A stretch of 64,000 nt of DNA from Ralstonia sp. 25mfcol4.1 (GTDB lineage Bacteria; Pseudomonadota; Gammaproteobacteria; Burkholderiales; Burkholderiaceae). Positions 1-64,000 of this stretch are shown here, piece by piece; the first letter of the stretch is position 1; each line of letters starts with the position of its first letter. The position numbers and the translations under genes are program-made. The stretch is from contig NZ_FNJO01000013.1 in assembly GCF_900104095.1 (NCBI RefSeq), forward strand, positions 1 through 64,000, read 5' to 3'. The notes under the pieces are model-generated. The model ran no database searches and was not told the DNA's origin. It saw only the letters and a list, made by a program, of their open reading frames with translations.

Positions 1-1
1 C

Positions 2-190
2 TATGCCGTCTCGCAGCAAAAGCGCAAGCTGATCGAGCAAGGCTTTGGATGGGTCAAGACGGTCGGACGCATGCGCCAGGTGATGGTGCGCGGATTGAAG
101 CGAGTCGATCAGATGTTCGTCCTGAGCATGGCCGCCTACAACCTCGTGCGCATGCGTTCGCTGGGACAAATCCGTCCGCAGTTGCGGTAA
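2..190 (+). CDS. IS transposase, C-terminal end only (IS5-like DDE)
   Basis: The window opens inside a reading frame that runs 63 codons to a TAA. The visible protein ends in the pattern EQGFGWVKTVGRMRQ...RGLKRVDQMFVLSMAAYNLVRM, which is the C-terminal block of IS5/IS1182-like DDE transposases; the E of EQGFGW is the likely catalytic Glu. The two Asp residues lie outside the window. The right terminal repeat of the insertion sequence could not be fixed, because only one end is present. Family placement is from motif memory, so IS5 versus IS1182 is uncertain. Confidence 0.75.
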   Translation, partial: YAVSQQKRKLIEQGFGWVKTVGRMRQVMVRGLKRVDQMFVLSMAAYNLVRMRSLGQIRPQLR

Positions 191-245
191 TCGGGGAAAT
201 GAAGCCGCAAACTGGTGCCCAGCAGCCGAAAAACTCGATTCAGCG

Positions 246-572
246 GTGCGCGGCTTGCGGATTGTGAAACCAGACAGTACTCACCTGCACAGGCGAAAAG
301 CATACCGCTTGTGCGGGGAGTACTTCAGCAGCCTGCTAGGATTGGCGATCAAGCCGATTAATGATTTGCTAGATGCAAAATTTTATGGGTGGGGGTCTAC
401 TTTTGCTTCTTACATAGCTGCCATCATGGCTTACCAGCTGGCGAAATCATCTGCAGGGACAAATTTGGAAAAAGCCGCGGAAGGGATTTTCGATACTGTC
501 ATTGGACTAGCGCTGGCGCCGTCCAATGACGCGATCATCACATGGAGAGCTCGCGAAGATCTCAGGAAATGA
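246..572 (+). CDS. Hypothetical protein fragment
   Basis: A 108-aa open frame lies just downstream of the insertion-sequence end. The first ~20 residues are probably insertion-derived or non-native. The part from about residue 21 reads like ordinary protein (LCGEYFSSLLGLAIKPIND, then FASYIAAIMAYQLAKSS, then IFDTVIGLALAP), with mild hydrophobic stretches. I recognise no family. It may be the 3' remnant of a gene cut by the insertion sequence. There is no clear ribosome binding site for the track start. Low confidence that it is expressed. Confidence 0.3.
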   Translation: MRGLRIVKPDSTHLHRRKAYRLCGEYFSSLLGLAIKPINDLLDAKFYGWGSTFASYIAAIMAYQLAKSSAGTNLEKAAEGIFDTVIGLALAPSNDAIITWRAREDLRK

Positions 573-711
573 GGCAGTCGATAGCGGTGCAGCGTGCAAA
601 GCATTTTGATTCGGAACGACTACCCAACTTCTAATCGACTTGTAGTCGGAACAGAAATCGACGCAACTTATGTCCGCCGCTCCTCAGGGACGACGGACTA
701 AGCTGACACGT

Positions 712-1584
712 TCAAATCTCCCGCACATCCAAGGAGCGCGCCTCTGGCGTAAAGAAACGCCCAACCACAAGCTCCGTTTCCTCAAGCGCAGGATTGATTT
801 CCGAGGTAGCGAAGATGACCTGATAATCAACTTCGTATTGCTGGCATTCGGCAACGATGATTTCTTGAAGCCGATGGCTGCGTTCTTTCTCCATCCCGCC
901 GTCATCAATCCCGTCGAGCAACAGAAATCGTGGAAGCCGCATGTATGGCCTGGTCGTGCTTACTGTGAGCAGCGCCAGGTGAAAAATGTGCCGGAGCACG
1001 ACCGCGGAGCTTTCTGAGAAGTGCCTCGACCCATTCACATAAACGGCGTTGTCGACGAAATCAAAGTGTGACGAATGCGCGCTCACGAATTCCGGTTGTA
1101 GTGGCAGGTCCAACTTGAGCAGCCGCACCATCGCCGCGTTCACTGCATCCGCCACCTCTTGCTTTCTCAGAGCCTGCTTCTGCTCGAGAACCTGAATGGC
1201 TTCCGTTAGTCGCTTGCCCTCTGCAGTCAGTGCATCGCGCCGTGTCTGCAGTTCCGCAATTATCGCAGCCAACTTCTGTTGTTCGTATGCTTGACGCACT
1301 TCTTCATCAAGCGCACCAAGCTTCCGCGCTGCTACTTCAACCGCAATCTCCAGTTCGCTCGACCACGAGGTGGTCGCAGCAGAATAGTCCTGTTCGAGCG
1401 TTCGGATTCGCTGCGACAAATGGGGAATCTCCATGCGCAAGCCCTCTACCTCGGTAGCGCGCGCTTCACTTAGCATGCGAGATTCTCTGAGCTGGACGTT
1501 TAGCTCGTTTCGCATTCTCAGTAATTGCGTGTCACCACGTTCGTCACCGAGGGAATCCGGCAAAAAAGACCCGGCTCTGAGCAC
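712..1584 (-). pseudogene. SMC-like AAA ATPase, C-terminal remnant
   Basis: The 290-aa product starts with a long heptad-rich coiled coil (about residues 15-135: ELNVQLRESRMLSEARATEVE onward). A C-terminal ATPase lobe follows, with a Walker B-like RFLLLDGIDDGG (about 220) and a later VIFATSEINP strand. No Walker A (GxxxxGKS) is present and an in-frame stop lies seven codons upstream, so the N-terminal nucleotide-binding half is missing. The family resembles SMC/RecN-like ATPases found alone or in anti-phage loci. What the complete system was cannot be told. Probably non-functional. Confidence 0.5.
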
Positions 1585-1650
1585 CCCGGAGCTCCAAGGC
1601 TAGGGGAGGCAGAGGCGTTTAGCCCGATATGTTTCCGCAGCCTGACGCTT

Positions 1651-1677
1651 CCGGCTACCCCCCATCGGGGTAGCCGG
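1651..1677. repeat. 11-bp perfect hairpin (CCGGCTACCCC arms)
   Basis: Arms 1651-1661 and 1667-1677 are perfectly complementary around a 5-nt loop. It lies between the convergent-looking remnant ATPase and the small ORF at 1741. No T-run follows on either strand, so a terminator is unlikely. It may be a leftover end of a lost mobile element. Confidence 0.55.
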
Positions 1678-1740
1678 CACCAGTTTCAGCAAAGTCAATG
1701 GTAGACCTGCGGTAATCTCCTCGCGATACGCAAGCCGAAA

Positions 1741-2109
1741 GTGGCATCTGAAGGGCCGCTATCCCATAAGCGCGCGCGCTGTCTGGCCTTGGCTGCGTCG
1801 CAGGCCGCACGTCACCGGCAAGTGCTGGCGGCATGCGAGGGGCCTTGCCTCACCTACTCGGTACTCACAGGCTGGCAAGCCAAGCACGGCGTCCCGCCAG
1901 TGGACGCAGCGATGCGCCGGCTGCGATTGCTGGGCCTGGAGGGGAAACGGCCGCACTTCTGGCTGTACCGCGGCGCCGATGGTCGCTTTGTCGCGCGCCT
2001 GTGTCAGAGCCGATTGCAGGCGCTCGGCGCCGCGCCTACGCCCGCCATAGCTGCCCTGCGCAAGGCAGCGCTAGATTACTGCGGCGTTATGGCCGCCTGC
2101 CCTGATTGA
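1741..2109 (+). CDS. Small hypothetical protein
   Basis: A GTG-started 122-aa frame with high-GC codon use like true genes of this replicon. It has an Arg/Ala-rich N-terminus (SHKRARCLALAASQAARHRQVL) and an amphipathic middle (AAMRRLRLLGLEGKRPHFWLY). No signal peptide, membrane segment or known motif was seen. It lies 200 bp upstream of the tyrosine recombinase gene on the same strand and could be an accessory of that element. The family is not recognised. Overlapping frames make the call uncertain. Confidence 0.35.
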   Translation: MASEGPLSHKRARCLALAASQAARHRQVLAACEGPCLTYSVLTGWQAKHGVPPVDAAMRRLRLLGLEGKRPHFWLYRGADGRFVARLCQSRLQALGAAPTPAIAALRKAALDYCGVMAACPD

Positions 2110-2148
2110 CGCTGCGGCACCGGCACGCCGAAGACGGGGATGGTGCCT

Positions 2149-2187
2149 CTACAAATTCAGTTGAAATTTAGCTACAGATTCAGTTGA
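2149..2187. repeat. Two direct repeats CTACA(A/G)ATTCAGTTGA
   Basis: Two 16-bp copies differing at one base begin at 2149 and 2172, a 23-bp period (about two helical turns). They lie just upstream of the long palindrome and the recombinase gene. Spaced direct repeats like these are typical of arm-type or regulatory binding sites near integrases. Function is inferred. Confidence 0.5.
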
Positions 2188-2224
2188 GTGAGCGGTTTCA
2201 GCGAATGGAGTTTCGCCCCACAAC

Positions 2225-2266
2225 ATGCATCAGTATCGATAACAAACATTATCGATACTGATGCAT
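2225..2266. repeat. Perfect inverted repeat, 18-bp arms, 6-bp spacer
   Basis: The left arm 2225-2242 is ATGCATCAGTATCGATAA and the right arm 2249-2266 is its exact reverse complement; the spacer is CAAACA. Inverted arms around a 6-8 bp spacer are the usual layout of a tyrosine-recombinase crossover site. The repeat ends 42 bp before the recombinase start codon, so it could instead be the recombinase operator. Which role applies is not shown by sequence alone. Confidence 0.75.
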
Positions 2267-2308
2267 TTCTGTGGCAAACTACACAGCAGCAAATTGCGTC
2301 TCTCTCTC

Positions 2309-4012
2309 ATGCCTCGCTCGCGACCCGCCACCGCTCCGCTGCCGCTCGATCCCTCCGCATCCTGGCCCCGCGCCGATGCGCTCGCGGCCCTGCGTGCCTG
2401 GTACGAAGGCACGCCGTCGCGCGCGGCCGTCGCCCGCTTCTGGCCGGACGCGCTGACGCCGGGCCGCTCCGCACGAGGCGTGATCGGTGCCCTCCGGCGG
2501 CAGATGGCCGAGGCCGCCCGACTACGCCAGCGCGAAGACCTGGCCGCCCTCTTCACCTGTCCTGCGGAGGGCCGGACCGCCCATGCGGCAGCGGTCGTCC
2601 GGGCCCTGGAGACCCTGCGCCAATTACCAGCTGCCCTTCCGCAGATCACGGACCCCGTCGAGGCCTGGCTGCCGGCGCGCGCCGCGGCGGCGCTGCAGGC
2701 GCACGGGCTGAAAACGCTGGCCGACCTGACCGTGCGGATCCCGCGCCGCCAGCGTTGGTGGCTCACCATCGACGGGCTTGGCGAGCGCAGTGCCCGCGCC
2801 ATTGAAGCGTTCTTCGCCACGCATCCGCAACTGACCGACCGGGCGCGCGCTTTGATCTCCCGTAGCCCAATGGCTGCGTCGGTTCCACAAATCGTGCCGT
2901 GGGAACGCATCGAACTGCCGCAGGCGGTGGACGGCTCGCACGGCGCGTTCCGCGCGCCGCGTCCCATGTGCGCACTGACGGCCGACAATGACTACGACGC
3001 CATCAATGCCTGGCTCGGCCTGCACGAGACGCCCACCACCACCCGGGCCTATCGCAAGGAGGCCGAGCGGTTGCTGCTCTGGGCGATCCTGGAGCGCGGC
3101 AAGCCGCTCTCGTCGCTGACCGCCGAAGATGCCACGGCCTACCGCGCCTTCCTGCGCGCACCGACTGCCCGCTGGGTGGGCCCGGCACGTCCGCGGCCGT
3201 CGCCCGAATGGCGGCCTTTTGCTGGCGCCCTGGCACCCCGCTCCATCGCCTATGCCCTGGGTGTCATCGCCGCACTGTTTCGTTGGCTGATTGCCCAGCG
3301 CTACGTGCTCGCCAACCCGTTTGCAGGGCTCAAGGTGCGGGGCGCCCAGCGCGCCGCGGATCTCGACACGTCAAGGGCCTTCACGGAAGGGGAATGGGCG
3401 CTCGTGCGTACTCTTGCGGATGGCCTGGAGTGGTCGCACGGTTGGACGCCGGATGCCGCGACACGGCTGCGCTTTCTGCTGGATTTCGGGTATGCGACGG
3501 GCCTGCGGGCGGCTGAGCTGGTCGGGGTGACCCTTGGCGGTATCGAGATTGGGCCGCGTGGCGAGCGCTGGCTCCACCTGGTCGGCAAAGGCGAGCGCCG
3601 GGGCAAGGTCGCGCTACCCTCCATGGCCAGCCGGGCGCTGGACCAGTATCTGGTCTCGCGCGGTCTGCCTGTCACGCCCGCGAAGTGGGACCACAACAGC
3701 CCCATCCTGGCGCACCTGGAGAATGGATCACCGATTACTACGCCGCGACTGCGGGCCGTGCTGCGGCGCTTCCTTACCTTCGCTGCCAATGAGATCGAGT
3801 CGGACCACCCTCCACTGGCGGACAAACTCCGGCGCGCGACACCTCACTGGCTGCGTCACACGCATGCGACGCATGCGCTGGCCCAGGGGGCATCGCTGAC
3901 CACAGTGCGAGACAACCTGCGGCACGCGTCCATCACGACGACCTCTCGTTATCTGCACGACGACGATGTGCAACGCACCGATCAACTCGAAAAAGTTTTT
4001 GCCCGGCGATAG
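2309..4012 (+). CDS. Tyrosine recombinase/integrase, 567 aa
   Basis: A large site-specific recombinase. The N-terminal ~200 residues are an Ala/Arg-rich extension of the kind seen in Phage_integr_3/DUF3701 integrases, including a helix-hairpin-helix-like LADLTVRIPRRQRWWLTIDGLGERSARAI. A core-binding (SAM-like) domain follows at about 225-330 (YDAINAWLGLHETPTTTRAYRKEAERLL). The catalytic domain has Arg in GYATGLRAAEL, HWLRHTHAT (HxxR) and LRHASITTTSRYLH with the nucleophilic Tyr. All key residues are present, so it should be active. The ATG at 2309 (MPRSRPAT) is preferred; a longer frame from 2261 would start inside the palindrome. A decayed copy of its C-terminus lies at 60.36 kb. Confidence 0.85.
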   Translation: MPRSRPATAPLPLDPSASWPRADALAALRAWYEGTPSRAAVARFWPDALTPGRSARGVIGALRRQMAEAARLRQREDLAALFTCPAEGRTAHAAAVVRALETLRQLPAALPQITDPVEAWLPARAAAALQAHGLKTLADLTVRIPRRQRWWLTIDGLGERSARAIEAFFATHPQLTDRARALISRSPMAASVPQIVPWERIELPQAVDGSHGAFRAPRPMCALTADNDYDAINAWLGLHETPTTTRAYRKEAERLLLWAILERGKPLSSLTAEDATAYRAFLRAPTARWVGPARPRPSPEWRPFAGALAPRSIAYALGVIAALFRWLIAQRYVLANPFAGLKVRGAQRAADLDTSRAFTEGEWALVRTLADGLEWSHGWTPDAATRLRFLLDFGYATGLRAAELVGVTLGGIEIGPRGERWLHLVGKGERRGKVALPSMASRALDQYLVSRGLPVTPAKWDHNSPILAHLENGSPITTPRLRAVLRRFLTFAANEIESDHPPLADKLRRATPHWLRHTHATHALAQGASLTTVRDNLRHASITTTSRYLHDDDVQRTDQLEKVFARR

Positions 4013-4551
4013 CAGGGTATTCCGCGCAGCGCCGCAACGAATGTCATTTTCGCCTCTCGACTTGCCGCGATATGGGTGTCATCTACTTCGCCGCTTTATT
4101 CGCTGACAATCGCCAGCTTAGCATTCTCTTCGCGCTGCGCGTCTATAACGCGGCAACCGGAACGCCATAGCACTCTAGGATGCGCCTCCCGGCGTCCATA
4201 CCCGGCACAGGGTGATGTCTATCTTGGGGGCAAGACGCCTTCTGCATGCGATGCGCCCGTTAATGTGCAACATACGTGACATTTTGCCGAGGGAAAATTT
4301 GGTGTATTAACCGGACTAGGATTGTAGGTTATTGATTCTAATCCTTCGATGCAACAAGCTCACACGTCGACCGGTGCGGGAATGAGTGAGCACCCGACGT
4401 TGGCCGTGCTTTGATAACAGCAAACGAGAACAGGGGGAAAACGGAGCCTTTATTTGTGACGGGGAGCGGCGGCCAAGGCGGATGATTCCGATCGCAAGAA
4501 GCATGTACGAATTGGAAATCCTTGGAGGCCCAAGGGGCTCTAATATTTTAG
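4013..4551. other. Gene-free stretch after the recombinase
   Basis: About 540 bp with no open frame that resembles a known protein. Base composition is visibly less GC-rich than the flanking genes. It probably holds eroded sequence belonging to the toxin relic downstream; no promoter or repeat could be supported. Confidence 0.5.
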
Positions 4552-5020
4552 GTGCAAAAACATACAATTCACTCGCGCGACATCTTCGATGTCCTGCACT
4601 GCTATGCCATGTTTGGTCTCCAACCCGACTTTAGATTGCTTTGTGCGCTACTTGCCGGGCACAATCGGCCACCCACGAACTTCTCTTTCAGAGACAAAGG
4701 GACCTGGCGGAAAGCTGTGACGAATTCATGGGGATGACGAACGAAGAGGTAAGCCTTGGCACCTTCACCTCTGTTCAAAAACGCCTGCAGAACGCATTGC
4801 CTGCGGCTCTCCACGGGCACACCGGAAATTCCTCATCTCCTTTGTAAGGGCCGAGCCGGATTGGTCGCTGATGCCGGTCTTTCCTCATCTAAAGGACTTG
4901 CTCGCCATTCGCTGACAGCTCCAGAAACTCACGAAGCTGCGAGACGCTGAGGACGATCGATTTGCCGAGCAAGAGAGGTTGCTTCGCGACCGCTTCGACG
5001 CCATCGGCGCGGCAGCCTAA
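4552..5020 (+). pseudogene. AbiEii/AbiGii-type nucleotidyltransferase toxin relic, frameshifted
   Basis: Pieces of one protein appear in successive forward frames. RDIFDVLHCYAMFGLQPDFR lies near 4580, GMTNEEVSLGTFTSVQKRLQNALP near 4730-4800, FVRAEPDWSLMPVFPHLKDL near 4840-4910 and KLRDAEDDRFAEQERLLRDRF before the TAA at 5018. The order and motifs fit the C-terminal half of AbiEii/AbiGii (DUF1814) toxins of type IV abortive-infection modules. At least two frameshifts and an in-frame TGA at ~4914 break it. No AbiEi antitoxin partner was found upstream. Family assignment is by motif recall, so moderate confidence. Confidence 0.55.
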
Positions 5021-5098
5021 AAAGGGCGAGCCTGCCTCGTCTCCAAATGGCTCACTCGAAGGAATTTGGGACGGGTGACGGCCCGCCTCGGACATCAT

Positions 5099-6644
5099 TC
5101 AAAACGGTGCGGCCAGCGTCAGCCGGACGCCTTGCTGCAGCCCGCCCATGCCGAACATCACGTTGTAGTCCATGCCGAACGTCACCGTCCGCGTTCGCAG
5201 CTTGCCACCCAGCCAGACCTGAACGCGGTCGCGGCCGAACGGCGTGCCGTTGACGGTATAGACGCGGCCGGCGCCCAGCAGATCGGCATAGGCCAGGTTG
5301 GCCGCGCTCTGGCCCTCGAAGTCGTGCTGATATTCAACACGCGTAAACGGCAGCAAGGTGCCCCATCGGGTGGGCTGGGTGTACTCGCTGCGCAGGCCCA
5401 CGGTACCCGATACGCTGTTCACCGTTTGGCCGAAGTACGCCAGCGCCCCCATGCCGGCGCCCTCTTCGCTGTACGGGTCCAGCGTGCTGCGGGCAGCCAG
5501 CATGCGTCCATAGGGTGAAATCAGCCAGCGGGTGTCGCGGTACTCGTAGCCCGAGGTGAGCGAGGCGAACCACTGGTGCCCGTCGCGCTTGCCTGCGGCA
5601 AAGGCCGCTTCGTCGGTGACCCAACGGCGCGAATCGAAGCGCAGCGCGCCATAGCCGGCCACGCCGTCGACGAAGTAGGACGGCGTGGGACGATAGCTGC
5701 CATACAGCGCCACGCTGAAGGCGTCGGCGCTGCTGTGGGTGCCAAAGCTACCGATATCGGTGCCATCATGACCATATCCTAGGCCCGCCCCCAACGTCAG
5801 TTGATCCGACACGCGATAGTCCGCGCCCGCCGTGACGCCGCCGGTGTTGAACCTGAAACCCGAGCGCTGCGCGCCAGCGTTAGCGAAACCGAAATCGACG
5901 GTGCCGGCCGTCCAGAATGCGACGCGGGGATCGTCGGCCGAGTCGCCGCCAACCGCCCCTGGAGAGCCGGGGAGCTCTGGTAAGCGGAGCGCCGGAATGG
6001 TAGCCGGATGACCAGCCGTTCCCTCGCTGGCCTGCCGTGCGCCTGCCGGTACGTCCGGCTGGCCGCCCGCTGCCGCCACCGGTTGAAGCGGTCCTCTTTG
6101 GGCGGTGCCCCCCGCCAATGCCATGCGTTCACCGTCGGCCCCACGTGAGACCGCAGCGCCGCGCAGGCAATCGTCACGGGCGACGAGGCCCTCGACGCCC
6201 TGGCATGTACGCGAGTCCGCGCCGTCCATGCGCGGCAGCGCGACGTTCATCGTATTGCGAAACGCCGGGCGGCCCCCGCTATGCAGTTGCTCCAGGCGCT
6301 GGTTGTAGTTGCTGATCTGCGCGGTGGCAAAGCGGCGTGCCGCCTGGATTTGCGCATTGATCAAACCCGAGACATCGGGGTCCGTCGACGGGTCGCGCCG
6401 CTCGGCCACTGTGATCGTCAAGATCGCCGGCGCCGATGTGGCCACGGCGTTGCTGATCGTATACGTGACGACAGCGGTGCCGGCAAACGCGGCAGCCGGC
6501 GTGAACGTGACGACGTAGTCCCCGCCCGACGATGCCGGGCCCATCTGGCTGGCGGATAACATGGGCTTCCGCGCGGCACGCTGGCTCACTGTTGCCTCGC
6601 CCGCATTCGCTGGCACCACCGACACCACGCTGACACCCGTGAAC
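5099..6644 (-). pseudogene. Autotransporter, C-terminal half (split by the transposon)
   Basis: This is the distal part of a gene whose proximal part is at 33906-37185. The frame enters from the transposon junction at 6644 (PFTGVSVVSVVPANAG), passes another bacterial Ig/cadherin-like segment (YVVTFTPAAAFAGTAVVTYTISNA) and a linker. It ends in a ~270-residue autotransporter beta-barrel (from about DPRVAFWTAGTVDFGF) that finishes ...TLAAPF, with the terminal Phe expected of BAM substrates. The barrel would sit in the outer membrane and export the Ig-repeat passenger. Without the signal peptide, now 27 kb away, this half cannot be secreted. Any ATG within it (e.g. 6628) is incidental. Confidence 0.88.
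6640..6644. repeat. Target-site duplication TGAAC (left copy)
   Basis: The 5 bp abutting the left GGGG end of the transposon are TGAAC, identical to the 5 bp abutting the right end at 33906-33910. Five-bp duplications are the rule for Tn3-family insertion. Confidence 0.93.
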
Positions 6645-6712
6645 GGGGTGCCCTTGATATTGCTGCAGTTTGCCGGGATAGCGACCCCGCGTATTCATGC
6701 GGGTTTCCGGGC
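6645..6712 (+). repeat. Left terminal inverted repeat of the transposon
   Basis: Begins GGGGTGCCCTTGATATTG and pairs, read inward, with the right end. About 51 of 68 bp match; the inner block GCGGGTTTCCGGGC (6699-6712) is identical in both ends. Tn3-family ends are usually ~38 bp, so the inner conserved block is an unusual extension. Confidence 0.88.
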
Positions 6713-6868
6713 AACCGCCAACACGATAGTCATGTAAATCAATGGGTTACTGACTCAAGATTTTGAATGTCGGAAGTGCCATATGAGGCATGTACTAGGC
6801 GGCTCATTGCGTCTCAGTCTTCTTGCCGTTAATCTCGGCGGTCCGTCTACCGCTTGGGAGAAAGCGCG

Positions 6869-9808
6869 ATGGATCACTGGCAACTGGCGTATCTCGGCAT
6901 GCGACAGATGCCGCGCGAGCTCAGCGAGTTCGAGCTCGCCACTTTCTTCACTTTCTCTCCCAAGGAGCGCGCCCTGATCGACGCACGGCGCAGCTATCCG
7001 TACCGGCTGGCCTGCGCCGTCCATATCGGCTTTGTCCGTATGACCGGCCGCACTCTTGACGCCTCCAAGCAGGTTCCGAAATTTCTCTGGGCATATGTTG
7101 GCGCCCAACTCGGCATCACGCCACCGGATATGGGCACGCTGAGCGCCCTGTATGACGGGCGGACCGACACGCTGGTGGACCATCAGATGCTCGCCTATCA
7201 GGCGCTTGGTTTCCGCCCGATGGCTGAGCATCAGCGACGCTACGTGACGCGTTGGCTCAAAGAGCGCTTAGCGGGACAACCTAGTCGCAGTGACATGCTG
7301 CACGAACTGAAGCGGTGGCTGTACGAGCATCGTGTTCTGATCCCGCATGACCGTGCGCTGAAACGCCTCATTAGTCAGGCCGTGGAGGTTTCCGAGGCGG
7401 CATTGACCGACGCGTTGGTGCTCGCCTATGGCGAGGCATCGCTTGATTCTTGGGGGGCCTTGCTACCTCGCCCGGAAGGCAGTCAAGCAAGTCTGCAGCA
7501 ATGGCTGTGGGCGGTTCCATTGCGCAGCTCCACGCATCAAATGGGGGAGCTGTTTGACAAGATCGAGCGGCTGTACAAGTTGGGCATCCAACGTCGCTGG
7601 CCGGCGGTCTGCAACGAGGCGGTCGTACGGCACTACGCGAGACGTTGCGCCAATCGACCGGCCTCGGTCAGCAAACGCGTGGTGCAACAATCCCGCCGCC
7701 TGGAAACCGCTTGCTTTTTGCGCTATGCCTTGTGTGCCGCCACGGACCAGATGTCGTCCATGCTGCGCCACTGGATTCGCAAATCCGTCAACGACGCAGG
7801 ACGGCTCATCGACGCTGGCCGACCGGATCCAGACATCCAGCTGCGAGAATTTGCGGCAGCCGTCAAAGGGCTCATCGCCGATGACACGCTCACGCGAGAA
7901 ACGCTCTGCCAACAATTGGATGCGTTGGCCGACGCCGCAACGAGCCAGCATCACCTGCGAAGCCGTGCCAGCATGATCCGTGAGCAGCTGCTGTCTCGGC
8001 ATAGGCTTGCGAGAGCCATGCTGGGCAGGCTGGTCCAGCTGCCATTCGCCACGCAGTCCGCCCATCCAGTGATAGAGGCAATGGAGATCTTGCGCAGTCT
8101 CTATGCGCGGAAGGCCAATTGGCTACCAAATCGGGTTGCCGTGCGCTTCGGGCGAGTCTGGCAGCCAGTATTGGAGGGGCAGGACCGTAAGCGAGCACTG
8201 GCCGCCTTCGAATGGGGAACGCTGTTTGCCCTGCGGGTGGCGCTACGCAATGGCTCGGTATTCCTGGATCACAGCTTCGCCTTCCGCAGCCAAGCAACCA
8301 TGCTGATATCCGGCCAGGATTGGCAGGCGCGGCGCAACCACTTCTATGGCCATCTCAAACTGCCGCAGGACGCAAGAGCATTTTTGGATCCGGTGGTCGC
8401 GCACCTCAATGCGGGGCTCGCCCGGCTGCGAGATGCCGCCGTGCGGGGCGAGTTAAGGATCGATAGCGCCATCCATGTTGATCCACTCAAGGCGAAGCGG
8501 CCCGAAGCTTCGGTCGAGGCCCTGCGGCGCGCGCTGTTTGACAGGCACCCAGACGGACAACTGCCCGAAATTCTTCTGGAGATCGACAGCCACACGCATT
8601 TCAGTTGGCTTCTGCTGGGGCGAGAACCGTATTCTCGCAGCGAGTTGCTCATGATCTATGCCGCGGTGCTCGCGCACGGGACCTCAATGTCTGCGGCGGA
8701 CCTCGCTCGCATGGTGCCGGAACTGTCACCAAGCGCGATTCGTCAGATGATGCATCGTATTGCGGACGAGCGGAAACTGCGTAAAGCCGCTGATTCAGTG
8801 CTTGCCTTCATGCATCAGCATCCCATCGCCCGACATTGGGGGCGCGCCGAGTTGGCGTCTTCCGACATGATGTCCCTGGAGACGACGCGCTCGGTCTGGC
8901 AAGCGCGGGCTGACCCGCGTCGGCGTACCGCGTCGATTGGGATGTACACCCATGTCCGCGACCGGTGGGGCATCTTCTACGACCAGCCAATCCTCCTGAA
9001 TGAGAGACAAGCCGGCGCCGCCATCGAGGGCGTGATTCGTCAGAATGGCGGGGAAGACGTGACGCAGCTCGCCGTTGATACCCACGGCTACACCGACTTC
9101 GCCATGAGTCTGTCACGGCTGCTCGGCTTCGATCTCTGCCCGCGACTCTCTCATCTGCGTGATCGCCGGCTGCATGTACCCAAAGGCCATGCAGTTCCGC
9201 CAGAACTGGCCGCAGTAGCGGACGCCGATGTCCGTCTGGTATTGATCGAACTTGCCTGGGATGAACTGGTCAGGATTGCGGCATCGGTCCAGACCGGCCA
9301 ATGCACGGCGGTGCAGGCGTTGACACGTTTTGGCGCGGCGGCAAGGGGGCAACACGTGTATGAGGCGGGGGTGCACCTGGGACGGCTATTCCGTACGATT
9401 TTCCTCGTCGACTATTTCACGAACACCGCGTTCCGCCAGGAGATGCAGCATGCCTTGAATCGCGGCGAGGCTGTGCACACCGTCCAGCGGGCCATCCACT
9501 ACGGAAAAATCCCCTTGGAACTGGCTCGGCATGATGCGTCGCTGGCAGCGGTCTCGTCTTCGTTGACGCTGTTGACCAATGCCGTGATGGCCTGGAACAC
9601 GCTGCACATGCAGCAGGCTCTGGAGGCGATAGAGGCCATCGGCGGCGAATCCATGCGCGCCGAAGACCTGCGCCAGATTGCGCCGACTCGTCTGGAAGGC
9701 ATCAACTTGCGTGGTACTTTCGATTTCCCGATTGATCGCTACGCGCACCGGCTACTGCCGAACGCAACAAGCGTGCGGACCATACCGCCGACGTGGCGTA
9801 CGGCATGA
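6869..9808 (+). CDS. tnpA: Tn3-family transposase, 979 aa
   Basis: Catalyses replicative transposition of the surrounding element. The N-terminal part (MDHWQLAYLGMRQMPRELSEFELATFFTFSPKE) is the DUF4158 DNA-binding region; the C-terminal DDE_Tnp_Tn3 domain carries D666 (ASSDMMSLE), D737 (AVDTHGYTD) and E867 (LNRGEA), so the catalytic triad is complete. Length is normal for the family. ATG 6869 is chosen because GGGAG lies 8 nt upstream; the TTG at 6854 has no such site. It starts ~220 bp inside the left end and reads inward. No resolvase follows it; resolution may rely on the recombinase at the other end. Confidence 0.93.
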   Translation: MDHWQLAYLGMRQMPRELSEFELATFFTFSPKERALIDARRSYPYRLACAVHIGFVRMTGRTLDASKQVPKFLWAYVGAQLGITPPDMGTLSALYDGRTDTLVDHQMLAYQALGFRPMAEHQRRYVTRWLKERLAGQPSRSDMLHELKRWLYEHRVLIPHDRALKRLISQAVEVSEAALTDALVLAYGEASLDSWGALLPRPEGSQASLQQWLWAVPLRSSTHQMGELFDKIERLYKLGIQRRWPAVCNEAVVRHYARRCANRPASVSKRVVQQSRRLETACFLRYALCAATDQMSSMLRHWIRKSVNDAGRLIDAGRPDPDIQLREFAAAVKGLIADDTLTRETLCQQLDALADAATSQHHLRSRASMIREQLLSRHRLARAMLGRLVQLPFATQSAHPVIEAMEILRSLYARKANWLPNRVAVRFGRVWQPVLEGQDRKRALAAFEWGTLFALRVALRNGSVFLDHSFAFRSQATMLISGQDWQARRNHFYGHLKLPQDARAFLDPVVAHLNAGLARLRDAAVRGELRIDSAIHVDPLKAKRPEASVEALRRALFDRHPDGQLPEILLEIDSHTHFSWLLLGREPYSRSELLMIYAAVLAHGTSMSAADLARMVPELSPSAIRQMMHRIADERKLRKAADSVLAFMHQHPIARHWGRAELASSDMMSLETTRSVWQARADPRRRTASIGMYTHVRDRWGIFYDQPILLNERQAGAAIEGVIRQNGGEDVTQLAVDTHGYTDFAMSLSRLLGFDLCPRLSHLRDRRLHVPKGHAVPPELAAVADADVRLVLIELAWDELVRIAASVQTGQCTAVQALTRFGAAARGQHVYEAGVHLGRLFRTIFLVDYFTNTAFRQEMQHALNRGEAVHTVQRAIHYGKIPLELARHDASLAAVSSSLTLLTNAVMAWNTLHMQQALEAIEAIGGESMRAEDLRQIAPTRLEGINLRGTFDFPIDRYAHRLLPNATSVRTIPPTWRTA

Positions 9809-10191
9809 GCCGCAGAGCTTTGAGCCGTCCACCCAGCGAGGTTTTTCCGAATGCCGATTGCTAGCCTCAGATGCGAAAGGCATCGCTGCGAAAGAACGAT
9901 ACGAGGCGAGTCCCTATGAGCAACGATGATGAGTACCGGCCTGTCAGGCTGCTTCTTCTGCCGTGTCTTGGTCGGAGCGGCACCTGTACCGAACCGAGGA
10001 AACCGATCCCCTCCTCACGGCAGGATCGTTGCGCACCATCCACAACGAGACGCCTCCACAGGATTGTCTGCGTCCCAAGCACTCCGTTCGTCCCACGGTA
10101 CGCGGCTGGCGCGATAAAGGCTTCGATCTCCCGCTCATGCTACACATGGCACACCGACAGACCCCCAAACTAAAAAGACCGTCGCTATGCA
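9809..10191. other. Intergenic between tnpA and copF
   Basis: About 380 bp between the convergent ends of tnpA and copF. Only short overlapping frames without family likeness are present. No terminator with a T-run, resolution site or insertion-sequence end could be identified. Confidence 0.5.
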
Positions 10192-12615
10192 TCAAAGCTT
10201 CGTATTGCGTAATCGCAGAGCATTCGCGACCACTGAAGCAGAGCTCAGGCTCATCGCCAGCGCGGCAATCATGGGGGACAGCAACATTCCGGTGGAAGCA
10301 TACAACGCGCCGGCAGCTAGAGGAACACCGAAGGCGTTGTAGATAAACGCAAAACCGAGGTTCTGCTTCATATTTCGAATCGTGCTTTCGGACAACTGTC
10401 GAGCCCGAGCGATGCCCCGCAAATCCCCTTTTACAAGGGTAATCTGAGCGCTGTTCATGGCGACATCTGTGCCGGTTCCCATTGCAATGCCGACATCGGC
10501 CTTCGCGAGTGCCGGCGCATCGTTGATGCCGTCTCCTGCCATCGCCACAACCTTCCCTTCCGATTGCAGTTCCGTGACGAGCGCCAACTTGTCCGCTGGT
10601 TTAACTTCTCCAAAAATTTCGCCAATGCCGAGCTTCGCGGCGACCGCTCGGGCAGTTGCCACACCGTCGCCGGTCGCCATGACAACATGAATGCCATCGT
10701 CCCTGAGACTCGCGAGGGCCTCAGATGTCGTAGGCTTCACTGGATCTGACACGGCGACAATTCCCGCAAGGGTCCCGTCCACAGCCAAGTGCATAACACT
10801 GGCGCCCTGGGCGCGCAGCGCGTCAGCGTCTCCCGTCAGCGCGGCGATGGACACGCTCTCTTCTTGCATTAAAGTCGTGTTGCCCAGGGCAAGCTTGCGG
10901 CCGGCAACCATTCCACGCACGCCGATGCCAGTCCCCGACTCAAAGCCTTCAGCCTTTTCGATCGCAAGGCCGCGCTCTCTCGCGGCAGCGACAATGGCAG
11001 TCGCAAGAGGGTGCTCGCTACCCTGGTCGAGGCTTGCCGCTAGCCTGAGCACCTCGTTTTCGCTAAATCCATCTAGTCCGATCGCGCGGTCGAATGCTGG
11101 CCGACCTTCAGTTAGCGTGCCGGTTTTGTCGACAATCAGCGTGTCAACTTTCCGAAGGTTTTCGATAGCAGCGGCGTCCCGGAACAAGACGCCATTCGAT
11201 GCGCCTTTTCCGCTCGCAACCATGATCGACATCGGCGTGGCCAGACCCAATGCGCAAGGACACGCGATAATGAGGACGGATACTGCGTTGATGAGGCCAA
11301 ACACCCAGCCAGGCTCGGGCCCGAAGAGCCCCCAGACGAATAGTGTCAGCAACGCAATACCAATGACGGCCAGTACAAACACGCCGGATACCTGATCGGC
11401 CATGCGCTGCATGGGTGCGCGGGACCGCTGCGCCTGAGCCACCATCTGGACAATTTGCGACAGGACAGTCTGCGAACCCACCTTCTCGGATTTGATGACG
11501 AGACTGCCCGTGGTGTTCATCGTGGCACCGATGACGTGGTCACCAACCCGTTTGGTCACCGGAATTGGCTCCCCGGTAATCATCGACTCGTCCAGGGAAC
11601 TCGAACCTTCGGTGACCACGCCGTCGACAGGCACTTTTTCTCCCGGACGAACTCGCAGCATATCTCCCACGTGTACGTGCGTCAGGGGAACATCCTCCTC
11701 CATGCCATCCGGTCTGATGCGGCGCGCGGTCTTGGGTGCCAGGCCCAGCAAGGACTTGATAGCCGCCGATGTCTGGCTACGCGCCTTGAGCTCGAGAAGC
11801 TGTCCCATTAGCGTGAGGGAAATGATGACCGCTGCGGCCTCGAAATAGACACCAACTCGCCCGTGCTCGCTGAAGGCATCCGGAAACGCGCCGGGCATGA
11901 CGGTAGCGATAACGCTGTAGATGTATGCGGCACCGGTGCCCAGTCCGATGAGCGTCCACATGTTCGGACTGCGATTGATGAATGAGCGGGCGCAGCGTTC
12001 AAAAAACGGCAGGCCGGCCCACAGCACCACAGGGGTCGCCAACGCCAACTCGACCCAACTCTGTGTAGTGGCATCCATCCAACCCAGCCTGTGGCCGAAC
12101 ATCGCCAAAATGAACGCAACGACCGTAAGAGGCAACGTCCCCCAGAAGCGGCGACGAAAGTCGGTGAGCTCGGGGTTTTCCTCGTCGTCCAGCCCGGGCA
12201 TCAGCGGCTCGAGGGTCATGCCGCACTTGGGGCAGTTGCCCGGATGATCCCACCGGATTTCGGGATGCATCGGGCAGGTATATATGGTGCCCGCTGGCGC
12301 TGGCACACCCTCTGCTCGCGCAGCGGTTTGGACAAACTTCCCCGGTTCGGCTTGAAACTTGGACTCGCACGAAGCACTGCAGAAATAGTATGTCGCGCCT
12401 GCAAGCTCCAGATGAAATTCTGAGTCGGCTGTCACGGCCATACCGCATACTGGGTCTTTTAGCGCGGCCGGCCCGGCAGTTTCGGAGGGATGATGGGCGG
12501 TCCGGTGACCATCCCTGCTAGGAGAATGGTCGTGCAAATGACCGCCCGCATCGTGAGAACAGCCGTTGTGGTTGTCTTCTCCGGCATGTGAAGCGGCTGC
12601 CTTATTACGGTCCAT
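10192..12615 (-). CDS. copF: Copper-exporting P1B-type ATPase CopF
   Basis: Pumps Cu(I)/Ag(I) from cytosol to periplasm using ATP. The N-terminus is His-rich ([23 protein letters not shown]). A YHS domain follows (DPVCGMAV, ~55-100) and then a heavy-metal-binding domain (YTCPMHPEI...[10 protein letters not shown], ~112-140) instead of classical HMA repeats. The membrane core has the CPC motif (ACPCALG, ~450), TGEP, the phospho-Asp in DKTGTLTEG (~494), SEHPLA and [10 protein letters not shown]. Length of 807 aa and architecture match CopF of Cupriavidus metallidurans. GAGGAG lies 8 nt before the ATG. It is separated from copD by a 114-bp gap that may hold its own promoter. Confidence 0.92.
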
Positions 12616-12729
12616 TCAGCGTGCTCCTCAAGATCCATGGATGGGCGACCAACCTAAACCGAAGGTCTTGGAAAGGAGACTATCGTCGCCGGCATAGGCT
12701 CCTACGTGAAAGACTGTCGCTGCGGTGAA

Positions 12730-13653
12730 TCATCCCTCGGGAGACAGTACGCCTAAAAACGCTACCACCGTAACAACAAACAAGCCAATCGCAAGTTCGG
12801 CAAGCAGGCTTCTACGTAGTGCATCTGCCGCGACCGACGCGGTTGGGGAGTCCACTTCCGCAGCGAGCCTTGGCACTAACCGATATCGGTTCATGGTAGC
12901 CATGCCCACCATGACCACGAAGAACGCGAGCTTCGTCGACAGGAAAATGCCATAGGGCGTGACAGCTACTGCCATCGACGGCACCCCGGCAATGAGCCAA
13001 TAATTTGCCACACCGGTGACGACGAGGGTCACAACTATTATGCTTCCCAATTTGGCGAAGTCGTTCCCTGTCCGCGCTAATAGCCTTAACGGCACGGTAC
13101 CAGCCCGAGCTGACCGTGCGAGCATCACAAACGCTACCAACGCGCCCACCCACCCTCCAGCAGCCAGAAGGTGTGCCACATCGACCAGCAGGTGTATGAC
13201 GCGGAGATTGCCGTCATCCATTGCGCCGTGGCCCGCCCACGCCAAGGTGGACAATGCCACTGCGCCAGTAAGTGCCAAGGCGGAAACCTGCATGACCGGC
13301 CACCTCCGCAGAGCGATCGCACCGGCGATATAGAGGCTCAATGCGACCAGGCGAGCAACCCAGGCGATACCAAAGTCCGTGCCCGCGATCATCATCTCGA
13401 AGACGTGAGCGCTCAGCTCCGAATACGCGGTGGCACCTGTCATGGATTTCGCCATGACCGCCATGCCGACCAGTGATAAACAAATGCCCGCAACACAGGC
13501 CACAACAGACCATCTGATATACCGGCAGGCGACTTCCGAACGCAACTCATTTCGGCGCAATGAGTAGCCCGCGAAGAGCGGCAGGCCGAACACCAACATC
13601 AAGTCCAGATACAGGAGGAGCCGCACCAGGATACTTTGCCATTCGACCTGCAT
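12730..13653 (-). CDS. copD: Copper resistance inner-membrane protein CopD
   Basis: A 307-aa polytopic protein with about eight membrane segments (e.g. LLLYLDLMLVFGLPLFAGY, VVACVAGICLSLVGMAVM, LAELAIGLFVVTVVAFLGVL) and periplasmic-side His/Met residues (FEMMIAG, HGAMDDG, VDVAHLLAAGGW). The CopD family works with CopC to pass copper across the inner membrane. It starts 4 nt after the copC stop, so it is translated from the copABCD message. No sign of truncation. Confidence 0.9.
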   Translation of the reverse strand: MQVEWQSILVRLLLYLDLMLVFGLPLFAGYSLRRNELRSEVACRYIRWSVVACVAGICLSLVGMAVMAKSMTGATAYSELSAHVFEMMIAGTDFGIAWVARLVALSLYIAGAIALRRWPVMQVSALALTGAVALSTLAWAGHGAMDDGNLRVIHLLVDVAHLLAAGGWVGALVAFVMLARSARAGTVPLRLLARTGNDFAKLGSIIVVTLVVTGVANYWLIAGVPSMAVAVTPYGIFLSTKLAFFVVMVGMATMNRYRLVPRLAAEVDSPTASVAADALRRSLLAELAIGLFVVTVVAFLGVLSPEG

Positions 13654-13657
13654 GGGC

Positions 13658-14044
13658 TCATTTCACTTTAAAGTTCACAACGCCGTTGACCGGGTGCGTA
13701 TCCGACGAAACCGCGCGCCACTCCACACGGTAGCTACCCGCGACGAGCGGGATTTTGGGCATAATGACCATTGTCTTCGGGTCGTCCGCACCCGAAACCG
13801 AAGCGGCAACCTTCATGGGCGCGTGATCACTCATGCCCGGCATGCCTGTCATGACAAGGCTCGCGCCGGAGAATTGCTTGGTTAGATTCTCGGAGAATTG
13901 AAGTTCGATTTTCTGCGGCGCCGGTCCTTCCGTGCCATCGGCCGGCGTCGAACTGACCAGCTTGGGATGGGCAAATGCGGCGGCGCTGGCAAGAAGCGTC
14001 GCAACCGCGAGGAGGGGCTTTGCTGCTGACATGATGGACTTCAC
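13658..14044 (-). CDS. copC: Periplasmic copper-binding protein CopC
   Basis: A 128-aa precursor. The signal peptide ends ...ASAAAFA and the mature chain begins HPKLVSSTPADG, the N-terminal His that is a Cu(II) ligand in CopC. The second ligand set is in SSDTHPVNG near the C-terminus, and a Met-rich loop (MTGMPGMSDHAPM) fits the Cu(I) site. GTG 14044 is chosen because AAAGGAAG lies 5 nt upstream; the nearest ATG is four codons further in and too far from that site. It is followed almost directly by copD. Confidence 0.9.
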   Translation of the reverse strand: MKSIMSAAKPLLAVATLLASAAAFAHPKLVSSTPADGTEGPAPQKIELQFSENLTKQFSGASLVMTGMPGMSDHAPMKVAASVSGADDPKTMVIMPKIPLVAGSYRVEWRAVSSDTHPVNGVVNFKVK

Positions 14045-14075
14045 TGGACTTCCTTTGAAGTTGGGGGCTGAATTA

Positions 14076-15140
14076 TTAGAACCAGACACGTACACCAGCG
14101 ACGAAACGGGTCTCACCGCTACGTCCGCCTGATGAACGGACCATATCGGCAGTGTTGCCGAATGTTTGATAACGCTCCACGCCGATATAGGGCGCGAACT
14201 GACGGCTGAACTCGTACCGTAACCGGAGGCCGACGGCGCCATTCGAGAGCCCGCTGCCGACGCCGGTAGCAGGATCGTTCTTTCCATACACGTTGGCTTC
14301 AATACGCGGCTGCAGGATAAGGCGTTGGGTAATGAGCAACTCATACTCGGCGGACAGTCTCAGGGCGGTGCGACCTTCCGTTCCGACGTAACCGGTAGCA
14401 TCGACTTCGAACCAGTAGGGAGCGAGACCTTGTACGCCAAAGGCGAGCCAATTGCGCGCGGGACGTCCGTAACCTGCATCGTTGCGAAAGCCGAGTTGGG
14501 TGTCCCAGTAAGTGGCAATGGCATGGCCCCACAGTAGTTCGGTGCGAGCGTCATGAACCTTGCCTTTCTCGGCCTCCCCCTCGGCCTTGATCACGAACTT
14601 GTTGTACGTGCTACCGAACCAGGCCTGAGCTTCATACGAGGCGGCATTGCTGTCGCTACCATGCGACCATTCGAGTCGATCCACCAGGATCGACGCGAAG
14701 GTGTGCTCGTCTGCCATATGAAGCTGACGATGCGGGCCTAGCGCGTATTGCCCGACGCCTAGTTGATACCCACCCGAATAGGCATCTGGGTCCCGGGCGT
14801 CAGGCGGCGCCTTGCCCCCTTGCATATTCATGTCGCCATGATCCATCGACATGGGTGCGGTTGAACCTTCCTCCATTGTCTGGATTTGGTCTCCATCCAT
14901 GGTCTGCATGTCATCGCCCCCCATGCTTTGCATGCCGCCATGATCCATGCCTTCCATGGCGGCCGACGGCGAGCTCTCCGCCTTCGGCGTGGCCGGCGCT
15001 CCGGCAGCGTCGTGCGAGGAACCGTGGTCCTCATGGGAGTGTTGCGCCCAGGCGGGCGCCATGCCAGTAGCGATCAGGAGCGCAACGAGAAGAGATGACC
15101 TGTATGTGTGCACGCGGGAATTCCCTTTGATATGAGACAT
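14076..15140 (-). CDS. copB: Outer-membrane copper resistance protein CopB
   Basis: A 354-aa precursor with a signal peptide (LLVALLIATGMAPAWAQ). A Met/His-rich segment follows (MEGMDHGGMQSMGGDDMQ..., ~50-105), then a ~230-aa PcoB/CopB beta-barrel domain from about GYQLGVGQYALGPHRQL to the terminal VAGVRVWF. The family binds copper at the outer membrane and partners the CopA oxidase. The ATG overlaps the copA stop as TGATG, indicating translational coupling; a longer frame from 15203 would lie inside copA and is rejected. Confidence 0.9.
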   Translation of the reverse strand: MSHIKGNSRVHTYRSSLLVALLIATGMAPAWAQHSHEDHGSSHDAAGAPATPKAESSPSAAMEGMDHGGMQSMGGDDMQTMDGDQIQTMEEGSTAPMSMDHGDMNMQGGKAPPDARDPDAYSGGYQLGVGQYALGPHRQLHMADEHTFASILVDRLEWSHGSDSNAASYEAQAWFGSTYNKFVIKAEGEAEKGKVHDARTELLWGHAIATYWDTQLGFRNDAGYGRPARNWLAFGVQGLAPYWFEVDATGYVGTEGRTALRLSAEYELLITQRLILQPRIEANVYGKNDPATGVGSGLSNGAVGLRLRYEFSRQFAPYIGVERYQTFGNTADMVRSSGGRSGETRFVAGVRVWF

Positions 15141-17029
15141 CACGCCACCACCACTTCTCGGAACATTCCCGCATCCATATGCAGCATGAGGTGGCAATGC
15201 CACGCCCAGCGGCCGAGCGCATCGGCGGTCACGAGAAAACTGATGCGCTGCGCCGGCTGAACGGGAATCGTATGCCGTCTTGCCTGGAAGGAGCCGTCCG
15301 GCGCCTCGAGTTCACTCCACATCCCGTGCAGATGCATGGGGTGCGTCATCATCGTGTCGTTGTGTAAGATGACCCGCAGGCGCTCGCCATACTTGAAGGA
15401 CACCGGCGTAGATTTTCCAAACTCCACACCGTCGAACGACCAGCTATAGCGTTCCATATTGCCCGTCAGATGCAGTTCCACTTCGCGTCCCGGCCCGCGC
15501 GCATCCATGGGACCTCCGATGGTGTGCTGGTCGGAGAGTGTCAAGACACGGCGACCGTTATCGCGCAGGCCGATTCCCGGATCATCTAGATTCGTGCGTG
15601 CCATGTCGACGCGCATGTCAGTGCTGGCTCCATATTCCGTGCGGGCATGCCGTGCCTTGGTGCTCGGAACCCTAAGGGGATCCATTCCAGCCATGTTGTG
15701 CATGCCAGACGAAGCGCTTTGCCTATGGTCCATTGCCATGCCGCCGTGTTGGCTATGGTCCATCTGCATGGCGCTATGGTCCATGCCGGCCATTCCAGCG
15801 TGTCCCATGGCGCTGTGGTCCATGCCGGCCATTGCACCGTGCCCCATGGAGCCGTGGTCCATGCTCCCCATCATGTCGGCCATGGTGAGCCATTTCACTG
15901 GGTCGAGAGCAGGCACGGGTGCGGCGACTCCGTCGCGGGATGCCAGTGTGCCGCGGGCAAAGCCTGTCCGATCCATCGACTGCGCGAAGATCGTGTGCGC
16001 CTCCTCTGTAGGCTCCACCAGGACGTCGCAGGTTTCTCCCGGCCCGAATCGGAATTCATCGACCGTAACGGGATCAATGTTCTGCCCATCGACTTGGACA
16101 ACCTTGAGCTTGAGCCCGGGTATGCGGACGTCATAGAACGTGTTGCCTGCTCCATTGACAAAGCGCAAGCGGACCTTCTCGCCTGGATGAAATAGCCCTG
16201 TCCAGTTGCCGGAAGGTGTGACGCCGTTCATCAGATAGGTGAGCGTCGCTGCAGACAGATCGGCCAGATCTGTGGGATTCATCCGCATCTGATTCCACAT
16301 TTTCCGCTTGTCCAGCGCCGCCTTAATACCTTCGTTCGAGACGTCGCGGAAGAAGTCGACCGCCGTGGGTTGGTTGTAGTTGTAGTAGTCGCTTTGAACC
16401 TTAAGTTTGGAGAGAACCCGCATTGGATCCTCATCCGTCCAGTCCGAGAGCAGGACAGAGTAATCCCGGTCTGCGCGTACGGGGTCCGTATCACCTTCGA
16501 TGATCAGGGCGCCATAGACGCCAGTCATCTCCTGGAATCCCGAGTGCGAGTGATACCAATAGCTACCGGTCTGTTCCACCTTAAAACGGTAGGTGAAGGT
16601 CTCGCCCGGCGCGATACCGTTGAAGCTGATGCCCGGGACCCCATCCATTTGGAACGGCAGGACGATACCGTGCCAGTGGATCGAGGTCGGTTCGCGCAGG
16701 CGGTTCGTGACGCGGATCGTGACGGTGTCACCTTTGCGCCAGCGCAGTGTGGGCCCTGGCAGCGTCCCATTGATCGTTTGCGCGACCCCTGGTTTGCCGG
16801 TGAAGTTCACCGCCGCATCTTCGATGACAAGGTCGAATTCGGTTCCGCGCAGCACAGGAGCCGTACCAATCCCCGCACGCCTGGGAGAGTTGGATTGAGC
16901 CCATCCGCCCGTCGACAGTCCGCCAAGAGCTCCCAGCACCCCGCCTGCTGCCAGCCCTTGGACGAAACGGCGTCGGGAAAGGCCCATGTGCTCGGGCAGG
17001 ACAATGTCCGAAGACAGTTTCGATCGCAT
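15140..17029 (-). CDS. copA: Periplasmic multicopper oxidase CopA
   Basis: Oxidises Cu(I) to less toxic Cu(II) and binds extra copper. It is a 629-aa precursor with a Tat signal (SRRRFVQGLAAGG). Copper ligands are seen in SIHWHG and WYHSHSG (domain 1) and in HPMHLHG and WAWHCHLMLHMDAGM (domain 3). A Met/His-rich insert with repeated MDH/MGH units (~375-440) is typical of PcoA/CopA. ATG 17029 is preceded by AAGGAAG at 5 nt; the frame upstream to 17074 lacks a good site. First gene of copABCD, divergent from copRS, with the shared control region at 17030-17210. Confidence 0.93.
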   Translation of the reverse strand: MRSKLSSDIVLPEHMGLSRRRFVQGLAAGGVLGALGGLSTGGWAQSNSPRRAGIGTAPVLRGTEFDLVIEDAAVNFTGKPGVAQTINGTLPGPTLRWRKGDTVTIRVTNRLREPTSIHWHGIVLPFQMDGVPGISFNGIAPGETFTYRFKVEQTGSYWYHSHSGFQEMTGVYGALIIEGDTDPVRADRDYSVLLSDWTDEDPMRVLSKLKVQSDYYNYNQPTAVDFFRDVSNEGIKAALDKRKMWNQMRMNPTDLADLSAATLTYLMNGVTPSGNWTGLFHPGEKVRLRFVNGAGNTFYDVRIPGLKLKVVQVDGQNIDPVTVDEFRFGPGETCDVLVEPTEEAHTIFAQSMDRTGFARGTLASRDGVAAPVPALDPVKWLTMADMMGSMDHGSMGHGAMAGMDHSAMGHAGMAGMDHSAMQMDHSQHGGMAMDHRQSASSGMHNMAGMDPLRVPSTKARHARTEYGASTDMRVDMARTNLDDPGIGLRDNGRRVLTLSDQHTIGGPMDARGPGREVELHLTGNMERYSWSFDGVEFGKSTPVSFKYGERLRVILHNDTMMTHPMHLHGMWSELEAPDGSFQARRHTIPVQPAQRISFLVTADALGRWAWHCHLMLHMDAGMFREVVVA

Positions 17030-17109
17030 TAGTGCTTCCTTAGACACTTCATTCGCTCCAGTGGAATGGAGCAACGAACACAGGTTAGGGAAAGCGGACT
17101 AACCTTGGA

Positions 17110-17126
17110 ATTACCCAAAAATTACA
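17110..17126. promoter_or_regulatory. Candidate CopR box: AATTAC direct repeats
   Basis: Two AATTAC hexamers at 17110-17115 and 17121-17126 are 11 bp apart, the one-turn spacing of OmpR-type response regulators. They lie in the divergent copA/copR control region; an inverse GTAAT follows at 17144. The TTAC/GTAA core agrees with known cop boxes. The role is inferred. Confidence 0.6.
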
Positions 17127-17210
17127 TTCCCGTAAGGTCGCTGTAATGTACGAGCCTCGGCATACACTGGCGGTCTTACTGCGGCTATGCCGGCATCCAC
17201 TGGGGTTTTA

Positions 17211-17897
17211 ATGAAGTTGTTAGTCGTTGAGGACGAACTTAAGACGGGGGAATACCTGCGTCAGGGCCTGACCGAGGCCGGCTTCGTGGTGGATCTCGTG
17301 CGAAACGGCCAGGATGGGTTGCACATGGCCATGTCGGAGGTGTACGACCTTCTCATTTTGGACGTCATGCTGCCCGATCTGGATGGTTGGAAGATACTCC
17401 AGCGCGTGCGGGCAACCGAGAATGCAGTACCTGTGTTGTTCCTCACGGCGCGAGACAGTGTTGCTGATCGGGTCAAGGGGCTTGAATTAGGTGCAGACGA
17501 CTACCTGGTGAAGCCCTTTGCGTTTTCCGAGTTGCTAGCGCGTGTGAGGACGCTACTTCGGCGCGGCGCAGGCGGCCTGCCCGCCGATCGCATACAGATT
17601 GGTGACCTCATCCTTGATCTGCCACGCAGGAGAGCCACCCGGAGCGGGCGCAAGATCGTTCTGACGAGCAAGGAATTCTCCCTGTTAGAGTTGTTTGCGC
17701 GTCGGCGTGGAGAGGTGCTTCCTCGCTCCCTGATTGCCTCCCAGATCTGGGACATGAACTTTGATAGTGATAGCAACGTGATTGACGTTGCAATTCGTCG
17801 CCTTCGCGCCAAGATCGACGACGGTTTCGAACCGAAGCTAATCCAGACGGTACGCGGGATGGGGTATGTCCTCGAAGTGCCGGAGGGCGACGAATGA
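17211..17897 (+). CDS. copR: Copper-responsive response regulator CopR
   Basis: An OmpR/PhoB-family regulator of 228 aa. The receiver domain has acidic residues in VVEDE, the phospho-acceptor Asp in [13 protein letters not shown] (~51) and Lys in LVKPFAF. A winged-helix DNA-binding domain follows ([20 protein letters not shown]...[17 protein letters not shown]). ATG 17211 (MKLLVVEDE) is the family's usual start; the frame extension from 17187 is not needed. It overlaps copS by ATGA. It probably activates the divergent copABCD operon through the repeats at 17110-17126. Confidence 0.92.
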
Positions 17898-19273
17898 AGC
17901 GACGCCTATCTTTGACTGTGCGGCTGACTCTGTTGTTTTCGTTTTCGTCAGCGGTCGTATTGTCCGGTCTGGGCGTCCTCATTTGGCTGGCGATGGACAG
18001 GCACTTCGCAAATGAAGACTATGTGGTTCTTGGCGACAGTGTTCGGCTCATCCAGAAGATCACCAAGGAATCGCCCTCGGCCAACGTTCGTGCGCAGTTG
18101 GAACAGATGCTGGAGCACCACCCTGGTTTTGTGGCACGGGTCCAGATCGAAAGCGGTGGGACTCTGTACCAAACCAAGGGCTTCGACTTCGCTCTTGCTC
18201 TTGATGCAGTCCGCACACTCGGAAAGAGTGACGACAACCTGCTTTGGCGGCAGGATGGGCGTGTCTATCGCGGCATGCAAGCGCTAGCGACCATGCCGGG
18301 TGATGACGGAAAGCTCCGCATACTGGTGGGAATGGATACTGACATCCATGCCCATTTCATGGACGCATTTCGCCGGTCCTTGGCGTTCTATATCACCCTC
18401 GCCGTCATGGCCAGCGGCCTGTTCGGATGGTGGGCCGCGCGGCGCGGCTTGGCCCCGTTGCACACCATGGCAGCCCGAGCCAGTGGAGTGACTTCGCACA
18501 AGCTGGATGCGCGCATGCCCGTCGAGACCGTGCCGGTGGAGATGGCTGATCTGGCCGTCACCCTCAATGCAATGCTGGGGCGCCTGCAAGAGGATTTTCG
18601 GCGGCTTACAGAATTTTCCTCTGATATCGCACACGAATTACGCACGCCGCTCACCAATCTGATGACGCAGACCCAGGTCGCGCTCTCCCAGCCAAGGAAT
18701 ACTGAAAAGTATCGGGAAGTGCTGGCCTCCAACGCCGAAGAACTTCAGCGTCTTTGCCGCATGGTGTCGGACATGCTTTATCTCGCGAAGATGGAACACG
18801 GTCTGACGCTCCCCAACGAGGAAGCCATCACTATCAGCGAAGAGGTCAAAGCGTTGTTCGAGTTCTACGATGCCTTGGCCGATGACAAGGGAATCTGCCT
18901 TTCCGTGCAGGGCGAAGCTCACATTCGCGGCGACCGACTGATGCTGCGCAGAGCATTGAGCAACTTATTGTCCAATGCGTTGCGGTATACGCCCCACGGG
19001 AAGGCGATCGTAGTTACCGCCTCGGAAGACGATGGCAATGCGACTCTCGTCGTGGAGAACCAAGGTCCGGGAATCGATCCCGAACTTTTGCCGTCTCTCT
19101 TCGATCGGTTCTTTCGCGCTGACAAGTCGCGGAATCGTGTTGACGCCGAGGGGGTTGGGCTCGGCTTGTCGATCACCAAGGCCATCTTGACCGCCCACGG
19201 CGGCACAATTCTCGTTCAGTCCCACGGTGGCCACACACGATTTGTCATGACCTTCCCCCACGTTGCGAAATGA
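17894..19273 (+). CDS. copS: Copper sensor histidine kinase CopS
   Basis: A 459-aa membrane kinase. The first membrane segment is at ~10-34, then a periplasmic sensor loop of ~125 aa and a second segment ([18 protein letters not shown]). It continues with a HAMP linker, the H-box [11 protein letters not shown] with the phospho-His, N-box [11 protein letters not shown], and G boxes GPGID and [12 protein letters not shown]. Architecture and length match CusS/CopS/PcoS. It is translationally coupled to copR. Expected to sense periplasmic copper or silver and phosphorylate CopR. Confidence 0.92.
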
Positions 19274-19364
19274 GAAATGTGGTTCTTGAAAAAAATGGGA
19301 AACAAACAGGCTCCGCTTTGGGCAGAGGCAGGTCGACTACAGCGCGCGAATCACTCGTTACGGA

Positions 19365-21089
<1,725 letters not shown>

Positions 21090-21210
21090 TCATCCTTTGC
21101 GCATGATGGCCGGGCGCAAATCACGCGTGTCGCGATAGTACAGACGCGCCGCGCGCCGGGGAAAATAGATCCCGGATTGTGAGAAGCGACATCGCAGTAT
21201 TTCCGCGACG

Positions 21211-21486
21211 TTAGTGCTTGACCGATGAAGGATAGCCTGCGGCCGCCGTGGCCTTGGTCAGTGCCTGGAAGGTCGTCTTGCTATCGTCGAATGTCACGAC
21301 AGCCTCTCGCTGCTCAAAACGAATATTCGCGTTTTCTACACCTGCAACCTTCGAAAGCACATGCTTGACGGTGATCGGACAAGCAGCGCACGTCATGCCG
21401 AATACAGATAACGTGACCGTCCGGGTTGTGGCCCAGGCCGGAGCCGTGACGACAACGAGCCCCAGAGCAGCAAGCAGCTTTTTCAC
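21211..21486 (-). CDS. merP: Periplasmic mercury-binding protein MerP
   Basis: A 91-aa precursor: signal peptide (LLAALGLVVVTAPAWA) followed by one HMA fold with GMTCAACPITVKHVLSKV, whose cysteine pair binds Hg(II) for hand-over to MerT. The GTG at 21486 overlaps the merT stop (GTGA) and has GGAG about 6 nt upstream; it gives the standard MerP length, whereas the ATG at 21498 would add four residues inside merT. Confidence 0.92.
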   Translation of the reverse strand: MKKLLAALGLVVVTAPAWATTRTVTLSVFGMTCAACPITVKHVLSKVAGVENANIRFEQREAVVTFDDSKTTFQALTKATAAAGYPSSVKH

Positions 21487-21851
21487 AATGAACTCCACGC
21501 CCGGTAGAATAGGGGCAGCACGTAGGGGAACCCGAGCGCGATCAGGATCAGCAGCCAGACGATCCAGAACATAAGCTTGTACGCGGCGCGTACCTCTGGA
21601 ATTGCGCAGACCTCGCCCGACTTACACACGGCTGCGGGCCGGAAGATACTCCGTCCAGCGAAGAACAACGCCACCAGTGCAGCGCCGATGAAAACCGGAC
21701 GCCAAGGTTCGAGCAATGTCAGATTGCCAATCCAAGCTCCGCTGACACCCAGCGCGACGAGCATCAACGGCCCGAGGCAGCACGTTGATGCGAGGATTGC
21801 AGCCAGTCCGCCGACGAGCAGCGCGCCGCGACCTTTCCGAGATTCCGCCAT
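21483..21851 (-). CDS. merT: Mercuric ion transporter MerT
   Basis: An inner-membrane Hg(II) importer of 122 aa with three hydrophobic segments. The first carries the Cys pair STCCLGPL. A second pair lies in the cytoplasmic loop ([12 protein letters not shown]), where Hg(II) is passed on to MerA. The start at MAESRKGRG (21851) is the family start; the frame from 21917 would run through the mer operator. First gene of merTPA, divergent from merR. Confidence 0.92.
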
Positions 21852-21886
21852 ACGCTTGCCCTTCCGGATTGCCGATGAGTAGCGTA

Positions 21887-21917
21887 ACGTTACTTCCGTA
21901 CCTAAGTACGGAGTCAA
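21887..21917 (-). promoter_or_regulatory. mer operator and PmerT
   Basis: On the minus strand: -35 TTGACT (21912-21917), a 19-bp spacer holding the perfect dyad CCGTAC-N4-GTACGG (21896-21911) and -10 TAACGT (21887-21892). The over-long spacer with a central dyad is the diagnostic MerR-activated promoter; Hg-MerR unwinds it to start merTPA. Confidence 0.92.
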
Positions 21918-21922
21918 GCGGT

Positions 21923-22333
21923 ATGGAAAACAAAATCGAAAATCTCACCATCGGCGCCTTCGCAAAGGCGGCCGGCGTCAATGTCGAGACTATCCGGTTC
22001 TATCAGCGCAAGGGCCTGCTGCTCGAGCCCGGGAAACCGTATGGCAGCATCCGCCGCTACAGCGAAGCGGACGTCAAGCGGGTACGGTTTGTCAAATCTG
22101 CCCAGCGGCTGGGCTTCAGCCTCGACGAAATCTCGGACCTGCTGAAACTGGAGGATGGGACACACTGCAAGGAGGCGAGCAGCCTTGCTGAACACAAGCT
22201 GCAGGACATTCAGGAGAAACTCGTCGACCTCCGGCGCATGGAAGAGATACTCGTCCAGCTCGTACGCGCGTGTCATTTGCGCAGGGGAAACGTGTCATGC
22301 CCATTGATTGCCTCGTTGCAACGAGGCGAATGA
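21923..22333 (+). CDS. merR: Mercury-responsive regulator MerR
   Basis: A 136-aa activator-repressor with the MerR helix-turn-helix ([26 protein letters not shown]). The long dimerisation helix ends in the three Hg-binding cysteines: one in DGTHCKEA, and two in [15 protein letters not shown]. Start MENKIENLT at 21923 is just outside the operator; the longer frame from 21785 would overlap merT. Divergent from merTPA and expected to repress its own gene from the same dyad. Confidence 0.93.
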
Positions 22334-22646
22334 CCACCGGCACTTTCATTTCTGGATTGAGCCGTTGCGGTCTAGCGATGGCCGGCCACCGGCTTTTCTG
22401 CCAGCGAAAATTAGTCACGCCTGACAGGCAGAGACTTTTCTGCCTGCTGCTTCCTTCGTGATCGTGAGGCCTCCACCTTTACAAGATCTTTGTATTCGTC
22501 TGTATCACGATGTGGCACCGATACGTGCCGAGACAGTGCCGGCCTGAAAGTAGTACATGCGTGAAACACCTGTTTCCGTTAATACGCTCCACTGGCCCAC
22601 GTACCGGCACGATTCCGAAAAAGAGGCATGAATCCAAATAAAGTTC
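22334..22646. other. Intergenic downstream of merR with hairpins
   Basis: No gene is seen. Two stem-loops follow merR: GCCGG-CCA-CCGGC then TTTT (22381-22397), terminator-like, and an 8-bp stem CAGGCAGA/TCTGCCTG (22425-22446). They probably insulate mer from the sil promoter that follows. Confidence 0.5.
22381..22397 (+). terminator. Possible merR terminator
   Basis: A short 5-bp GC stem with a 3-nt loop followed directly by TTTT, about 50 bp after the merR stop. The stem is short, so efficiency is doubtful. Confidence 0.4.
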
Positions 22647-22677
22647 TTGACGTTCCCATGGTGGGAATTTCTAGGCT
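22647..22677 (+). promoter_or_regulatory. MerR-family-type promoter ahead of the sil region
   Basis: -35 TTGACG (22647-22652), a 19-bp spacer containing the dyad TTCCCA-TGG-TGGGAA (22653-22667), and -10 TAGGCT (22672-22677). The 19-bp spacing with a spacer dyad is typical of MerR/CueR-regulated metal promoters. It differs from the mer dyad, and no second MerR-like gene is in the element. A host CueR-like regulator is the likely partner, by inference. Confidence 0.7.
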
Positions 22678-22710
22678 TCAGGTGCGCTCAGGTCGCCACC
22701 ACCCTAAGAA

Positions 22711-23079
22711 ATGAAAAATTCGATCACCGTTCGCCGCCTTATTGCCTGGACTTGGCTCGCAGCATTGCTGCTGACCGGTTCAGCATCGGCCGCCTATGTC
22801 TGTCCGACTGACATGGCGAGCGGCAAAGTGACCACCATGCAGCAAATTGGCTGCGTCGACGACGATCAACCGGCGTTTTGTGCAAGCTATCTTCGCGGTA
22901 GCCCAGTAAACGCACCACAGCCGCATCCTCCTGGTGCCGGTGGCCCGCCAACACGAACCTGCGAGCTGGTCTGGCGTCCTGCTTCCGTGACTGCGCAAAA
23001 ACTGTCGTTGTCGCTGCGAGGCGAACCAGCCCCCTCGTCTGTACCAATCTATTTGGCGACGGCCCGACTGAGGCCTTGA
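22711..23079 (+). CDS. Small secreted Cys-containing protein
   Basis: A 122-aa precursor with a clear signal peptide (LIAWTWLAALLLTGSASA) and a mature start AAYVCPTDM. The mature part has Cys residues at four places (AAYVC, IGCVDDD, AFCAS, TRTCEL) and is Pro-rich. The layout AAYxC...TMxxIxC...AFC is shared with the protein at 23800. It is the first gene behind the MerR-type promoter, so probably metal-induced. The family is not recognised; a periplasmic metal-binding or sensing role is only a guess. Confidence 0.6.
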   Translation: MKNSITVRRLIAWTWLAALLLTGSASAAYVCPTDMASGKVTTMQQIGCVDDDQPAFCASYLRGSPVNAPQPHPPGAGGPPTRTCELVWRPASVTAQKLSLSLRGEPAPSSVPIYLATARLRP

Positions 23080-23204
23080 TGTTCCGATGCCTGACCGGCT
23101 GATGGCAGGCATCCACCGTTGATCACCGGGTATGACAAAGCTCTGCTTGTGCTTCCCGCTAACCCAGCAGGTATGAACATCAAATCACTCAATTGGGGAC
23201 CATC

Positions 23205-23672
23205 ATGAACCTCGCCAGAATCGCCACTGCTTTTGTATTCGCTGGACTCGCCACGTCTGCGTTTGCCGGTCCGGATTGGGATGTCATCCAGCGAGCTCGC
23301 CTGGCTGCACATCAAGCCAATGTGACGGCCGCCGAAAATCAGGCCATGAAGGATCAATGCATGCAGATGATGCATCGGGTGTCTTCGTCCGATGCGCATC
23401 TGCAATGGATGAGCAATGCCCTCGACACGCACGGCACCACCACCGATGCAGACACGGTCTCCAACCGCATATGGGGTAACTCGCTTGCATCGGTCTTGGG
23501 CGAACGGAGTCCGTACCTGGATGGCGGCCGCATTGAGCAGCGCAATGTCTTCACCGATGGCGCGCTGAGCGTGGCCGGCATGGACCGGACGGGGGTATCG
23601 GCCCCACCGGAACGCGCCCGCGATCCGTACACCGATGGCGCGCGCGTCAGCGATATGTCGTCGCTGGCATAA
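23205..23672 (+). CDS. Small exported protein of the sil region
   Basis: A 155-aa precursor. The signal peptide is MNLARIATAFVFAGLATSAFA; the mature chain is hydrophilic with Met/His-bearing MKDQCMQMMHRVSSSDAHLQWM (~50-75) and a conserved-looking tail (RDPYTDGARVSDMSSLA). GGGGA lies 5 nt before ATG 23205. The second of three small exported proteins ahead of the efflux genes. The Met/Cys/His cluster would suit Cu(I)/Ag(I), but no family could be named. Confidence 0.6.
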   Translation: MNLARIATAFVFAGLATSAFAGPDWDVIQRARLAAHQANVTAAENQAMKDQCMQMMHRVSSSDAHLQWMSNALDTHGTTTDADTVSNRIWGNSLASVLGERSPYLDGGRIEQRNVFTDGALSVAGMDRTGVSAPPERARDPYTDGARVSDMSSLA

Positions 23673-23799
23673 CGCAACCCTCGTCTTGTCGCTTGGAAGC
23701 GCCGGCAGCCGATCGTGCTGCCGGCGTGCCTGAAGGTACGCTCTTGCAATCCATCGAAAAGCGGTTATGCTTGGCGCTAGTTTGAGATACCCGTAGATC

Positions 23800-24201
23800 G
23801 TGCGTCACATCGCCCGCCGGCATTCGTGGATTGCCGGACTCCTTCTGGTTGTGTTCCTGTCAGTTCAACTGGCAACGGCCGCTTACGCCTGTACGATTGG
23901 CGTGAACGTGCCGGCGGAACAGCCGTCGATGGACGCCATGGTGTCCTGCGCCGACATGGCCGAACAGGATGCCGCGCAGGACAATGGCGAGAAGGCGTTT
24001 TGTATGGGCCATTGCCAGGCCGATACTAAGTACGCCGATCACGCTGTGCCGCAGATTCCCGCATTTATCCCGGTCCTCGCCGGCATCATCATCGAGCCTC
24101 CGGTGCTGGATGCCACGCCGGTCATCGCTCGGCATGCACACACCCAGCCGCGCGCGCCACCACCACCGCACGCCATTCTTCACTGCTGTTTCCGCACCTA
24201 G
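23800..24201 (+). CDS. Small membrane/periplasmic protein, SilD/CusD-position
   Basis: A GTG-started 133-aa protein with an N-terminal hydrophobic signal (WIAGLLLVVFLSVQLATAAYA). A Cys/His-bearing stretch follows (CADMAEQ, FCMGHCQADTKYADHA), then a hydrophobic segment (IPVLAGIIIEPPVL) and a Pro/His-rich tail (PPPPHAILHCCF). It sits where C. metallidurans sil/cus clusters carry the small D gene, immediately before the outer-membrane factor. The symbol is not assigned because this is a positional argument. Related in pattern to the product at 22711. Confidence 0.55.
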   Translation: MRHIARRHSWIAGLLLVVFLSVQLATAAYACTIGVNVPAEQPSMDAMVSCADMAEQDAAQDNGEKAFCMGHCQADTKYADHAVPQIPAFIPVLAGIIIEPPVLDATPVIARHAHTQPRAPPPPHAILHCCFRT

Positions 24202-24273
24202 CCTCCGAAGCCACGCCACTTCCTTGTCGCTCCCTATCTCTCGGGAGCGGTGGTCGTTGTTTCCGGAGGCTTT

Positions 24274-25575
24274 ATGTCATTTCCACGTTGCCTAAGGCTG
24301 GCGCTTCTGTATGCGTCCGCCCTCGGCATGACGGTGTCGCTTGCCGCGTCGCCGTCTGCCGCACCCGCCCTATCCATTGAAGAAGCCGCAGCGCTGGCAA
24401 CGGCGCATGCGAACGACGCCGAGAATTCGCACGGTGCCATCGAAGCGGCTGTGCAACAGGCAGTCGCTGCCGGCCAGTTGCCCGACCCCGTACTCAAGGT
24501 TGGTCTGAATGATGTGCCCGTCAATGGGTCCGACAAGGGTTCGCTGAGTCGAGATTCCATGACCACTCGCTCGATCAGCGTATTGCAGGAATTCACGCGC
24601 GCAGACAAGCGACGCGCGCGCACCGCGCGCTTCGAAGCCGAATCCGCTTCCGCCGATGCACGGCGCCTGGTCGGTGTGACCAATGTCCAACGCAACGCCG
24701 TGGCCGCGTGGATCGATCGCTGGTACGCAGAGCAGGCGGCCGCGCTGCTTGGCCACCATTCCCATCCTTTGAGCCTGGCGCTGGAGGCTGCCAATGCGGC
24801 CTACCGCAGTGGCCGCGGCACGCGTGCCGACGTGCTGTCTGCGCAATTGGAAGTGCAGAAACTGCGCGACCGTGAAGGGGAGAATCAGGCGGCGCTCGAC
24901 ACTGCCACCGTCAATCTGTCGCGTTGGATCGGCACCGACGCCGCACGTCCGCTGGGCGAGCGTCCTGCGCTGATCGTACCGGAGCGCGTCGAGCAACTCA
25001 TCCGTACGCGCTACGACGGGGTGCCGGAGATCGTCGCAGCCCAGCGTGACGTTACCCTTGCGGAGAGCGAAGTGCGCGTGGCGGACGAATCACGCAAGCC
25101 CGATATCTCTGTCGAGTTGATGTATAGCCAGCGTGGTTCGGCTTACTCCAATCTGGCATCGGTCAACGTGAGCTTTCCGCTGCCGTGGGATCGCACCAAC
25201 CGGCAAGATCGTGAAGTGTCCGCGCGACTCGCACAGGCCACGGAGGCGCGCGCCAAGGCCGAGATCATCCAGCGCAATACGGACGCAGCAGTCGGTGCGC
25301 GCCTTGCCGAATTGCGCCGCAACCTGGAGCGCCTCAAGCGTTATGACGACGCCACGTTGCCGCTTGCCAATGCACAGGCAGAAGCCACGCTGACGGCCTA
25401 TCGGGCCAATACCGGTTCGCTGCTGGCCGTGGCGGAAGCCAATCACCGTGCCATCGATACCGCATTGGAGCGGCTGGCGCTGGAGCAACGCACGACAAAA
25501 CTCTGGGCTGAGCTCACTTTCCTGACGCCCCTGCCGACCGCACAGACCGAATCTGCCACCAAGGATTTCAAATGA
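24274..25575 (+). CDS. silC: Outer-membrane factor SilC/CusC (TolC family)
   Basis: A 433-aa TolC-family channel with a signal peptide (LALLYASALGMTVSLAASPSA). Two outer-membrane-efflux repeats follow: long heptad helices such as AAAWIDRWYAEQAAAL and a second set around DREVSARLAQATEARAKAEI. It forms the outer-membrane exit duct for SilBA. GGAGG at 4 nt favours ATG 24274 over 24250. No lipobox Cys was seen, unlike E. coli CusC. Its stop overlaps silB as ATGA, so the efflux genes are translationally coupled. Confidence 0.88.
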   Translation: MSFPRCLRLALLYASALGMTVSLAASPSAAPALSIEEAAALATAHANDAENSHGAIEAAVQQAVAAGQLPDPVLKVGLNDVPVNGSDKGSLSRDSMTTRSISVLQEFTRADKRRARTARFEAESASADARRLVGVTNVQRNAVAAWIDRWYAEQAAALLGHHSHPLSLALEAANAAYRSGRGTRADVLSAQLEVQKLRDREGENQAALDTATVNLSRWIGTDAARPLGERPALIVPERVEQLIRTRYDGVPEIVAAQRDVTLAESEVRVADESRKPDISVELMYSQRGSAYSNLASVNVSFPLPWDRTNRQDREVSARLAQATEARAKAEIIQRNTDAAVGARLAELRRNLERLKRYDDATLPLANAQAEATLTAYRANTGSLLAVAEANHRAIDTALERLALEQRTTKLWAELTFLTPLPTAQTESATKDFK

Positions 25576-27098
25576 CTCGACTGAAAATCGCCGCGGCGTG
25601 CCTGGTGCTGATCGGCGCGGCCGGATTTGCCGGCTATCGCTTCGGTGTTTCGCAAGGAGCGTCGGACATGCCAGCCAAACCGGAGACGGGTGCGACATCG
25701 AAAACCGGCGATGTCGATCCGCAGACGGGTAAGAAGGTTCTCTACTGGCACGACCCGATGGTGCCGGGCCAGCGCTTCGACAAGCCGGGCAAATCGCCTT
25801 TCATGGACATGCAACTGGTACCGGTCTATGCCGATGGCGACGGTTCAGGCGGCAACGGGGTCTCCATCGACAGCCGTGTGACCCAGAACCTCGGGATCCG
25901 CACAGCGGAGGTGAAGGCCGCACGCATGGGCACAGTGCTTGAGGCACCCGGCAATGTGGCGATTGACGAGCGCAGCATCCAGGTCATTCAGGCGCGCACC
26001 GGCGGCTTCATCCAGCAATTGGGCGTGCGGGCCACGCTCGACCCGGTACGAAAGGGTCAGACATTGGTCACCCTCTACGCCCCCGACTGGGTGGCGGCAC
26101 AGGAGGAGTACCTGGCCGTGGCGCGAATGCCCCAAGGAGTACAGGGCGACCTGACGGAGGCCGCAAAAGCGCGCATGCGGCAAGCCGGCATGACGCCGGG
26201 CCAAGCCGATGCAGTCGCCCGTTCCGGCAAGCTGCAGACCGGCCAGGGCATCTCCAGTCCGCTGGACGGCGTGGTTACCGAGATTGCGGTACGCGAGGGC
26301 ATGACGGTCAGCGCTGGTATGACACTTTTCAAGTTGGCGGATCTTGCGCGGGTATGGGTGATTGCCGAAGTACCCGAGGCCCAGGCGCGCGGCATCGCAC
26401 CCGGACAGTCCGTTACGGTATTGGCCACCGCCGCGCCGGAACCCGTAAGCGGCAAGGTCGATGCGATCCTGCCCGACGTCAATCCAGCCACGCGCACCCT
26501 CAAGGTCCGCATCGTACTGCCCAACAAGCAGCGCCGGTTGGTGCCCGGTATGTTTGCCAACGTGCGGTTCGACAGCGGTGATCGCCAGGACGTCCTGCAG
26601 ATTCCATCCGAGGCCGTGATTCGCACCGGCCAGCGTAGCGTCGTCATGGTCGATGCGGGCTCCCAGGGCTACGTGAGCACCGAAATCCGCACAGGCCATG
26701 AATCCGGCGGCATGACTGAAGTCCTTTCCGGACTGCAAGCCGGGCAAAAGGTCGTGACCTCGGGCCAGTTCCTGATTGATTCCGAAGCCAGCCTGCGCGG
26801 CACATCGGACCGACTGGCATCGCCGGCCGGTGCGTCCGCGCCCGCCGCAGCTGCGTCGGAGCATGAGGGTGCCGGTCGCATCGAAGCCGTAAATGCTGCG
26901 GGTCTAACGATCTCGCACGGACCGATTCCCTCGGCACAGTGGGGCGCCATGACGATGGATTTTGCGGCAAGTAATGCGGCAATGCTCAAGGGGTTGAAAC
27001 CGGGCGATCGCATCCGGTTCCGCTTCCGCCTGAACCGGGACGGTGCAGCTACACTATCGTCGGTACAGCCGGCTGGCGCCGAAGGAGCCAAGCCATGA
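25572..27098 (+). CDS. silB: Periplasmic adaptor SilB with fused CusF-like domain
   Basis: A 508-aa membrane-fusion protein. The N-terminal signal anchor ([19 protein letters not shown]) leads into a heavy-metal-binding segment ([28 protein letters not shown], ~55-85). The alpha-hairpin/lipoyl and beta-barrel adaptor domains follow (~100-400). The chain ends in a CusF-like domain (~430-505) containing [16 protein letters not shown], with the Trp-Met-Met metal site intact. A C-terminal CusF-like fusion is the hallmark of C. metallidurans SilB. ATGA overlaps link it to silC and silA. Confidence 0.92.
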
Positions 27099-30000
27099 TC
27101 GCGCGCATCATCCTGGCGTCGATACGCAACCGCTTCCTGGTGCTGCTGGCCACGGTCATGCTCACCGCGTGGGGGTTGTGGGCGGTGCGCAGTACACCGC
27201 TCGACGCGTTGCCGGATCTGTCCGACACGCAGGTCATCATCCGCACGCCGTTCCCAGGCCAGGCGCCGCAGATTGTCGAGAATCAGGTCACCTACCCGCT
27301 CACCACCACGATGCTGTCCGTGCCGGGGGCCAAGACCGTGCGGGGCTACTCGTTCTTCGGCGACTCGTTCGTCTACGTCCTGTTCGAGGACGGCACCGAT
27401 CCGTACTGGGCGCGCTCCCGCGTGCTGGAGTACCTGAATCAGGTGCAGTCACGCCTGCCGGCCGCGGCCAAACCGGCACTGGGACCGGATGCCACCGGCG
27501 TGGGCTGGATCTACGAGTACGCGCTAGTGGACAAGACCGGACGGCACGACCTCTCACAGTTGCGTGCGCTACAGGACTGGTTCCTGCGCTTTGAGCTGAA
27601 GTCACTGCCTAACGTCGCCGAGGTAGCGCCCATCGGCGGCATGGTGAAGCAGTATCAGGTCGTATTGCAGCCGGATAAGCTGCGCGCCTACAACATCCCT
27701 CAGGCCAAGGTCCTAGAGGCGTTGAAGGGCGCGAACCAAGAGGCCGGAGGCTCTGTTCTCGAGCTTGGCGAGGCCGAGTACGCGGTGAGGGCATCGGGGT
27801 ACCTGAAGACGCTCGATGATTTCCGGCAGATTCCGTTAATGACTAGCGAAGCGGGCATCCCCGTTCGGCTCGGCGATGTGGCCACGATCCAGTTTGGTCC
27901 CGAGTTGCGGCGCGGTATTGCCGAACTCAATGGTCAGGGCGAGGTCGCTGGCGGTGTCATCGTGATGCGCTCGGGTAAGAACGCACTGGAAACCATCGAG
28001 GCGGTCAAGGCCAAGCTCGCCACGCTACAGAAGAGTCTGCCGGCCGGCGTCGAGATTGTCACCACCTACGATCGCTCCTCCCTGATCAATCGCGCCGTGG
28101 AAAATCTGACGCACAAGCTGATCGAAGAGTTTATCGTCGTCGCGTTGGTCTGCCTGGTCTTTCTCTTCCACCTGCGTTCCGCTTTGGTGGCCATCGTATC
28201 GCTGCCGCTCGGCGTGCTGGCAGCATTCCTCGTCATGCGATATCAGGGCGTCAATGCCAACATCATGTCGCTGGGGGGCATCGCCATTGCCATCGGCGCC
28301 ATGGTCGATGCCGCGGTTGTCATGATCGAGAACGCGCACAAGCATCTGGAACACTGGCATGCGGACAACCCCGGGCGGGACCTGACAGGCCATGAGCGCT
28401 GGCGCGTGATCGGCGAGTCGGCGGCCGAGGTGGGACCCGCGCTGTTCTTCTCGCTATTGATCATTACGCTGTCGTTCATCCCGGTGTTCACGCTGGAGGC
28501 GCAGGAAGGCCGGCTATTTTCGCCGCTGGCCTTTACGAAGACGTACTCGATGGCCGCTGCCGCTGGCTTGTCGGTGACCTTGGTGCCAGTCCTGATGGGC
28601 TATATGATCCGGGGCAAGATTCCCAGCGAGCAGTCCAATCCGCTCAACCGATGGCTGATTCGCGCCTATCAGCCGATGCTGGCCAAGGTACTCACCTACC
28701 CGAAAACCACGATCGCAGTTGCGGCAGTTCTGCTGGTCGCGACCGCCTGGCCGATTATGCGAATTGGCGCAGAGTTCATGCCGCCCCTCGATGAGGGTGA
28801 CCTGCTCTACATGCCTTCGGCACTGCCGGGGCTGTCCACCGGCAAGGCGGCGCAGTTGTTGCAACAAACTGACCGCCTGATCAAGACTGTGCCAGAGGTA
28901 GCCACCGTGTTCGGCAAGGCGGGCCGCGCAGATTCGGCGACCGACCCGGCGCCCATCGAGATGTTCGAGACCACGATCCAATTCAAGCCCCGCGACCAGT
29001 GGCGCGCCGGCATGACGCCGGACAAGCTGGTGGAGGAGCTCGACCGCGTGGTGAAGGTGCCCGGCCTGTCCAATATCTGGGTGCCGCCAATCCGCAACCG
29101 CATCGACATGTTGGCCACCGGCATCAAGAGTCCGGTTGGCATCAAGGTGGCGGGTACTGACCTGAAGGAGATCGACCGGTTGTCCACTCGGATCGAGGAA
29201 GCCGTCAAGGCGGTGCCGGGTGTCACATCGGCGCTCGCCGAACGTCTGTCCGGCGGGCGCTACATCGACGTCGATATCGACAGGATGGCGGCCGGGCGGT
29301 ACGGGCTCAACATCGATGACGTGCAGAGCATTGTGTCGTCTGCCATCGGCGGCGACAACGTGGGGGAGGTGGTCGACGAATTAGCGCGCTATCCGATCAA
29401 TGTCCGCTATCCACGCGACTACCGCGACTCGGTGGAGCAATTGCGCGCCCTGCCCATCGTCACCGGCAGGGGCCAGCAGATTACCCTTTCTGACGTGGCG
29501 CGCCTTGCGGTGGTGCAGGGCCCACCGATGCTGCGCAGCGAAAACGCCCGCCTGTCCGGCTGGATATACGTGGACATTCGCGGACGCGATCTGCGCTCCG
29601 CCGTCCAGGACATGCAAGCGGTGGTGGCGAAGGCGGTGCCGATGCCGGCGGGCTATTCCCTCAGTTGGTCGGGGCAGTTCGAATACCTGGAGCGGGCCAC
29701 CGGGAAGCTGAAGGTAGTGGTGCCGTTCACGCTGTTGATCATCTTCGTGTTGCTCTACCTGGTGTTCGGTCGCCTGGACGAAGCGCTGCTCATCATGGGC
29801 ACGCTGCCGCTGGCGCTCATCGGCGGCTTCTGGCTGCTCTATGCGCTGGGCTACAACCTCTCTGTGGCCGGCGTCGTCGGCTTCATCGCCCTGGCCGGCG
29901 TCGCAGCCGAGTTCGGTGTCATCATGCTGCTCTACCTGAAGCAAGCCTGGAGCGAACGCGAGGCCCGAAGCGAAACTAGCGTGTCCGCACTGCTAGATGC

Positions 30001-30265
30001 CATCCAGGAAGGTGCGGTGCAGCGGGTGCGTCCCAAGGCCATGACCGTCGCGGTCATTCTCGCCGGCCTAATTCCCATCATGTGGTCGCATGGCACCGGC
30101 TCGGAGGTCATGCAGCGCATTGCCGCCCCGATGGTCGGCGGCATGGTCACCGCGCCATTGCTTTCCCTGTTTGTTGTGCCGGCGGTGTACCTGCTGATGC
30201 GCAGACGCCAGACCAAACCTGTCCCACTTTCCACCCACCCTTCACTTCAGGAGGAATCACAATGA
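27095..30265 (+). CDS. silA: HME-RND Cu(I)/Ag(I) efflux pump SilA/CusA
   Basis: A 1,056-aa proton-driven transporter of the heavy-metal RND class. It has the twelve-helix RND plan with the proton-relay Asp in [25 protein letters not shown]. Substrate methionines equivalent to the CusA relay are visible in [27 protein letters not shown] and [13 protein letters not shown], which supports monovalent rather than divalent metal specificity. Full length, with no frame breaks. Couples to silB and silF by ATGA overlaps. Confidence 0.94.
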
Positions 30266-30615
30266 AACACGTCAAGAGTCTCGTAATCACGCTTGCACTC
30301 GCTGCCGCCCCCACCGCGTTCGCGGCCGGATCCATGGACGGCATGGACATGAAAGGCATGGACATGAAACCGTCAGCCGCATCGCAAAAGGCGCCGCAGC
30401 CTGTTGCGGCGGAGGTCAAGAATATCGATGCGAAGGCCGGTAAGGTAACGCTTAAGCACGGCCCGATCGAAAATCTCGGCATGCCCGCCATGGTGATGGC
30501 GTTTCCGGTCAAGGACCGCGCTTCGCTGAAGAACTTCAAGGACGGTGACGCGGTATCAGTGACGTTCGACAACGTCAATGGCGCGCCGACCGTCGTAGAT
30601 ATGCAGCACAAATAA
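30262..30615 (+). CDS. silF: Periplasmic Cu/Ag chaperone SilF/CusF-like
   Basis: A 117-aa precursor: signal peptide ([15 protein letters not shown]), a Met-rich linker ([12 protein letters not shown]), then the small CusF barrel ([30 protein letters not shown]). Metal-site His and the two Met are kept. The position of the E. coli Trp44 cap (W-P-x-M-x-M) is Met here (M-P-A-M-V-M). GGAGG precedes ATG 30262, which overlaps the silA stop. It is expected to hand metal to SilB. Confidence 0.88.
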
Positions 30616-30625
30616 GCGCGCGATC

Positions 30626-30651
30626 GCATGCCGCCGAAAACGGCGGCATGC
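30626..30651 (+). terminator. Strong hairpin after silF
   Basis: A perfect 11-bp stem (GCATGCCGCCG / CGGCGGCATGC) with an AAAA loop begins 10 nt after the silF stop. No T-run follows, so it may be a transcript-stabilising hairpin or a weak terminator. Confidence 0.55.
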
Positions 30652-30707
30652 ATATGACGTGCAATTCGATGCACGTCCCTCGAAAAAAGGCAGAGCCCCC
30701 CGACTGA

Positions 30708-30896
30708 ATGCGGCCACTTTACCTTCCATCTGACGTTGTTTCGGCGATTCTGGTCGCCCTGGCGCTTACATTCTGTACGATCTGCTGGTTCGCGTGGTAT
30801 CTCAGGCGCCACCATGGCACTCGCCGCCAGCACGCATCCACACACGTTGCTCGCTTGCGCAAGAGACGTCGCAGGTCCGGGAAGAATCGCAAGTAA
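30708..30896 (+). CDS. Small single-pass membrane protein
   Basis: A 62-aa frame with one membrane segment (VVSAILVALALTFCTICWFAWYL) and a strongly basic cytoplasmic tail (RLRKRRRRSGKNRK). It lies 92 bp after silF on the same strand. Small membrane proteins at the ends of metal efflux operons are common but diverse. No family likeness is claimed and the ribosome binding site is poor. Confidence 0.4.
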   Translation: MRPLYLPSDVVSAILVALALTFCTICWFAWYLRRHHGTRRQHASTHVARLRKRRRRSGKNRK

Positions 30897-31139
30897 GCCT
30901 GACCAGATAACGCGTCGGTCTGCCTTGCAACGCAGGCATAGTTCACACAAGTCGGCGCAAAATACTGGACGCCATGACATGGCGAAAACGTAGCGTCACG
31001 TGCGAGATCATCACCGTCGGATGCCCGCTCACTATCGCAGCAGCCAGTGGGGCCGCTCTAACTGGATGACCGGAAGGGAGGCTGAGCCATCTGGCCTGGG
31101 TCGACAAGGTGTCTCGCGGCCGCCCGTCGTCGCGAATCG

Positions 31140-32627
31140 CTATGACACATTGTCTTTAAACGTGGCATCGACGAAGGCCCGCAACTGTGTCAGATCGGTC
31201 CTGGCATAGGCCGCTGTGGTCTGTACGGAGGCGTGGCCAAGCAGCGCCTGGGCGACTGGCAACGGTACCTGGTGATCGACCACCAGCGTGCGGGCATACG
31301 CATGGCGTAGCCAGTGCGGCGACGCGGCGCGCAGCAGCAACGCCTGTGCCGGCTCGCGCGCCTCCAGGCCCTCGGCCACCGCCGCAAAGATCGCCTTGAT
31401 CTCCCGATAGAGGCCGGCCTGCTGCAACGCTTCCCCCTTGCTGCCGTGGATCACGGGCAGCGTCTCATGCGCCGGCGGCTCGGGCGGCAGACCGCGGGCG
31501 TGCCGGTAGGCCCGCAGCACCACCACGCACGACGTCGGCAACGGAATGGCCCGCACCTTGCGTCCCTTGCCGCAGACATAGAGGGTCCACCGCCCGGGCG
31601 CCTCGGCCTCCAGCCGCGGCAGCGCAGTCTCATCCGACCACGCCAGTTCCGCCAGACGCACGCCGGCATAGCGATACAGCGCCCAGATCGCCCGCCGCCG
31701 CAGCATCGGCAACGCATCGTCGGCACGGTTCGCCTCAAGCCAGGCATCGCAAGCGTCCAGCAGCGCGGGCGGGATCAGCCGCGTCGGTGCGAAACCGGTC
31801 CGCGCGCGGCTGCCGGAGGACAGGCCCGCGGCCGGGTTGGCATGCAGGTAGCCGGTCGCGTACCAGTAGCCGTAGAGACTGGCCACCACGGCGAGTGCGC
31901 GCGTGCAGGTCGCTTCTGACAACGGTGGCGAGGCGGCCTCTGTGCCGGGTTCGCCGTGCTGCAACGTGTGCCGGTAGGCGAGCAGTTGCCGGCGCGTCAG
32001 GTCCGACAACGGCCCAAGCCCGTGCGTGCCACACCAGCGCATCAGGCGACGTAGCTCGGCGCCATAAGCGCGCAGCGTATGGCGCGATCGGCCGGTCCGG
32101 TCGCGCAGAAAGAGCGCCAGTGCCTGCGCGTCGTCGACGGCACCCAGCGTGTTGGCGGCGGTCTGCGGCTGTGCGAAGCGCCCGGCGCGCGCGAGCCAAG
32201 GGTAGTCAGCCTGACCGTGCGGGCCCATCCACGGGAGAACTTCCACCCCAGCTTCCGCCAGGCCGGCGGGCGCCGTTTCTGTGTTCCCGGGCGCGCCAGC
32301 GAGCCGGAAGCGGCGGCGGTGCACGTGCAGCAGCCGGGCGAGGACCGTATCCGGGCTGGGCGCCTGGTCCGCCGGGGCGGTGCGCAGGCGTCCGCGCTCC
32401 CAGTACTCGACGGCCCCGTCGTGAGCCAGCAGCAGGGTAAGCACCGCCGGCTGCGCGGCCTTGGCCTCGGCCAGCGATCCGTAGCGGCGCTTGAGGCGTG
32501 TCAGGGTCCAGTGCGCGTAGACCGGATGGCCAAGCGCCTCGGCGAGGTAAGCGAGCGCCGCGTCGACCGTTGCCGGCAGGGGGCGCGGCGGCACCGCACC
32601 GGTATCGATCCAGTCGGCCGGATTCAT
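31140..32627 (-). CDS. Tyrosine recombinase of the transposon, 495 aa
   Basis: A site-specific recombinase. The N-terminal ~150 residues are a lineage-specific extension. A core-binding domain follows (~165-270: DDAQALALFLRDRTGRSRHTLRAYGAELRRLMRW). The catalytic domain has Arg in YAGVRLAELAW, Lys in GKGRKVRAIPL, HWLRHAYAR (HxxR) and LLGHASVQTTAAYA with the nucleophile Tyr. Complete active site. Its ATG overlaps the stop of the KfrA-like gene (ATGA), so both are co-translated. With no serine resolvase in the element, it is the best candidate for cointegrate resolution, comparable in role to TnpS of Tn4651. That role is inferred. Confidence 0.85.
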   Translation of the reverse strand: MNPADWIDTGAVPPRPLPATVDAALAYLAEALGHPVYAHWTLTRLKRRYGSLAEAKAAQPAVLTLLLAHDGAVEYWERGRLRTAPADQAPSPDTVLARLLHVHRRRFRLAGAPGNTETAPAGLAEAGVEVLPWMGPHGQADYPWLARAGRFAQPQTAANTLGAVDDAQALALFLRDRTGRSRHTLRAYGAELRRLMRWCGTHGLGPLSDLTRRQLLAYRHTLQHGEPGTEAASPPLSEATCTRALAVVASLYGYWYATGYLHANPAAGLSSGSRARTGFAPTRLIPPALLDACDAWLEANRADDALPMLRRRAIWALYRYAGVRLAELAWSDETALPRLEAEAPGRWTLYVCGKGRKVRAIPLPTSCVVVLRAYRHARGLPPEPPAHETLPVIHGSKGEALQQAGLYREIKAIFAAVAEGLEAREPAQALLLRAASPHWLRHAYARTLVVDHQVPLPVAQALLGHASVQTTAAYARTDLTQLRAFVDATFKDNVS

Positions 32628-33601
32628 GACTTGTCGCGGCGCTTGGTGCCGGGATTGGTGCCGGGCTTGTGGTCGGGCTTACCGGCCGGCTTGCCGGTCG
32701 ACCGCGGCGCGCGCGCGACCTTGGCGGCGGACGGTGCGGCGGCCAGGGTCGCGCGTAGCAGGTCGTCGAGCTGGGCGCGCTGGCTGGCGGTGACGGCCTT
32801 GAGAGCGCTGGCCTCGCCGACGGCGGTCTGGCGCGCGGCGCGCTCGCTGGCCAGCTCGGTGTCGAGTCGGGCGCGTTCCTCCTCGAGCGCGGCGATGCGT
32901 CGCTCGGCGAATTTGAGTTGCGAGGCCAGTTGCGCGCGCTCGGCGCGCACCGCGTCGCGCTGATGGGCGGTTTCCTGCAGGAGCTGCTTCGACAACGCCT
33001 CGTAGCGCGTCTGGACGGTCGCGACCGCCTCGGCGTGGGCACGCTCGTCCGTCATGACGCGTTCCTGCAGGGTCGCCAGCGTCTTCTCGAATTCGCTACG
33101 GCGTGCGGCCTGCTCGTCGGCCCGCGCATTGGCCGCAGCTTGGTCGGCACAGGCTTCGGCCAATGCGGTGTCGCGCGCGGCAAGCTGCCCGCGGACCTCA
33201 CTGAGTTCCTGGCGTAGCAGTTCGACCCGCATGTCGGCCTCCGCGCGCGCCGTTTGCGCGGCCTCGGCGGTCTGCTGCGCCTCACGCCGAAGGCGCACCA
33301 CGTCGTCCAACTGCACCGCGACGGCGGCCTGCCACAGCGCGCGCATGGCTTCAGCAATCTCGAGAGGGATCTCGGGCAGCGCCAGGTCGGCCAGGCCCGC
33401 GCGCACGACTTCGGCCTCGATCGCGTTGAGCGTGCGCGACAGCGTCGCCGGGTCACCGCCGCCAAGGCGGTCGCGCAGCTTACGCACCGACACCACCCGG
33501 CGAAAGCGTGCGGCCGTGGGCGGCGCCGCGTCGCCGGCCTCGGTCAGCATGGCCAGCACGGTGGCGCGGATCTGGTCGGGCGTGGCGGCAAGGCGGGGCA
33601 T
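32624..33601 (-). CDS. KfrA-like DNA-binding coiled-coil protein
   Basis: A 325-aa protein with an N-terminal KfrA_N DNA-binding domain (MPRLAATPDQIRATVLAMLTEAGD...RKLRDRLGGGDPATLSRTLNAIE). A long Ala/Glu/Arg-rich coiled coil follows (~100-290), with a basic tail (GKPAGKPDHKPGTNPGTKRRDK). ATG 33601 is chosen because the palindromic operator at 33642-33657 must lie upstream of it; the longer frame to 33748 would bury the operator. Couples to the recombinase downstream. KfrA proteins bind palindromes and repress their own promoter; an accessory role in recombination, as for TnpT of Tn4651, is inferred. Confidence 0.75.
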   Translation of the reverse strand: MPRLAATPDQIRATVLAMLTEAGDAAPPTAARFRRVVSVRKLRDRLGGGDPATLSRTLNAIEAEVVRAGLADLALPEIPLEIAEAMRALWQAAVAVQLDDVVRLRREAQQTAEAAQTARAEADMRVELLRQELSEVRGQLAARDTALAEACADQAAANARADEQAARRSEFEKTLATLQERVMTDERAHAEAVATVQTRYEALSKQLLQETAHQRDAVRAERAQLASQLKFAERRIAALEEERARLDTELASERAARQTAVGEASALKAVTASQRAQLDDLLRATLAAAPSAAKVARAPRSTGKPAGKPDHKPGTNPGTKRRDKS

Positions 33602-33641
33602 GGTGGCGGCTGGACGTAAATGTGACCTTATCTTACGCACG

Positions 33642-33657
33642 ATCCTAACGTTAGGAT
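33642..33657. promoter_or_regulatory. 16-bp perfect palindrome, KfrA-like operator
   Basis: ATCCTAACGTTAGGAT is a perfect palindrome 40 bp upstream of the KfrA-like start. Downstream on the minus strand is TAAGAT/ATAAGG, a possible -10, so the site would overlap the promoter. Autoregulation is inferred from the KfrA family. Confidence 0.6.
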
Positions 33658-33837
33658 AGGCATTTTTACGCGATACAAAAAAGGAAAGACAGATAAATCC
33701 AATTATCTTGCCAAAACAGGGCATCGCTCGGGCTCGCCGACGCGCCATCCGGGCCTAGGGACAATCAGGGTTCAAGAGAGGGGACGAAAAGGACAGTCAG
33801 CAAGTGACTGATTTGACTGGGGTATCACGCGAGCGCG

Positions 33838-33905
33838 GCCCGGAAACCCGCACGGATGCTAGGGGTGGCTACCCCGGTAAATTGCTCGGGAATCAAGGGG
33901 GCCCC
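33838..33905 (-). repeat. Right terminal inverted repeat of the transposon
   Basis: Read inward on the minus strand it begins GGGGCCCCCTTGATTCCC. It pairs gap-free with the left end and keeps the inner block GCGGGTTTCCGGGC. See the left repeat for match counts. Confidence 0.88.
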
Positions 33906-33910
33906 TGAAC
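33906..33910. repeat. Target-site duplication TGAAC (right copy)
   Basis: Identical to 6640-6644 and immediately outside the right end. Confidence 0.93.
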
Positions 33911-36900
33911 GGACCGCCGCTGGCGTTCTCGGTGACGTTGACCGTCGCGTCCTTGCCTGATGACACACTGGCCTGCGCCGAAGCCACCGGCACCGGCACC
34001 GCATCGACGTTGACCGTCACCACGATGGGCGCCGACTGGCCGGCCACGTTCTGCAGCGCGTAGGCGAACGTGATGGCGCCCGACGACGTCAGCGCTGGCG
34101 TATAGACGATATCGAGCCCTTGCACCGCCGTTGATCCGCTGGCCGGCGGTGTAACGATGGTGACGCCGGTAAAGGGTCCGTTTGCGGCACTGCCAGCGGC
34201 ATGGATCGTCACCGGCGCATTCGCCCTGGTGCCAACGACCACCGGGGGCGCGGTTGGGATGGCCTGGAGCGTGCTCAGCGTGAAGGTACGCGCGACGCTG
34301 TAGGGCGCCCCCGCGCCCGTGCTGCTATCGGTCGCGCGGATCGAGAACGTGTGGGCGCCCGATGTCGTAGGTGTGCCACGAATTGCACCGGTGGTAGCGT
34401 CAAGTGTCAGCCCGGCCGGCAGCGCCCCGGCGGTGACCGCGTACGTATATGGCGCCACCCCGCCGCTCGCGGTCACGGTCTGACTGTATACAGTACCCAC
34501 AGTCGGCGCCGGCAGCGATGCCGGGCTCAACGCCAACGTGGGCGCTCCCAGCGTGATCAAGTACGACCGGCTGGCGCTATACGGGCCCGCCCCGCTGCTG
34601 GAGTCCGTGGCGCGCACCGTGAAGTTGTAGCTGCCTCCTGTCGTCGGCGTGCCGGACAGCACGCCCGTGGACGACAGCGCGAGGCCCGCCGGCAATGTGC
34701 CCGTCACCGAGAACGTATAAGGCGCCATGCCACCGCTCGCCGTCAACGTCTGGCTGTACGGCATACCGACCGTGGGCGTGGGCAGCGTGGCCGGTGCCAC
34801 CACGAGGGTCGGCGCCGTGACGGTCATCGTATAGGCTTGCAAGCCCGAAAATGGTCCGCTTCCGCTGCTGCTGTCAGTGGAAGTCACGGTGAAGCTGAAC
34901 GTGCCGCCCGCAGTCGGCCGACCGCTCAGCAGACCCGTGCCCGACAATGTGATGCCAGGCGGTAACGCGCCTGCCGTCACGGCATACGTATAGCCGGGGG
35001 TACCCCCGGCCGTGCTGAGCGACTGGGCGTAGTCGGCGCCCACCGTCCCCGCGGCCAGCGTGGGTGGAGACACTGTCAGCGTCGCCGCGCCCACCGTCAT
35101 CGTGTAGGGTCGCGTCGTCGTGAACGTGCCGCCAGTGGTGCTGTCCTGCACCTGGACCGAGAAATTATAGGTGCCGCCCACCGTTGGCGTTCCGGAAAGC
35201 GTGCCGCCCGAGGCCAGCGTCAGACCCGATGGCAGCGCGCCGGCGACGACCGAGAACGTGTACGGCGCATTGCCGCCCGTCGCCGTGAATGCCTGGCTAT
35301 AAGGCGCACCCACGGCCGCGCCGGATACCGTCGCCGGCCCCAGGCCGATGGTGGGCCCCGCCACATTCAGGTTGATAGCGCGACTGCCCGTGTAGCCGTT
35401 GGTGTCGGTTGCCATGACGGTCAAGGCGAAGGTGCCCACGGCCCTCGGCGTTCCGTTGAGAGCGCCGGCTGCACTCAGCGACAGCCCTGCTGGCAGCGCC
35501 CCGGCCGTGATGACGAACTGGTATGGGCTGGCGCCGCCGCTGGCGGTAAACGTCTGGCTATAGGCCAGTCCCGCGGTTGCGCTGGACGGCGTCGCCGGCC
35601 CGATCGTCACAGTCGGGATCGCCACGGTTAGCGTGTAGGTCGAAGTGACCGAGAATGGGCCGCCCGTACCGGTGGAGCTGTCGGTGGCCGTGACCGAGAA
35701 CGTGACCGATCCCGCGCCTGTCGGGGTTCCGGACAGCGTGCCCGTCGCAGCATTGAAGGCCATGCCCGTGGGCATGACGCCGGACTGGACGCTCAGCGCA
35801 TACCGATACGGACCGGTGCCGCCCGAGGCGCCAAATGTCTGGCTGAATGGTTGGCCCGGCACAGCGTTGAAGGTGGAGCCACCGGGGTTGAGCCCCATCG
35901 TTGGCGCAGCCACGGTTAGTGTCAAGACACCGCTAGTCGTGCTCACCGGCCCGTTTCCAGTGCTGCTATCTGTCGCCACCACGCTGAACGAGTAGTTGCC
36001 AGCGCCGGTGGGCGTGCCGGACAACGTGCCCGCCGAAGTCAACGCGATGCCCGGGGGCAGCGCGCCCGAAGCCAGCGCATAGTTGTAAGGCGCGGTGCCG
36101 CCCCCGGCGGACGCCACGCTTTGGCTGTAAGGCGCGCCGACGCTGGCACCAGGCGGCGATACCGGCGCGTATGAGACCGCAGGTGGATTGACCGTGACCG
36201 AGATCGCCGCCGGCGCGGACGTACCCGTTCCGTTCGACGCGGTATACGCCAACGCATCAGACCCAACATAGCCTGCATTGGGCCGGTACAGGATGGTCGT
36301 GCCCGACGCCGTGGCCGTGCCGTGAGCCGGTGGGGTGGAAATCGCCACGGCTGTCGCGGCGCCGCCCGTGATCGATAGCGGGATGGAACTGTCGCCGCTA
36401 TTGGCCGCTACCGATACCGAGACAGCCCCCGCTGTCGGCGGCGCGCTAGCGCGGGCCACATTGATCTGGTAGGTCTGGGTGCTGCCGTCTTGTGCGGTCA
36501 CGACTACGTTCAGCAGGTTCGTGCCGACGGCCAGCGGTATCGTCGTGGTTGCACCAGAGGTTGCCGCTGTCCCGTTGACCGTCAGACTGGCGCCGGCACT
36601 GGCCGCCGTTGGTGTCAGCGCGATGGACGACACACTGTTGGCGACAGACACGTTGTAACTAGTCGTGCCCGGGGCAAATCCCGGTGCCAGCGTGCCCGCG
36701 GACAGCGACAGGCCCGACAGCGTGGCATCGCTGGACAGGGCCGCGCCAGAGCAGCTGACGATGACCGGGCTCAGGTAACTTGTGGCGTTGATCCGCAAGT
36801 ACAGCCCGTTGCTCGTTAGGAACGAGGAATCGACGCTGCCGACATGACTCCCGACTGTCCCGGTATCGCTGGAGTAGCGGTACTGTGACACCGTGCTGTA

Positions 36901-37185
36901 TTGCCCGAGAATCACCACGTCAGCAGTAACAGGTGAACCGCCGATGCCTGCGCCATTGTCGGAGAACGATACAGACACGCTCTCGCCCGCCTGGAATGCG
37001 CTGGCCTGGAAGCGCTGGGTGTAGGATGTTGTAGCCCCCAGCCCATTCAGCGTGCTGCAAGCGGCGGACATGGCATGCGCCCCAGACATCCCGACCAGCC
37101 ATTGCGCGATCAGCACAAGCAGCAGCCGCACGACAACCCGGTGGCAATCTCCCCACCTCACCCACCCACCCGTACTCCGCAACAT
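33906..37185 (-). pseudogene. Autotransporter, N-terminal half (signal and Ig-repeat passenger)
   Basis: The 5' part of the split gene. A signal peptide (VVVRLLLVLIAQWLVGMSGAHA) is followed by a Cys-containing N-domain and a cadherin-like beta-sandwich repeat (LSGLSLSAGTLAPGFAPGTTSYNVSVA). Seven tandem putative-Ig (He_PIG-like) repeats of ~90 aa follow, each with GxPYSQ...GG..PY.(Y/F)...GALP.G(L/I).L...G.LSGTPT..G.(Y/F).FSV.ATDSS. The native frame breaks at 33906 in SGGPF|T; the present frame reads on into the transposon and stops at 33859. Excreted as is, it would be a soluble repeat protein without a barrel. Probably an adhesin before disruption. Confidence 0.9.
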
Positions 37186-37894
37186 TTCCCTCGTCCTGGT
37201 CGTTCCCGCGCAAGACTTTCGCGCTGAACGTCATATATCGGCAGGCGAGGGGCATCCTTGCATGCCAGACATCGCAAACCCCACCAGAGAAGGGCAAAAC
37301 ACCGACCGCCAAAGAAGAGGACCAAGCAGCGCGCCGGCCAAGGGAGACGAAACGATTTCGACAGGTGCCTCGAAGCAGGATCGGCTTGCCTACACGCCAA
37401 GGCGGCATTGCCCCGGTCGCCAACGCCATCGAGACGCGTAACAGTGCACGACCTATCGCGACTTAACGTGGCTTGCAGACGGCCCGTCTGAGCAAGCGTT
37501 TGGGCAATAGTCGGCTTCGTGGAAGGGTTGCACCGAATTGATGGAGTTCATCGCGACCGATCCGCCCGGCTTTCATCTTGACTGCCCATTGGCGACGCAT
37601 CTGGCTGGCGTCCCTCAGAGCCTGCATTACACCAGAGCAGCAGGGGTATTGGCGCCGCCTTCTTCACAGATGGAAGCCCGCCCAATTTCCGTTTTGTCAG
37701 TTGCAGGGATGAAGTCGGCTTGGTATCCCGCGTAGTCGATCTGCGCAAGCTGCCCCGGAATTGCGACACACGCATCCCTAGAAACACGTGCCGAAAGTCG
37801 AAAGATGACCAAACTTCGAACCTTACGCATCAGTGACTCGAAAGACTCAATGGGTAGCTCAAGTTCAAATGCAGAAAGTTAGCGTTGCTAGTAG
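37186..37894. other. Intergenic upstream of the autotransporter
   Basis: About 700 bp with only short overlapping frames. A minus-strand frame at 37627-37830 (RVSRDACVAIPGQLAQIDYAGYQADF) reads protein-like but matches nothing I recognise; it may be a relic. The autotransporter promoter should lie here but no convincing -35/-10 was found. Confidence 0.45.
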
Positions 37895-38932
37895 TTAGCT
37901 TGCGGCCGCCCGAGGTGCTTTTGTAGACCCCCGCACCACAAGTTCTGGACGCAGTTCGATCACGACACTGGCCGTCAGCGGTCTGGCGATCCGCCGAAGT
38001 AGCAATTCTGCCGCCTGCTCACCCATGTCATGCACTGGAATACGGACTGTGGTGAGTGGTGGCGTCAGCGCATCGACGAAAGGCATGTCGTTGTGGCCGA
38101 CGATCGATACGTCGTCCGGACAGCGGATTCCCTGCTCTCGAAGGTAGTCGTAGCAACCCATAGCAACGAGGTCATTTCCAGCGGCGATAGCGGTCAAGCC
38201 CGGCAGCGAATCGAACAACTGAGCGCAAGCCTTTCGGCCCGCTTCGCGCGCATAGCTTTCGGCCTCAACCACACCATATTCGCTGCGCCGGAGTCGATGG
38301 TGCTTGACAGCTCGCAGGAAACCCTCGCGGCGCGACTCGCCGGTGGAAGTACTGGCCGGGCCAGCGATGTGCCCAATGCAGCGATGGCCTAGAGAGACCA
38401 GATGGTCGACCGTCAACGCCATTGCGAGCGCACTGTCGCTGACCACGCACGAGGCGCGGCCCGTGTGTTCGCCACGATTCACCATGACCACGGGGATGCC
38501 CATCTTCACGCAGTATTCAAGCAAAGGGTCATCGCGCTCAGCGGTTGCCAGGATCAGGCCCTCCACCTGGCGGGCCAACAACTGGTCGACCACAAAGCGC
38601 TGCCGCTTGCGCTCGATGCCGGCATTTACCACGATCGGCACATAGCCCATCCGGGCCAGCACCGACTCGATGCCCGCCAGGATGGGCGGAAACACCGGAT
38701 TGGCGATATCGGGCAGAATCACGCCAACCATCCCCGAGCGCTGCGTGCGCAGTCCCGCGGCGATGCGGTTCGGGCGGAAGCCGCGCGCCTCGGCCAACTT
38801 GAGGATGCGCGCCGCCACCTCTTCTCCGACGAGGTGACGCGTCGCGGGATTCATCACCCGCGACACCGTGGAGTAATGCACATCCACCTCTGCGGCAAGG
38901 TCTTTGATAGTCACGCGCTTTCTATCGGACAT
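37895..38932 (-). CDS. LacI/GalR-family regulator
   Basis: A 345-aa repressor. The N-terminal helix-turn-helix and hinge (VTIKDLAAEVDVHYSTVSRVMN...EARGFRPNRIAAGLR) are followed by a periplasmic-binding-protein-like effector domain (MVGVILPDIANPVFPPILAGIE...SIVGHNDMPFVDALTPPLTTVRIP). Start MSDRKRVTIKDL at 38932. It is the last gene after the porin and the Bug-protein gene on the same strand (65-bp gap), so it is probably transcribed with them. Palindromes TTTGCAAACGTTTGCAAA (41190) and ATGCAAACGTTTGCAT (45279) have the central-CG symmetry of LacI operators and are its likely targets. Confidence 0.9.
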   Translation of the reverse strand: MSDRKRVTIKDLAAEVDVHYSTVSRVMNPATRHLVGEEVAARILKLAEARGFRPNRIAAGLRTQRSGMVGVILPDIANPVFPPILAGIESVLARMGYVPIVVNAGIERKRQRFVVDQLLARQVEGLILATAERDDPLLEYCVKMGIPVVMVNRGEHTGRASCVVSDSALAMALTVDHLVSLGHRCIGHIAGPASTSTGESRREGFLRAVKHHRLRRSEYGVVEAESYAREAGRKACAQLFDSLPGLTAIAAGNDLVAMGCYDYLREQGIRCPDDVSIVGHNDMPFVDALTPPLTTVRIPVHDMGEQAAELLLRRIARPLTASVVIELRPELVVRGSTKAPRAAAS

Positions 38933-38997
38933 GGAACGGCGGACGCCAGGCTGGATCATTGAGATGCGCCATTCTAGCGTCTGCCGGCAGGCTTACG

Positions 38998-39996
38998 TCA
39001 CTCTCCCGCGCGCACCCCGGATTGCCTGACCACCGGAGCCAGCTTGACGACCTCGGCCTGGATATAGTTGGCAAATTCCTGCGGGGTGCTGGCCCGTGGC
39101 TCCGCACCCTGCGCGGCCAGCCGCTCCCGCACGTCGGGAGCGGCTAGCGCCTTGCCAATTTCGGCATTGAGGGCGTTGACGATCTCCTTTGGGGTCGACG
39201 CCGGCGCCAGCACGCCGAACCACGAGTCGAAGGCGTAATCAGGCAGCCCCGATTCCGCCACGGTGGGGATATCGGGCAGCACACCGGCGCGCTTGGCCGT
39301 CGTCACGGCCAGTGCGCGGAGCTTGCCTTGCCTGACAAACGGCATCGCCGACACGCTTGGCGCAAACATCATGTCGCCGCGCCCGGCCATCACATCAGTC
39401 AAGGCCTCGCCAGTTCCCTTGTACGGGATATGCACAATGTCGATCTTTGCCTGCATCTTGAACATCTCGCCGCTCAGGTGCGTGGAACTGCCCGACCCGG
39501 CAGAATCGAAGTTCAAGGCGCCTGGCCTGGCCTTGGCCGCCGCAACGATGTCGCGCACCGACTTGTACGGACTGGCAGCATTGACCACCAGCACGTTCGG
39601 TACCGAAGCCACCAGCGATACCGGGGCAAAGTCCTTCAGCGTGTCATAGCTCAGCTTCGGGTATAAGGTGGCATTGATGGCATGCCCCACCGACACCAGG
39701 ACAAGCGTATAGCCATCAGGTACAGCCTTTGCCACCGTGGTGGCACCCAGCGTGCCGCCTGCGCCCGGCCGGTTATCGACCACGACCTGCCATGGGCCGG
39801 ACTCGCCCATCTTGGCGCCGATGATGCGCGCCAGGATATCGGTGGCGCTACCAGCGGAAAACGGCACGACTAGGCGGATCGGCTTGGTCGGAAACTGCGA
39901 TTGGGCGCTCGTCTGCATCGGCATGGCGGCAGCCACTGCGAGCGCCAGTGCGGCAATGGGGCGAAAGGCAACGGGGCTGAAAAACTGTCGAATCAT
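38998..39996 (-). CDS. Bug-family (TctC-type) solute-binding protein
   Basis: A periplasmic receptor of 332 aa with a signal peptide (ALALAVAAAMPMQTSAQ). Typical Bug features: PTKPIRLVVPFSAGSATD at the N-terminus, DNRPGAGGTLGA, VPDGYTLVLVS, IPYKGTGEALTDVMAGRGDMMF and GLPDYAFDSWFGVLAP. Such proteins bind carboxylates or aromatic acids for tripartite tricarboxylate transporters, though the membrane partners are often encoded elsewhere, as here. It lies 33 bp behind the porin gene and belongs to the LacI-controlled operon. Confidence 0.9.
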   Translation of the reverse strand: MIRQFFSPVAFRPIAALALAVAAAMPMQTSAQSQFPTKPIRLVVPFSAGSATDILARIIGAKMGESGPWQVVVDNRPGAGGTLGATTVAKAVPDGYTLVLVSVGHAINATLYPKLSYDTLKDFAPVSLVASVPNVLVVNAASPYKSVRDIVAAAKARPGALNFDSAGSGSSTHLSGEMFKMQAKIDIVHIPYKGTGEALTDVMAGRGDMMFAPSVSAMPFVRQGKLRALAVTTAKRAGVLPDIPTVAESGLPDYAFDSWFGVLAPASTPKEIVNALNAEIGKALAAPDVRERLAAQGAEPRASTPQEFANYIQAEVVKLAPVVRQSGVRAGE

Positions 39997-40029
39997 GATG
40001 GTCTCCTCGCAACAATGTCCGGGCCAGCG

Positions 40030-41157
40030 TCAGAAAAAATGCCGCATGCCGAGCGCAAAGGTTTGCGGATCGGCACCGGCGCTGACGCCAAGCTCGTTGA
40101 TGGCAAAGTCGTAGATCGCGTTCTTCTTGTTGTTGATACGGCTGTAGTACGCGTAAAGCGCCGTGCGCTTGGACAGGGGGTAGTCGTACCCCACGGTGAA
40201 CTGCGTGGCGCCGGTTTCCGGGCCGCTCCGGAAGAAGCCGATAGTGTCCGTGGACGATCCAGTGCCGTTGGGCGCGAACGCAACGCCCACACGCACGCTG
40301 CCCGGCCCTAGCTTCTGCACCAGCGACGCGTAGTAGCCGTTGCGCTGCAGGTCCCCCGTGTCGGTACGGTAGTGCAGGTGTTCGTAGACCGCCGCCAGAC
40401 GGGTGCCGGGAAGTAACTGGTAAGCCAGTGCCACCTTCAGCGCGTTGTCGTTGCGCCCGGCAGCTTGATAGTGCTGGTGCATTTCGTAGGCGAACGTTGC
40501 ACTGAGCGGCCCCTGGTCGTAAACCAGCGCTGCCGAATAAAGCGCGGGGTTGCGCGGAACGGCGTTTTTCTCCTCCGGCAGCCCCCAGCCCAGCCACAGG
40601 CTGGCACCCCAGAACTGCGGCGAGCGGTACTGCACGATGTTCTTCTGGCGGCGGTCGAAGGAACTTGTGTCCTGCACGTTGTCCGAGCTGGACGTCGACC
40701 CGTTGCCGATCAGCGCCATGTAGCCGGCAGTGGTCGGGTAGTAAGGGTCGTAGCCCGCCGTCGATTCGGTATAGGGCGTCTGCCAGTGCCCCATGAACAC
40801 CAGGCCGTAGTCTCCCTGGAGGCCGACCCGCGAATTGCGGCCGGCGATCTGCCCCTGCCCGGTATCCAGCGAAACGTTGCTTTCGATCTGCCAGACGGCC
40901 TTGAGCGAGCCACCCAAGCCCTCTTCTCCCCGAAAACCGAACACCGACCGGTTGTTAGTCACCCGCGCCGTGCTGCCAAGCCTGGTGCCATCGGTGGCCG
41001 TGCTGGCGCGCGAATATTCGAAAGCCGTGTTGAGCCGTCCGTAGATCGTCACGCCATCTTCGGCCATTGCCGGGGCGGGCGTCCCGGCAGTTATGCCGGC
41101 GGACACCAGTACCAGGGCCGGCGGGACCATGCGGTGTCGCCTGAAGGTCTTTCGCAT
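40030..41157 (-). CDS. Gram-negative general porin
   Basis: A 375-aa trimeric-porin family protein with a signal peptide (MVPPALVLVSAGITAGTPAPAMA). It starts DGVTIYGRLNTAFEYS, has the loop-3-type segment GRNSRVGLQGDYGLVFMGHWQTPY, and ends GADPQTFALGMRHFF with terminal Phe. ATG 41157 follows a GGAGGAGA site. The operator palindrome lies 33-50 bp upstream, so this outer-membrane pore is induced with the catabolic genes and should admit their substrate. Confidence 0.9.
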   Translation of the reverse strand: MRKTFRRHRMVPPALVLVSAGITAGTPAPAMAEDGVTIYGRLNTAFEYSRASTATDGTRLGSTARVTNNRSVFGFRGEEGLGGSLKAVWQIESNVSLDTGQGQIAGRNSRVGLQGDYGLVFMGHWQTPYTESTAGYDPYYPTTAGYMALIGNGSTSSSDNVQDTSSFDRRQKNIVQYRSPQFWGASLWLGWGLPEEKNAVPRNPALYSAALVYDQGPLSATFAYEMHQHYQAAGRNDNALKVALAYQLLPGTRLAAVYEHLHYRTDTGDLQRNGYYASLVQKLGPGSVRVGVAFAPNGTGSSTDTIGFFRSGPETGATQFTVGYDYPLSKRTALYAYYSRINNKKNAIYDFAINELGVSAGADPQTFALGMRHFF

Positions 41158-41189
41158 TGTGGGGGTCTCCTCCTCGTTGTTATGGATGA

Positions 41190-41207
41190 TTTGCAAACGT
41201 TTGCAAA
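41190..41207. promoter_or_regulatory. LacI-type operator, porin operon
   Basis: TTTGCAAACGTTTGCAAA is an 18-bp perfect palindrome with central CG, upstream of the porin gene and 14 bp after the cupin stop. A TTGCAA / ATAACA pair with a 17-bp spacing overlaps it on the minus strand and may be the promoter. Confidence 0.8.
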
Positions 41208-41220
41208 ACTGGATCAAAAA

Positions 41221-41571
41221 TTACGGTGCCGCGGGCGGTGGATACGGCATGGCCAGCAGCAGCATGGCCGGAAGATTTGATGGATTACTGACTTGGCGGG
41301 CTTCTCCGGGCGCCAGCCGGACGGAATCGAAGCGCCGCAGGGTGACGCTCTCCGACGGGGTCCGGATGCAGACCTCACCCTGCAGCACGACGTAGTGCTT
41401 TTCGACGAGTGACGCGTCCAGCGACGTGTGACCGCCTGGTAGGATCACCGAGACGCCCATCCACAGGGCTTCGGAAGGACCCGCCTCGTGCCCTTGGAGG
41501 CGCAGGCAGTGCATGCCCTCGTGGTTGGCCGGGTAGTATGCCGGCGCCTGGTCGAATCGAGTCGTATTCAC
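41221..41571 (-). CDS. Small cupin-fold protein
   Basis: A 116-aa single-domain cupin: LPGGHTSLDASLVEKHYVVLQGEVCIRT resembles cupin motif 1 (G-H...E-H-Y...G) and VRLAPGEARQVSN resembles motif 2, although the second-motif His is lacking. Its start overlaps the reductase stop (ATGA), so it is coupled to it. Function in the pathway is unknown; a metal-dependent isomerase or a sensor of an intermediate is possible. Confidence 0.75.
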   Translation of the reverse strand: MNTTRFDQAPAYYPANHEGMHCLRLQGHEAGPSEALWMGVSVILPGGHTSLDASLVEKHYVVLQGEVCIRTPSESVTLRRFDSVRLAPGEARQVSNPSNLPAMLLLAMPYPPPAAP

Positions 41572-42545
41572 GGCGTCAGCACCACGCGTTCGGTTGCGCC
41601 CTGCAGCACTGCGCGGTAGGCGTCCTTGGCGTTGGCCAGCGTGTACGTATAGCCCGGCAACACAGGGAACGGCTTGAGCTGGCCGGCGGCAAACATCGGC
41701 GCGAGCGCATCCAGGATCGCGGCACAGGCCTGGCTGTCCATCGCCAGGGTGTCGACGCCCACGTAGGTGTGCTGGCCCCGGTAGAACGCAAAGATGTCGA
41801 ACGGCACCGGCTTCTCGATGGTCGAGATGAAGATCTGCGTGGCGCCGATGGCCATGGCCAGGTTGGCCTGCTCGAAATACGGGCTGCCCACGGTGTTATA
41901 GACGATATCGGCGCCATGGCCGCCGGTCTCGTCCCGAACCACCGTGGACATGGTTTCGCGGCTGGCATCGATCATGCGCACCGGCCCGCTGGCGTGGCCG
42001 CGATACGGTTCCGGTCCGCGCTCCACGGCGAAGACGCGCGCGCCCAGCGCGGTGGCAATCTGGATCGTCGCCTGCCCTACCTTGCCGTTGCCGCCGCCCA
42101 CCAGCACCACATCGCCCGCCTTGGGCATGCCCGCACGCCGCAGGCCCTCATAAGCCGTGATGAAGGGCACGCCCACCGCGCCGGCTTCGATCAGCGACAC
42201 CGCTTGCGGCTTGGCGCGAACTGCCTCCACACCGATGCGCAAGTACTTGCCATGCGTGCCATCGCGACGGATACCGAGCTCGCCGCCACTGCCCCAAACC
42301 TGTTGCCCGAGCCATTGGCTCGGCCCGTCGACGACCACGCCGGCATAGTCGCGGCCCGGCGTGCGCGGCCACACGGCGTGCGGCATCAGGCCAAGCGTAG
42401 CTTTCACGTCGCTGGGATTCACCCCCGCGCTGGCCACTTCAACAATGCACTGGCCGACGCCGGCCTCCGGACGTGGCATGCCAATCAGCGATAGTTCCAG
42501 CGCGTCGATGGTCGGGGCTTTCTGATGAACCTGAATGGTATTCAT
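41568..42545 (-). CDS. Zn-independent MDR-family reductase
   Basis: A medium-chain dehydrogenase/reductase of 325 aa of the quinone oxidoreductase type. GVNPSDVKATLGL and PGRDYAGVV form the catalytic half; the NAD(P) fold has VVLVGGGNGKVGQATIQIATALGARVFAV. No structural-zinc cysteine cluster is seen, so it is probably a zinc-free NADPH enoyl/quinone-type reductase. In this operon it could reduce an unsaturated ring-cleavage product such as maleylacetate; that is inference. It lies 54 bp after the BKACE gene. Confidence 0.85.
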   Translation of the reverse strand: MNTIQVHQKAPTIDALELSLIGMPRPEAGVGQCIVEVASAGVNPSDVKATLGLMPHAVWPRTPGRDYAGVVVDGPSQWLGQQVWGSGGELGIRRDGTHGKYLRIGVEAVRAKPQAVSLIEAGAVGVPFITAYEGLRRAGMPKAGDVVLVGGGNGKVGQATIQIATALGARVFAVERGPEPYRGHASGPVRMIDASRETMSTVVRDETGGHGADIVYNTVGSPYFEQANLAMAIGATQIFISTIEKPVPFDIFAFYRGQHTYVGVDTLAMDSQACAAILDALAPMFAAGQLKPFPVLPGYTYTLANAKDAYRAVLQGATERVVLTP

Positions 42546-42599
42546 GATGAATATCGTGACAATAGAAAATTGAATGCGGAAGGGCTCAGGCCTCAGGCT

Positions 42600-43484
42600 T
42601 CAGGCTTCACGCAGGCCAAGCTGCGCACGGGCGTCGGACGCGGACGCGATTTCGCCGCCCAGCGACTTGACGATGTCGCGTGCCTTGGCCACCAGCGCGG
42701 CGTTGCTTGGTGCCAGCACGCCCTTTTCCAGATAGATGTTGTCTTCCAGACCGACGCGCACGTGGCCGCCCGCCAGCCACGCCTGCGCGACGATTGGGAA
42801 TTCCGCGCGCCCGATACCGAACGCAGACCATTGCGCGCCGGTCGGCAGCATGTTGCGGGCATAGAAGATCGTCTCCGGCGTGGCGGCAAAGCCGTACTTC
42901 ACGCCCAGCACGAAGGTCCAGAGGCCGGGGCCGTCCAGCACGCCGTCGCGCATGAAGTCGAGCGCCATGTTCAGGTCTCCGGAGTCGAAAATCTCCAGTT
43001 CTGGCATGACACCCGCGCTGCGGATCACCTCAGCCATCTTGCGCACGTTCGCGGGCGTGTTGATGACCACGTCCGCACCCGAATTCATGGTGTTGAGGTC
43101 CAGCGAGCAGACGTCCGGCCGCAAGGCAGCAATATGCGCCACCCGCTTGAGCGGATGCAGCAGGGTGGTGCCGAGCGCGGCCACCCGCGGCTCGTTCTCG
43201 TCGGGCACGAAGCGCCCACCCGGCCCGGTGGTAAGGTTGATGATCAGGCTGCGATTGCGGGCGCGGATACGGTCGATGACATCGGCGTAGTAGTCGAGTT
43301 CCATCGACGGCCGCCCCGTCTGTGGATCACGTACGTGGATGTGTGCGGCAGCGGCACCGGCTTCAGCCGCTTCCAGCGCGGCATCGGCAATCTGTGCTGG
43401 TGTCACGGGCAACCCGGGGTGCTGTTCGGGGGTGACGATATTGCCGGTCACCGCGCAGGTGATGATGGTCTTTCTGGCGTGCAT
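42600..43484 (-). CDS. Beta-keto acid cleavage enzyme (BKACE family)
   Basis: A 294-aa TIM-barrel enzyme of the former DUF849 family. ITCAVTGNIVTPEQHPGLPVTPAQIADAALEAAEAGAAAAHIHVRD gives the HxH zinc ligands; LTTGPGG, LDLNTMN, PELEIFDSGDL and HVRVGLEDNIYLEKG are family blocks. BKACEs exchange a beta-keto acid with acetyl-CoA, giving acetoacetate and a new acyl-CoA. ATG 43484 (MHARKTIITCAVTG) is chosen; the frame upstream to 43721 overlaps the SDR gene. Beta-ketoadipate is the attractive substrate next to a ring-cleavage dioxygenase. Confidence 0.88.
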   Translation of the reverse strand: MHARKTIITCAVTGNIVTPEQHPGLPVTPAQIADAALEAAEAGAAAAHIHVRDPQTGRPSMELDYYADVIDRIRARNRSLIINLTTGPGGRFVPDENEPRVAALGTTLLHPLKRVAHIAALRPDVCSLDLNTMNSGADVVINTPANVRKMAEVIRSAGVMPELEIFDSGDLNMALDFMRDGVLDGPGLWTFVLGVKYGFAATPETIFYARNMLPTGAQWSAFGIGRAEFPIVAQAWLAGGHVRVGLEDNIYLEKGVLAPSNAALVAKARDIVKSLGGEIASASDARAQLGLREA

Positions 43485-43521
43485 GGATGGTTGGGAAAAG
43501 GAAAGCGCGTAAGGAAAAGGA

Positions 43522-44271
43522 TCAGCCGAGCTGGCGTCCGCCATCGACCACGATGGTGGTGCCGGTGGCAAACCGCAGCGACGTGGCGCACGCGACGATG
43601 GCGTCCGCCACGTCCTCCGCATGCCCGATGCGGCGCAGCGGCGTGGTCTTGGCGGCACGTTCGTTGAAGGTGCTGTCGCGACCCGGCACGAAGCCCGTGT
43701 CGACCACGCCCGGCGACACATTGAGCACGCGGATCTCGGGGGCCAGCGCCCGGCCCAGCGACATCGCCATCACGTCGAGGCCGGCCTTGGCGGCGCAGTA
43801 GGCCACATTGCTGCCCTGCCCCGTGCGGCCCGCAATCGACCCGACGTTGACGACCAGCCCTTCGCCGCCGGCCCGCAATGCCGACGAGAAGGCCCGGATT
43901 GCAGCGAACTGGCCACGCCAGTTGACGGCGAACAATTCGTCGATCAGGGCATCGTCGAGCGCATCGAGATCGGCGTGGGGAATGGCGCGCGTGAAGCCCG
44001 ACGTGTTGACGAGGATGTCCACGCGGCCGTAGTGGTGCAGCACATCGGCGGCCAGTGCCTGCAGCGAGGCGCTATCGGCCACTTCGGCGCGCGCGGCCAT
44101 ATGATTGCCAGCCGGCAGGTCTTCGACCGTCTTTGCCGTGCGTTCTGCGTCACGCCCGGACAGCACGACGCTGGCGCCCACGTTGGCCAGCGCGCGGCCA
44201 GCAGCAAAGCCAATGCCGCCGGTTCCTCCGATGATGACGGCAACCTTGGCAGAGAGATTGTTAATAGTCAT
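43522..44271 (-). CDS. SDR-family oxidoreductase
   Basis: A classical short-chain dehydrogenase of 249 aa. Cofactor motif GGTGGIGFAAG, VNTSG (for the usual NNAG), catalytic Ser in VVNVGSIAGRT and YCAAK with the catalytic Tyr and Lys, then VSPGVVDTGF and the C-terminal TIVVDGGRQLG. An Arg after the first strand (LSGRDAER) suggests NADP(H). Second gene of the dioxygenase operon; the substrate is unknown, possibly an upstream hydroxylated intermediate or the ring-cleavage product. Confidence 0.88.
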   Translation of the reverse strand: MTINNLSAKVAVIIGGTGGIGFAAGRALANVGASVVLSGRDAERTAKTVEDLPAGNHMAARAEVADSASLQALAADVLHHYGRVDILVNTSGFTRAIPHADLDALDDALIDELFAVNWRGQFAAIRAFSSALRAGGEGLVVNVGSIAGRTGQGSNVAYCAAKAGLDVMAMSLGRALAPEIRVLNVSPGVVDTGFVPGRDSTFNERAAKTTPLRRIGHAEDVADAIVACATSLRFATGTTIVVDGGRQLG

Positions 44272-44325
44272 AGTTTGGGGTAGTGAGTGGCCGAGAAGGC
44301 CCCATTTGTGAGTTGGTGGGATGAT

Positions 44326-45264
44326 TCAATCAATGGGAGGTGTGGGAAACGTCTGCTCGCCCGGTTCGAGCGTAAAGTCGAACTGCAGCGTGTAGAACGG
44401 GGCCGTCAGCCCTCCCCAAGGACTCAAGCCTTTTTCCACCAGACGGAAGGCGCCGACCAACTGGCGATGGACGCCGAACGTAACGTCGGTTTCCAGGATG
44501 TCGGAGTCGTCGGCGAAGACCTGTGTCACTAGGGTGCGGTACCCAGGTGCAGCGACGATGAAATGGATATGCGCGGGGCGATATGGATGGCGCTTCTGGG
44601 CGGCAAGCAGTGTGCCGACTGGCCCATCGGTAGGAACCGGGTAGCCTGCCGGGCGGACAGTCCGGAAATGATAGTTTCCGCTGGCGTCCGTATGAAACAC
44701 GCCCCGCAAGTTGCGGTCGGGCTGCTGGGGATCCTGGTTGTCATAAAGGCCGACAGGCGAGGCTTGCCAGACCTCCACCATCGCTCCAGCCAGCGTCGAG
44801 CCATCCGTCGCGCGCACCTTACCGCTGACGAACAGCGGTAAGCCGGGAGGATTGTCCTGGACAACGCAGTCGCCGCAGTCGTAGCGCGGGGCATTGGCAC
44901 GATAAAAGGGTCCCAGCAATGCACCGGGGGTACGACCATCCTGGGTGCTGTTGTTAATGGCGGTAACCAGCGTCGACAAGCCGAGCACATCGGCGGCCAG
45001 CACTACCTCATTGTTTGTCGCATGAGTGGCCTGGCCCAATGCGGCAACGAATGCGAGCGCTCGTTCGAACTCCTCGTCGGAGGGCCGAACCTCGCGCAAA
45101 AAGGCGTGCAAATGCGATACCAACGCGGCCATCGCTCTACGCAGACGCGGGTCTTCTGTCCCTGCCATAGCCTCCAGAACGACCTTTGTCACGGAATCCT
45201 CACCCTCGATTAGCGCAACCGCACGCAAGGACTCTGCCTTCGTAGCGAGGTGATGTGTCTCCAT
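44326..45264 (-). CDS. Intradiol ring-cleavage dioxygenase, hydroxyquinol 1,2-dioxygenase-like
   Basis: A non-heme Fe(III) enzyme of 312 aa. An N-terminal dimerisation domain (dioxygenase_N) is followed by the catalytic domain: TPGALLGPFYR, GAMVEVWQASPVGLYDNQ (Tyr ligand), SGNYHFRTVRPAGYPVPTDGPVG (Tyr ligand) and HPYRPAHIHFIVAAPGY (two His ligands). The PTDGPVG and RPAHIHF context is closest to hydroxyquinol 1,2-dioxygenases, which give maleylacetate. First gene of the operon, with GGGAGA before the ATG and a LacI-type operator 15 bp upstream. Confidence 0.9.
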   Translation of the reverse strand: METHHLATKAESLRAVALIEGEDSVTKVVLEAMAGTEDPRLRRAMAALVSHLHAFLREVRPSDEEFERALAFVAALGQATHATNNEVVLAADVLGLSTLVTAINNSTQDGRTPGALLGPFYRANAPRYDCGDCVVQDNPPGLPLFVSGKVRATDGSTLAGAMVEVWQASPVGLYDNQDPQQPDRNLRGVFHTDASGNYHFRTVRPAGYPVPTDGPVGTLLAAQKRHPYRPAHIHFIVAAPGYRTLVTQVFADDSDILETDVTFGVHRQLVGAFRLVEKGLSPWGGLTAPFYTLQFDFTLEPGEQTFPTPPID

Positions 45265-45278
45265 ACCGTCTCCCGTTT

Positions 45279-45294
45279 ATGCAAACGTTTGCAT
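45279..45294. promoter_or_regulatory. LacI-type operator, dioxygenase operon
   Basis: ATGCAAACGTTTGCAT is a 16-bp palindrome sharing the 14-bp core TGCAAACGTTTGCA with the porin operator. It covers the region just after the -10 of the promoter at 45293-45320, an ideal repression site. Confidence 0.82.
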
Positions 45295-45320
45295 TATGGT
45301 CGAATTCGGTTCGATGGCAA
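45293..45320 (-). promoter_or_regulatory. Promoter of the dioxygenase operon
   Basis: On the minus strand TTGCCA (45315-45320), 16 bp, CATAAT (45293-45298): a good sigma-70 match whose -10 abuts the operator. Confidence 0.65.
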
Positions 45321-45738
45321 GGGGAACAATCGCAGTAGCAAGTTGCGAGGCATCCGATTCAGGATGACAAATTCATGGAATCAAACACTTACGGGAGCAT
45401 CCGGACAATCCCTAGTGCTGATCGACGTCTCGGCAGGATTTCGGCGACCAGGCGGAGCATGTGCTATTAAGCGTGGACGTCCAGGCCGATGGGGGCAACC
45501 CGACGTGGGACGCGAGCGTGGGTGAGCGTTCAATGCTTGTCACTCTCAGCTCTCGGACTCCTGTCGGGCCCGCTGCGGTTGCCGGGCTGGTGGGGCATAT
45601 CTTGGCATCGAGGTAGGCGACAATTGCCACCCGCGGCATCCTGGGCTGAAGCCGATCCATTGGACGTTTCCAGGCCAGATCCTGTCGGGCCCGCAGCGGC
45701 TGCCGGGCCGGTGCTGGCGGCGCGATCCTCGCATCGCG
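45321..45738. other. Gene-free stretch with an imperfect direct repeat
   Basis: No credible gene. Two related segments, CCTGTCGGGCCCGC(T/A)GCGG(T/C)TGCCGGG, lie near 45558 and 45683. They precede the glutathione-transferase relic and look like eroded sequence. Confidence 0.45.
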
Positions 45739-46221
45739 GCCCACAATCCGCTGGCCAAAGTCCCGACGCTAATCCTTGAGGATGGCCAAGCCCTGTACGA
45801 CAGCCGGGTCATTTGCGAATACCTGGCGAGCCGCGGGCGGGCGCCCCACTTCTTTCCCCCGCAGGTCCTGCCAGATGGACTGCCTTGAGCCGCAAAGCGC
45901 CCGGCGATGGGCTCCTCGACGCCGCGCTCCTCGCGCGTTACGAAAGAACAGCGCGCCCCCGAAGAGGTCCAGTGGCGCACTTGGCGCGAAGCACTACTCA
46001 TAAAAGTCTGCGCCTGCCCCGATGCCATCGACAGCATCGCATCAGACCTAGTGGTACATCAGCCCACCATCAGCGAGATCACGATCGGCTGCGCGCTGGG
46101 ATACCTGGACTTTCGGTCTCCCGAACTCGAATGGCGCTCCCGACATCGCAATGCCGCACGCTGGAACGAGGAGTTCCAAACGCTGCCCGCCATGCAGGCT
46201 ACCCGCCCCCATGAAGGCTAA
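45739..46221 (+). pseudogene. Glutathione S-transferase relic
   Basis: From 45739 the frame reads AHNPLAKVPTLILEDGQALYDSRVICEYLASRG, the GSH-binding cis-Pro and (E/Q)S-type N-terminal domain of a GST, then hits a TGA after ~47 codons. The helical C-terminal domain continues in other frames (LLDAALLARYERT, then EEVQWRTWREALLIKVCACPDAIDSI...GCALGYLDFRSPELEWR) to a TAA at 46219. The first ~50 residues are missing. Clearly a decayed gene of the same type as GSTs found in catabolic clusters. Confidence 0.8.
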
Positions 46222-46588
46222 AAAAGGTTAGTACGTGAACAAAAAGATCACCATCTGTTTTCTGAACGGTCCAATCGCGAATCTGTCTACGCCGGCCCCG
46301 ATGAGTCGGCGAACCACGATCTCGACCCGCTTCGATTAGCCGGTGGCACCAAGTCCACACGGACTGCACCTATTTGATGTCGCATGCAGGCAAACGAGTC
46401 TTTCTCATCGAACACCCGCACCAACTGTGCGCGGCCTGGGGCGGTCCATTGGCATCGACGCTCGAAGCCGATGGCCAGATCAAAAAATAATTCGCCAACA
46501 TAATCAATGGCTTACCGTTAAATCCCAACTGTGAAACTGCCCATGCCCTGCCAGTGGCCTGCTCCTTGCATATAACTTTGCTATGTCA
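46222..46588. other. Intergenic upstream of the second catabolic operon
   Basis: No gene likeness was recognised. It contains short frames only and should carry the promoter of the 46.65-60.23 kb operon near its right side, including the palindrome at 46589. Confidence 0.4.
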
Positions 46589-46607
46589 ACTGTCGACAGC
46601 CGACAGT
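46589..46607. promoter_or_regulatory. Candidate operator ACTGTCG-N5-CGACAGT
   Basis: Seven-bp perfect arms around ACAGC, 45 bp before the first gene of the operon. Size and position suit a GntR-family dimer; the FCD-GntR encoded at 56084 within the operon is the natural candidate. Inferred. Confidence 0.6.
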
Positions 46608-46651
46608 AAGCAAGATGTCCCTAGCGTCGTGCCTTCCAACCAGCAAGGATC

Positions 46652-47455
46652 ATGAAACCCATGGGCAACACTGTCTCCGCTATTCCGCTCCATTCCGTGT
46701 CTTCCGCTGAGCGGCAAGTCCGTGAAGACCTGGCCGCAGCGTATCGGTTGGTCGCGTTGTACGGCATGGACGACAGCATCTACACCCACATTTCGGCGCG
46801 GGTCCCTGGTGCGCACGACCGGTTCCTCATCAATCCGTTCGGCACGCTGTTCCGTGATATCACCGCGTCTTCGCTGGTCTGCATTGACCTTGACGGCAAC
46901 ATCATCAGTGCCCCGCCGGGCTGCGACGTCAATCCCGCCGGTTTCACCATCCACAGCGCCGTGCACGCGGCACGACACGACGCGGCCTGCGTCCTGCATA
47001 CGCATACCGTGGCAGGCGTTGCGGTGTCGTCGCTGGCGTGTGGGTTGCAACCCGCCAACCAGTGGGCCCTGCAATTTCACGATCGCGTGGCCTATCACGA
47101 CTTCGAGGGCATCGCGCTCGACCTAGAGGAACGCGAGCGGCTTGTTGCCGATCTGGGCCCACACAAGCGCGCGCTGATCCTGCGCAATCACGGCCTGCTA
47201 ACGCTGGGCCGTAGCGTGGCCGAAGCCTTCATCCTGATGCACAACCTGGAACGCGCCTGCCGCGTGCAGGTCGCCATCCAATCAACTGGCCAGCCCACCT
47301 CTGTGGTGCCTGCCGAGGTCTGCGAACGCACGGCTCGCCAGTACGAAAGTGGCGACACCAATCGCCTGCCCGGCGCCCCCGATCCGTACGCACGGGAATG
47401 GCGCGCCCTGGTGCAGCGCCTGTCGCCGCAGACGGAAGCGTCGTACCGCGCCTAG
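46652..47455 (+). CDS. Class II aldolase/adducin-family protein
   Basis: A 267-aa zinc-dependent enzyme of the fuculose-aldolase fold. Zn ligands are in CVLHTHTVAG (two His) and LRNHGLL; YTHISAR and FLINPFG are fold motifs. Members do retro-aldol cleavage, decarboxylation or epimerisation of hydroxy-acids and sugar phosphates, so the exact reaction is open. First gene of the operon, with the operator-like palindrome upstream; the start may be ATG 46652 or 46661. The extender gene, the transporter receptor, starts 134 bp later. Confidence 0.85.
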   Translation: MKPMGNTVSAIPLHSVSSAERQVREDLAAAYRLVALYGMDDSIYTHISARVPGAHDRFLINPFGTLFRDITASSLVCIDLDGNIISAPPGCDVNPAGFTIHSAVHAARHDAACVLHTHTVAGVAVSSLACGLQPANQWALQFHDRVAYHDFEGIALDLEERERLVADLGPHKRALILRNHGLLTLGRSVAEAFILMHNLERACRVQVAIQSTGQPTSVVPAEVCERTARQYESGDTNRLPGAPDPYAREWRALVQRLSPQTEASYRA

Positions 47456-47588
47456 GCGCACCGCGCCGCATGTCGCGCGGCGCCCGAATTCATCGATCAA
47501 GTAAAACACCGCGCCCGTCGCGCCGTGCGGGACGCGTTCGCCCTGCCACTTCGCATCACAGAAATTCTGCCCCCAGGAGAGATTTGTC

Positions 47589-49154
47589 ATGAACCGTCGC
47601 GAACTGATGAAGTTGGGTGCCGCCGCAGGTGGCTTGTCGCTGGCCGGTGTGCCATTCCACGTGCTCGCACAGGGCAAGAAAGGCGGCGTGATTAACGCGC
47701 TGGTGCAGCCGGAGCCGTCGGGCCTGATGATAGGCATCACGCAGAACGCCCCAACGCAACTGGTCTCGGGCAACATCTACGAAGGCCTGCTGCGCTATTC
47801 CGAAAAGATCGAGCCCCTCCCCTCGCTGGCCACGTCCTGGACCATAAGCCCGGACGGCACGCTCTACACGTTCAAGCTCAAGCGCAACGTGACATGGCAT
47901 GACGGCAAACCGTTCACATCCGCCGACGTGGTGTTCTCCGCCGATGTCTTCCTCCGCAAGACCCACGCCCGCCTGCGCGCGAACCTGGCTGCCGTGGAAT
48001 CAATCCGCGCGGTGGATCCGTATACGGCGGAATTCAAGCTCAAGTATCCATTTGGCCCGTTCCTCAATATCTTCGAAGTGGGGTCAATGCCGATGGTGCC
48101 CAAGCACATCTACGAAGGTACGGACTTCCTGACCAACCCCGCCAATGCCCGGCCCATCGGCACGGGTCCGCTCAAGTTCAAGGAATGGGTGCGCGGTTCG
48201 TACATCCAACTCGTGCGCAACGATCAGTACCACGAGCCGGACGTACCACTGGTTGACGCGGTTTATTTCCACGTGATTCCCGATGCCGCAGCGCGGGCCG
48301 CCGCCTTTGAATCGGGCAAGGTCGACCTGGTGCCAGGCGGCACGGTCGAGTATTTCGATGTGCCGCGGCTCGCCAAACTGCCGGGCGTGCAGACCTCGAC
48401 CAAAGGCTGGGAATTCTTCGCTCCGCATTCCTGGTTGTGGGTTAACCACCGCAAGGGCGTGATGGGCAACGTGAAATTCCGCCAGGCGATGGCGTTCGCG
48501 ATCGACCGCGATGCCATTGCCAAGGTCGCGTGGCAAGGCTATGCAAAGACCGCCACCGGGCCCTTCAACAGCCACATCAAGTTCTACAGCACCGATGTCG
48601 CCAAGTATCCGCGCGATCTCGCCAAGGCCAAACAGCTACTGGCCGAATCCGGCTATAAGGGCGAAACGCTGCGCCTGCTGCCCCTACCCTACGGCGAGAC
48701 GTGGACGCGTTCGGCGGAAATCGTGCGGCAGAACCTGCAGCAGGCCGGCATCAAGATCGAGATGACGCCAACTGACGTCGCCGGCTGGATCGAACGGCTG
48801 AACAAATGGGACTACGACCTAGCGTTCACGTACGTCTACCAGTATGGCGATCCGGCGCTTGGCGTCGCGCGCAACTATACGTCCGACAACATCGCCCAGG
48901 GCTCGCCGTTCAACAACGTCGAAGGCTATCGCAATCCGAAGGTGGACGAATTGTTCGCAGCGGGTTCGCGCGAGCTCGATCCAGCCAAGCGCGCCGAGAT
49001 CTACAAGGCCGTGCAGAAGATCCTGCTCGACGAAATGCCGGTGGTGTGGATGCACGAGCTGAACTTCCCGACGCTGTTCCGCACGCGGCTGAACAACCCG
49101 ATCAGCTCAGGCATCGGCCTCAACGACAGCCTTGGTCGAGCATGGATGGCTTGA
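47589..49154 (+). CDS. ABC transporter substrate-binding protein, family 5
   Basis: A 521-aa peptide/opine/nickel-type receptor. The N-terminus has a twin-Arg-like leader (MNRRELMKLGAAAGGLSLAG) ending before QGKKGG. SBP_bac_5 blocks: EPLPSLATSWTISPDGTLYTFKLKRNVTWHDGKPFTSADVVFS, NARPIGTGPLKFKEW, VKFRQAMAFAIDRDAI and LAFTYVYQYGDPALG. AGGAGAG precedes the ATG. It determines what the operon imports; homologues take dipeptides, opines, oligoamines or glutathione-like ligands. Confidence 0.9.
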   Translation: MNRRELMKLGAAAGGLSLAGVPFHVLAQGKKGGVINALVQPEPSGLMIGITQNAPTQLVSGNIYEGLLRYSEKIEPLPSLATSWTISPDGTLYTFKLKRNVTWHDGKPFTSADVVFSADVFLRKTHARLRANLAAVESIRAVDPYTAEFKLKYPFGPFLNIFEVGSMPMVPKHIYEGTDFLTNPANARPIGTGPLKFKEWVRGSYIQLVRNDQYHEPDVPLVDAVYFHVIPDAAARAAAFESGKVDLVPGGTVEYFDVPRLAKLPGVQTSTKGWEFFAPHSWLWVNHRKGVMGNVKFRQAMAFAIDRDAIAKVAWQGYAKTATGPFNSHIKFYSTDVAKYPRDLAKAKQLLAESGYKGETLRLLPLPYGETWTRSAEIVRQNLQQAGIKIEMTPTDVAGWIERLNKWDYDLAFTYVYQYGDPALGVARNYTSDNIAQGSPFNNVEGYRNPKVDELFAAGSRELDPAKRAEIYKAVQKILLDEMPVVWMHELNFPTLFRTRLNNPISSGIGLNDSLGRAWMA

Positions 49155-49190
49155 CGGCGCGCACACCCGTACCTCGTTTGGAGTTCCGTC

Positions 49191-50165
49191 ATGAGTCGTA
49201 CCCAGCGTATGTTCAGCCGGCTTGTCCAGGGTGTCTTCGCCATCCTGGTCATTGCCACCGTCAACTTCCTGCTCATCCGTGCCGCCCCTGGCGATCCGGT
49301 CTCGGTAATGGCGGGCGAGGCGGGCGCCTCCGATCCGCAATTCGTCGCCCAACTGCGCGCGCAATTCGGTCTCGATGACCCGTTGCCTGTGCAGCTCGGC
49401 AACTATCTGTCGCACGTCGCCAAGCTCGACCTCGGGTTCTCGTACCGCCAGCAGCAGCCGGTGTTGGACCTCATCGTCCAGCGGTTGCCAGCCACGCTGC
49501 TGCTGACAGGAACGGCCTTCGTACTGTCGGTGCTGTTCGGCGTGGCGCTGGGTGCGTGGGCCAGCCGGCGCGCCGGCGGCCTGACGGACAACGCCATCAC
49601 CACGTTCGCATTGCTGTTCTATGCCACCCCGTTGTACTGGCTGGCGATGATGGCAGTGCTGCTGTTCTCTGTGCAGCTCGAATGGCTGCCCGCTTTTGGC
49701 TATTTCACCGTGGGCGCGGACCTGCACGGCCTGGCGCGCGTAGCCGATATCGCGCAGCACCTGATCCTGCCGTCTTTGACGCTGGCGCTGTTCTACATGG
49801 CGGTCTACGCACGCATGACACGCGCATCGATGCTGGAGGTGGCGCAGATGGATTTCGTGAAGACCGCCCGCGCCAAGGGGCTGCGTCCGGGCCGCATCCA
49901 GCGCGCGCATATTCTTCGCAATGCCCTGCTGCCCGTGGTCACGCTGGCCGGCATCCAGGCCGGCGGGATGATCGGTGGTGCGGTGCTCACCGAAACGGTG
50001 TTTGCCTGGCCAGGCATTGGCCGCCTGATGTTCGACGCCCTGCTGCAACGCGATTACAACCTGCTGCTCGGCTGCTTCCTGGTCACCGCCGCCATGGCCG
50101 TGGTGTTCAACCTGATCACGGACTTCGTCTACACACTGGTCGATCCGCGTATCGAGATGCAATGA
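49191..50165 (+). CDS. ABC permease, DppB type
   Basis: A 324-aa inner-membrane permease with six predicted segments. N-terminal block LVQGVFAILVIATVNFLLIRAAPGDPV, EAA loop FVKTARAKGLRPGRIQRAHILRNALLPVVTL, and AVLTETVFAWPGIGRL near the C-terminus, as in DppB/GsiC. Its stop overlaps the next permease start (ATGA). Confidence 0.92.
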   Translation: MSRTQRMFSRLVQGVFAILVIATVNFLLIRAAPGDPVSVMAGEAGASDPQFVAQLRAQFGLDDPLPVQLGNYLSHVAKLDLGFSYRQQQPVLDLIVQRLPATLLLTGTAFVLSVLFGVALGAWASRRAGGLTDNAITTFALLFYATPLYWLAMMAVLLFSVQLEWLPAFGYFTVGADLHGLARVADIAQHLILPSLTLALFYMAVYARMTRASMLEVAQMDFVKTARAKGLRPGRIQRAHILRNALLPVVTLAGIQAGGMIGGAVLTETVFAWPGIGRLMFDALLQRDYNLLLGCFLVTAAMAVVFNLITDFVYTLVDPRIEMQ

Positions 50166-51019
50166 CAACCATGAAAACCAACCAATCCTTCTGGCGGCGC
50201 TTCTGCCACAACAAGGCTGCACTGCTAGGCCTGGCGGTCATGGCCGCGGTGGCGGTATTGGCGCTCTTCGGACCCCTGATGGCTGGCAACGACCCATGGG
50301 ACATGGTGCAGCAACCGTTCCTGCATCCGATGCAGGAACCTGGCTTCGCGCTGGGCACGGACACCATGGGACGCGACATCCTGGCGGGCGTGATTCACGG
50401 TGCGCGCGTATCGCTGCTGATCGGCCTGGTATCCACGCTCGTCTCGCTGCTGATTGGCGTGACGCTCGGCGCGGTGTCCGGATACTTCGGCGGCTGGATC
50501 GATGCGGCATTGATGCGCTTTACGGAAATCTTCCAGTCGGTGCCCAGCTTCGCCCTGGCGCTGGTACTGGTGGCGATCTTCGAGCCGTCGATCCTGTCGA
50601 TCGTCGTGGCGATTGCGATCGTGTCCTGGCCGCCGGTCGCCCGGCTGGTGCGCAGCGAGTTCCTTACCCTCCGCCAGCGCGATTTCGTGGCAGCGGCGCA
50701 GCTGGCGGGACAGTCGACCCTGCGGATTATCGTGACGCAGATCCTGCCGAACGCCATGTCGCCTATCGTCGTCATGGCCTCGCTGATGGTGGCTACGGCC
50801 ATCCTGCTGGAATCGAGCCTGAGCTTCCTTGGGCTGGGCGACCCGAATCACATGAGCTGGGGCTACATGGTGGGGTCCGCTCGCACGGTGCTGCGCCAGG
50901 CGTGGTGGATGGCCGTGTTTCCCGGCGTGGCCATCCTGCTGACGGTCCTGGCGCTGAACATGGTCGGCGAAGGACTTAACGATGCGCTCAACACGCGCCT
51001 GCGCGGAAAGGGACGGTGA
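50162..51019 (+). CDS. ABC permease, DppC type
   Basis: A 285-aa partner permease. It has an N-terminal cytoplasmic segment (QSFWRRFCHNKAALLGL), LGTDTMGRDILAGVIHGARVSL, the EAA loop RQRDFVAAAQLAGQSTLRIIVTQILPNAMSP and SSLSFLGLGDPNHMSWG, the signature of DppC/GsiD. Start ATG 50162 overlaps the preceding stop. Confidence 0.92.
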   Translation: MTTMKTNQSFWRRFCHNKAALLGLAVMAAVAVLALFGPLMAGNDPWDMVQQPFLHPMQEPGFALGTDTMGRDILAGVIHGARVSLLIGLVSTLVSLLIGVTLGAVSGYFGGWIDAALMRFTEIFQSVPSFALALVLVAIFEPSILSIVVAIAIVSWPPVARLVRSEFLTLRQRDFVAAAQLAGQSTLRIIVTQILPNAMSPIVVMASLMVATAILLESSLSFLGLGDPNHMSWGYMVGSARTVLRQAWWMAVFPGVAILLTVLALNMVGEGLNDALNTRLRGKGR

Positions 51020-51022
51020 ACC

Positions 51023-52786
51023 ATGACTGAAAACGCCAAGCAAGATACCGCACCGGTACTGGATATCCGCGGACTCAGCATCCGGCTGCCGGCGGGCGGT
51101 GACCGCGCCCTGGCAGTCACCGAAGCCTCGCTGACGCTGCATGCTGGCCAGACGCTGTGCGTGGTCGGCGAATCCGGCTCGGGCAAGTCGATGATCGCCA
51201 ATGCCGTGATGGGGCTGCTGCCGCGCCCGCACGTCGAGCCCGTGGCTGGAGACATTCTGCTCGATGGGCAGAACCTGCTTACGCTGGGCGAGCCGGAACT
51301 GCGTCGCCTGCGCGGCCAGCAGATCGCCATGATCTTTCAGGAGCCGATGACGGCGCTCAATCCGGTCATGCGCATCGGCGAGCAACTGGCCGAAGTGTTC
51401 GACGCGCACCTGAACCTCGGTGCGGCGGAAAAGCGGCAGCGCATCGTGGCAGCGCTGGCCGACGTGGGCCTGCCCGACCCGGATCTCATCTACGACAGCT
51501 TTCCGTTCCGCCTTTCAGGCGGACAGCGACAACGTGTGATGATCGCCTGCGCAATGATTCTGCAGCCCAGGCTGTTGATTGCCGACGAACCCACTACGGC
51601 GCTGGACGTCACAACGCAGGCGCAGATTCTGACGCTGATTCGCGACCTGCAGCGCAAGTGCGGCATGGCCGTGCTGTTTATCACGCACGACTTCGGCGTC
51701 GTCTCAGAGATCGCCGATCAGGTGGTGGTGATGCAGACCGGCCAAGTGGTGGAAGCCGGGCCGGCCGCCAGCGTGCTCGGCGCGCCGCAGCACCCCTACA
51801 CGCGCAAGCTGCTAGCGGCCATCCCGGGCGGCAAGATTCGTCAACCGCAGCCCGATGCCGCAAACGCTGAATACCACCGCATCCTCCATGTACAAGACCT
51901 GTGCAAGACCTATCGCACCGGCGGTAGTCTGTTCCGGCGCGGCCGCGAAGTACCGGCCGCGCGCAACATCAATCTCGAATTGATGCGCGGCCAGACGCTG
52001 GGACTGGTTGGCGAATCGGGTTCGGGAAAATCAACACTGGGCCGATGCATCACCGGCCTCGCCTCTTTCGACAGCGGGCGTATCGTGTTCAACGGCCGCA
52101 ACCTGCCGCAAGGCGGCAGCCTGGTGCAACGCTCCGGCGGCAAGATCCAGATGGTGTTCCAGGATCCGTATGCATCGCTGAATCCGCGGCACCGCATCGG
52201 CGCAGCCATTGCTTCCGGGCCCATTGCCCAGGGCGTGCCACGGGCCGAGGCCATGGCGCGAACGCTTTCGCTACTTGCACTGGTTGGGTTGGGACCGGAG
52301 GCGGCTGATCGTTATCCGCATGAATTCTCAGGTGGCCAGCGCCAACGCATCGGCATCGCCCGTGCGCTGGCCATGCAACCCGCGTTGCTGGTGGCGGACG
52401 AACCTGTCTCCGCCCTGGACGTCTCTGTGCAGGCGCAGGTGCTTGAACTGTTCGCCAAGGTGCGCGAGGAGTTCAAACTGGCAATGGTCTTCATCACACA
52501 CGACCTACGCGTGGCCGCGCAGATGTGCGACCAGATCGCCGTCATGCAACGTGGCGAAGTGGTGGAATATGGCGATACGGCACGCGTGCTCGGGGATCCG
52601 CAGAACGCCTATACACGCAAGCTGATTGACGCAATTCCAAAACTGTCGCGCGAAGCGCATCCTGTGCAAGCCGCACCAGACGCGTCCCATGCGGTCCATT
52701 GTCACGGCAGCGCGTGGGAGGCTGGCTCCGAAGCGTACGCACCGCCCGCGCCAGCGATGGCGGCCCGTGCAGGAGGCTACGCATGA
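51023..52786 (+). CDS. Fused dual ABC ATPase (DppD-DppF/GsiA type)
   Basis: Two nucleotide-binding domains in one 587-aa chain. NBD1 has Walker A GESGSGKSMIA, signature LSGGQRQRVMIA and Walker B LLIADEPTTALD. NBD2 has Walker A GESGSGKSTLG, signature FSGGQRQRIGIA and Walker B LLVADEPVSALD. Each ends with the oligopeptide C-terminal region (HPYTRKLLAAIPG; NAYTRKLIDAIPK). Both domains are complete, so it can power the importer alone. It starts 3 nt after the permease stop and overlaps the dehydrogenase start. Confidence 0.93.
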   Translation: MTENAKQDTAPVLDIRGLSIRLPAGGDRALAVTEASLTLHAGQTLCVVGESGSGKSMIANAVMGLLPRPHVEPVAGDILLDGQNLLTLGEPELRRLRGQQIAMIFQEPMTALNPVMRIGEQLAEVFDAHLNLGAAEKRQRIVAALADVGLPDPDLIYDSFPFRLSGGQRQRVMIACAMILQPRLLIADEPTTALDVTTQAQILTLIRDLQRKCGMAVLFITHDFGVVSEIADQVVVMQTGQVVEAGPAASVLGAPQHPYTRKLLAAIPGGKIRQPQPDAANAEYHRILHVQDLCKTYRTGGSLFRRGREVPAARNINLELMRGQTLGLVGESGSGKSTLGRCITGLASFDSGRIVFNGRNLPQGGSLVQRSGGKIQMVFQDPYASLNPRHRIGAAIASGPIAQGVPRAEAMARTLSLLALVGLGPEAADRYPHEFSGGQRQRIGIARALAMQPALLVADEPVSALDVSVQAQVLELFAKVREEFKLAMVFITHDLRVAAQMCDQIAVMQRGEVVEYGDTARVLGDPQNAYTRKLIDAIPKLSREAHPVQAAPDASHAVHCHGSAWEAGSEAYAPPAPAMAARAGGYA

Positions 52787-53757
52787 GCGCCCGGCACCTC
52801 GGGACCGCATCGAAGAAGCGCCGGTGCGTAGCACTCTTGAGCAGTGTGCTGGACATGTCTTACCTGGCGCCGGCCTTCCGTCAGGTCATGCCTGACGTGG
52901 ACCTGCGCTTCGGTACCGACCTTGGCGCGCTGGCCGACGTGGACGCTGCCGTGTGCTGGTATCCCCCACCAAATGTGCTGGCCAGCATGCCCCATCTCAA
53001 ACTTGTGCAGTCAGTGGGCGCCGGCATCGATCATTTGCACACGGACCCGCATCTGCCACAGACGCCGGCGCTTTGCCGGATCGTGGACACCGACATGGCT
53101 GGCACCATGACCGCCTACGTGACGTGGGCGGTCATCCACAGACAGCGATGCATGGGCCACTATCTGGAAAGCGCGGCCGGCGCGCAGTGGCAAGAACAAC
53201 CCATTGTGCCACCCGGCCGTCATGGCGTTGGCATTGCCGGGCTCGGTACGCTAGGCGTGGCTTGCGCCCAGGCCTTGCGCGCCATTGGCTATCGCGTACG
53301 CGGGTGGAGCCGCTCCGCCAAGGCGGATCTGCCTGAGGGCATTGAATCATTCCACGGCCCCGAAGAGCTGGACAGCTTCCTGCAAGGGTGCGACACGCTC
53401 GTGTGCCTGCTGCCCCTTACGCCCCAGACGCAAGGCTTCCTGAACGCCGAACTGTTTCGACGCTTGCCCAATGGCGCTCACCTCGTCAACGTCGGGCGCG
53501 GCAGCCATCTGGTTGAAGCCGATCTGCTGCACGCGCTGGGAGACGGCACGCTCAGTTCCGCCACGCTCGACGCGTTCTCCCAGGAGCCGTTGCCATCCGA
53601 GCATCCTTTCTGGCGTCATCCCCGCATTACCGTCACGCCGCATATCGCGGCGCGTACCGAAGCCATCGCGATTGCGCGGCAAACGCGTGACAACCTTGAC
53701 GCCCTGGAGCGCGGCGCACGTCCCGCCGCCGCCGTGAATCTCAACCTTGGATATTGA
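52783..53757 (+). CDS. D-2-hydroxyacid dehydrogenase, GhrA-like
   Basis: An NAD(P)H enzyme of 324 aa. Nucleotide site GVGIAGLGTLGVACAQAL, catalytic Arg in LVNVGRGSHLVE, Glu in SQEPLPSEHPFW and His in VTPHIAART. The overall pattern is that of glyoxylate/hydroxypyruvate reductase A. AGGAGG sits 7 nt before ATG 52783, which overlaps the ATPase stop (ATGA). In the pathway it would reduce a 2-keto acid, or oxidise a 2-hydroxy acid, next to the transaminase step. Confidence 0.9.
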   Translation: MSARHLGTASKKRRCVALLSSVLDMSYLAPAFRQVMPDVDLRFGTDLGALADVDAAVCWYPPPNVLASMPHLKLVQSVGAGIDHLHTDPHLPQTPALCRIVDTDMAGTMTAYVTWAVIHRQRCMGHYLESAAGAQWQEQPIVPPGRHGVGIAGLGTLGVACAQALRAIGYRVRGWSRSAKADLPEGIESFHGPEELDSFLQGCDTLVCLLPLTPQTQGFLNAELFRRLPNGAHLVNVGRGSHLVEADLLHALGDGTLSSATLDAFSQEPLPSEHPFWRHPRITVTPHIAARTEAIAIARQTRDNLDALERGARPAAAVNLNLGY

Positions 53758-53770
53758 GCCCTGCCCCACC

Positions 53771-55171
53771 ATGAACGCCGCCCTGCCTCCGCACATCGAA
53801 ACCAGCAAGCCGCCCGCCGACCTGGCCAGCGAGGATATCGCCGCGCATTTGCATCCGTTCACAAACCTCGCTGCGCATCCTGAAGTGGGTCCGCTGGTTA
53901 TCACGCGTGGCGACGGCATCCACGTCGAGGACGACCAGGGCCGCCGCTATCTCGAGGCCATGTCGGGCCTGTGGTGCGCATCGCTCGGCTTCAGCCACAC
54001 GCGCGTCATCGAAGCGGGTGTGGCCGCGCTGCGCGAGCTGCCGTACTACCACACGTTCAATCACCGCTCGAATCCCAACGTCATTCGCCTGGCAGAGAAG
54101 CTGCTGTCGCTGGCACCGGTGCCAATGTCGAAGGTGTTCTTCGCGAACTCCGGCTCCGAAGCCAACGACACCGCCGTGAAGCTGGTCTGGTATTACCACA
54201 ATGCCATCGGCCAGCCGCGCAAGAAAAAGATCATCGCCCGCGCCAATGCCTACCACGGTGTGACGGTTGCCGCCGCGAGCCTGAGCGGCCTGCCCAGCAA
54301 CCATCGGGACTTCGATCTGCCGATCGACCGCATCCTGCGCACGGCCTGCCCGCACCACTATCGCGGCGCGCAGCCCGGTGAAAGCGAGCGCGACTACTCG
54401 CGCCGCCTCGCGCGCGAGCTTGACGCCCAGATCGAGTCCGAAGGACCAGACACCGTCGCGGCGTTCATCGCGGAACCGGTCATGGGCGCTGGTGGCGTCA
54501 TCGTTCCGCCCGAAGGCTATTTCGAGGAGATTCAGGCGGTACTTCGACGGCACGATGTGCTGCTGATCGCCGACGAAGTGATCTGTGGCTTCTGCCGAAC
54601 GGGCGAGATGTTCGGCTCAACGAAATTCGGCATGCAGCCTGACATCCTGACTACGGCGAAGGCGCTTTCGTCGGGGTATCTGCCCATCTCAGCCGTGATG
54701 GTGTCGGAGACGATCCACGCGGCGATTGCTGCCAATAGCGGCAAGATCGGGACCTTCGGCCATGGCTTCACCTATTCCGGTCATCCGGTCACCGCAGCCG
54801 TGGCATTGGAAACGCTGCGCGTGTATGAGGACGACCAGATACTGGCACACGTGCAAGCCATCGCGCCGCATTTCCAGCAACGCCTGCGCACGTTTTCCGG
54901 CCATCGCTACGTGGGCGAAGCGCGTGGCGTGGGGCTGCTAGGTGCCGTGGAACTGGCGCGCGACCCGGCCCAGCGCCAGTCGTTCGACCCGGCCCTCAAG
55001 GCGGGGCCGCGTTTGGCGCAGCTCGCACAACAGCACGGCCTCATCGTGCGTGCGATGGGCGACACGCTGGCGTTCTGCCCGCCCCTGATCATCACGCAGT
55101 CCCAGGTCGATGATCTGTTCGAGCGATTCGACCGCGCCATGGCCGACTTTACGCGAGAGATGGATGCATGA
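53771..55171 (+). CDS. Class III (omega) aminotransferase
   Basis: A PLP enzyme of 466 aa. GLWCASLGFSH and FNHRSNPNVIRLAEKLLSL are typical of omega-aminotransferases. Further blocks: ANSGSEANDTAVKL (phosphate site), AYHGVTVAAASLSGLP, IAEPVMGAGGVIVPPEGYF, LIADEVICGFCRTG (Asp), DILTTAKALSSGYLPISAV (catalytic Lys) and FGHGFTYSGHPVTAAVAL. Likely transfers a terminal amino group, as from a polyamine or omega-amino acid, to pyruvate. It starts 14 nt after the dehydrogenase and overlaps eamA by ATGA. Confidence 0.9.
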   Translation: MNAALPPHIETSKPPADLASEDIAAHLHPFTNLAAHPEVGPLVITRGDGIHVEDDQGRRYLEAMSGLWCASLGFSHTRVIEAGVAALRELPYYHTFNHRSNPNVIRLAEKLLSLAPVPMSKVFFANSGSEANDTAVKLVWYYHNAIGQPRKKKIIARANAYHGVTVAAASLSGLPSNHRDFDLPIDRILRTACPHHYRGAQPGESERDYSRRLARELDAQIESEGPDTVAAFIAEPVMGAGGVIVPPEGYFEEIQAVLRRHDVLLIADEVICGFCRTGEMFGSTKFGMQPDILTTAKALSSGYLPISAVMVSETIHAAIAANSGKIGTFGHGFTYSGHPVTAAVALETLRVYEDDQILAHVQAIAPHFQQRLRTFSGHRYVGEARGVGLLGAVELARDPAQRQSFDPALKAGPRLAQLAQQHGLIVRAMGDTLAFCPPLIITQSQVDDLFERFDRAMADFTREMDA

Positions 55172-56091
55172 GCCATTTGCCGGCTTCCGCCATCGCACAC
55201 ACGCAAGCCGTCAACGCCCGCCGGCAGGGCGTGGCGCTATTTTTTTGCGCGCTGGTGTGCTTTGCATGCTACGACGCGTTCTGCAAATGGATGCTGCAGG
55301 ACCTGCCCGCGCCGCTGATGAACCTGACGCGCTATATCAGCGTCAGCACCATCGCCATGCTGTGGCTGCTGCAGGCCGGCAAGCTTCGCATATGGCGCAC
55401 GCCATGCAAGGGGCGACTCCTGGTTCGCGGCCTGGCGCTCGGCATTGTGGCAACGTGCTTTATGGCGGCGCTGGTGACCATGCCGCTGGCCGAAGCCACC
55501 GCGATCTATTTCACGGCGCCGCTGATGATGGTGGCATTGTCACCAGCGCTGCTCGGCGAGACCGTGGGGCGCACGCAGTGGTGCGCGGTGCTGGCTGGCT
55601 TTGCCGGGATGCTGCTGATTGTGCGGCCCGGCGGCAATCTGCCGCTGGTGGGCACCGTGCTGATGGTGATCTCGGCGGTCTGCTACGCCTTGTTCCAGTT
55701 GCTGACGCGTCAACTGGCAGGCAAGGTCTCAGGCGCCGTGATGTACGGCTGGACGGCACTCGTGTGTCTGATGCTTACGGGCATTCCCGCGTTGCTGATG
55801 CTGCCGCAAACGTTGCCGCCGTGGCCCACGCTCCTGCTGATATTCGCGGGCGGCGCTTGCAGCGGAGTGGCCCAATTGCTGCTGCTGGCGGCATTCCGGC
55901 GTGTCACCGCATCCACCCTGGCGCCACTCAACTATTTCCAGCTGCTGCTGGCAGTGCTGATCAGCACTTTTGTGTTCCACAGGCCGCCCGACGTTATCGC
56001 CCTGGCCGGCATCGGCATGATCATGCTCTCCGGCGGCTACCTGGCCCTGTGCAGCCAGCCGACATCCCTTTCGAGGAAATCTCATGTCTAG
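55168..56091 (+). CDS. EamA/DMT-family transporter
   Basis: A 307-aa inner-membrane protein with ten predicted helices in two EamA repeats. Motifs: FACYDAFCKWMLQDLPAPLMNLTRY, EATAIYFTAPLMMVALSPALLGE in repeat 1 and APLNYFQLLLAVLISTFVFHRPP in repeat 2. DMT carriers move amino acids or metabolites, often outward. In this operon it may relieve accumulation of an amine or keto-acid intermediate. ATGA overlap upstream and an 8-nt overlap with the regulator. Confidence 0.88.
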   Translation: MSHLPASAIAHTQAVNARRQGVALFFCALVCFACYDAFCKWMLQDLPAPLMNLTRYISVSTIAMLWLLQAGKLRIWRTPCKGRLLVRGLALGIVATCFMAALVTMPLAEATAIYFTAPLMMVALSPALLGETVGRTQWCAVLAGFAGMLLIVRPGGNLPLVGTVLMVISAVCYALFQLLTRQLAGKVSGAVMYGWTALVCLMLTGIPALLMLPQTLPPWPTLLLIFAGGACSGVAQLLLLAAFRRVTASTLAPLNYFQLLLAVLISTFVFHRPPDVIALAGIGMIMLSGGYLALCSQPTSLSRKSHV

Positions 56092-56815
56092 CCTTTCCAA
56101 CGCCATGTCTTCCAGTTCTCCGTTTGCGTCGATCGAAGCCATCGACCTGGTTGCGGCCGTCGAGGCGCAGCTGACGCAAGCGATTATCGAAGGCCGCCTG
56201 CCTCCAGGCAGCCGCATCGTCGAGGCCGACATCGCGCGGCGGATGAACGTAAGCCGCGCGCCAGTGCGTGAAGCCGCACGACGCTTGGAGCGTCAGGGCG
56301 TGCTGGTGGCCAAGCCGCGCCACGGCTTTGCCGTGCGCACCGTAACGGTCCGGGAAATCGATGATCTGTTCCAGGTGCGGTTGAACATGGAACTGATGGC
56401 AGCATCGCTAGCGTGCGCGCAAGCCTCGGACGCGGGCCTCGACCAGCTGATCGCGATGGTCGACGACATGGTTCGCGATGCCGAATCGCTGCCTCAGATC
56501 GAGCGGGTGGCGCGCGATCTCGCGTTTCATACGGCCATCTGCGAGCTTTCCGGCAACGCATACCTGCATCGTGTGTTCTCCCAGATGCTGACGGAAATCC
56601 GCATGGTCGTGGCAGTGATTGACAGCGTCTATCACGACCCCCGGGCAGTGGCCGAAACACACCGGCCAATTGCCATGGCGCTGCGCACCCGGGATGTCGA
56701 TGCCACCACCTCCGCCCTGCGATTTCATATCGAGGACGGCTGGAAGCACGTTCGCAATGTTTTCATGACCAAGCATGGTGCCGACCAGGCGCCCACCATG
56801 GAGTCTGTCCTGTGA
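56084..56815 (+). CDS. GntR-family regulator with FCD domain
   Basis: A 243-aa FadR-subfamily repressor. The N-terminal winged helix (QAIIEGRLPPGSRIVEADIARRMNVSRAPVREAARRLERQGVL) is followed by the all-helical FCD effector domain, with metal-binding Asp and His in DLAFHTAICELSGNAYLH and ETHRPIAMALRTRD. Embedded in the operon it probably controls, by overlap with both neighbours. Candidate site: ACTGTCG-N5-CGACAGT at 46589. Confidence 0.9.
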   Translation: MSSLSNAMSSSSPFASIEAIDLVAAVEAQLTQAIIEGRLPPGSRIVEADIARRMNVSRAPVREAARRLERQGVLVAKPRHGFAVRTVTVREIDDLFQVRLNMELMAASLACAQASDAGLDQLIAMVDDMVRDAESLPQIERVARDLAFHTAICELSGNAYLHRVFSQMLTEIRMVVAVIDSVYHDPRAVAETHRPIAMALRTRDVDATTSALRFHIEDGWKHVRNVFMTKHGADQAPTMESVL

Positions 56816-57840
56816 AAGTCGTCTACAGCCACGAGCACATCGATCACGACCCGCGCGCATTTATCGTACGCGGCCGCATGAAGCGCAGTAACGAGCAGCC
56901 CGAACGCGCCGAACGGTTGCTTGCCGCCGTGCGCGCGGACGGGTACGACGTCATTGCGCCCGATGACCATGGCCCCGGCCCCCGTGCGGCCATCCACACG
57001 CCCGAATACCTGCGCTTCCTGGAGACTGTCTACGATCGCTGGCAATTGCTGCCCGATGCCTCCGAGGAGGTGCTGCCCAACATTCACCCCTTCCCAGGCC
57101 AGCCATGCACCTATCCCGAGAGCGTGGTGGGCCAGGCCGGCTATCACATGGGCGACGCGGCTTGCTCGATTGGCCCCCACACCTGGCGGGCGGCGATGGG
57201 CGCCGCAAACTCGGCAGTGCATGCTGCCGAACTGGTGCTGGGCGGCGAACGCGCCGCGTATGCGCTGTGCCGCCCGCCTGGGCACCATGCCTACGCGGAT
57301 CGCGCCAATGGCTTCTGTTACCTGAACAACAGCGCCATTGCGGCCCAGCACTTGCGGCGTGTGCATGACCGCGTGGCGATCCTCGATATCGACATGCACC
57401 ATGGCAACGGCACCCAAGGCATTTTCTACCGTCGCAGCGATGTGCTGACGATTTCTCTGCACGGCGATCCGCATCTGTTTACGCCGTTCTTCACCGGCCA
57501 CGCGCACGAGCGCGGCGATGGCGAAGGGCTTGGCTACAACATCAACGTGCCACTGGCCAAAGGCACGGGCGATGATGCCTACCTCGCTGCGCTCGCGCGC
57601 GTGATGGAGACATTGCGCTCCTACGCGCCCGGGGCGCTCGTCGTCGCGCTCGGGCTGGATGCGCATGAACGTGACCCGTATCAGGCCCTGGCGGTCACTA
57701 CGCCCGGCTTTGCACGCATCACCGCCGAGATTGCCCGGCTCGGGCTTCCCACCGTACTCGTGCAGGAAGGCGGCTATCTGTCAGAGGATCTCGGGCCAAA
57801 CCTGTCCAGCGCCCTGCGCGGCTTCGTGAGCGCGGCATGA
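56812..57840 (+). CDS. Histone-deacetylase-fold acetylpolyamine amidohydrolase-like enzyme
   Basis: A 342-aa zinc hydrolase. Active-site signatures: RPPGHHAY (tandem His), NGFCYLNN, ILDIDMHHGNGTQ (Asp and His zinc ligands), SLHGDPHLFTPFFTG and GLDAHERDP (second Asp). The extended N-terminal part (HIDHDPRAFIVRGRMKRSNEQPERAERLL) is typical of bacterial acetylpolyamine amidohydrolases rather than histone enzymes. It removes acetate from acetylated amines in the cytosol. GTG start, GTGA overlap with the regulator. Confidence 0.9.
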   Translation: MKVVYSHEHIDHDPRAFIVRGRMKRSNEQPERAERLLAAVRADGYDVIAPDDHGPGPRAAIHTPEYLRFLETVYDRWQLLPDASEEVLPNIHPFPGQPCTYPESVVGQAGYHMGDAACSIGPHTWRAAMGAANSAVHAAELVLGGERAAYALCRPPGHHAYADRANGFCYLNNSAIAAQHLRRVHDRVAILDIDMHHGNGTQGIFYRRSDVLTISLHGDPHLFTPFFTGHAHERGDGEGLGYNINVPLAKGTGDDAYLAALARVMETLRSYAPGALVVALGLDAHERDPYQALAVTTPGFARITAEIARLGLPTVLVQEGGYLSEDLGPNLSSALRGFVSAA

Positions 57841-58928
57841 GTGCGGTCATCATTGCACCCGCCGAGTGTGGGCATGCAAAGGCCCCGGCATCGGCAGTGC
57901 TGAACGCCACCTCGCCCGCTGCGCCGCTGGAATGGGCGCATGCGTTGCTGGCGCGTCATTGGGGCATGTCGGGCGAATTGCGCGCACTGACAGGCGAGCG
58001 CGACCGCAACTTCCTGCTGACGCCGGCCGGCGATGCGGCGCAGCCGCGCTACATGCTAAAGATCTCCCACCCGGCCGAAACCCCGCTCGTGGCGGACTTT
58101 CAGACGCGGGCGCTACTGCATATCGAACGCAGCGACCACACCCTGCCAGTGCAGCGCGTCCTGCCGACAACCAGGGGCGAGGCCTCGGTGCTGGCCCAGG
58201 CGCCCGATGGCAGCATGCGAGTGACGCGTCTGTTCAGCTATCTGGAAGGCGAGCCGCTACCGAAGGCGCGACGGTCCACGGCGCAGGCCACGGCGTTGGC
58301 AACCACGCTGGCACGGCTGGATCTGGCGCTACGCGATTTCCGTCATCCGGCCGGCGCATTGGAGTTGCCGTGGGACATCCAGCGTGCCGACAGTGTCGCT
58401 CCGCTGCTTGACAGCATCGCCGATCCCGCGCGGCACGCGCTGGCGCAACGGGCACTGGACCGCTTCGTCAGGCATGTGAAGCCCCGGCTGCATGCCTTGC
58501 GCACACAGCCCGTCCACAACGACTTCAACATCTTCAACCTGCTGGTGGACCCGCACGATCACGATCGCATCGCGGGAATTCTCGATTTTGGCGACATGGT
58601 GCATGCGCCACTGGTCAACGACCTCGCGGTGGCTGCGGCCTATCAGGTTGATGCCGATGGCGACACGCTCGATGCGCTGTCGCGCTTTGTGGCCGCCTAT
58701 CACGCGGTGTTGCCACTGGAGCCGCAGGAAGTGGAACTGCTGTTCGACCTGGTACAGGCGCGCCTGTTGATGGTGGTGGCCATCAGCGGCTGGCGCGCGG
58801 CGCGCGAACCGGCCAACGCCGATTACCTGCTGCGCAACAACGCCATCTCGTGGGCACGGCTGGCCGCCTGCGATGCAATCGACCGTCAACGCGCCATTGC
58901 GGCGCTTTTTGCGCGAGTGCGCGCCTGA
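57837..58928 (+). CDS. APH-fold small-molecule kinase
   Basis: A 363-aa aminoglycoside-phosphotransferase-family kinase. LTGERDRNFLLTPAG (P-loop), PRYMLKISHP (ATP Lys), PVHNDFNIFNLLVD (catalytic Asp and Asn) and GILDFGDMVHAPLVNDLA (metal-binding Asp). The general plan is that of hydroxylysine kinase/choline-ethanolamine kinase relatives. It is followed 14 bp later by an AGXT2L-like phospho-lyase, which suggests that it phosphorylates the hydroxyl of an amino-alcohol. ATGA overlap with the deacetylase-like gene. Confidence 0.88.
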   Translation: MSAVIIAPAECGHAKAPASAVLNATSPAAPLEWAHALLARHWGMSGELRALTGERDRNFLLTPAGDAAQPRYMLKISHPAETPLVADFQTRALLHIERSDHTLPVQRVLPTTRGEASVLAQAPDGSMRVTRLFSYLEGEPLPKARRSTAQATALATTLARLDLALRDFRHPAGALELPWDIQRADSVAPLLDSIADPARHALAQRALDRFVRHVKPRLHALRTQPVHNDFNIFNLLVDPHDHDRIAGILDFGDMVHAPLVNDLAVAAAYQVDADGDTLDALSRFVAAYHAVLPLEPQEVELLFDLVQARLLMVVAISGWRAAREPANADYLLRNNAISWARLAACDAIDRQRAIAALFARVRA

Positions 58929-58942
58929 CCGAGGACCCGGGC

Positions 58943-60232
58943 ATGTCCAACGATTCCCGCAACGAGACCCTGCAGGCACGTCGAGCTCGATTGCTCGGGC
59001 CGGCCTATCGGCTCTTCTACGAAGAACCACTGCACATCGTGCGCGGCGATGGGGCGTGGCTGCATGACGCCGACGGCCGCCGCTATCTCGACGCCTACAA
59101 TAACGTGGCTGCCGTGGGCCATTGCCATCCGCATGTCGTGGATGCCATTTCGCGCCAGGCTGCCGTCCTCAATACGCATACGCGGTACCTGCACGAGGCC
59201 GTGCTGGACTACGCCGAGCGCCTGCTGGCGACGATGCCCCCTGATCTAGGGCATGCCATGTTCACCTGCACCGGCAGCGAGGCCAATGACCTGGCCATGC
59301 GTATCGCGCGTGCATGCACGGGGAACGACGGACTCATCGTCACGGGCTTTGCCTATCATGGCGTCACTGAATCAATCGCCGTGGCATCGCCGTCGCTGGG
59401 GCAGTACATCACGCTCGGCCGGCATGTGAGAACGGTACCCGCCCCCGATAGCTATCACGTGCCGCCCGAGCAAATCGGTGCGACGTTTGCAGCCGGGGTG
59501 CGCGCCGCGATCGACGATTTGCGCGCGAATGACATGCGCCCTGCGGCTTTGCTGGTTGACACTGTATTCTCCAGCGACGGCATCTACACCGACCCGCCCG
59601 GGTTTCTGCGCGATGCCGTGGATGCCGTGCGTGCGGCAGGCGGCCTGTTCATTGCTGACGAAGTGCAGCCCGGTCTGGGCCGTACCGGCGACGCATTCTG
59701 GGGATTCCAGCGACATAGTTTGGTGCCTGACATCGTGACCATGGGCAAGCCCCTGGGTAACGGTCATCCACTGGCCGGGCTTGCGGTACGCCCCGACGTG
59801 CTGGCACCCTTTGCACGTCAATGCCGCTACTTCAACACGTTCGGCGGCAACCCGGTATCCATGGCGGCAGGCATGGCTGTCCTGGACGTCATCGAGCGCG
59901 AGCAGCTTGGTGCCAACGTACGCAAGGTGGGGGAGCACCTACGCACACGTCTGCGGCAACTTGCCGAGCGCGACGCGCGCATTGGCGACGTCCGTGGTGC
60001 CGGCCTGTTCGTGGGAGTGGAACTGGTCGACGATACGCGAAAGACCCCGGCCACTGCGTTTGCGCAACGCGTGGTCAATACCATGCGGCGCGAGGGCGTT
60101 CTGCTAAACGCCACTGGCCCGCATGTGAACATTCTCAAGATCCGTCCACCGATGGTCTTCAGCGAGGCGCAGGCTGACCTGCTGACCGATACCCTGAGTA
60201 GGGCGCTGGAGTTGGCCTCGACCACCTCCTGA
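58943..60232 (+). CDS. Class III PLP enzyme, phospho-lyase (AGXT2L)-like
   Basis: A 429-aa aminotransferase-fold enzyme. ARRARLLGPAYRLFYEEPLHIVRGDGAWLHD, YNNVAAVGHCHPHVV, NTHTRYLHEAVLDYAERLL, CTGSEANDLAMRIAR, FIADEVQPGLGRTGDAFWGFQ and DIVTMGKPLGNGHPLAG (catalytic Lys) are close to ethanolamine-phosphate/5-phosphohydroxylysine phospho-lyases, whose MGKPxGNGHP motif is matched. Such enzymes eliminate phosphate and ammonia to give an aldehyde. Start MSNDSRNETL at 58943; the longer frame from 58850 overlaps the kinase. Last gene of the operon. Confidence 0.88.
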   Translation: MSNDSRNETLQARRARLLGPAYRLFYEEPLHIVRGDGAWLHDADGRRYLDAYNNVAAVGHCHPHVVDAISRQAAVLNTHTRYLHEAVLDYAERLLATMPPDLGHAMFTCTGSEANDLAMRIARACTGNDGLIVTGFAYHGVTESIAVASPSLGQYITLGRHVRTVPAPDSYHVPPEQIGATFAAGVRAAIDDLRANDMRPAALLVDTVFSSDGIYTDPPGFLRDAVDAVRAAGGLFIADEVQPGLGRTGDAFWGFQRHSLVPDIVTMGKPLGNGHPLAGLAVRPDVLAPFARQCRYFNTFGGNPVSMAAGMAVLDVIEREQLGANVRKVGEHLRTRLRQLAERDARIGDVRGAGLFVGVELVDDTRKTPATAFAQRVVNTMRREGVLLNATGPHVNILKIRPPMVFSEAQADLLTDTLSRALELASTTS

Positions 60233-60360
60233 TATCTACGGGGCAGTGGTGGTCAGATCTAGAAGTCTGCTCAGTCCAGGTTGGGATTCTGTCTGGTGCC
60301 TTTCTTGAAACGAGCGTCGGACGTACACGAACTCGTTCCGAACGCATCGCGCCATCCGAG

Positions 60361-60675
60361 AGGTAGATCGCCGATTACCACACCACGACTGCGGGCCATG
60401 CTGCGGTGCTTCCGCACGCTCGCGCCAATGAGATCGAGCCGGAGCATCCTTCATTGGCTGACAAACTCCGGCGTGCGACACCCCACTGGCTACGCCACAC
60501 GCACGCGACCCAGCGCTCGTCCAGGGGTCATCGCTGACCACCGTACGCGACAATCTTCGACACGCGTCCATTACGACGACCACCCGTTATCTGTACGACG
60601 ACGAAGTGCAACGCGCCGATCAACTCGAAAAAGTCCTTTCCCAGCGAAAGAGTATGGCCGTGCCAGTAGCGCATT
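60361..60675 (+). pseudogene. Tyrosine-recombinase C-terminal relic
   Basis: Nucleotide-level copy of about 3723-4005 of the intact recombinase gene: RSPITTPRLRAM at the start, then frame-disrupted remnants of HWLRHTHAT, LRHASITTTTRYLYDDEVQRADQLEKVLSQR. Small deletions shift the frame between the HxxR and Tyr motifs. Same strand as the intact gene. It marks an older integration or duplication of the same element family at the right side of the catabolic region. Confidence 0.9.
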
Positions 60676-60731
60676 GACGTCTCGCTCCACCCGAACTGCC
60701 CGCACCATGGCGGCCGGTTGGAGATGAGCGA

Positions 60732-61244
60732 TTACTTCCAGAAGCCGGCGTGCGGGCGGGCGGCTTCGTCCTCCAGCATCGGACCCGCCACCTTCACCTT
60801 GCGTTGGCCGCGTTTGAACACTTCCCGGCAGGGCAGCGAGAACGTCGGATTTTCGGGGTGATCTCCGGTGAGGCCAAGGAGGGAATGCTCCGACAGTGCG
60901 TAGACAACGCGACCGATTCCTGTCCAGTAGATCGCGCCCGCACACATGCAGCACGGCTCCGCGCTCGTGTACAGCGTGCAGCGCGCGAGTTGTTCCGGCG
61001 TCAGCACGCGTGCCGCTGCGGCAGCAGCGGCCAGTTCGGCGTGCTGGGTCGGATCACCTTCCGGTGGCATCGAGTTGTTGCCTGCTGCCGCGATGATGTT
61101 GCCGTTCTCGTCGGCAACCAGCGCAGCGAAAGGATGGCGGCCGCGCTGTCTGGACGCATATGACTCGGCAATAGACCGGCGCAGCAGGTCGAGATCGAGC
61201 GCTGACACTTCTTGGGAAGCTTCTTCAATGTTCAAGGTGGTCAT
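60732..61244 (-). CDS. Nucleoside/purine deaminase (CDA superfamily)
   Basis: A 170-aa zinc deaminase. HAE motif in DPTQHAELAAA and PCxxC in TSAEPCCMCAGAIYWTGIG, followed by the C-terminal HAGFWK. Size and the MCAGAIYW signature fit guanine deaminase or related cytosine/guanine-type deaminases. ATG 61244 is the natural start (MTTLNIEEASQEV). A purine/uracil-type permease relic directly upstream suggests a former purine salvage operon. Confidence 0.85.
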   Translation of the reverse strand: MTTLNIEEASQEVSALDLDLLRRSIAESYASRQRGRHPFAALVADENGNIIAAAGNNSMPPEGDPTQHAELAAAAAAARVLTPEQLARCTLYTSAEPCCMCAGAIYWTGIGRVVYALSEHSLLGLTGDHPENPTFSLPCREVFKRGQRKVKVAGPMLEDEAARPHAGFWK

Positions 61245-61281
61245 GTAGTTCCCCAGGGGAATAGGACGATAGGACTCTTCT

Positions 61282-61560
61282 TCAGGCGCGCTTCTTGGCA
61301 TCGACTGCCACGGAAACCAGTACGGACAACTCGGTGGCTTCATCACGCTGCTCGTCCTCCTGCTGTGCCTTTCCATTGAGCAGCACGTTGAGGAGGATCG
61401 CGGTGATGCCTCCGAGGAATATGCCACGCTCGAGCACCACCTTCAGCGTTCCGCTGACGTGCTCGAACAGCGCTGGAAATGACATGGGCAGGACTCCGAC
61501 GCTGATCGACACCGCGACGACATGCCGAAATCTGATGCACCGGGGTTTCCGCCACCGAGC
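61282..61560 (-). pseudogene. NCS2 nucleobase permease, C-terminal relic
   Basis: The in-frame tail reads HVVAVSISVGVLPMSFPALFEHVSGTLKVVLERGIFLGGITAILLNVLLNG, the last two helices of a xanthine/uracil NCS2 symporter, then a polar tail. Further upstream only shifted scraps remain (e.g. IWLGGGNPGASDF), so ten or so helices are missing. Non-functional. Confidence 0.8.
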
Positions 61561-61695
61561 CAGATCGCGGCCGCCGGCATCACCACCTTCAACGCACCAA
61601 CAGAGGGCGCGGCATCACGCGACACCCGGTCTGTTGCCTGTAGGGGCATCGCTGCGGCATCATCCATCGAAGCTATCCCCAAAACAAATGAGCAA

Positions 61696-61714
61696 CCATC
61701 GATTTTTTCGATGG
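61696..61714. promoter_or_regulatory. CCATCGA/TCGATGG dyad at the LysR start
   Basis: Seven-bp arms around TTTTT, 10 bp before the likely start of the LysR gene. It includes a T-N11-A core, as in LysR-box sites; autoregulation is possible. Confidence 0.4.
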
Positions 61715-61723
61715 AAATGGAAC

Positions 61724-62638
61724 ATGCGCTTTTCCCTGGAACAAATTCAGATGTTTATCGTGGTCGTGGAAGCCGGATCGTTTTCCGCAGCCGCCCGACG
61801 GCTGGGGAAAACGCAGTCGACGATCAGCAGCGCCATCGGGAATCTCGAAATCGACCTCGGCGTATCGCTATTCGATCGGACGAGCAAGATCCCCGTCGTC
61901 ACGGAAGCGGGACGAACGCTGCTTGCAGAAGCCACCGCCGTGCTGGAGCGGTGCCGGTCGCTGGAGGCGCATGCGGCCAGCCTGGCTGACGCGAATCCAG
62001 GCGAACTGACGCTGGCGATCGAGATACCGTACAACACGGTCATGCCGGCGCTGATCGATTTCGAACGGGAGTTTCCATACGTCGACCTGACCATTCGCAA
62101 CCCGGTCTATGGCGACGTCAGCGACCTGGTGCTCAAGGGTGAGGCGGCACTTGGCATCGCGTTTGCGCAACCAGACTACCCGCCTGAACTGGACTTCCTG
62201 CAGCTCGGCAAACTGATCATGGTGCATGTCGCCCATCCATCGCACCCGCTCGCGTCGCTGGACAGCGTGTCGTTCGCCGACCTGCATGCCTATCGGCGCC
62301 TTGCATTCAGCGCGCATGCCAACAAGCTTCCAACGACCGAGTACCTTCGCGCTACACGTACGTGGCTGGCGGAAAGCTATCTCGCCCTGATGGAGATGGT
62401 CGGCAGCGGTCTTGGCTGGGCGACATTACCCCGGCAATTGATACGCAACGAGCTGGACAAAGGCGAACTGGTCGAACTGCAATTGAGTGCCTACCCGCAC
62501 ACCGACTGGCTTGTCGGGGTCGATCTTCTTTGGAGGAAATCGGCCAGTCGCGGACGCGCCGATCGATGGCTGCACAATCGGCTGCAGCAGCACATGGTTT
62601 TCGAAGTCGGAAGAGGCGGACAACGGACAACGCGATAG
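61724..62638 (+). CDS. LysR-family transcriptional regulator
   Basis: A 304-aa regulator. The N-terminal winged helix (MRFSLEQIQMFIVVVEAGSFSAAARRLGKTQSTISSAIGNLEIDLGVSLFDRTSK) is followed by the LysR effector domain (GELTLAIEIPYNTVMPALIDFEREFP...LGIAFAQ). Start MRFSLEQIQM at 61724 is the family form; 61688 or the long frame from 61295 would add unrelated residues. Divergent from the permease relic and deaminase, so formerly their regulator perhaps. Confidence 0.9.
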   Translation: MRFSLEQIQMFIVVVEAGSFSAAARRLGKTQSTISSAIGNLEIDLGVSLFDRTSKIPVVTEAGRTLLAEATAVLERCRSLEAHAASLADANPGELTLAIEIPYNTVMPALIDFEREFPYVDLTIRNPVYGDVSDLVLKGEAALGIAFAQPDYPPELDFLQLGKLIMVHVAHPSHPLASLDSVSFADLHAYRRLAFSAHANKLPTTEYLRATRTWLAESYLALMEMVGSGLGWATLPRQLIRNELDKGELVELQLSAYPHTDWLVGVDLLWRKSASRGRADRWLHNRLQQHMVFEVGRGGQRTTR

Positions 62639-62906
62639 CCGCCAAAAAGTAAGGGCAAGTGTCCGCCAACGGCGCAGCTTCGGTCATCTGGTTCACCAAA
62701 GCTGAGCGGCTGAATTGGGTTTGCGGACATCGCCGCTGCCTTCGGCGAGCCCTGGGGGGGCTCCGACCCCGGTTCGTTTATGTCAAAGGAACGACTATGA
62801 AGATAAGCCTTCTTATCACAATAGCATGGATGACTACGCGAACTGCGGCACGGTAATTTCAGTCTCGGCTGTTACCCGGGGCAAGGCGCCTGCCTCGCGG
62901 TTTCAG

Positions 62907-64000
62907 TCAAAGATTGTCGTGAATCCACTCACTGAACGAGAAAGCAACCCGAGCGTCTGCAATCAGGCGGTCCAGCATGCCGACGTCCGGGGCGACAGGC
63001 CGGGCTGCATCTCTTAGCATCGATTCCCAGCTGCCTGCGATCAAATTGGCTGTCACCTGAACCCACTCCCTGGCCGCCTCGGCATTCATGCCGAAATGGC
63101 TGGCGGCGTCAACCAACTGCCTCACCCCGGTTCGAGCGGATCCGTCCGCGCTAGTGGCCATGGAAAGGATGGGCCCATCGGCAAGCGGTTGCGGACCGAC
63201 CGAGATGACAGGCGTGATATCAAATGCGGGAGCCAGGCGCCAGCCGCGCTGGCCCTTGCCTTCGTGCAGCAGCCCGTGGTTGAGGGGATGATCGTCGGTA
63301 TTGCCGACCAACGCGTTGAACGCCATACGCCGCCACAATTCGCAAAGCTGGAGGCTCAAGTCCTCGCGCCCCTTGCACCAGATTCGCAACGCGTCACCAA
63401 AGTTCAGATACGAGCGACGCGGATCGCCTCGGACGGCGTCCAGCGGCAGTCTGAGCACCGTATGCGCACTTGCGAAAAGGCGCCGTTGCGGCCGATAAGG
63501 ATCTCCGGTACGGTCGAATCGCTCGACGAGCAAAACCTGATGTGAACTGAACGTGTGCAGTACCACGGGAGCGGCATCGAGGCCTGCCATCTTGGCCAAG
63601 GTCATGGTGACGAACTCGCGAGCAGGCATGGCGATCCGGTCGCCACGATCCTGCATCTTCGCTAGCCACAGACGGCCAGCGTGCACGAGCGTCGCCTTTG
63701 GTCGCTCGCCCCCGGCGCTCGTATCGAGATCCTCGTTCAGACGCCGTAGCGCCCGACTTGCAGGCGCGATGTGATCCAACGCTTCTGCGAGCGGTTTAAG
63801 ATCGTCTAATTCCTTTGGAACCCAAGCCAGCTTGCGCTCGATGTCCGCGCAGACCTCCAGCGCCCCCACACCATCCGGGACACCGCGTTCGAGTAGTTCA
63901 AGTGGGCTAAGGTCCTTTCCAGCGTGAGCGTTCAGCCTGTCTGCTCCATAGCCAGCAGGCTTGGCGTCCCTGATGACCCCGGGGAGCCCGTCTGCCGCAG
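62907..64000 (-). CDS. HipA-like Ser/Thr kinase toxin, 5' end outside window
   Basis: The frame stays open to the window edge (AADGLPGVIRDAKPAGYGADRLNAHAGKDLSPLELLERGVPDGVGALEVC...), so the start is missing. HipA blocks: SAGGERPKATLVH (Gly-rich loop and Lys), FNALVGNTDDHPLNHGLL (catalytic Asp/Asn loop) and LAPAFDITPV (metal-binding Asp, DFG-like). All kinase residues visible are intact. HipA kinases phosphorylate tRNA synthetases, and a HipB-like antitoxin usually precedes them; here it would lie beyond the window. Confidence 0.85.
   Translation of the reverse strand, partial: AADGLPGVIRDAKPAGYGADRLNAHAGKDLSPLELLERGVPDGVGALEVCADIERKLAWVPKELDDLKPLAEALDHIAPASRALRRLNEDLDTSAGGERPKATLVHAGRLWLAKMQDRGDRIAMPAREFVTMTLAKMAGLDAAPVVLHTFSSHQVLLVERFDRTGDPYRPQRRLFASAHTVLRLPLDAVRGDPRRSYLNFGDALRIWCKGREDLSLQLCELWRRMAFNALVGNTDDHPLNHGLLHEGKGQRGWRLAPAFDITPVISVGPQPLADGPILSMATSADGSARTGVRQLVDAASHFGMNAEAAREWVQVTANLIAGSWESMLRDAARPVAPDVGMLDRLIADARVAFSFSEWIHDNL

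What the first reader, a model, noticed from the sequence alone, without database searches (positions are those of the whole stretch)
6640..33910. A 27,261-bp metal-resistance transposon split an autotransporter; excision in silico restores a 1,606-aa ORF
Seen directly: GGGG-starting inverted ends at 6645 and 33905, TGAAC on both flanks, and the flanking half-genes on the same strand. Lengths outside the element (3,280 nt with one TGAAC, plus 1,541 nt) sum to 4,821 nt, exactly 1,607 codons, and the junction reads SGGPF-TGVSVV like the preceding Ig-type segment. This fixes the element to the base, explains a barrel-less passenger and a signal-less barrel annotated 27 kb apart, and shows a phenotype cost of acquiring metal resistance.
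Basis: seen in the sequence. Interest (0 to 1): 0.85.

Follow-up and report, generated by a model that had tools for sequence, protein, structure and literature searches.

The report
Metal-resistance transposon interrupts surface-protein gene
A 27-kb jumping piece of DNA carrying copper and mercury resistance genes landed inside a gene for a large bacterial surface protein and split it in two; a near-identical copy sits elsewhere in another genome of the same genus, and related copies carry other cargo.

Summary
Confirmed. A Tn3-family transposon fills 6645-33905 (27,261 bp) with TGAAC on both sides. Aligned as separate pieces to 13 unbroken homologues in the genus, the passenger's last whole native residue and the barrel's first residue lie four residues apart in 13 of 13; the window holds 12 native bases there, so the halves are collinear and in frame. 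A near-identical copy in genome G021 has its own duplication, TATTG. The insertion is textbook; the vehicle is more interesting. TnpA groups with IS1071 (46%), but the far end carries an overlapping, co-directional KfrA_N-domain/tyrosine-recombinase pair and a palindrome found in 15 of 15 such ends, in 0 of 12 left ends and in 0 of 4 transposase-only copies. It resembles a re-arranged TnpT/TnpS module; function untested. Related elements carry chromate/nickel genes (pMOL28, no matching duplication), copper genes, or a peroxidase and chaperones. A phenotype cost is not shown. No same-species empty site was available, and the homologues' neighbourhoods differ.

The parts
6640..6644 (.). target-site duplication TGAAC, left copy
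33906..33910 (.). target-site duplication TGAAC, right copy
6645..6755 (+). left terminal inverted repeat, about 110 bp (inner limit approximate; 62 of the first 100 bases match the right end)
33795..33905 (-). right terminal inverted repeat, about 110 bp (inner limit approximate)
6854..9808 (+). TnpA, 984 aa, Tn3-family DDE transposase, IS1071 branch
   Evidence: PF01526 E 2.3e-112; NF033527 837 bits, cut-off 500; 45.9% to IS1071, clade support 100/100
10192..12615 (-). copper-type P1B ATPase
   Evidence: TIGR01511 583 bits, cut-off 397
12730..13653 (-). CopD
   Evidence: NF033808 285 bits, cut-off 195
13658..14344 (-). CopC (true start probably further in)
   Evidence: NF033814 125 bits, cut-off 95, residues 117-228
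14076..15203 (-). CopB
   Evidence: PF05275 E 1.1e-89; no NCBIfam match
15140..17074 (-). CopA multicopper oxidase; lies in the block that differs from the G021 copy
   Evidence: TIGR01480 989 bits, cut-off 479
17187..17897 (+). heavy-metal response regulator (CopR/CusR type)
   Evidence: TIGR01387 342 bits, cut-off 279
17894..19273 (+). heavy-metal sensor kinase (CopS/CusS type)
   Evidence: TIGR01386 465 bits, cut-off 293
19365..21086 (-). mercuric reductase MerA
   Evidence: TIGR02053 614 bits, cut-off 454
21211..21498 (-). probable MerP (judged from the printed sequence, not scanned)
21483..21917 (-). MerT
   Evidence: PF02411 E 4.1e-52
21785..22333 (+). MerR-family regulator (listed start probably too early; domain from residue 55)
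   Evidence: PF13411, PF09278
24250..25575 (+). outer-membrane efflux protein (CusC type, by position)
   Evidence: PF02321 E 1.8e-26
25572..27098 (+). CusB-type adaptor
   Evidence: NF007303 283 bits, below its cut-off of 390; TIGR01730 138 bits, above its cut-off of 94.9
27095..30265 (+). CusA/CzcA-family RND pump
   Evidence: TIGR00914 1364 bits, cut-off 701
30082..30615 (+). CusF copper-binding protein (domain in residues 107-175; listed start too early)
   Evidence: PF11604 E 2.5e-24
31140..32627 (-). XerC-like tyrosine recombinase, 495 aa; R, K, HxxR, H and Y motif residues picked out by eye (motif recalled)
   Evidence: PF00589, PF02899; sequence
32624..33748 (-). KfrA_N-domain protein, 374 aa, overlapping and co-directional with the recombinase gene
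   Evidence: PF11740 E 4.8e-17
33794..33810 (.). palindrome CAGTCA-N5-TGACTG at the inner edge of the right repeat; candidate resolution core or KfrA_N-protein site
   Evidence: only copy in the window, 0 in 100 shuffles; module-bearing right ends 15/15, left ends 0/12, transposase-only copies 0/4
33906..37185 (-). 5' part of the autotransporter gene: N-terminus and Ig-like passenger (ORF 33859-37185 runs on into the element)
5099..6639 (-). 3' part of the autotransporter gene: end of passenger and beta-barrel (ORF 5099-6628)

Best explanation
A Tn3-family transposon of the IS1071 branch, carrying copper, Cus-type efflux and mercury resistance genes, transposed into an intact autotransporter gene of a Cupriavidus genome. 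It duplicated 5 bp and separated the passenger from its barrel. Shown: ends, duplication, collinearity of the halves with unbroken homologues, and a second copy of the element at another site with another duplication. Inferred: TnpA moves it by replicative transposition; the KfrA_N-domain protein and the tyrosine recombinase resolve the cointegrate at a site near the right end; the surface protein is no longer displayed, because one half has no barrel and the other no signal sequence.
For: Ends and TGAAC duplication. In 13 of 13 unbroken homologues passenger residue 1093 and barrel residue 1 lie 4 residues apart, matching the 12 native bases in the window. A copy in G021, 27,143 of 27,260 aligned bases identical, has duplication TATTG, and G021 has no match to either half. 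Full-length TnpA with complete DDE domain. Both halves are free of stops up to the junction, which fits a recent event. The host genome has no other match to either half, so no close spare copy.
Against: No same-species genome without the element was available (one genome per species). The homologues are only 53-57% (passenger, next to the break) and 61-69% (barrel) identical and sit in other neighbourhoods, so they test the gene's architecture, not the ancestral locus. Resolution by the recombinase pair is not shown; no BLASTP similarity to Tn4651 TnpT or TnpS was found.
Confidence: 0.95

Rival explanations
1. The two halves were already separate genes and the element merely sits between them.
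For: No syntenic empty site was seen; the frame match alone has a 1-in-3 chance.
Against: Perfect 5-bp duplication at the break; 13 of 13 homologues are single genes with the same spacing across the break; the truncated passenger frame ends on element-derived codons.
Confidence: 0.02
2. The junctions are an assembly artefact in a draft genome.
For: The own assembly has 44 contigs, and the related G021 copy shows an N at an apparent scaffold join.
Against: An artefact would not give a 5-bp duplication at exactly the ends of an element that has the same ends in another genome.
Confidence: 0.02
3. The KfrA_N/tyrosine-recombinase pair is cargo with another role (for example stabilising the island) and not the resolution module of the transposon.
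For: No BLASTP similarity to TnpT or TnpS of Tn4651; gene order differs from the divergent tnpS/tnpT pair of PMC7157771 (passages); transposase-only relatives occur without it, so TnpA lineages exist that lack the pair.
Against: The same two domain families as TnpT and TnpS. The pair abuts the right inverted repeat; 17 of the 18 genomes with a match of at least 2 kb to it also hold a match of at least 2 kb to the TnpA end (hand count on the lists; G053 is the exception).
Confidence: 0.3

Closest known systems
IS1071 (Tn3 family, IS1071 branch)
   Same: Closest named TnpA seen (45.9%, clade support 100/100). Repeats of about 110 bp and 5-bp duplications in IS1071 are recalled, not measured here.
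   Different: IS1071 is a transposase-only element (recalled); this one carries a recombinase pair at the far end and about 20 kb of cargo between.
chr-cnr segment of pMOL28, C. metallidurans CH34 (part of CMGI-28a)
   Same: Same kind of TnpA end (92.6% protein identity) and of KfrA_N/recombinase end in the same orientation, enclosing 23.2 kb. A table in PMC7019866 describes CMGI-28a as mer, cnr and chr genes flanked by IS1071 elements (passages); the CH34 genome paper lists ISRme18, Tn3 family, one copy on pMOL28 (PMC2864759, passages).
   Different: Cargo is chromate and nickel resistance. The two ends have no matching target duplication there (TATCT against TGCTC).
Tn4651 with tnpS/tnpT (pWW0)
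   Same: A tyrosine recombinase plus a KfrA_N-domain partner; the pWW0 gene taken as TnpT matches PF11740 (E 2.6e-26) and the one taken as TnpS matches PF00589 (the record names them DNA-binding protein and site-specific integrase, so the names TnpT and TnpS are my assignment).
   Different: TnpA lies far away in the tree. In pWW0 the two genes are divergent, with rst between (PMC7157771, passages); here they overlap on one strand. No pairwise BLASTP similarity.
Classical (type Va) autotransporters
   Same: PF03797 barrel at the C-terminus, repetitive Ig-like passenger before it.
   Different: Interrupted by the transposon.

Membership tests
Tn3 family transposon | Large TnpA with Tn3-type DDE domain | tested here: met
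   PF01526 positions 1-389 of 389; NF033527 837 bits, cut-off 500
Tn3 family transposon | GGGG-starting terminal inverted repeats | tested here: met
   28/40 and 62/100 matches
Tn3 family transposon | 5-bp target duplication | tested here: met
   TGAAC here; TATTG in G021; TTCAT in G006; TGATC in G071, G013 and G019 (one shared site); not matching in pMOL28, G048 and G070. Transposase-only copies: matching GCATT in G067, not matching in G008, G062 and G065.
Tn3 family transposon | Replicative transposition with cointegrate resolution | not testable with these tools
   needs an assay
IS1071 branch | TnpA groups with IS1071 and apart from Tn4651 and Tn4653 TnpA | tested here: met
   split 100/100 in a tree of 11 rows; only three rows on the other side, one on a very long branch, and three transposase-only rows of 498-553 residues
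TnpS/TnpT resolution module | Tyrosine recombinase with a KfrA_N-domain partner | tested here: met
   PF00589 and PF11740 in both pairs. KfrA_N in TnpT is a result; [quoted passage not shown]
TnpS/TnpT resolution module | Divergent genes with rst between them | tested here: not met
   Genes overlap on the minus strand; the candidate palindrome lies upstream of the KfrA_N gene. PMC4619425 notes that what lies between tnpS and tnpT varies among elements (passage).
TnpS/TnpT resolution module | Sequence relationship to Tn4651 TnpS and TnpT | tested here: inconclusive
   BLASTP E 12 and 0.08; shared domains only
Type Va autotransporter | C-terminal PF03797 barrel | tested here: met
   E 1.2e-48
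Type Va autotransporter | N-terminal signal sequence | not tested
   A hydrophobic stretch ending AHA is visible; no predictor was run

The most novel reading that the evidence does not exclude
The window element belongs to a so far unrecognised lineage of cargo-swapping transposons in Cupriavidus that pairs an IS1071-type transposase at one end with a re-arranged, co-directional KfrA_N/tyrosine-recombinase resolution module and a right-end-only recombination core at the other. This one scaffold has carried copper/mercury resistance, the chromate-nickel genes of pMOL28, and a peroxidase-chaperone cargo. The core also marks where terminal segments are exchanged between copies.
Probability: 0.35. 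Interest if true: 0.6.

Novelty: new variant of a known kind. Interest (0 to 1): 0.4.

Why it matters
The insertion shows, to the base, how a metal-resistance element reached its present site and what it broke, and it explains two half-genes 27 kb apart. The wider gain is the vehicle. Ends shared by elements with quite different cargoes suggest that several metal islands of this genus, including the nickel/chromate genes of the model strain CH34, travel or travelled on one transposon scaffold, whose presumed resolution system is arranged differently from the three kinds named for the Tn3 family in PMC7157771 (passages).

Tried and rejected
Synteny of the autotransporter locus: of 13 flanking ORFs tested, one (a TctC-type receptor) was found, in 2 of 13 loci of 19 kb each. 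pMOL30: its two ends are not convergent and their flanks do not match, so it was not counted as an element. Chance match of the ends: rejected. Rfam: no match at gathering threshold in 4000-38000. Extra repeats in the G021 copy (309 and 252 bp): the second lies at an N and is probably a scaffold join; the first is unexplained.

Own slips, corrected: one search used an outer base one too far for G021 and printed no match; with the right base give TATTG on both sides. One search read 10 of its 15 right ends from the wrong side (minus-strand loci) and so printed 5 of 15; with the right side gives 15 of 15.

Paper searches: in the listings, and in the passages I read of six papers, I saw no description of this element or of a co-directional KfrA_N/recombinase pair in a Tn3 element. 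This covers only the held open-access library, those terms and those passages; no paper was read whole. ISfinder and TnCentral could not be searched.

Full report
WHAT WAS CLAIMED AND WHAT IS THERE. The element runs from 6645 to 33905, 27,261 bp, with TGAAC directly before and after it. Its ends are inverted repeats: 28 of 40 and 62 of 100 bases match, and none of 200,000 random pairs of 40-mers from the window matched as well over 40.

THE SPLIT GENE. The minus-strand ORF 33859-37185 has seven He_PIG stretches with Cadherin-like and Big_9 domains and no barrel match; ORF 5099-6628 carries a complete autotransporter barrel. I searched the two pieces separately. Among 60 genomes of the genus, own included, 21 match the barrel piece; 14, own included, match strongly (best E below 1e-130) and the other seven weakly. 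In each of the 13 other strong genomes one frame of 1,112-1,722 codons holds both parts. The passenger's last whole native residue (1093) and the barrel's first residue lie exactly four residues apart in 13 of 13. The window has one native base on one side and eleven on the other there, that is four codons. The halves are therefore collinear and in frame. Identities are 53-57% over the passenger alignment next to the break and 61-69% over the barrel. More distant homologues outside the genus (G030; a Burkholderia contig) were not put into this test. The genes around the 13 homologues are not those of the window: of 13 flanking ORFs tested, one, a TctC-type receptor, was found, in 2 of 13 loci. 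The homologues test the gene's design, not the ancestral site.

THE ELEMENT ELSEWHERE. In G021 the same element lies at C34:98709-126529, flanked by TATTG on both sides. That genome has no match to either half of the autotransporter. Of 27,260 aligned positions 117 differ, and G021 has two extra stretches of 309 and 252 bp. The differences are clustered: 84 lie in 15290-17124, around copA; 24 lie in the 77 bp 33717-33793; 3 lie in the outermost 95 bp; only 6 lie in the rest, about 25 kb. Host DNA was compared only loosely: of a 19.6-kb stretch of the window's flank, G021 matches scattered pieces, the best two at 96% over about 1.1 kb each. The element's near identity fits recent transfer but does not date it.

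WHAT IT CARRIES. TnpA; a copper P-type ATPase; CopABCD; a metal two-component system; MerA, MerT, a MerR-type regulator and probable MerP; and a Cus-type efflux pump with CusF. At the right end lie a KfrA_N-domain protein and a XerC-like tyrosine recombinase, overlapping on the same strand. The recombinase shows, by eye, the R, K, HxxR, H and Y residues expected of an active enzyme (motif recalled).

THE FAMILY. TnpA groups with IS1071 (45.9%) at 100/100 support, apart from the TnpA of Tn4651 and Tn4653 of pWW0 (11 rows, three on the other side; the two Tn names are my assignment of the annotated pWW0 genes). The TnpA end and the recombinase end recur together: of the 18 genomes of 60 with a single match of at least 2 kb to the recombinase end, 17 also have one of at least 2 kb to the TnpA end (hand count, whose lists are cut at the weak end; G053 is the exception). 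I checked nine convergent pairs of ends. Six have a matching 5-bp duplication: the window, G021, G006, and G071, G013 and G019, which share one site, so four independent sites. Three do not: pMOL28, G048 and G070; in G070 the pair encloses 73 kb and the recombinase end is split. pMOL30 was also looked at: its ends are not convergent. Cargoes differ. pMOL28 has chr and cnr genes between the ends. G048 and the G071 group have a Cus-like pump and a copper ATPase. G006 has a peroxidase (777 aa, two Pfam peroxidase stretches, so probably a catalase-peroxidase), GrpE, Hsp70 and Cpn60. Transposase-only copies of about 3.4 kb with both repeats occur in G008, G062, G065 and G067; one of the four, G067, has a matching duplication, GCATT. 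CMGI-28a of pMOL28 is described in print as flanked by IS1071 elements (PMC7019866, passages), so part of this is known; the recombinase-bearing end is the added detail.

THE RIGHT-END SITE. A palindrome CAGTCA-N(4-5)-TGACTG begins 96-97 bp from the outer edge in 15 of 15 module-bearing right ends that reach the edge among the loci; these are only 7 distinct sequences, nine genomes sharing one. An overlapping set gave 14 of 14, one of them a relic without the genes on own contig C35. It is absent from 12 of 12 left ends and from the whole fetched stretch of 4 of 4 transposase-only copies. It occurs once in the window and never in 100 shuffles. It lies just upstream of the KfrA_N gene. I take it as a candidate recombination core or KfrA_N-protein site; this is inference. 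The dense differences between the two copies of the element stop where it begins, which would fit exchange at this site, but gene conversion explains it as well.

HOW IT COMPARES. PMC7157771 (passages) names three resolvase kinds in the Tn3 family: TnpR, TnpI, and TnpS with TnpT, the last divergent with rst between. The divergent pWW0 pair also consists of a KfrA_N protein and a tyrosine recombinase, so the domains agree. The gene order does not, and pairwise BLASTP finds nothing. PMC4619425 (passages) notes that the genes between tnpS and tnpT vary, so the module is known to be flexible. I call this a variant that probably works like TnpS/TnpT, not a proven member.

NOT SHOWN. A phenotype cost; that the surface protein was made or mattered; that the element still moves; that the recombinase pair resolves cointegrates. 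The genus name Cupriavidus is inferred: same-genus genomes G056, G012, G005 and G010 have contigs with the same lengths and gene positions as contigs titled Cupriavidus pauculus or C. pampae. The species of the window was not determined.

Noticed in passing
2261-4012: A 583-aa tyrosine recombinase (DUF3701 plus Phage_integrase) lies beside the barrel half; own contig C35 holds a related stretch (67% DNA identity) near a different Tn3-family transposase.
   Followed up: partly
L064:11516-11668 (G000:C35:83517-83668): A relic of about 152 bp of a right end of the same transposon family (90% identical), with the palindrome but no further match to the element in the fetched stretch.
   Followed up: partly
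L003 (G000:C16:2258-2413): A short relic of a related tnpA (74% protein identity over 50 residues).
   Followed up: no
15290-17124 and 33717-33793: Two blocks hold 108 of the 117 differences between the window's element and the G021 copy; the second block ends exactly at the right-end palindrome.
   Followed up: partly
L061:10943 and L061:15952: The G021 copy carries extra direct repeats of about 310 and 252 bp in the copper ATPase and copA genes; the second sits on an N and may be a scaffold join.
   Followed up: partly
L094 and L095 (G006:C10:172830-195918): A sister transposon with duplication TTCAT carries peroxidase, GrpE, Hsp70 and Cpn60 genes; no metal gene was among the eight cargo ORFs scanned.
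   Followed up: partly
L083 (pMOL28 41546-64707): The chr-cnr genes lie between one TnpA end and one recombinase end of this family, without a matching target duplication; the right flank is the same as in G070, which suggests later rearrangement at the left.
   Followed up: partly
L101 (G067:C297): A transposase-only relative of about 3.4 kb, both repeats present, with a matching 5-bp duplication GCATT.
   Followed up: partly
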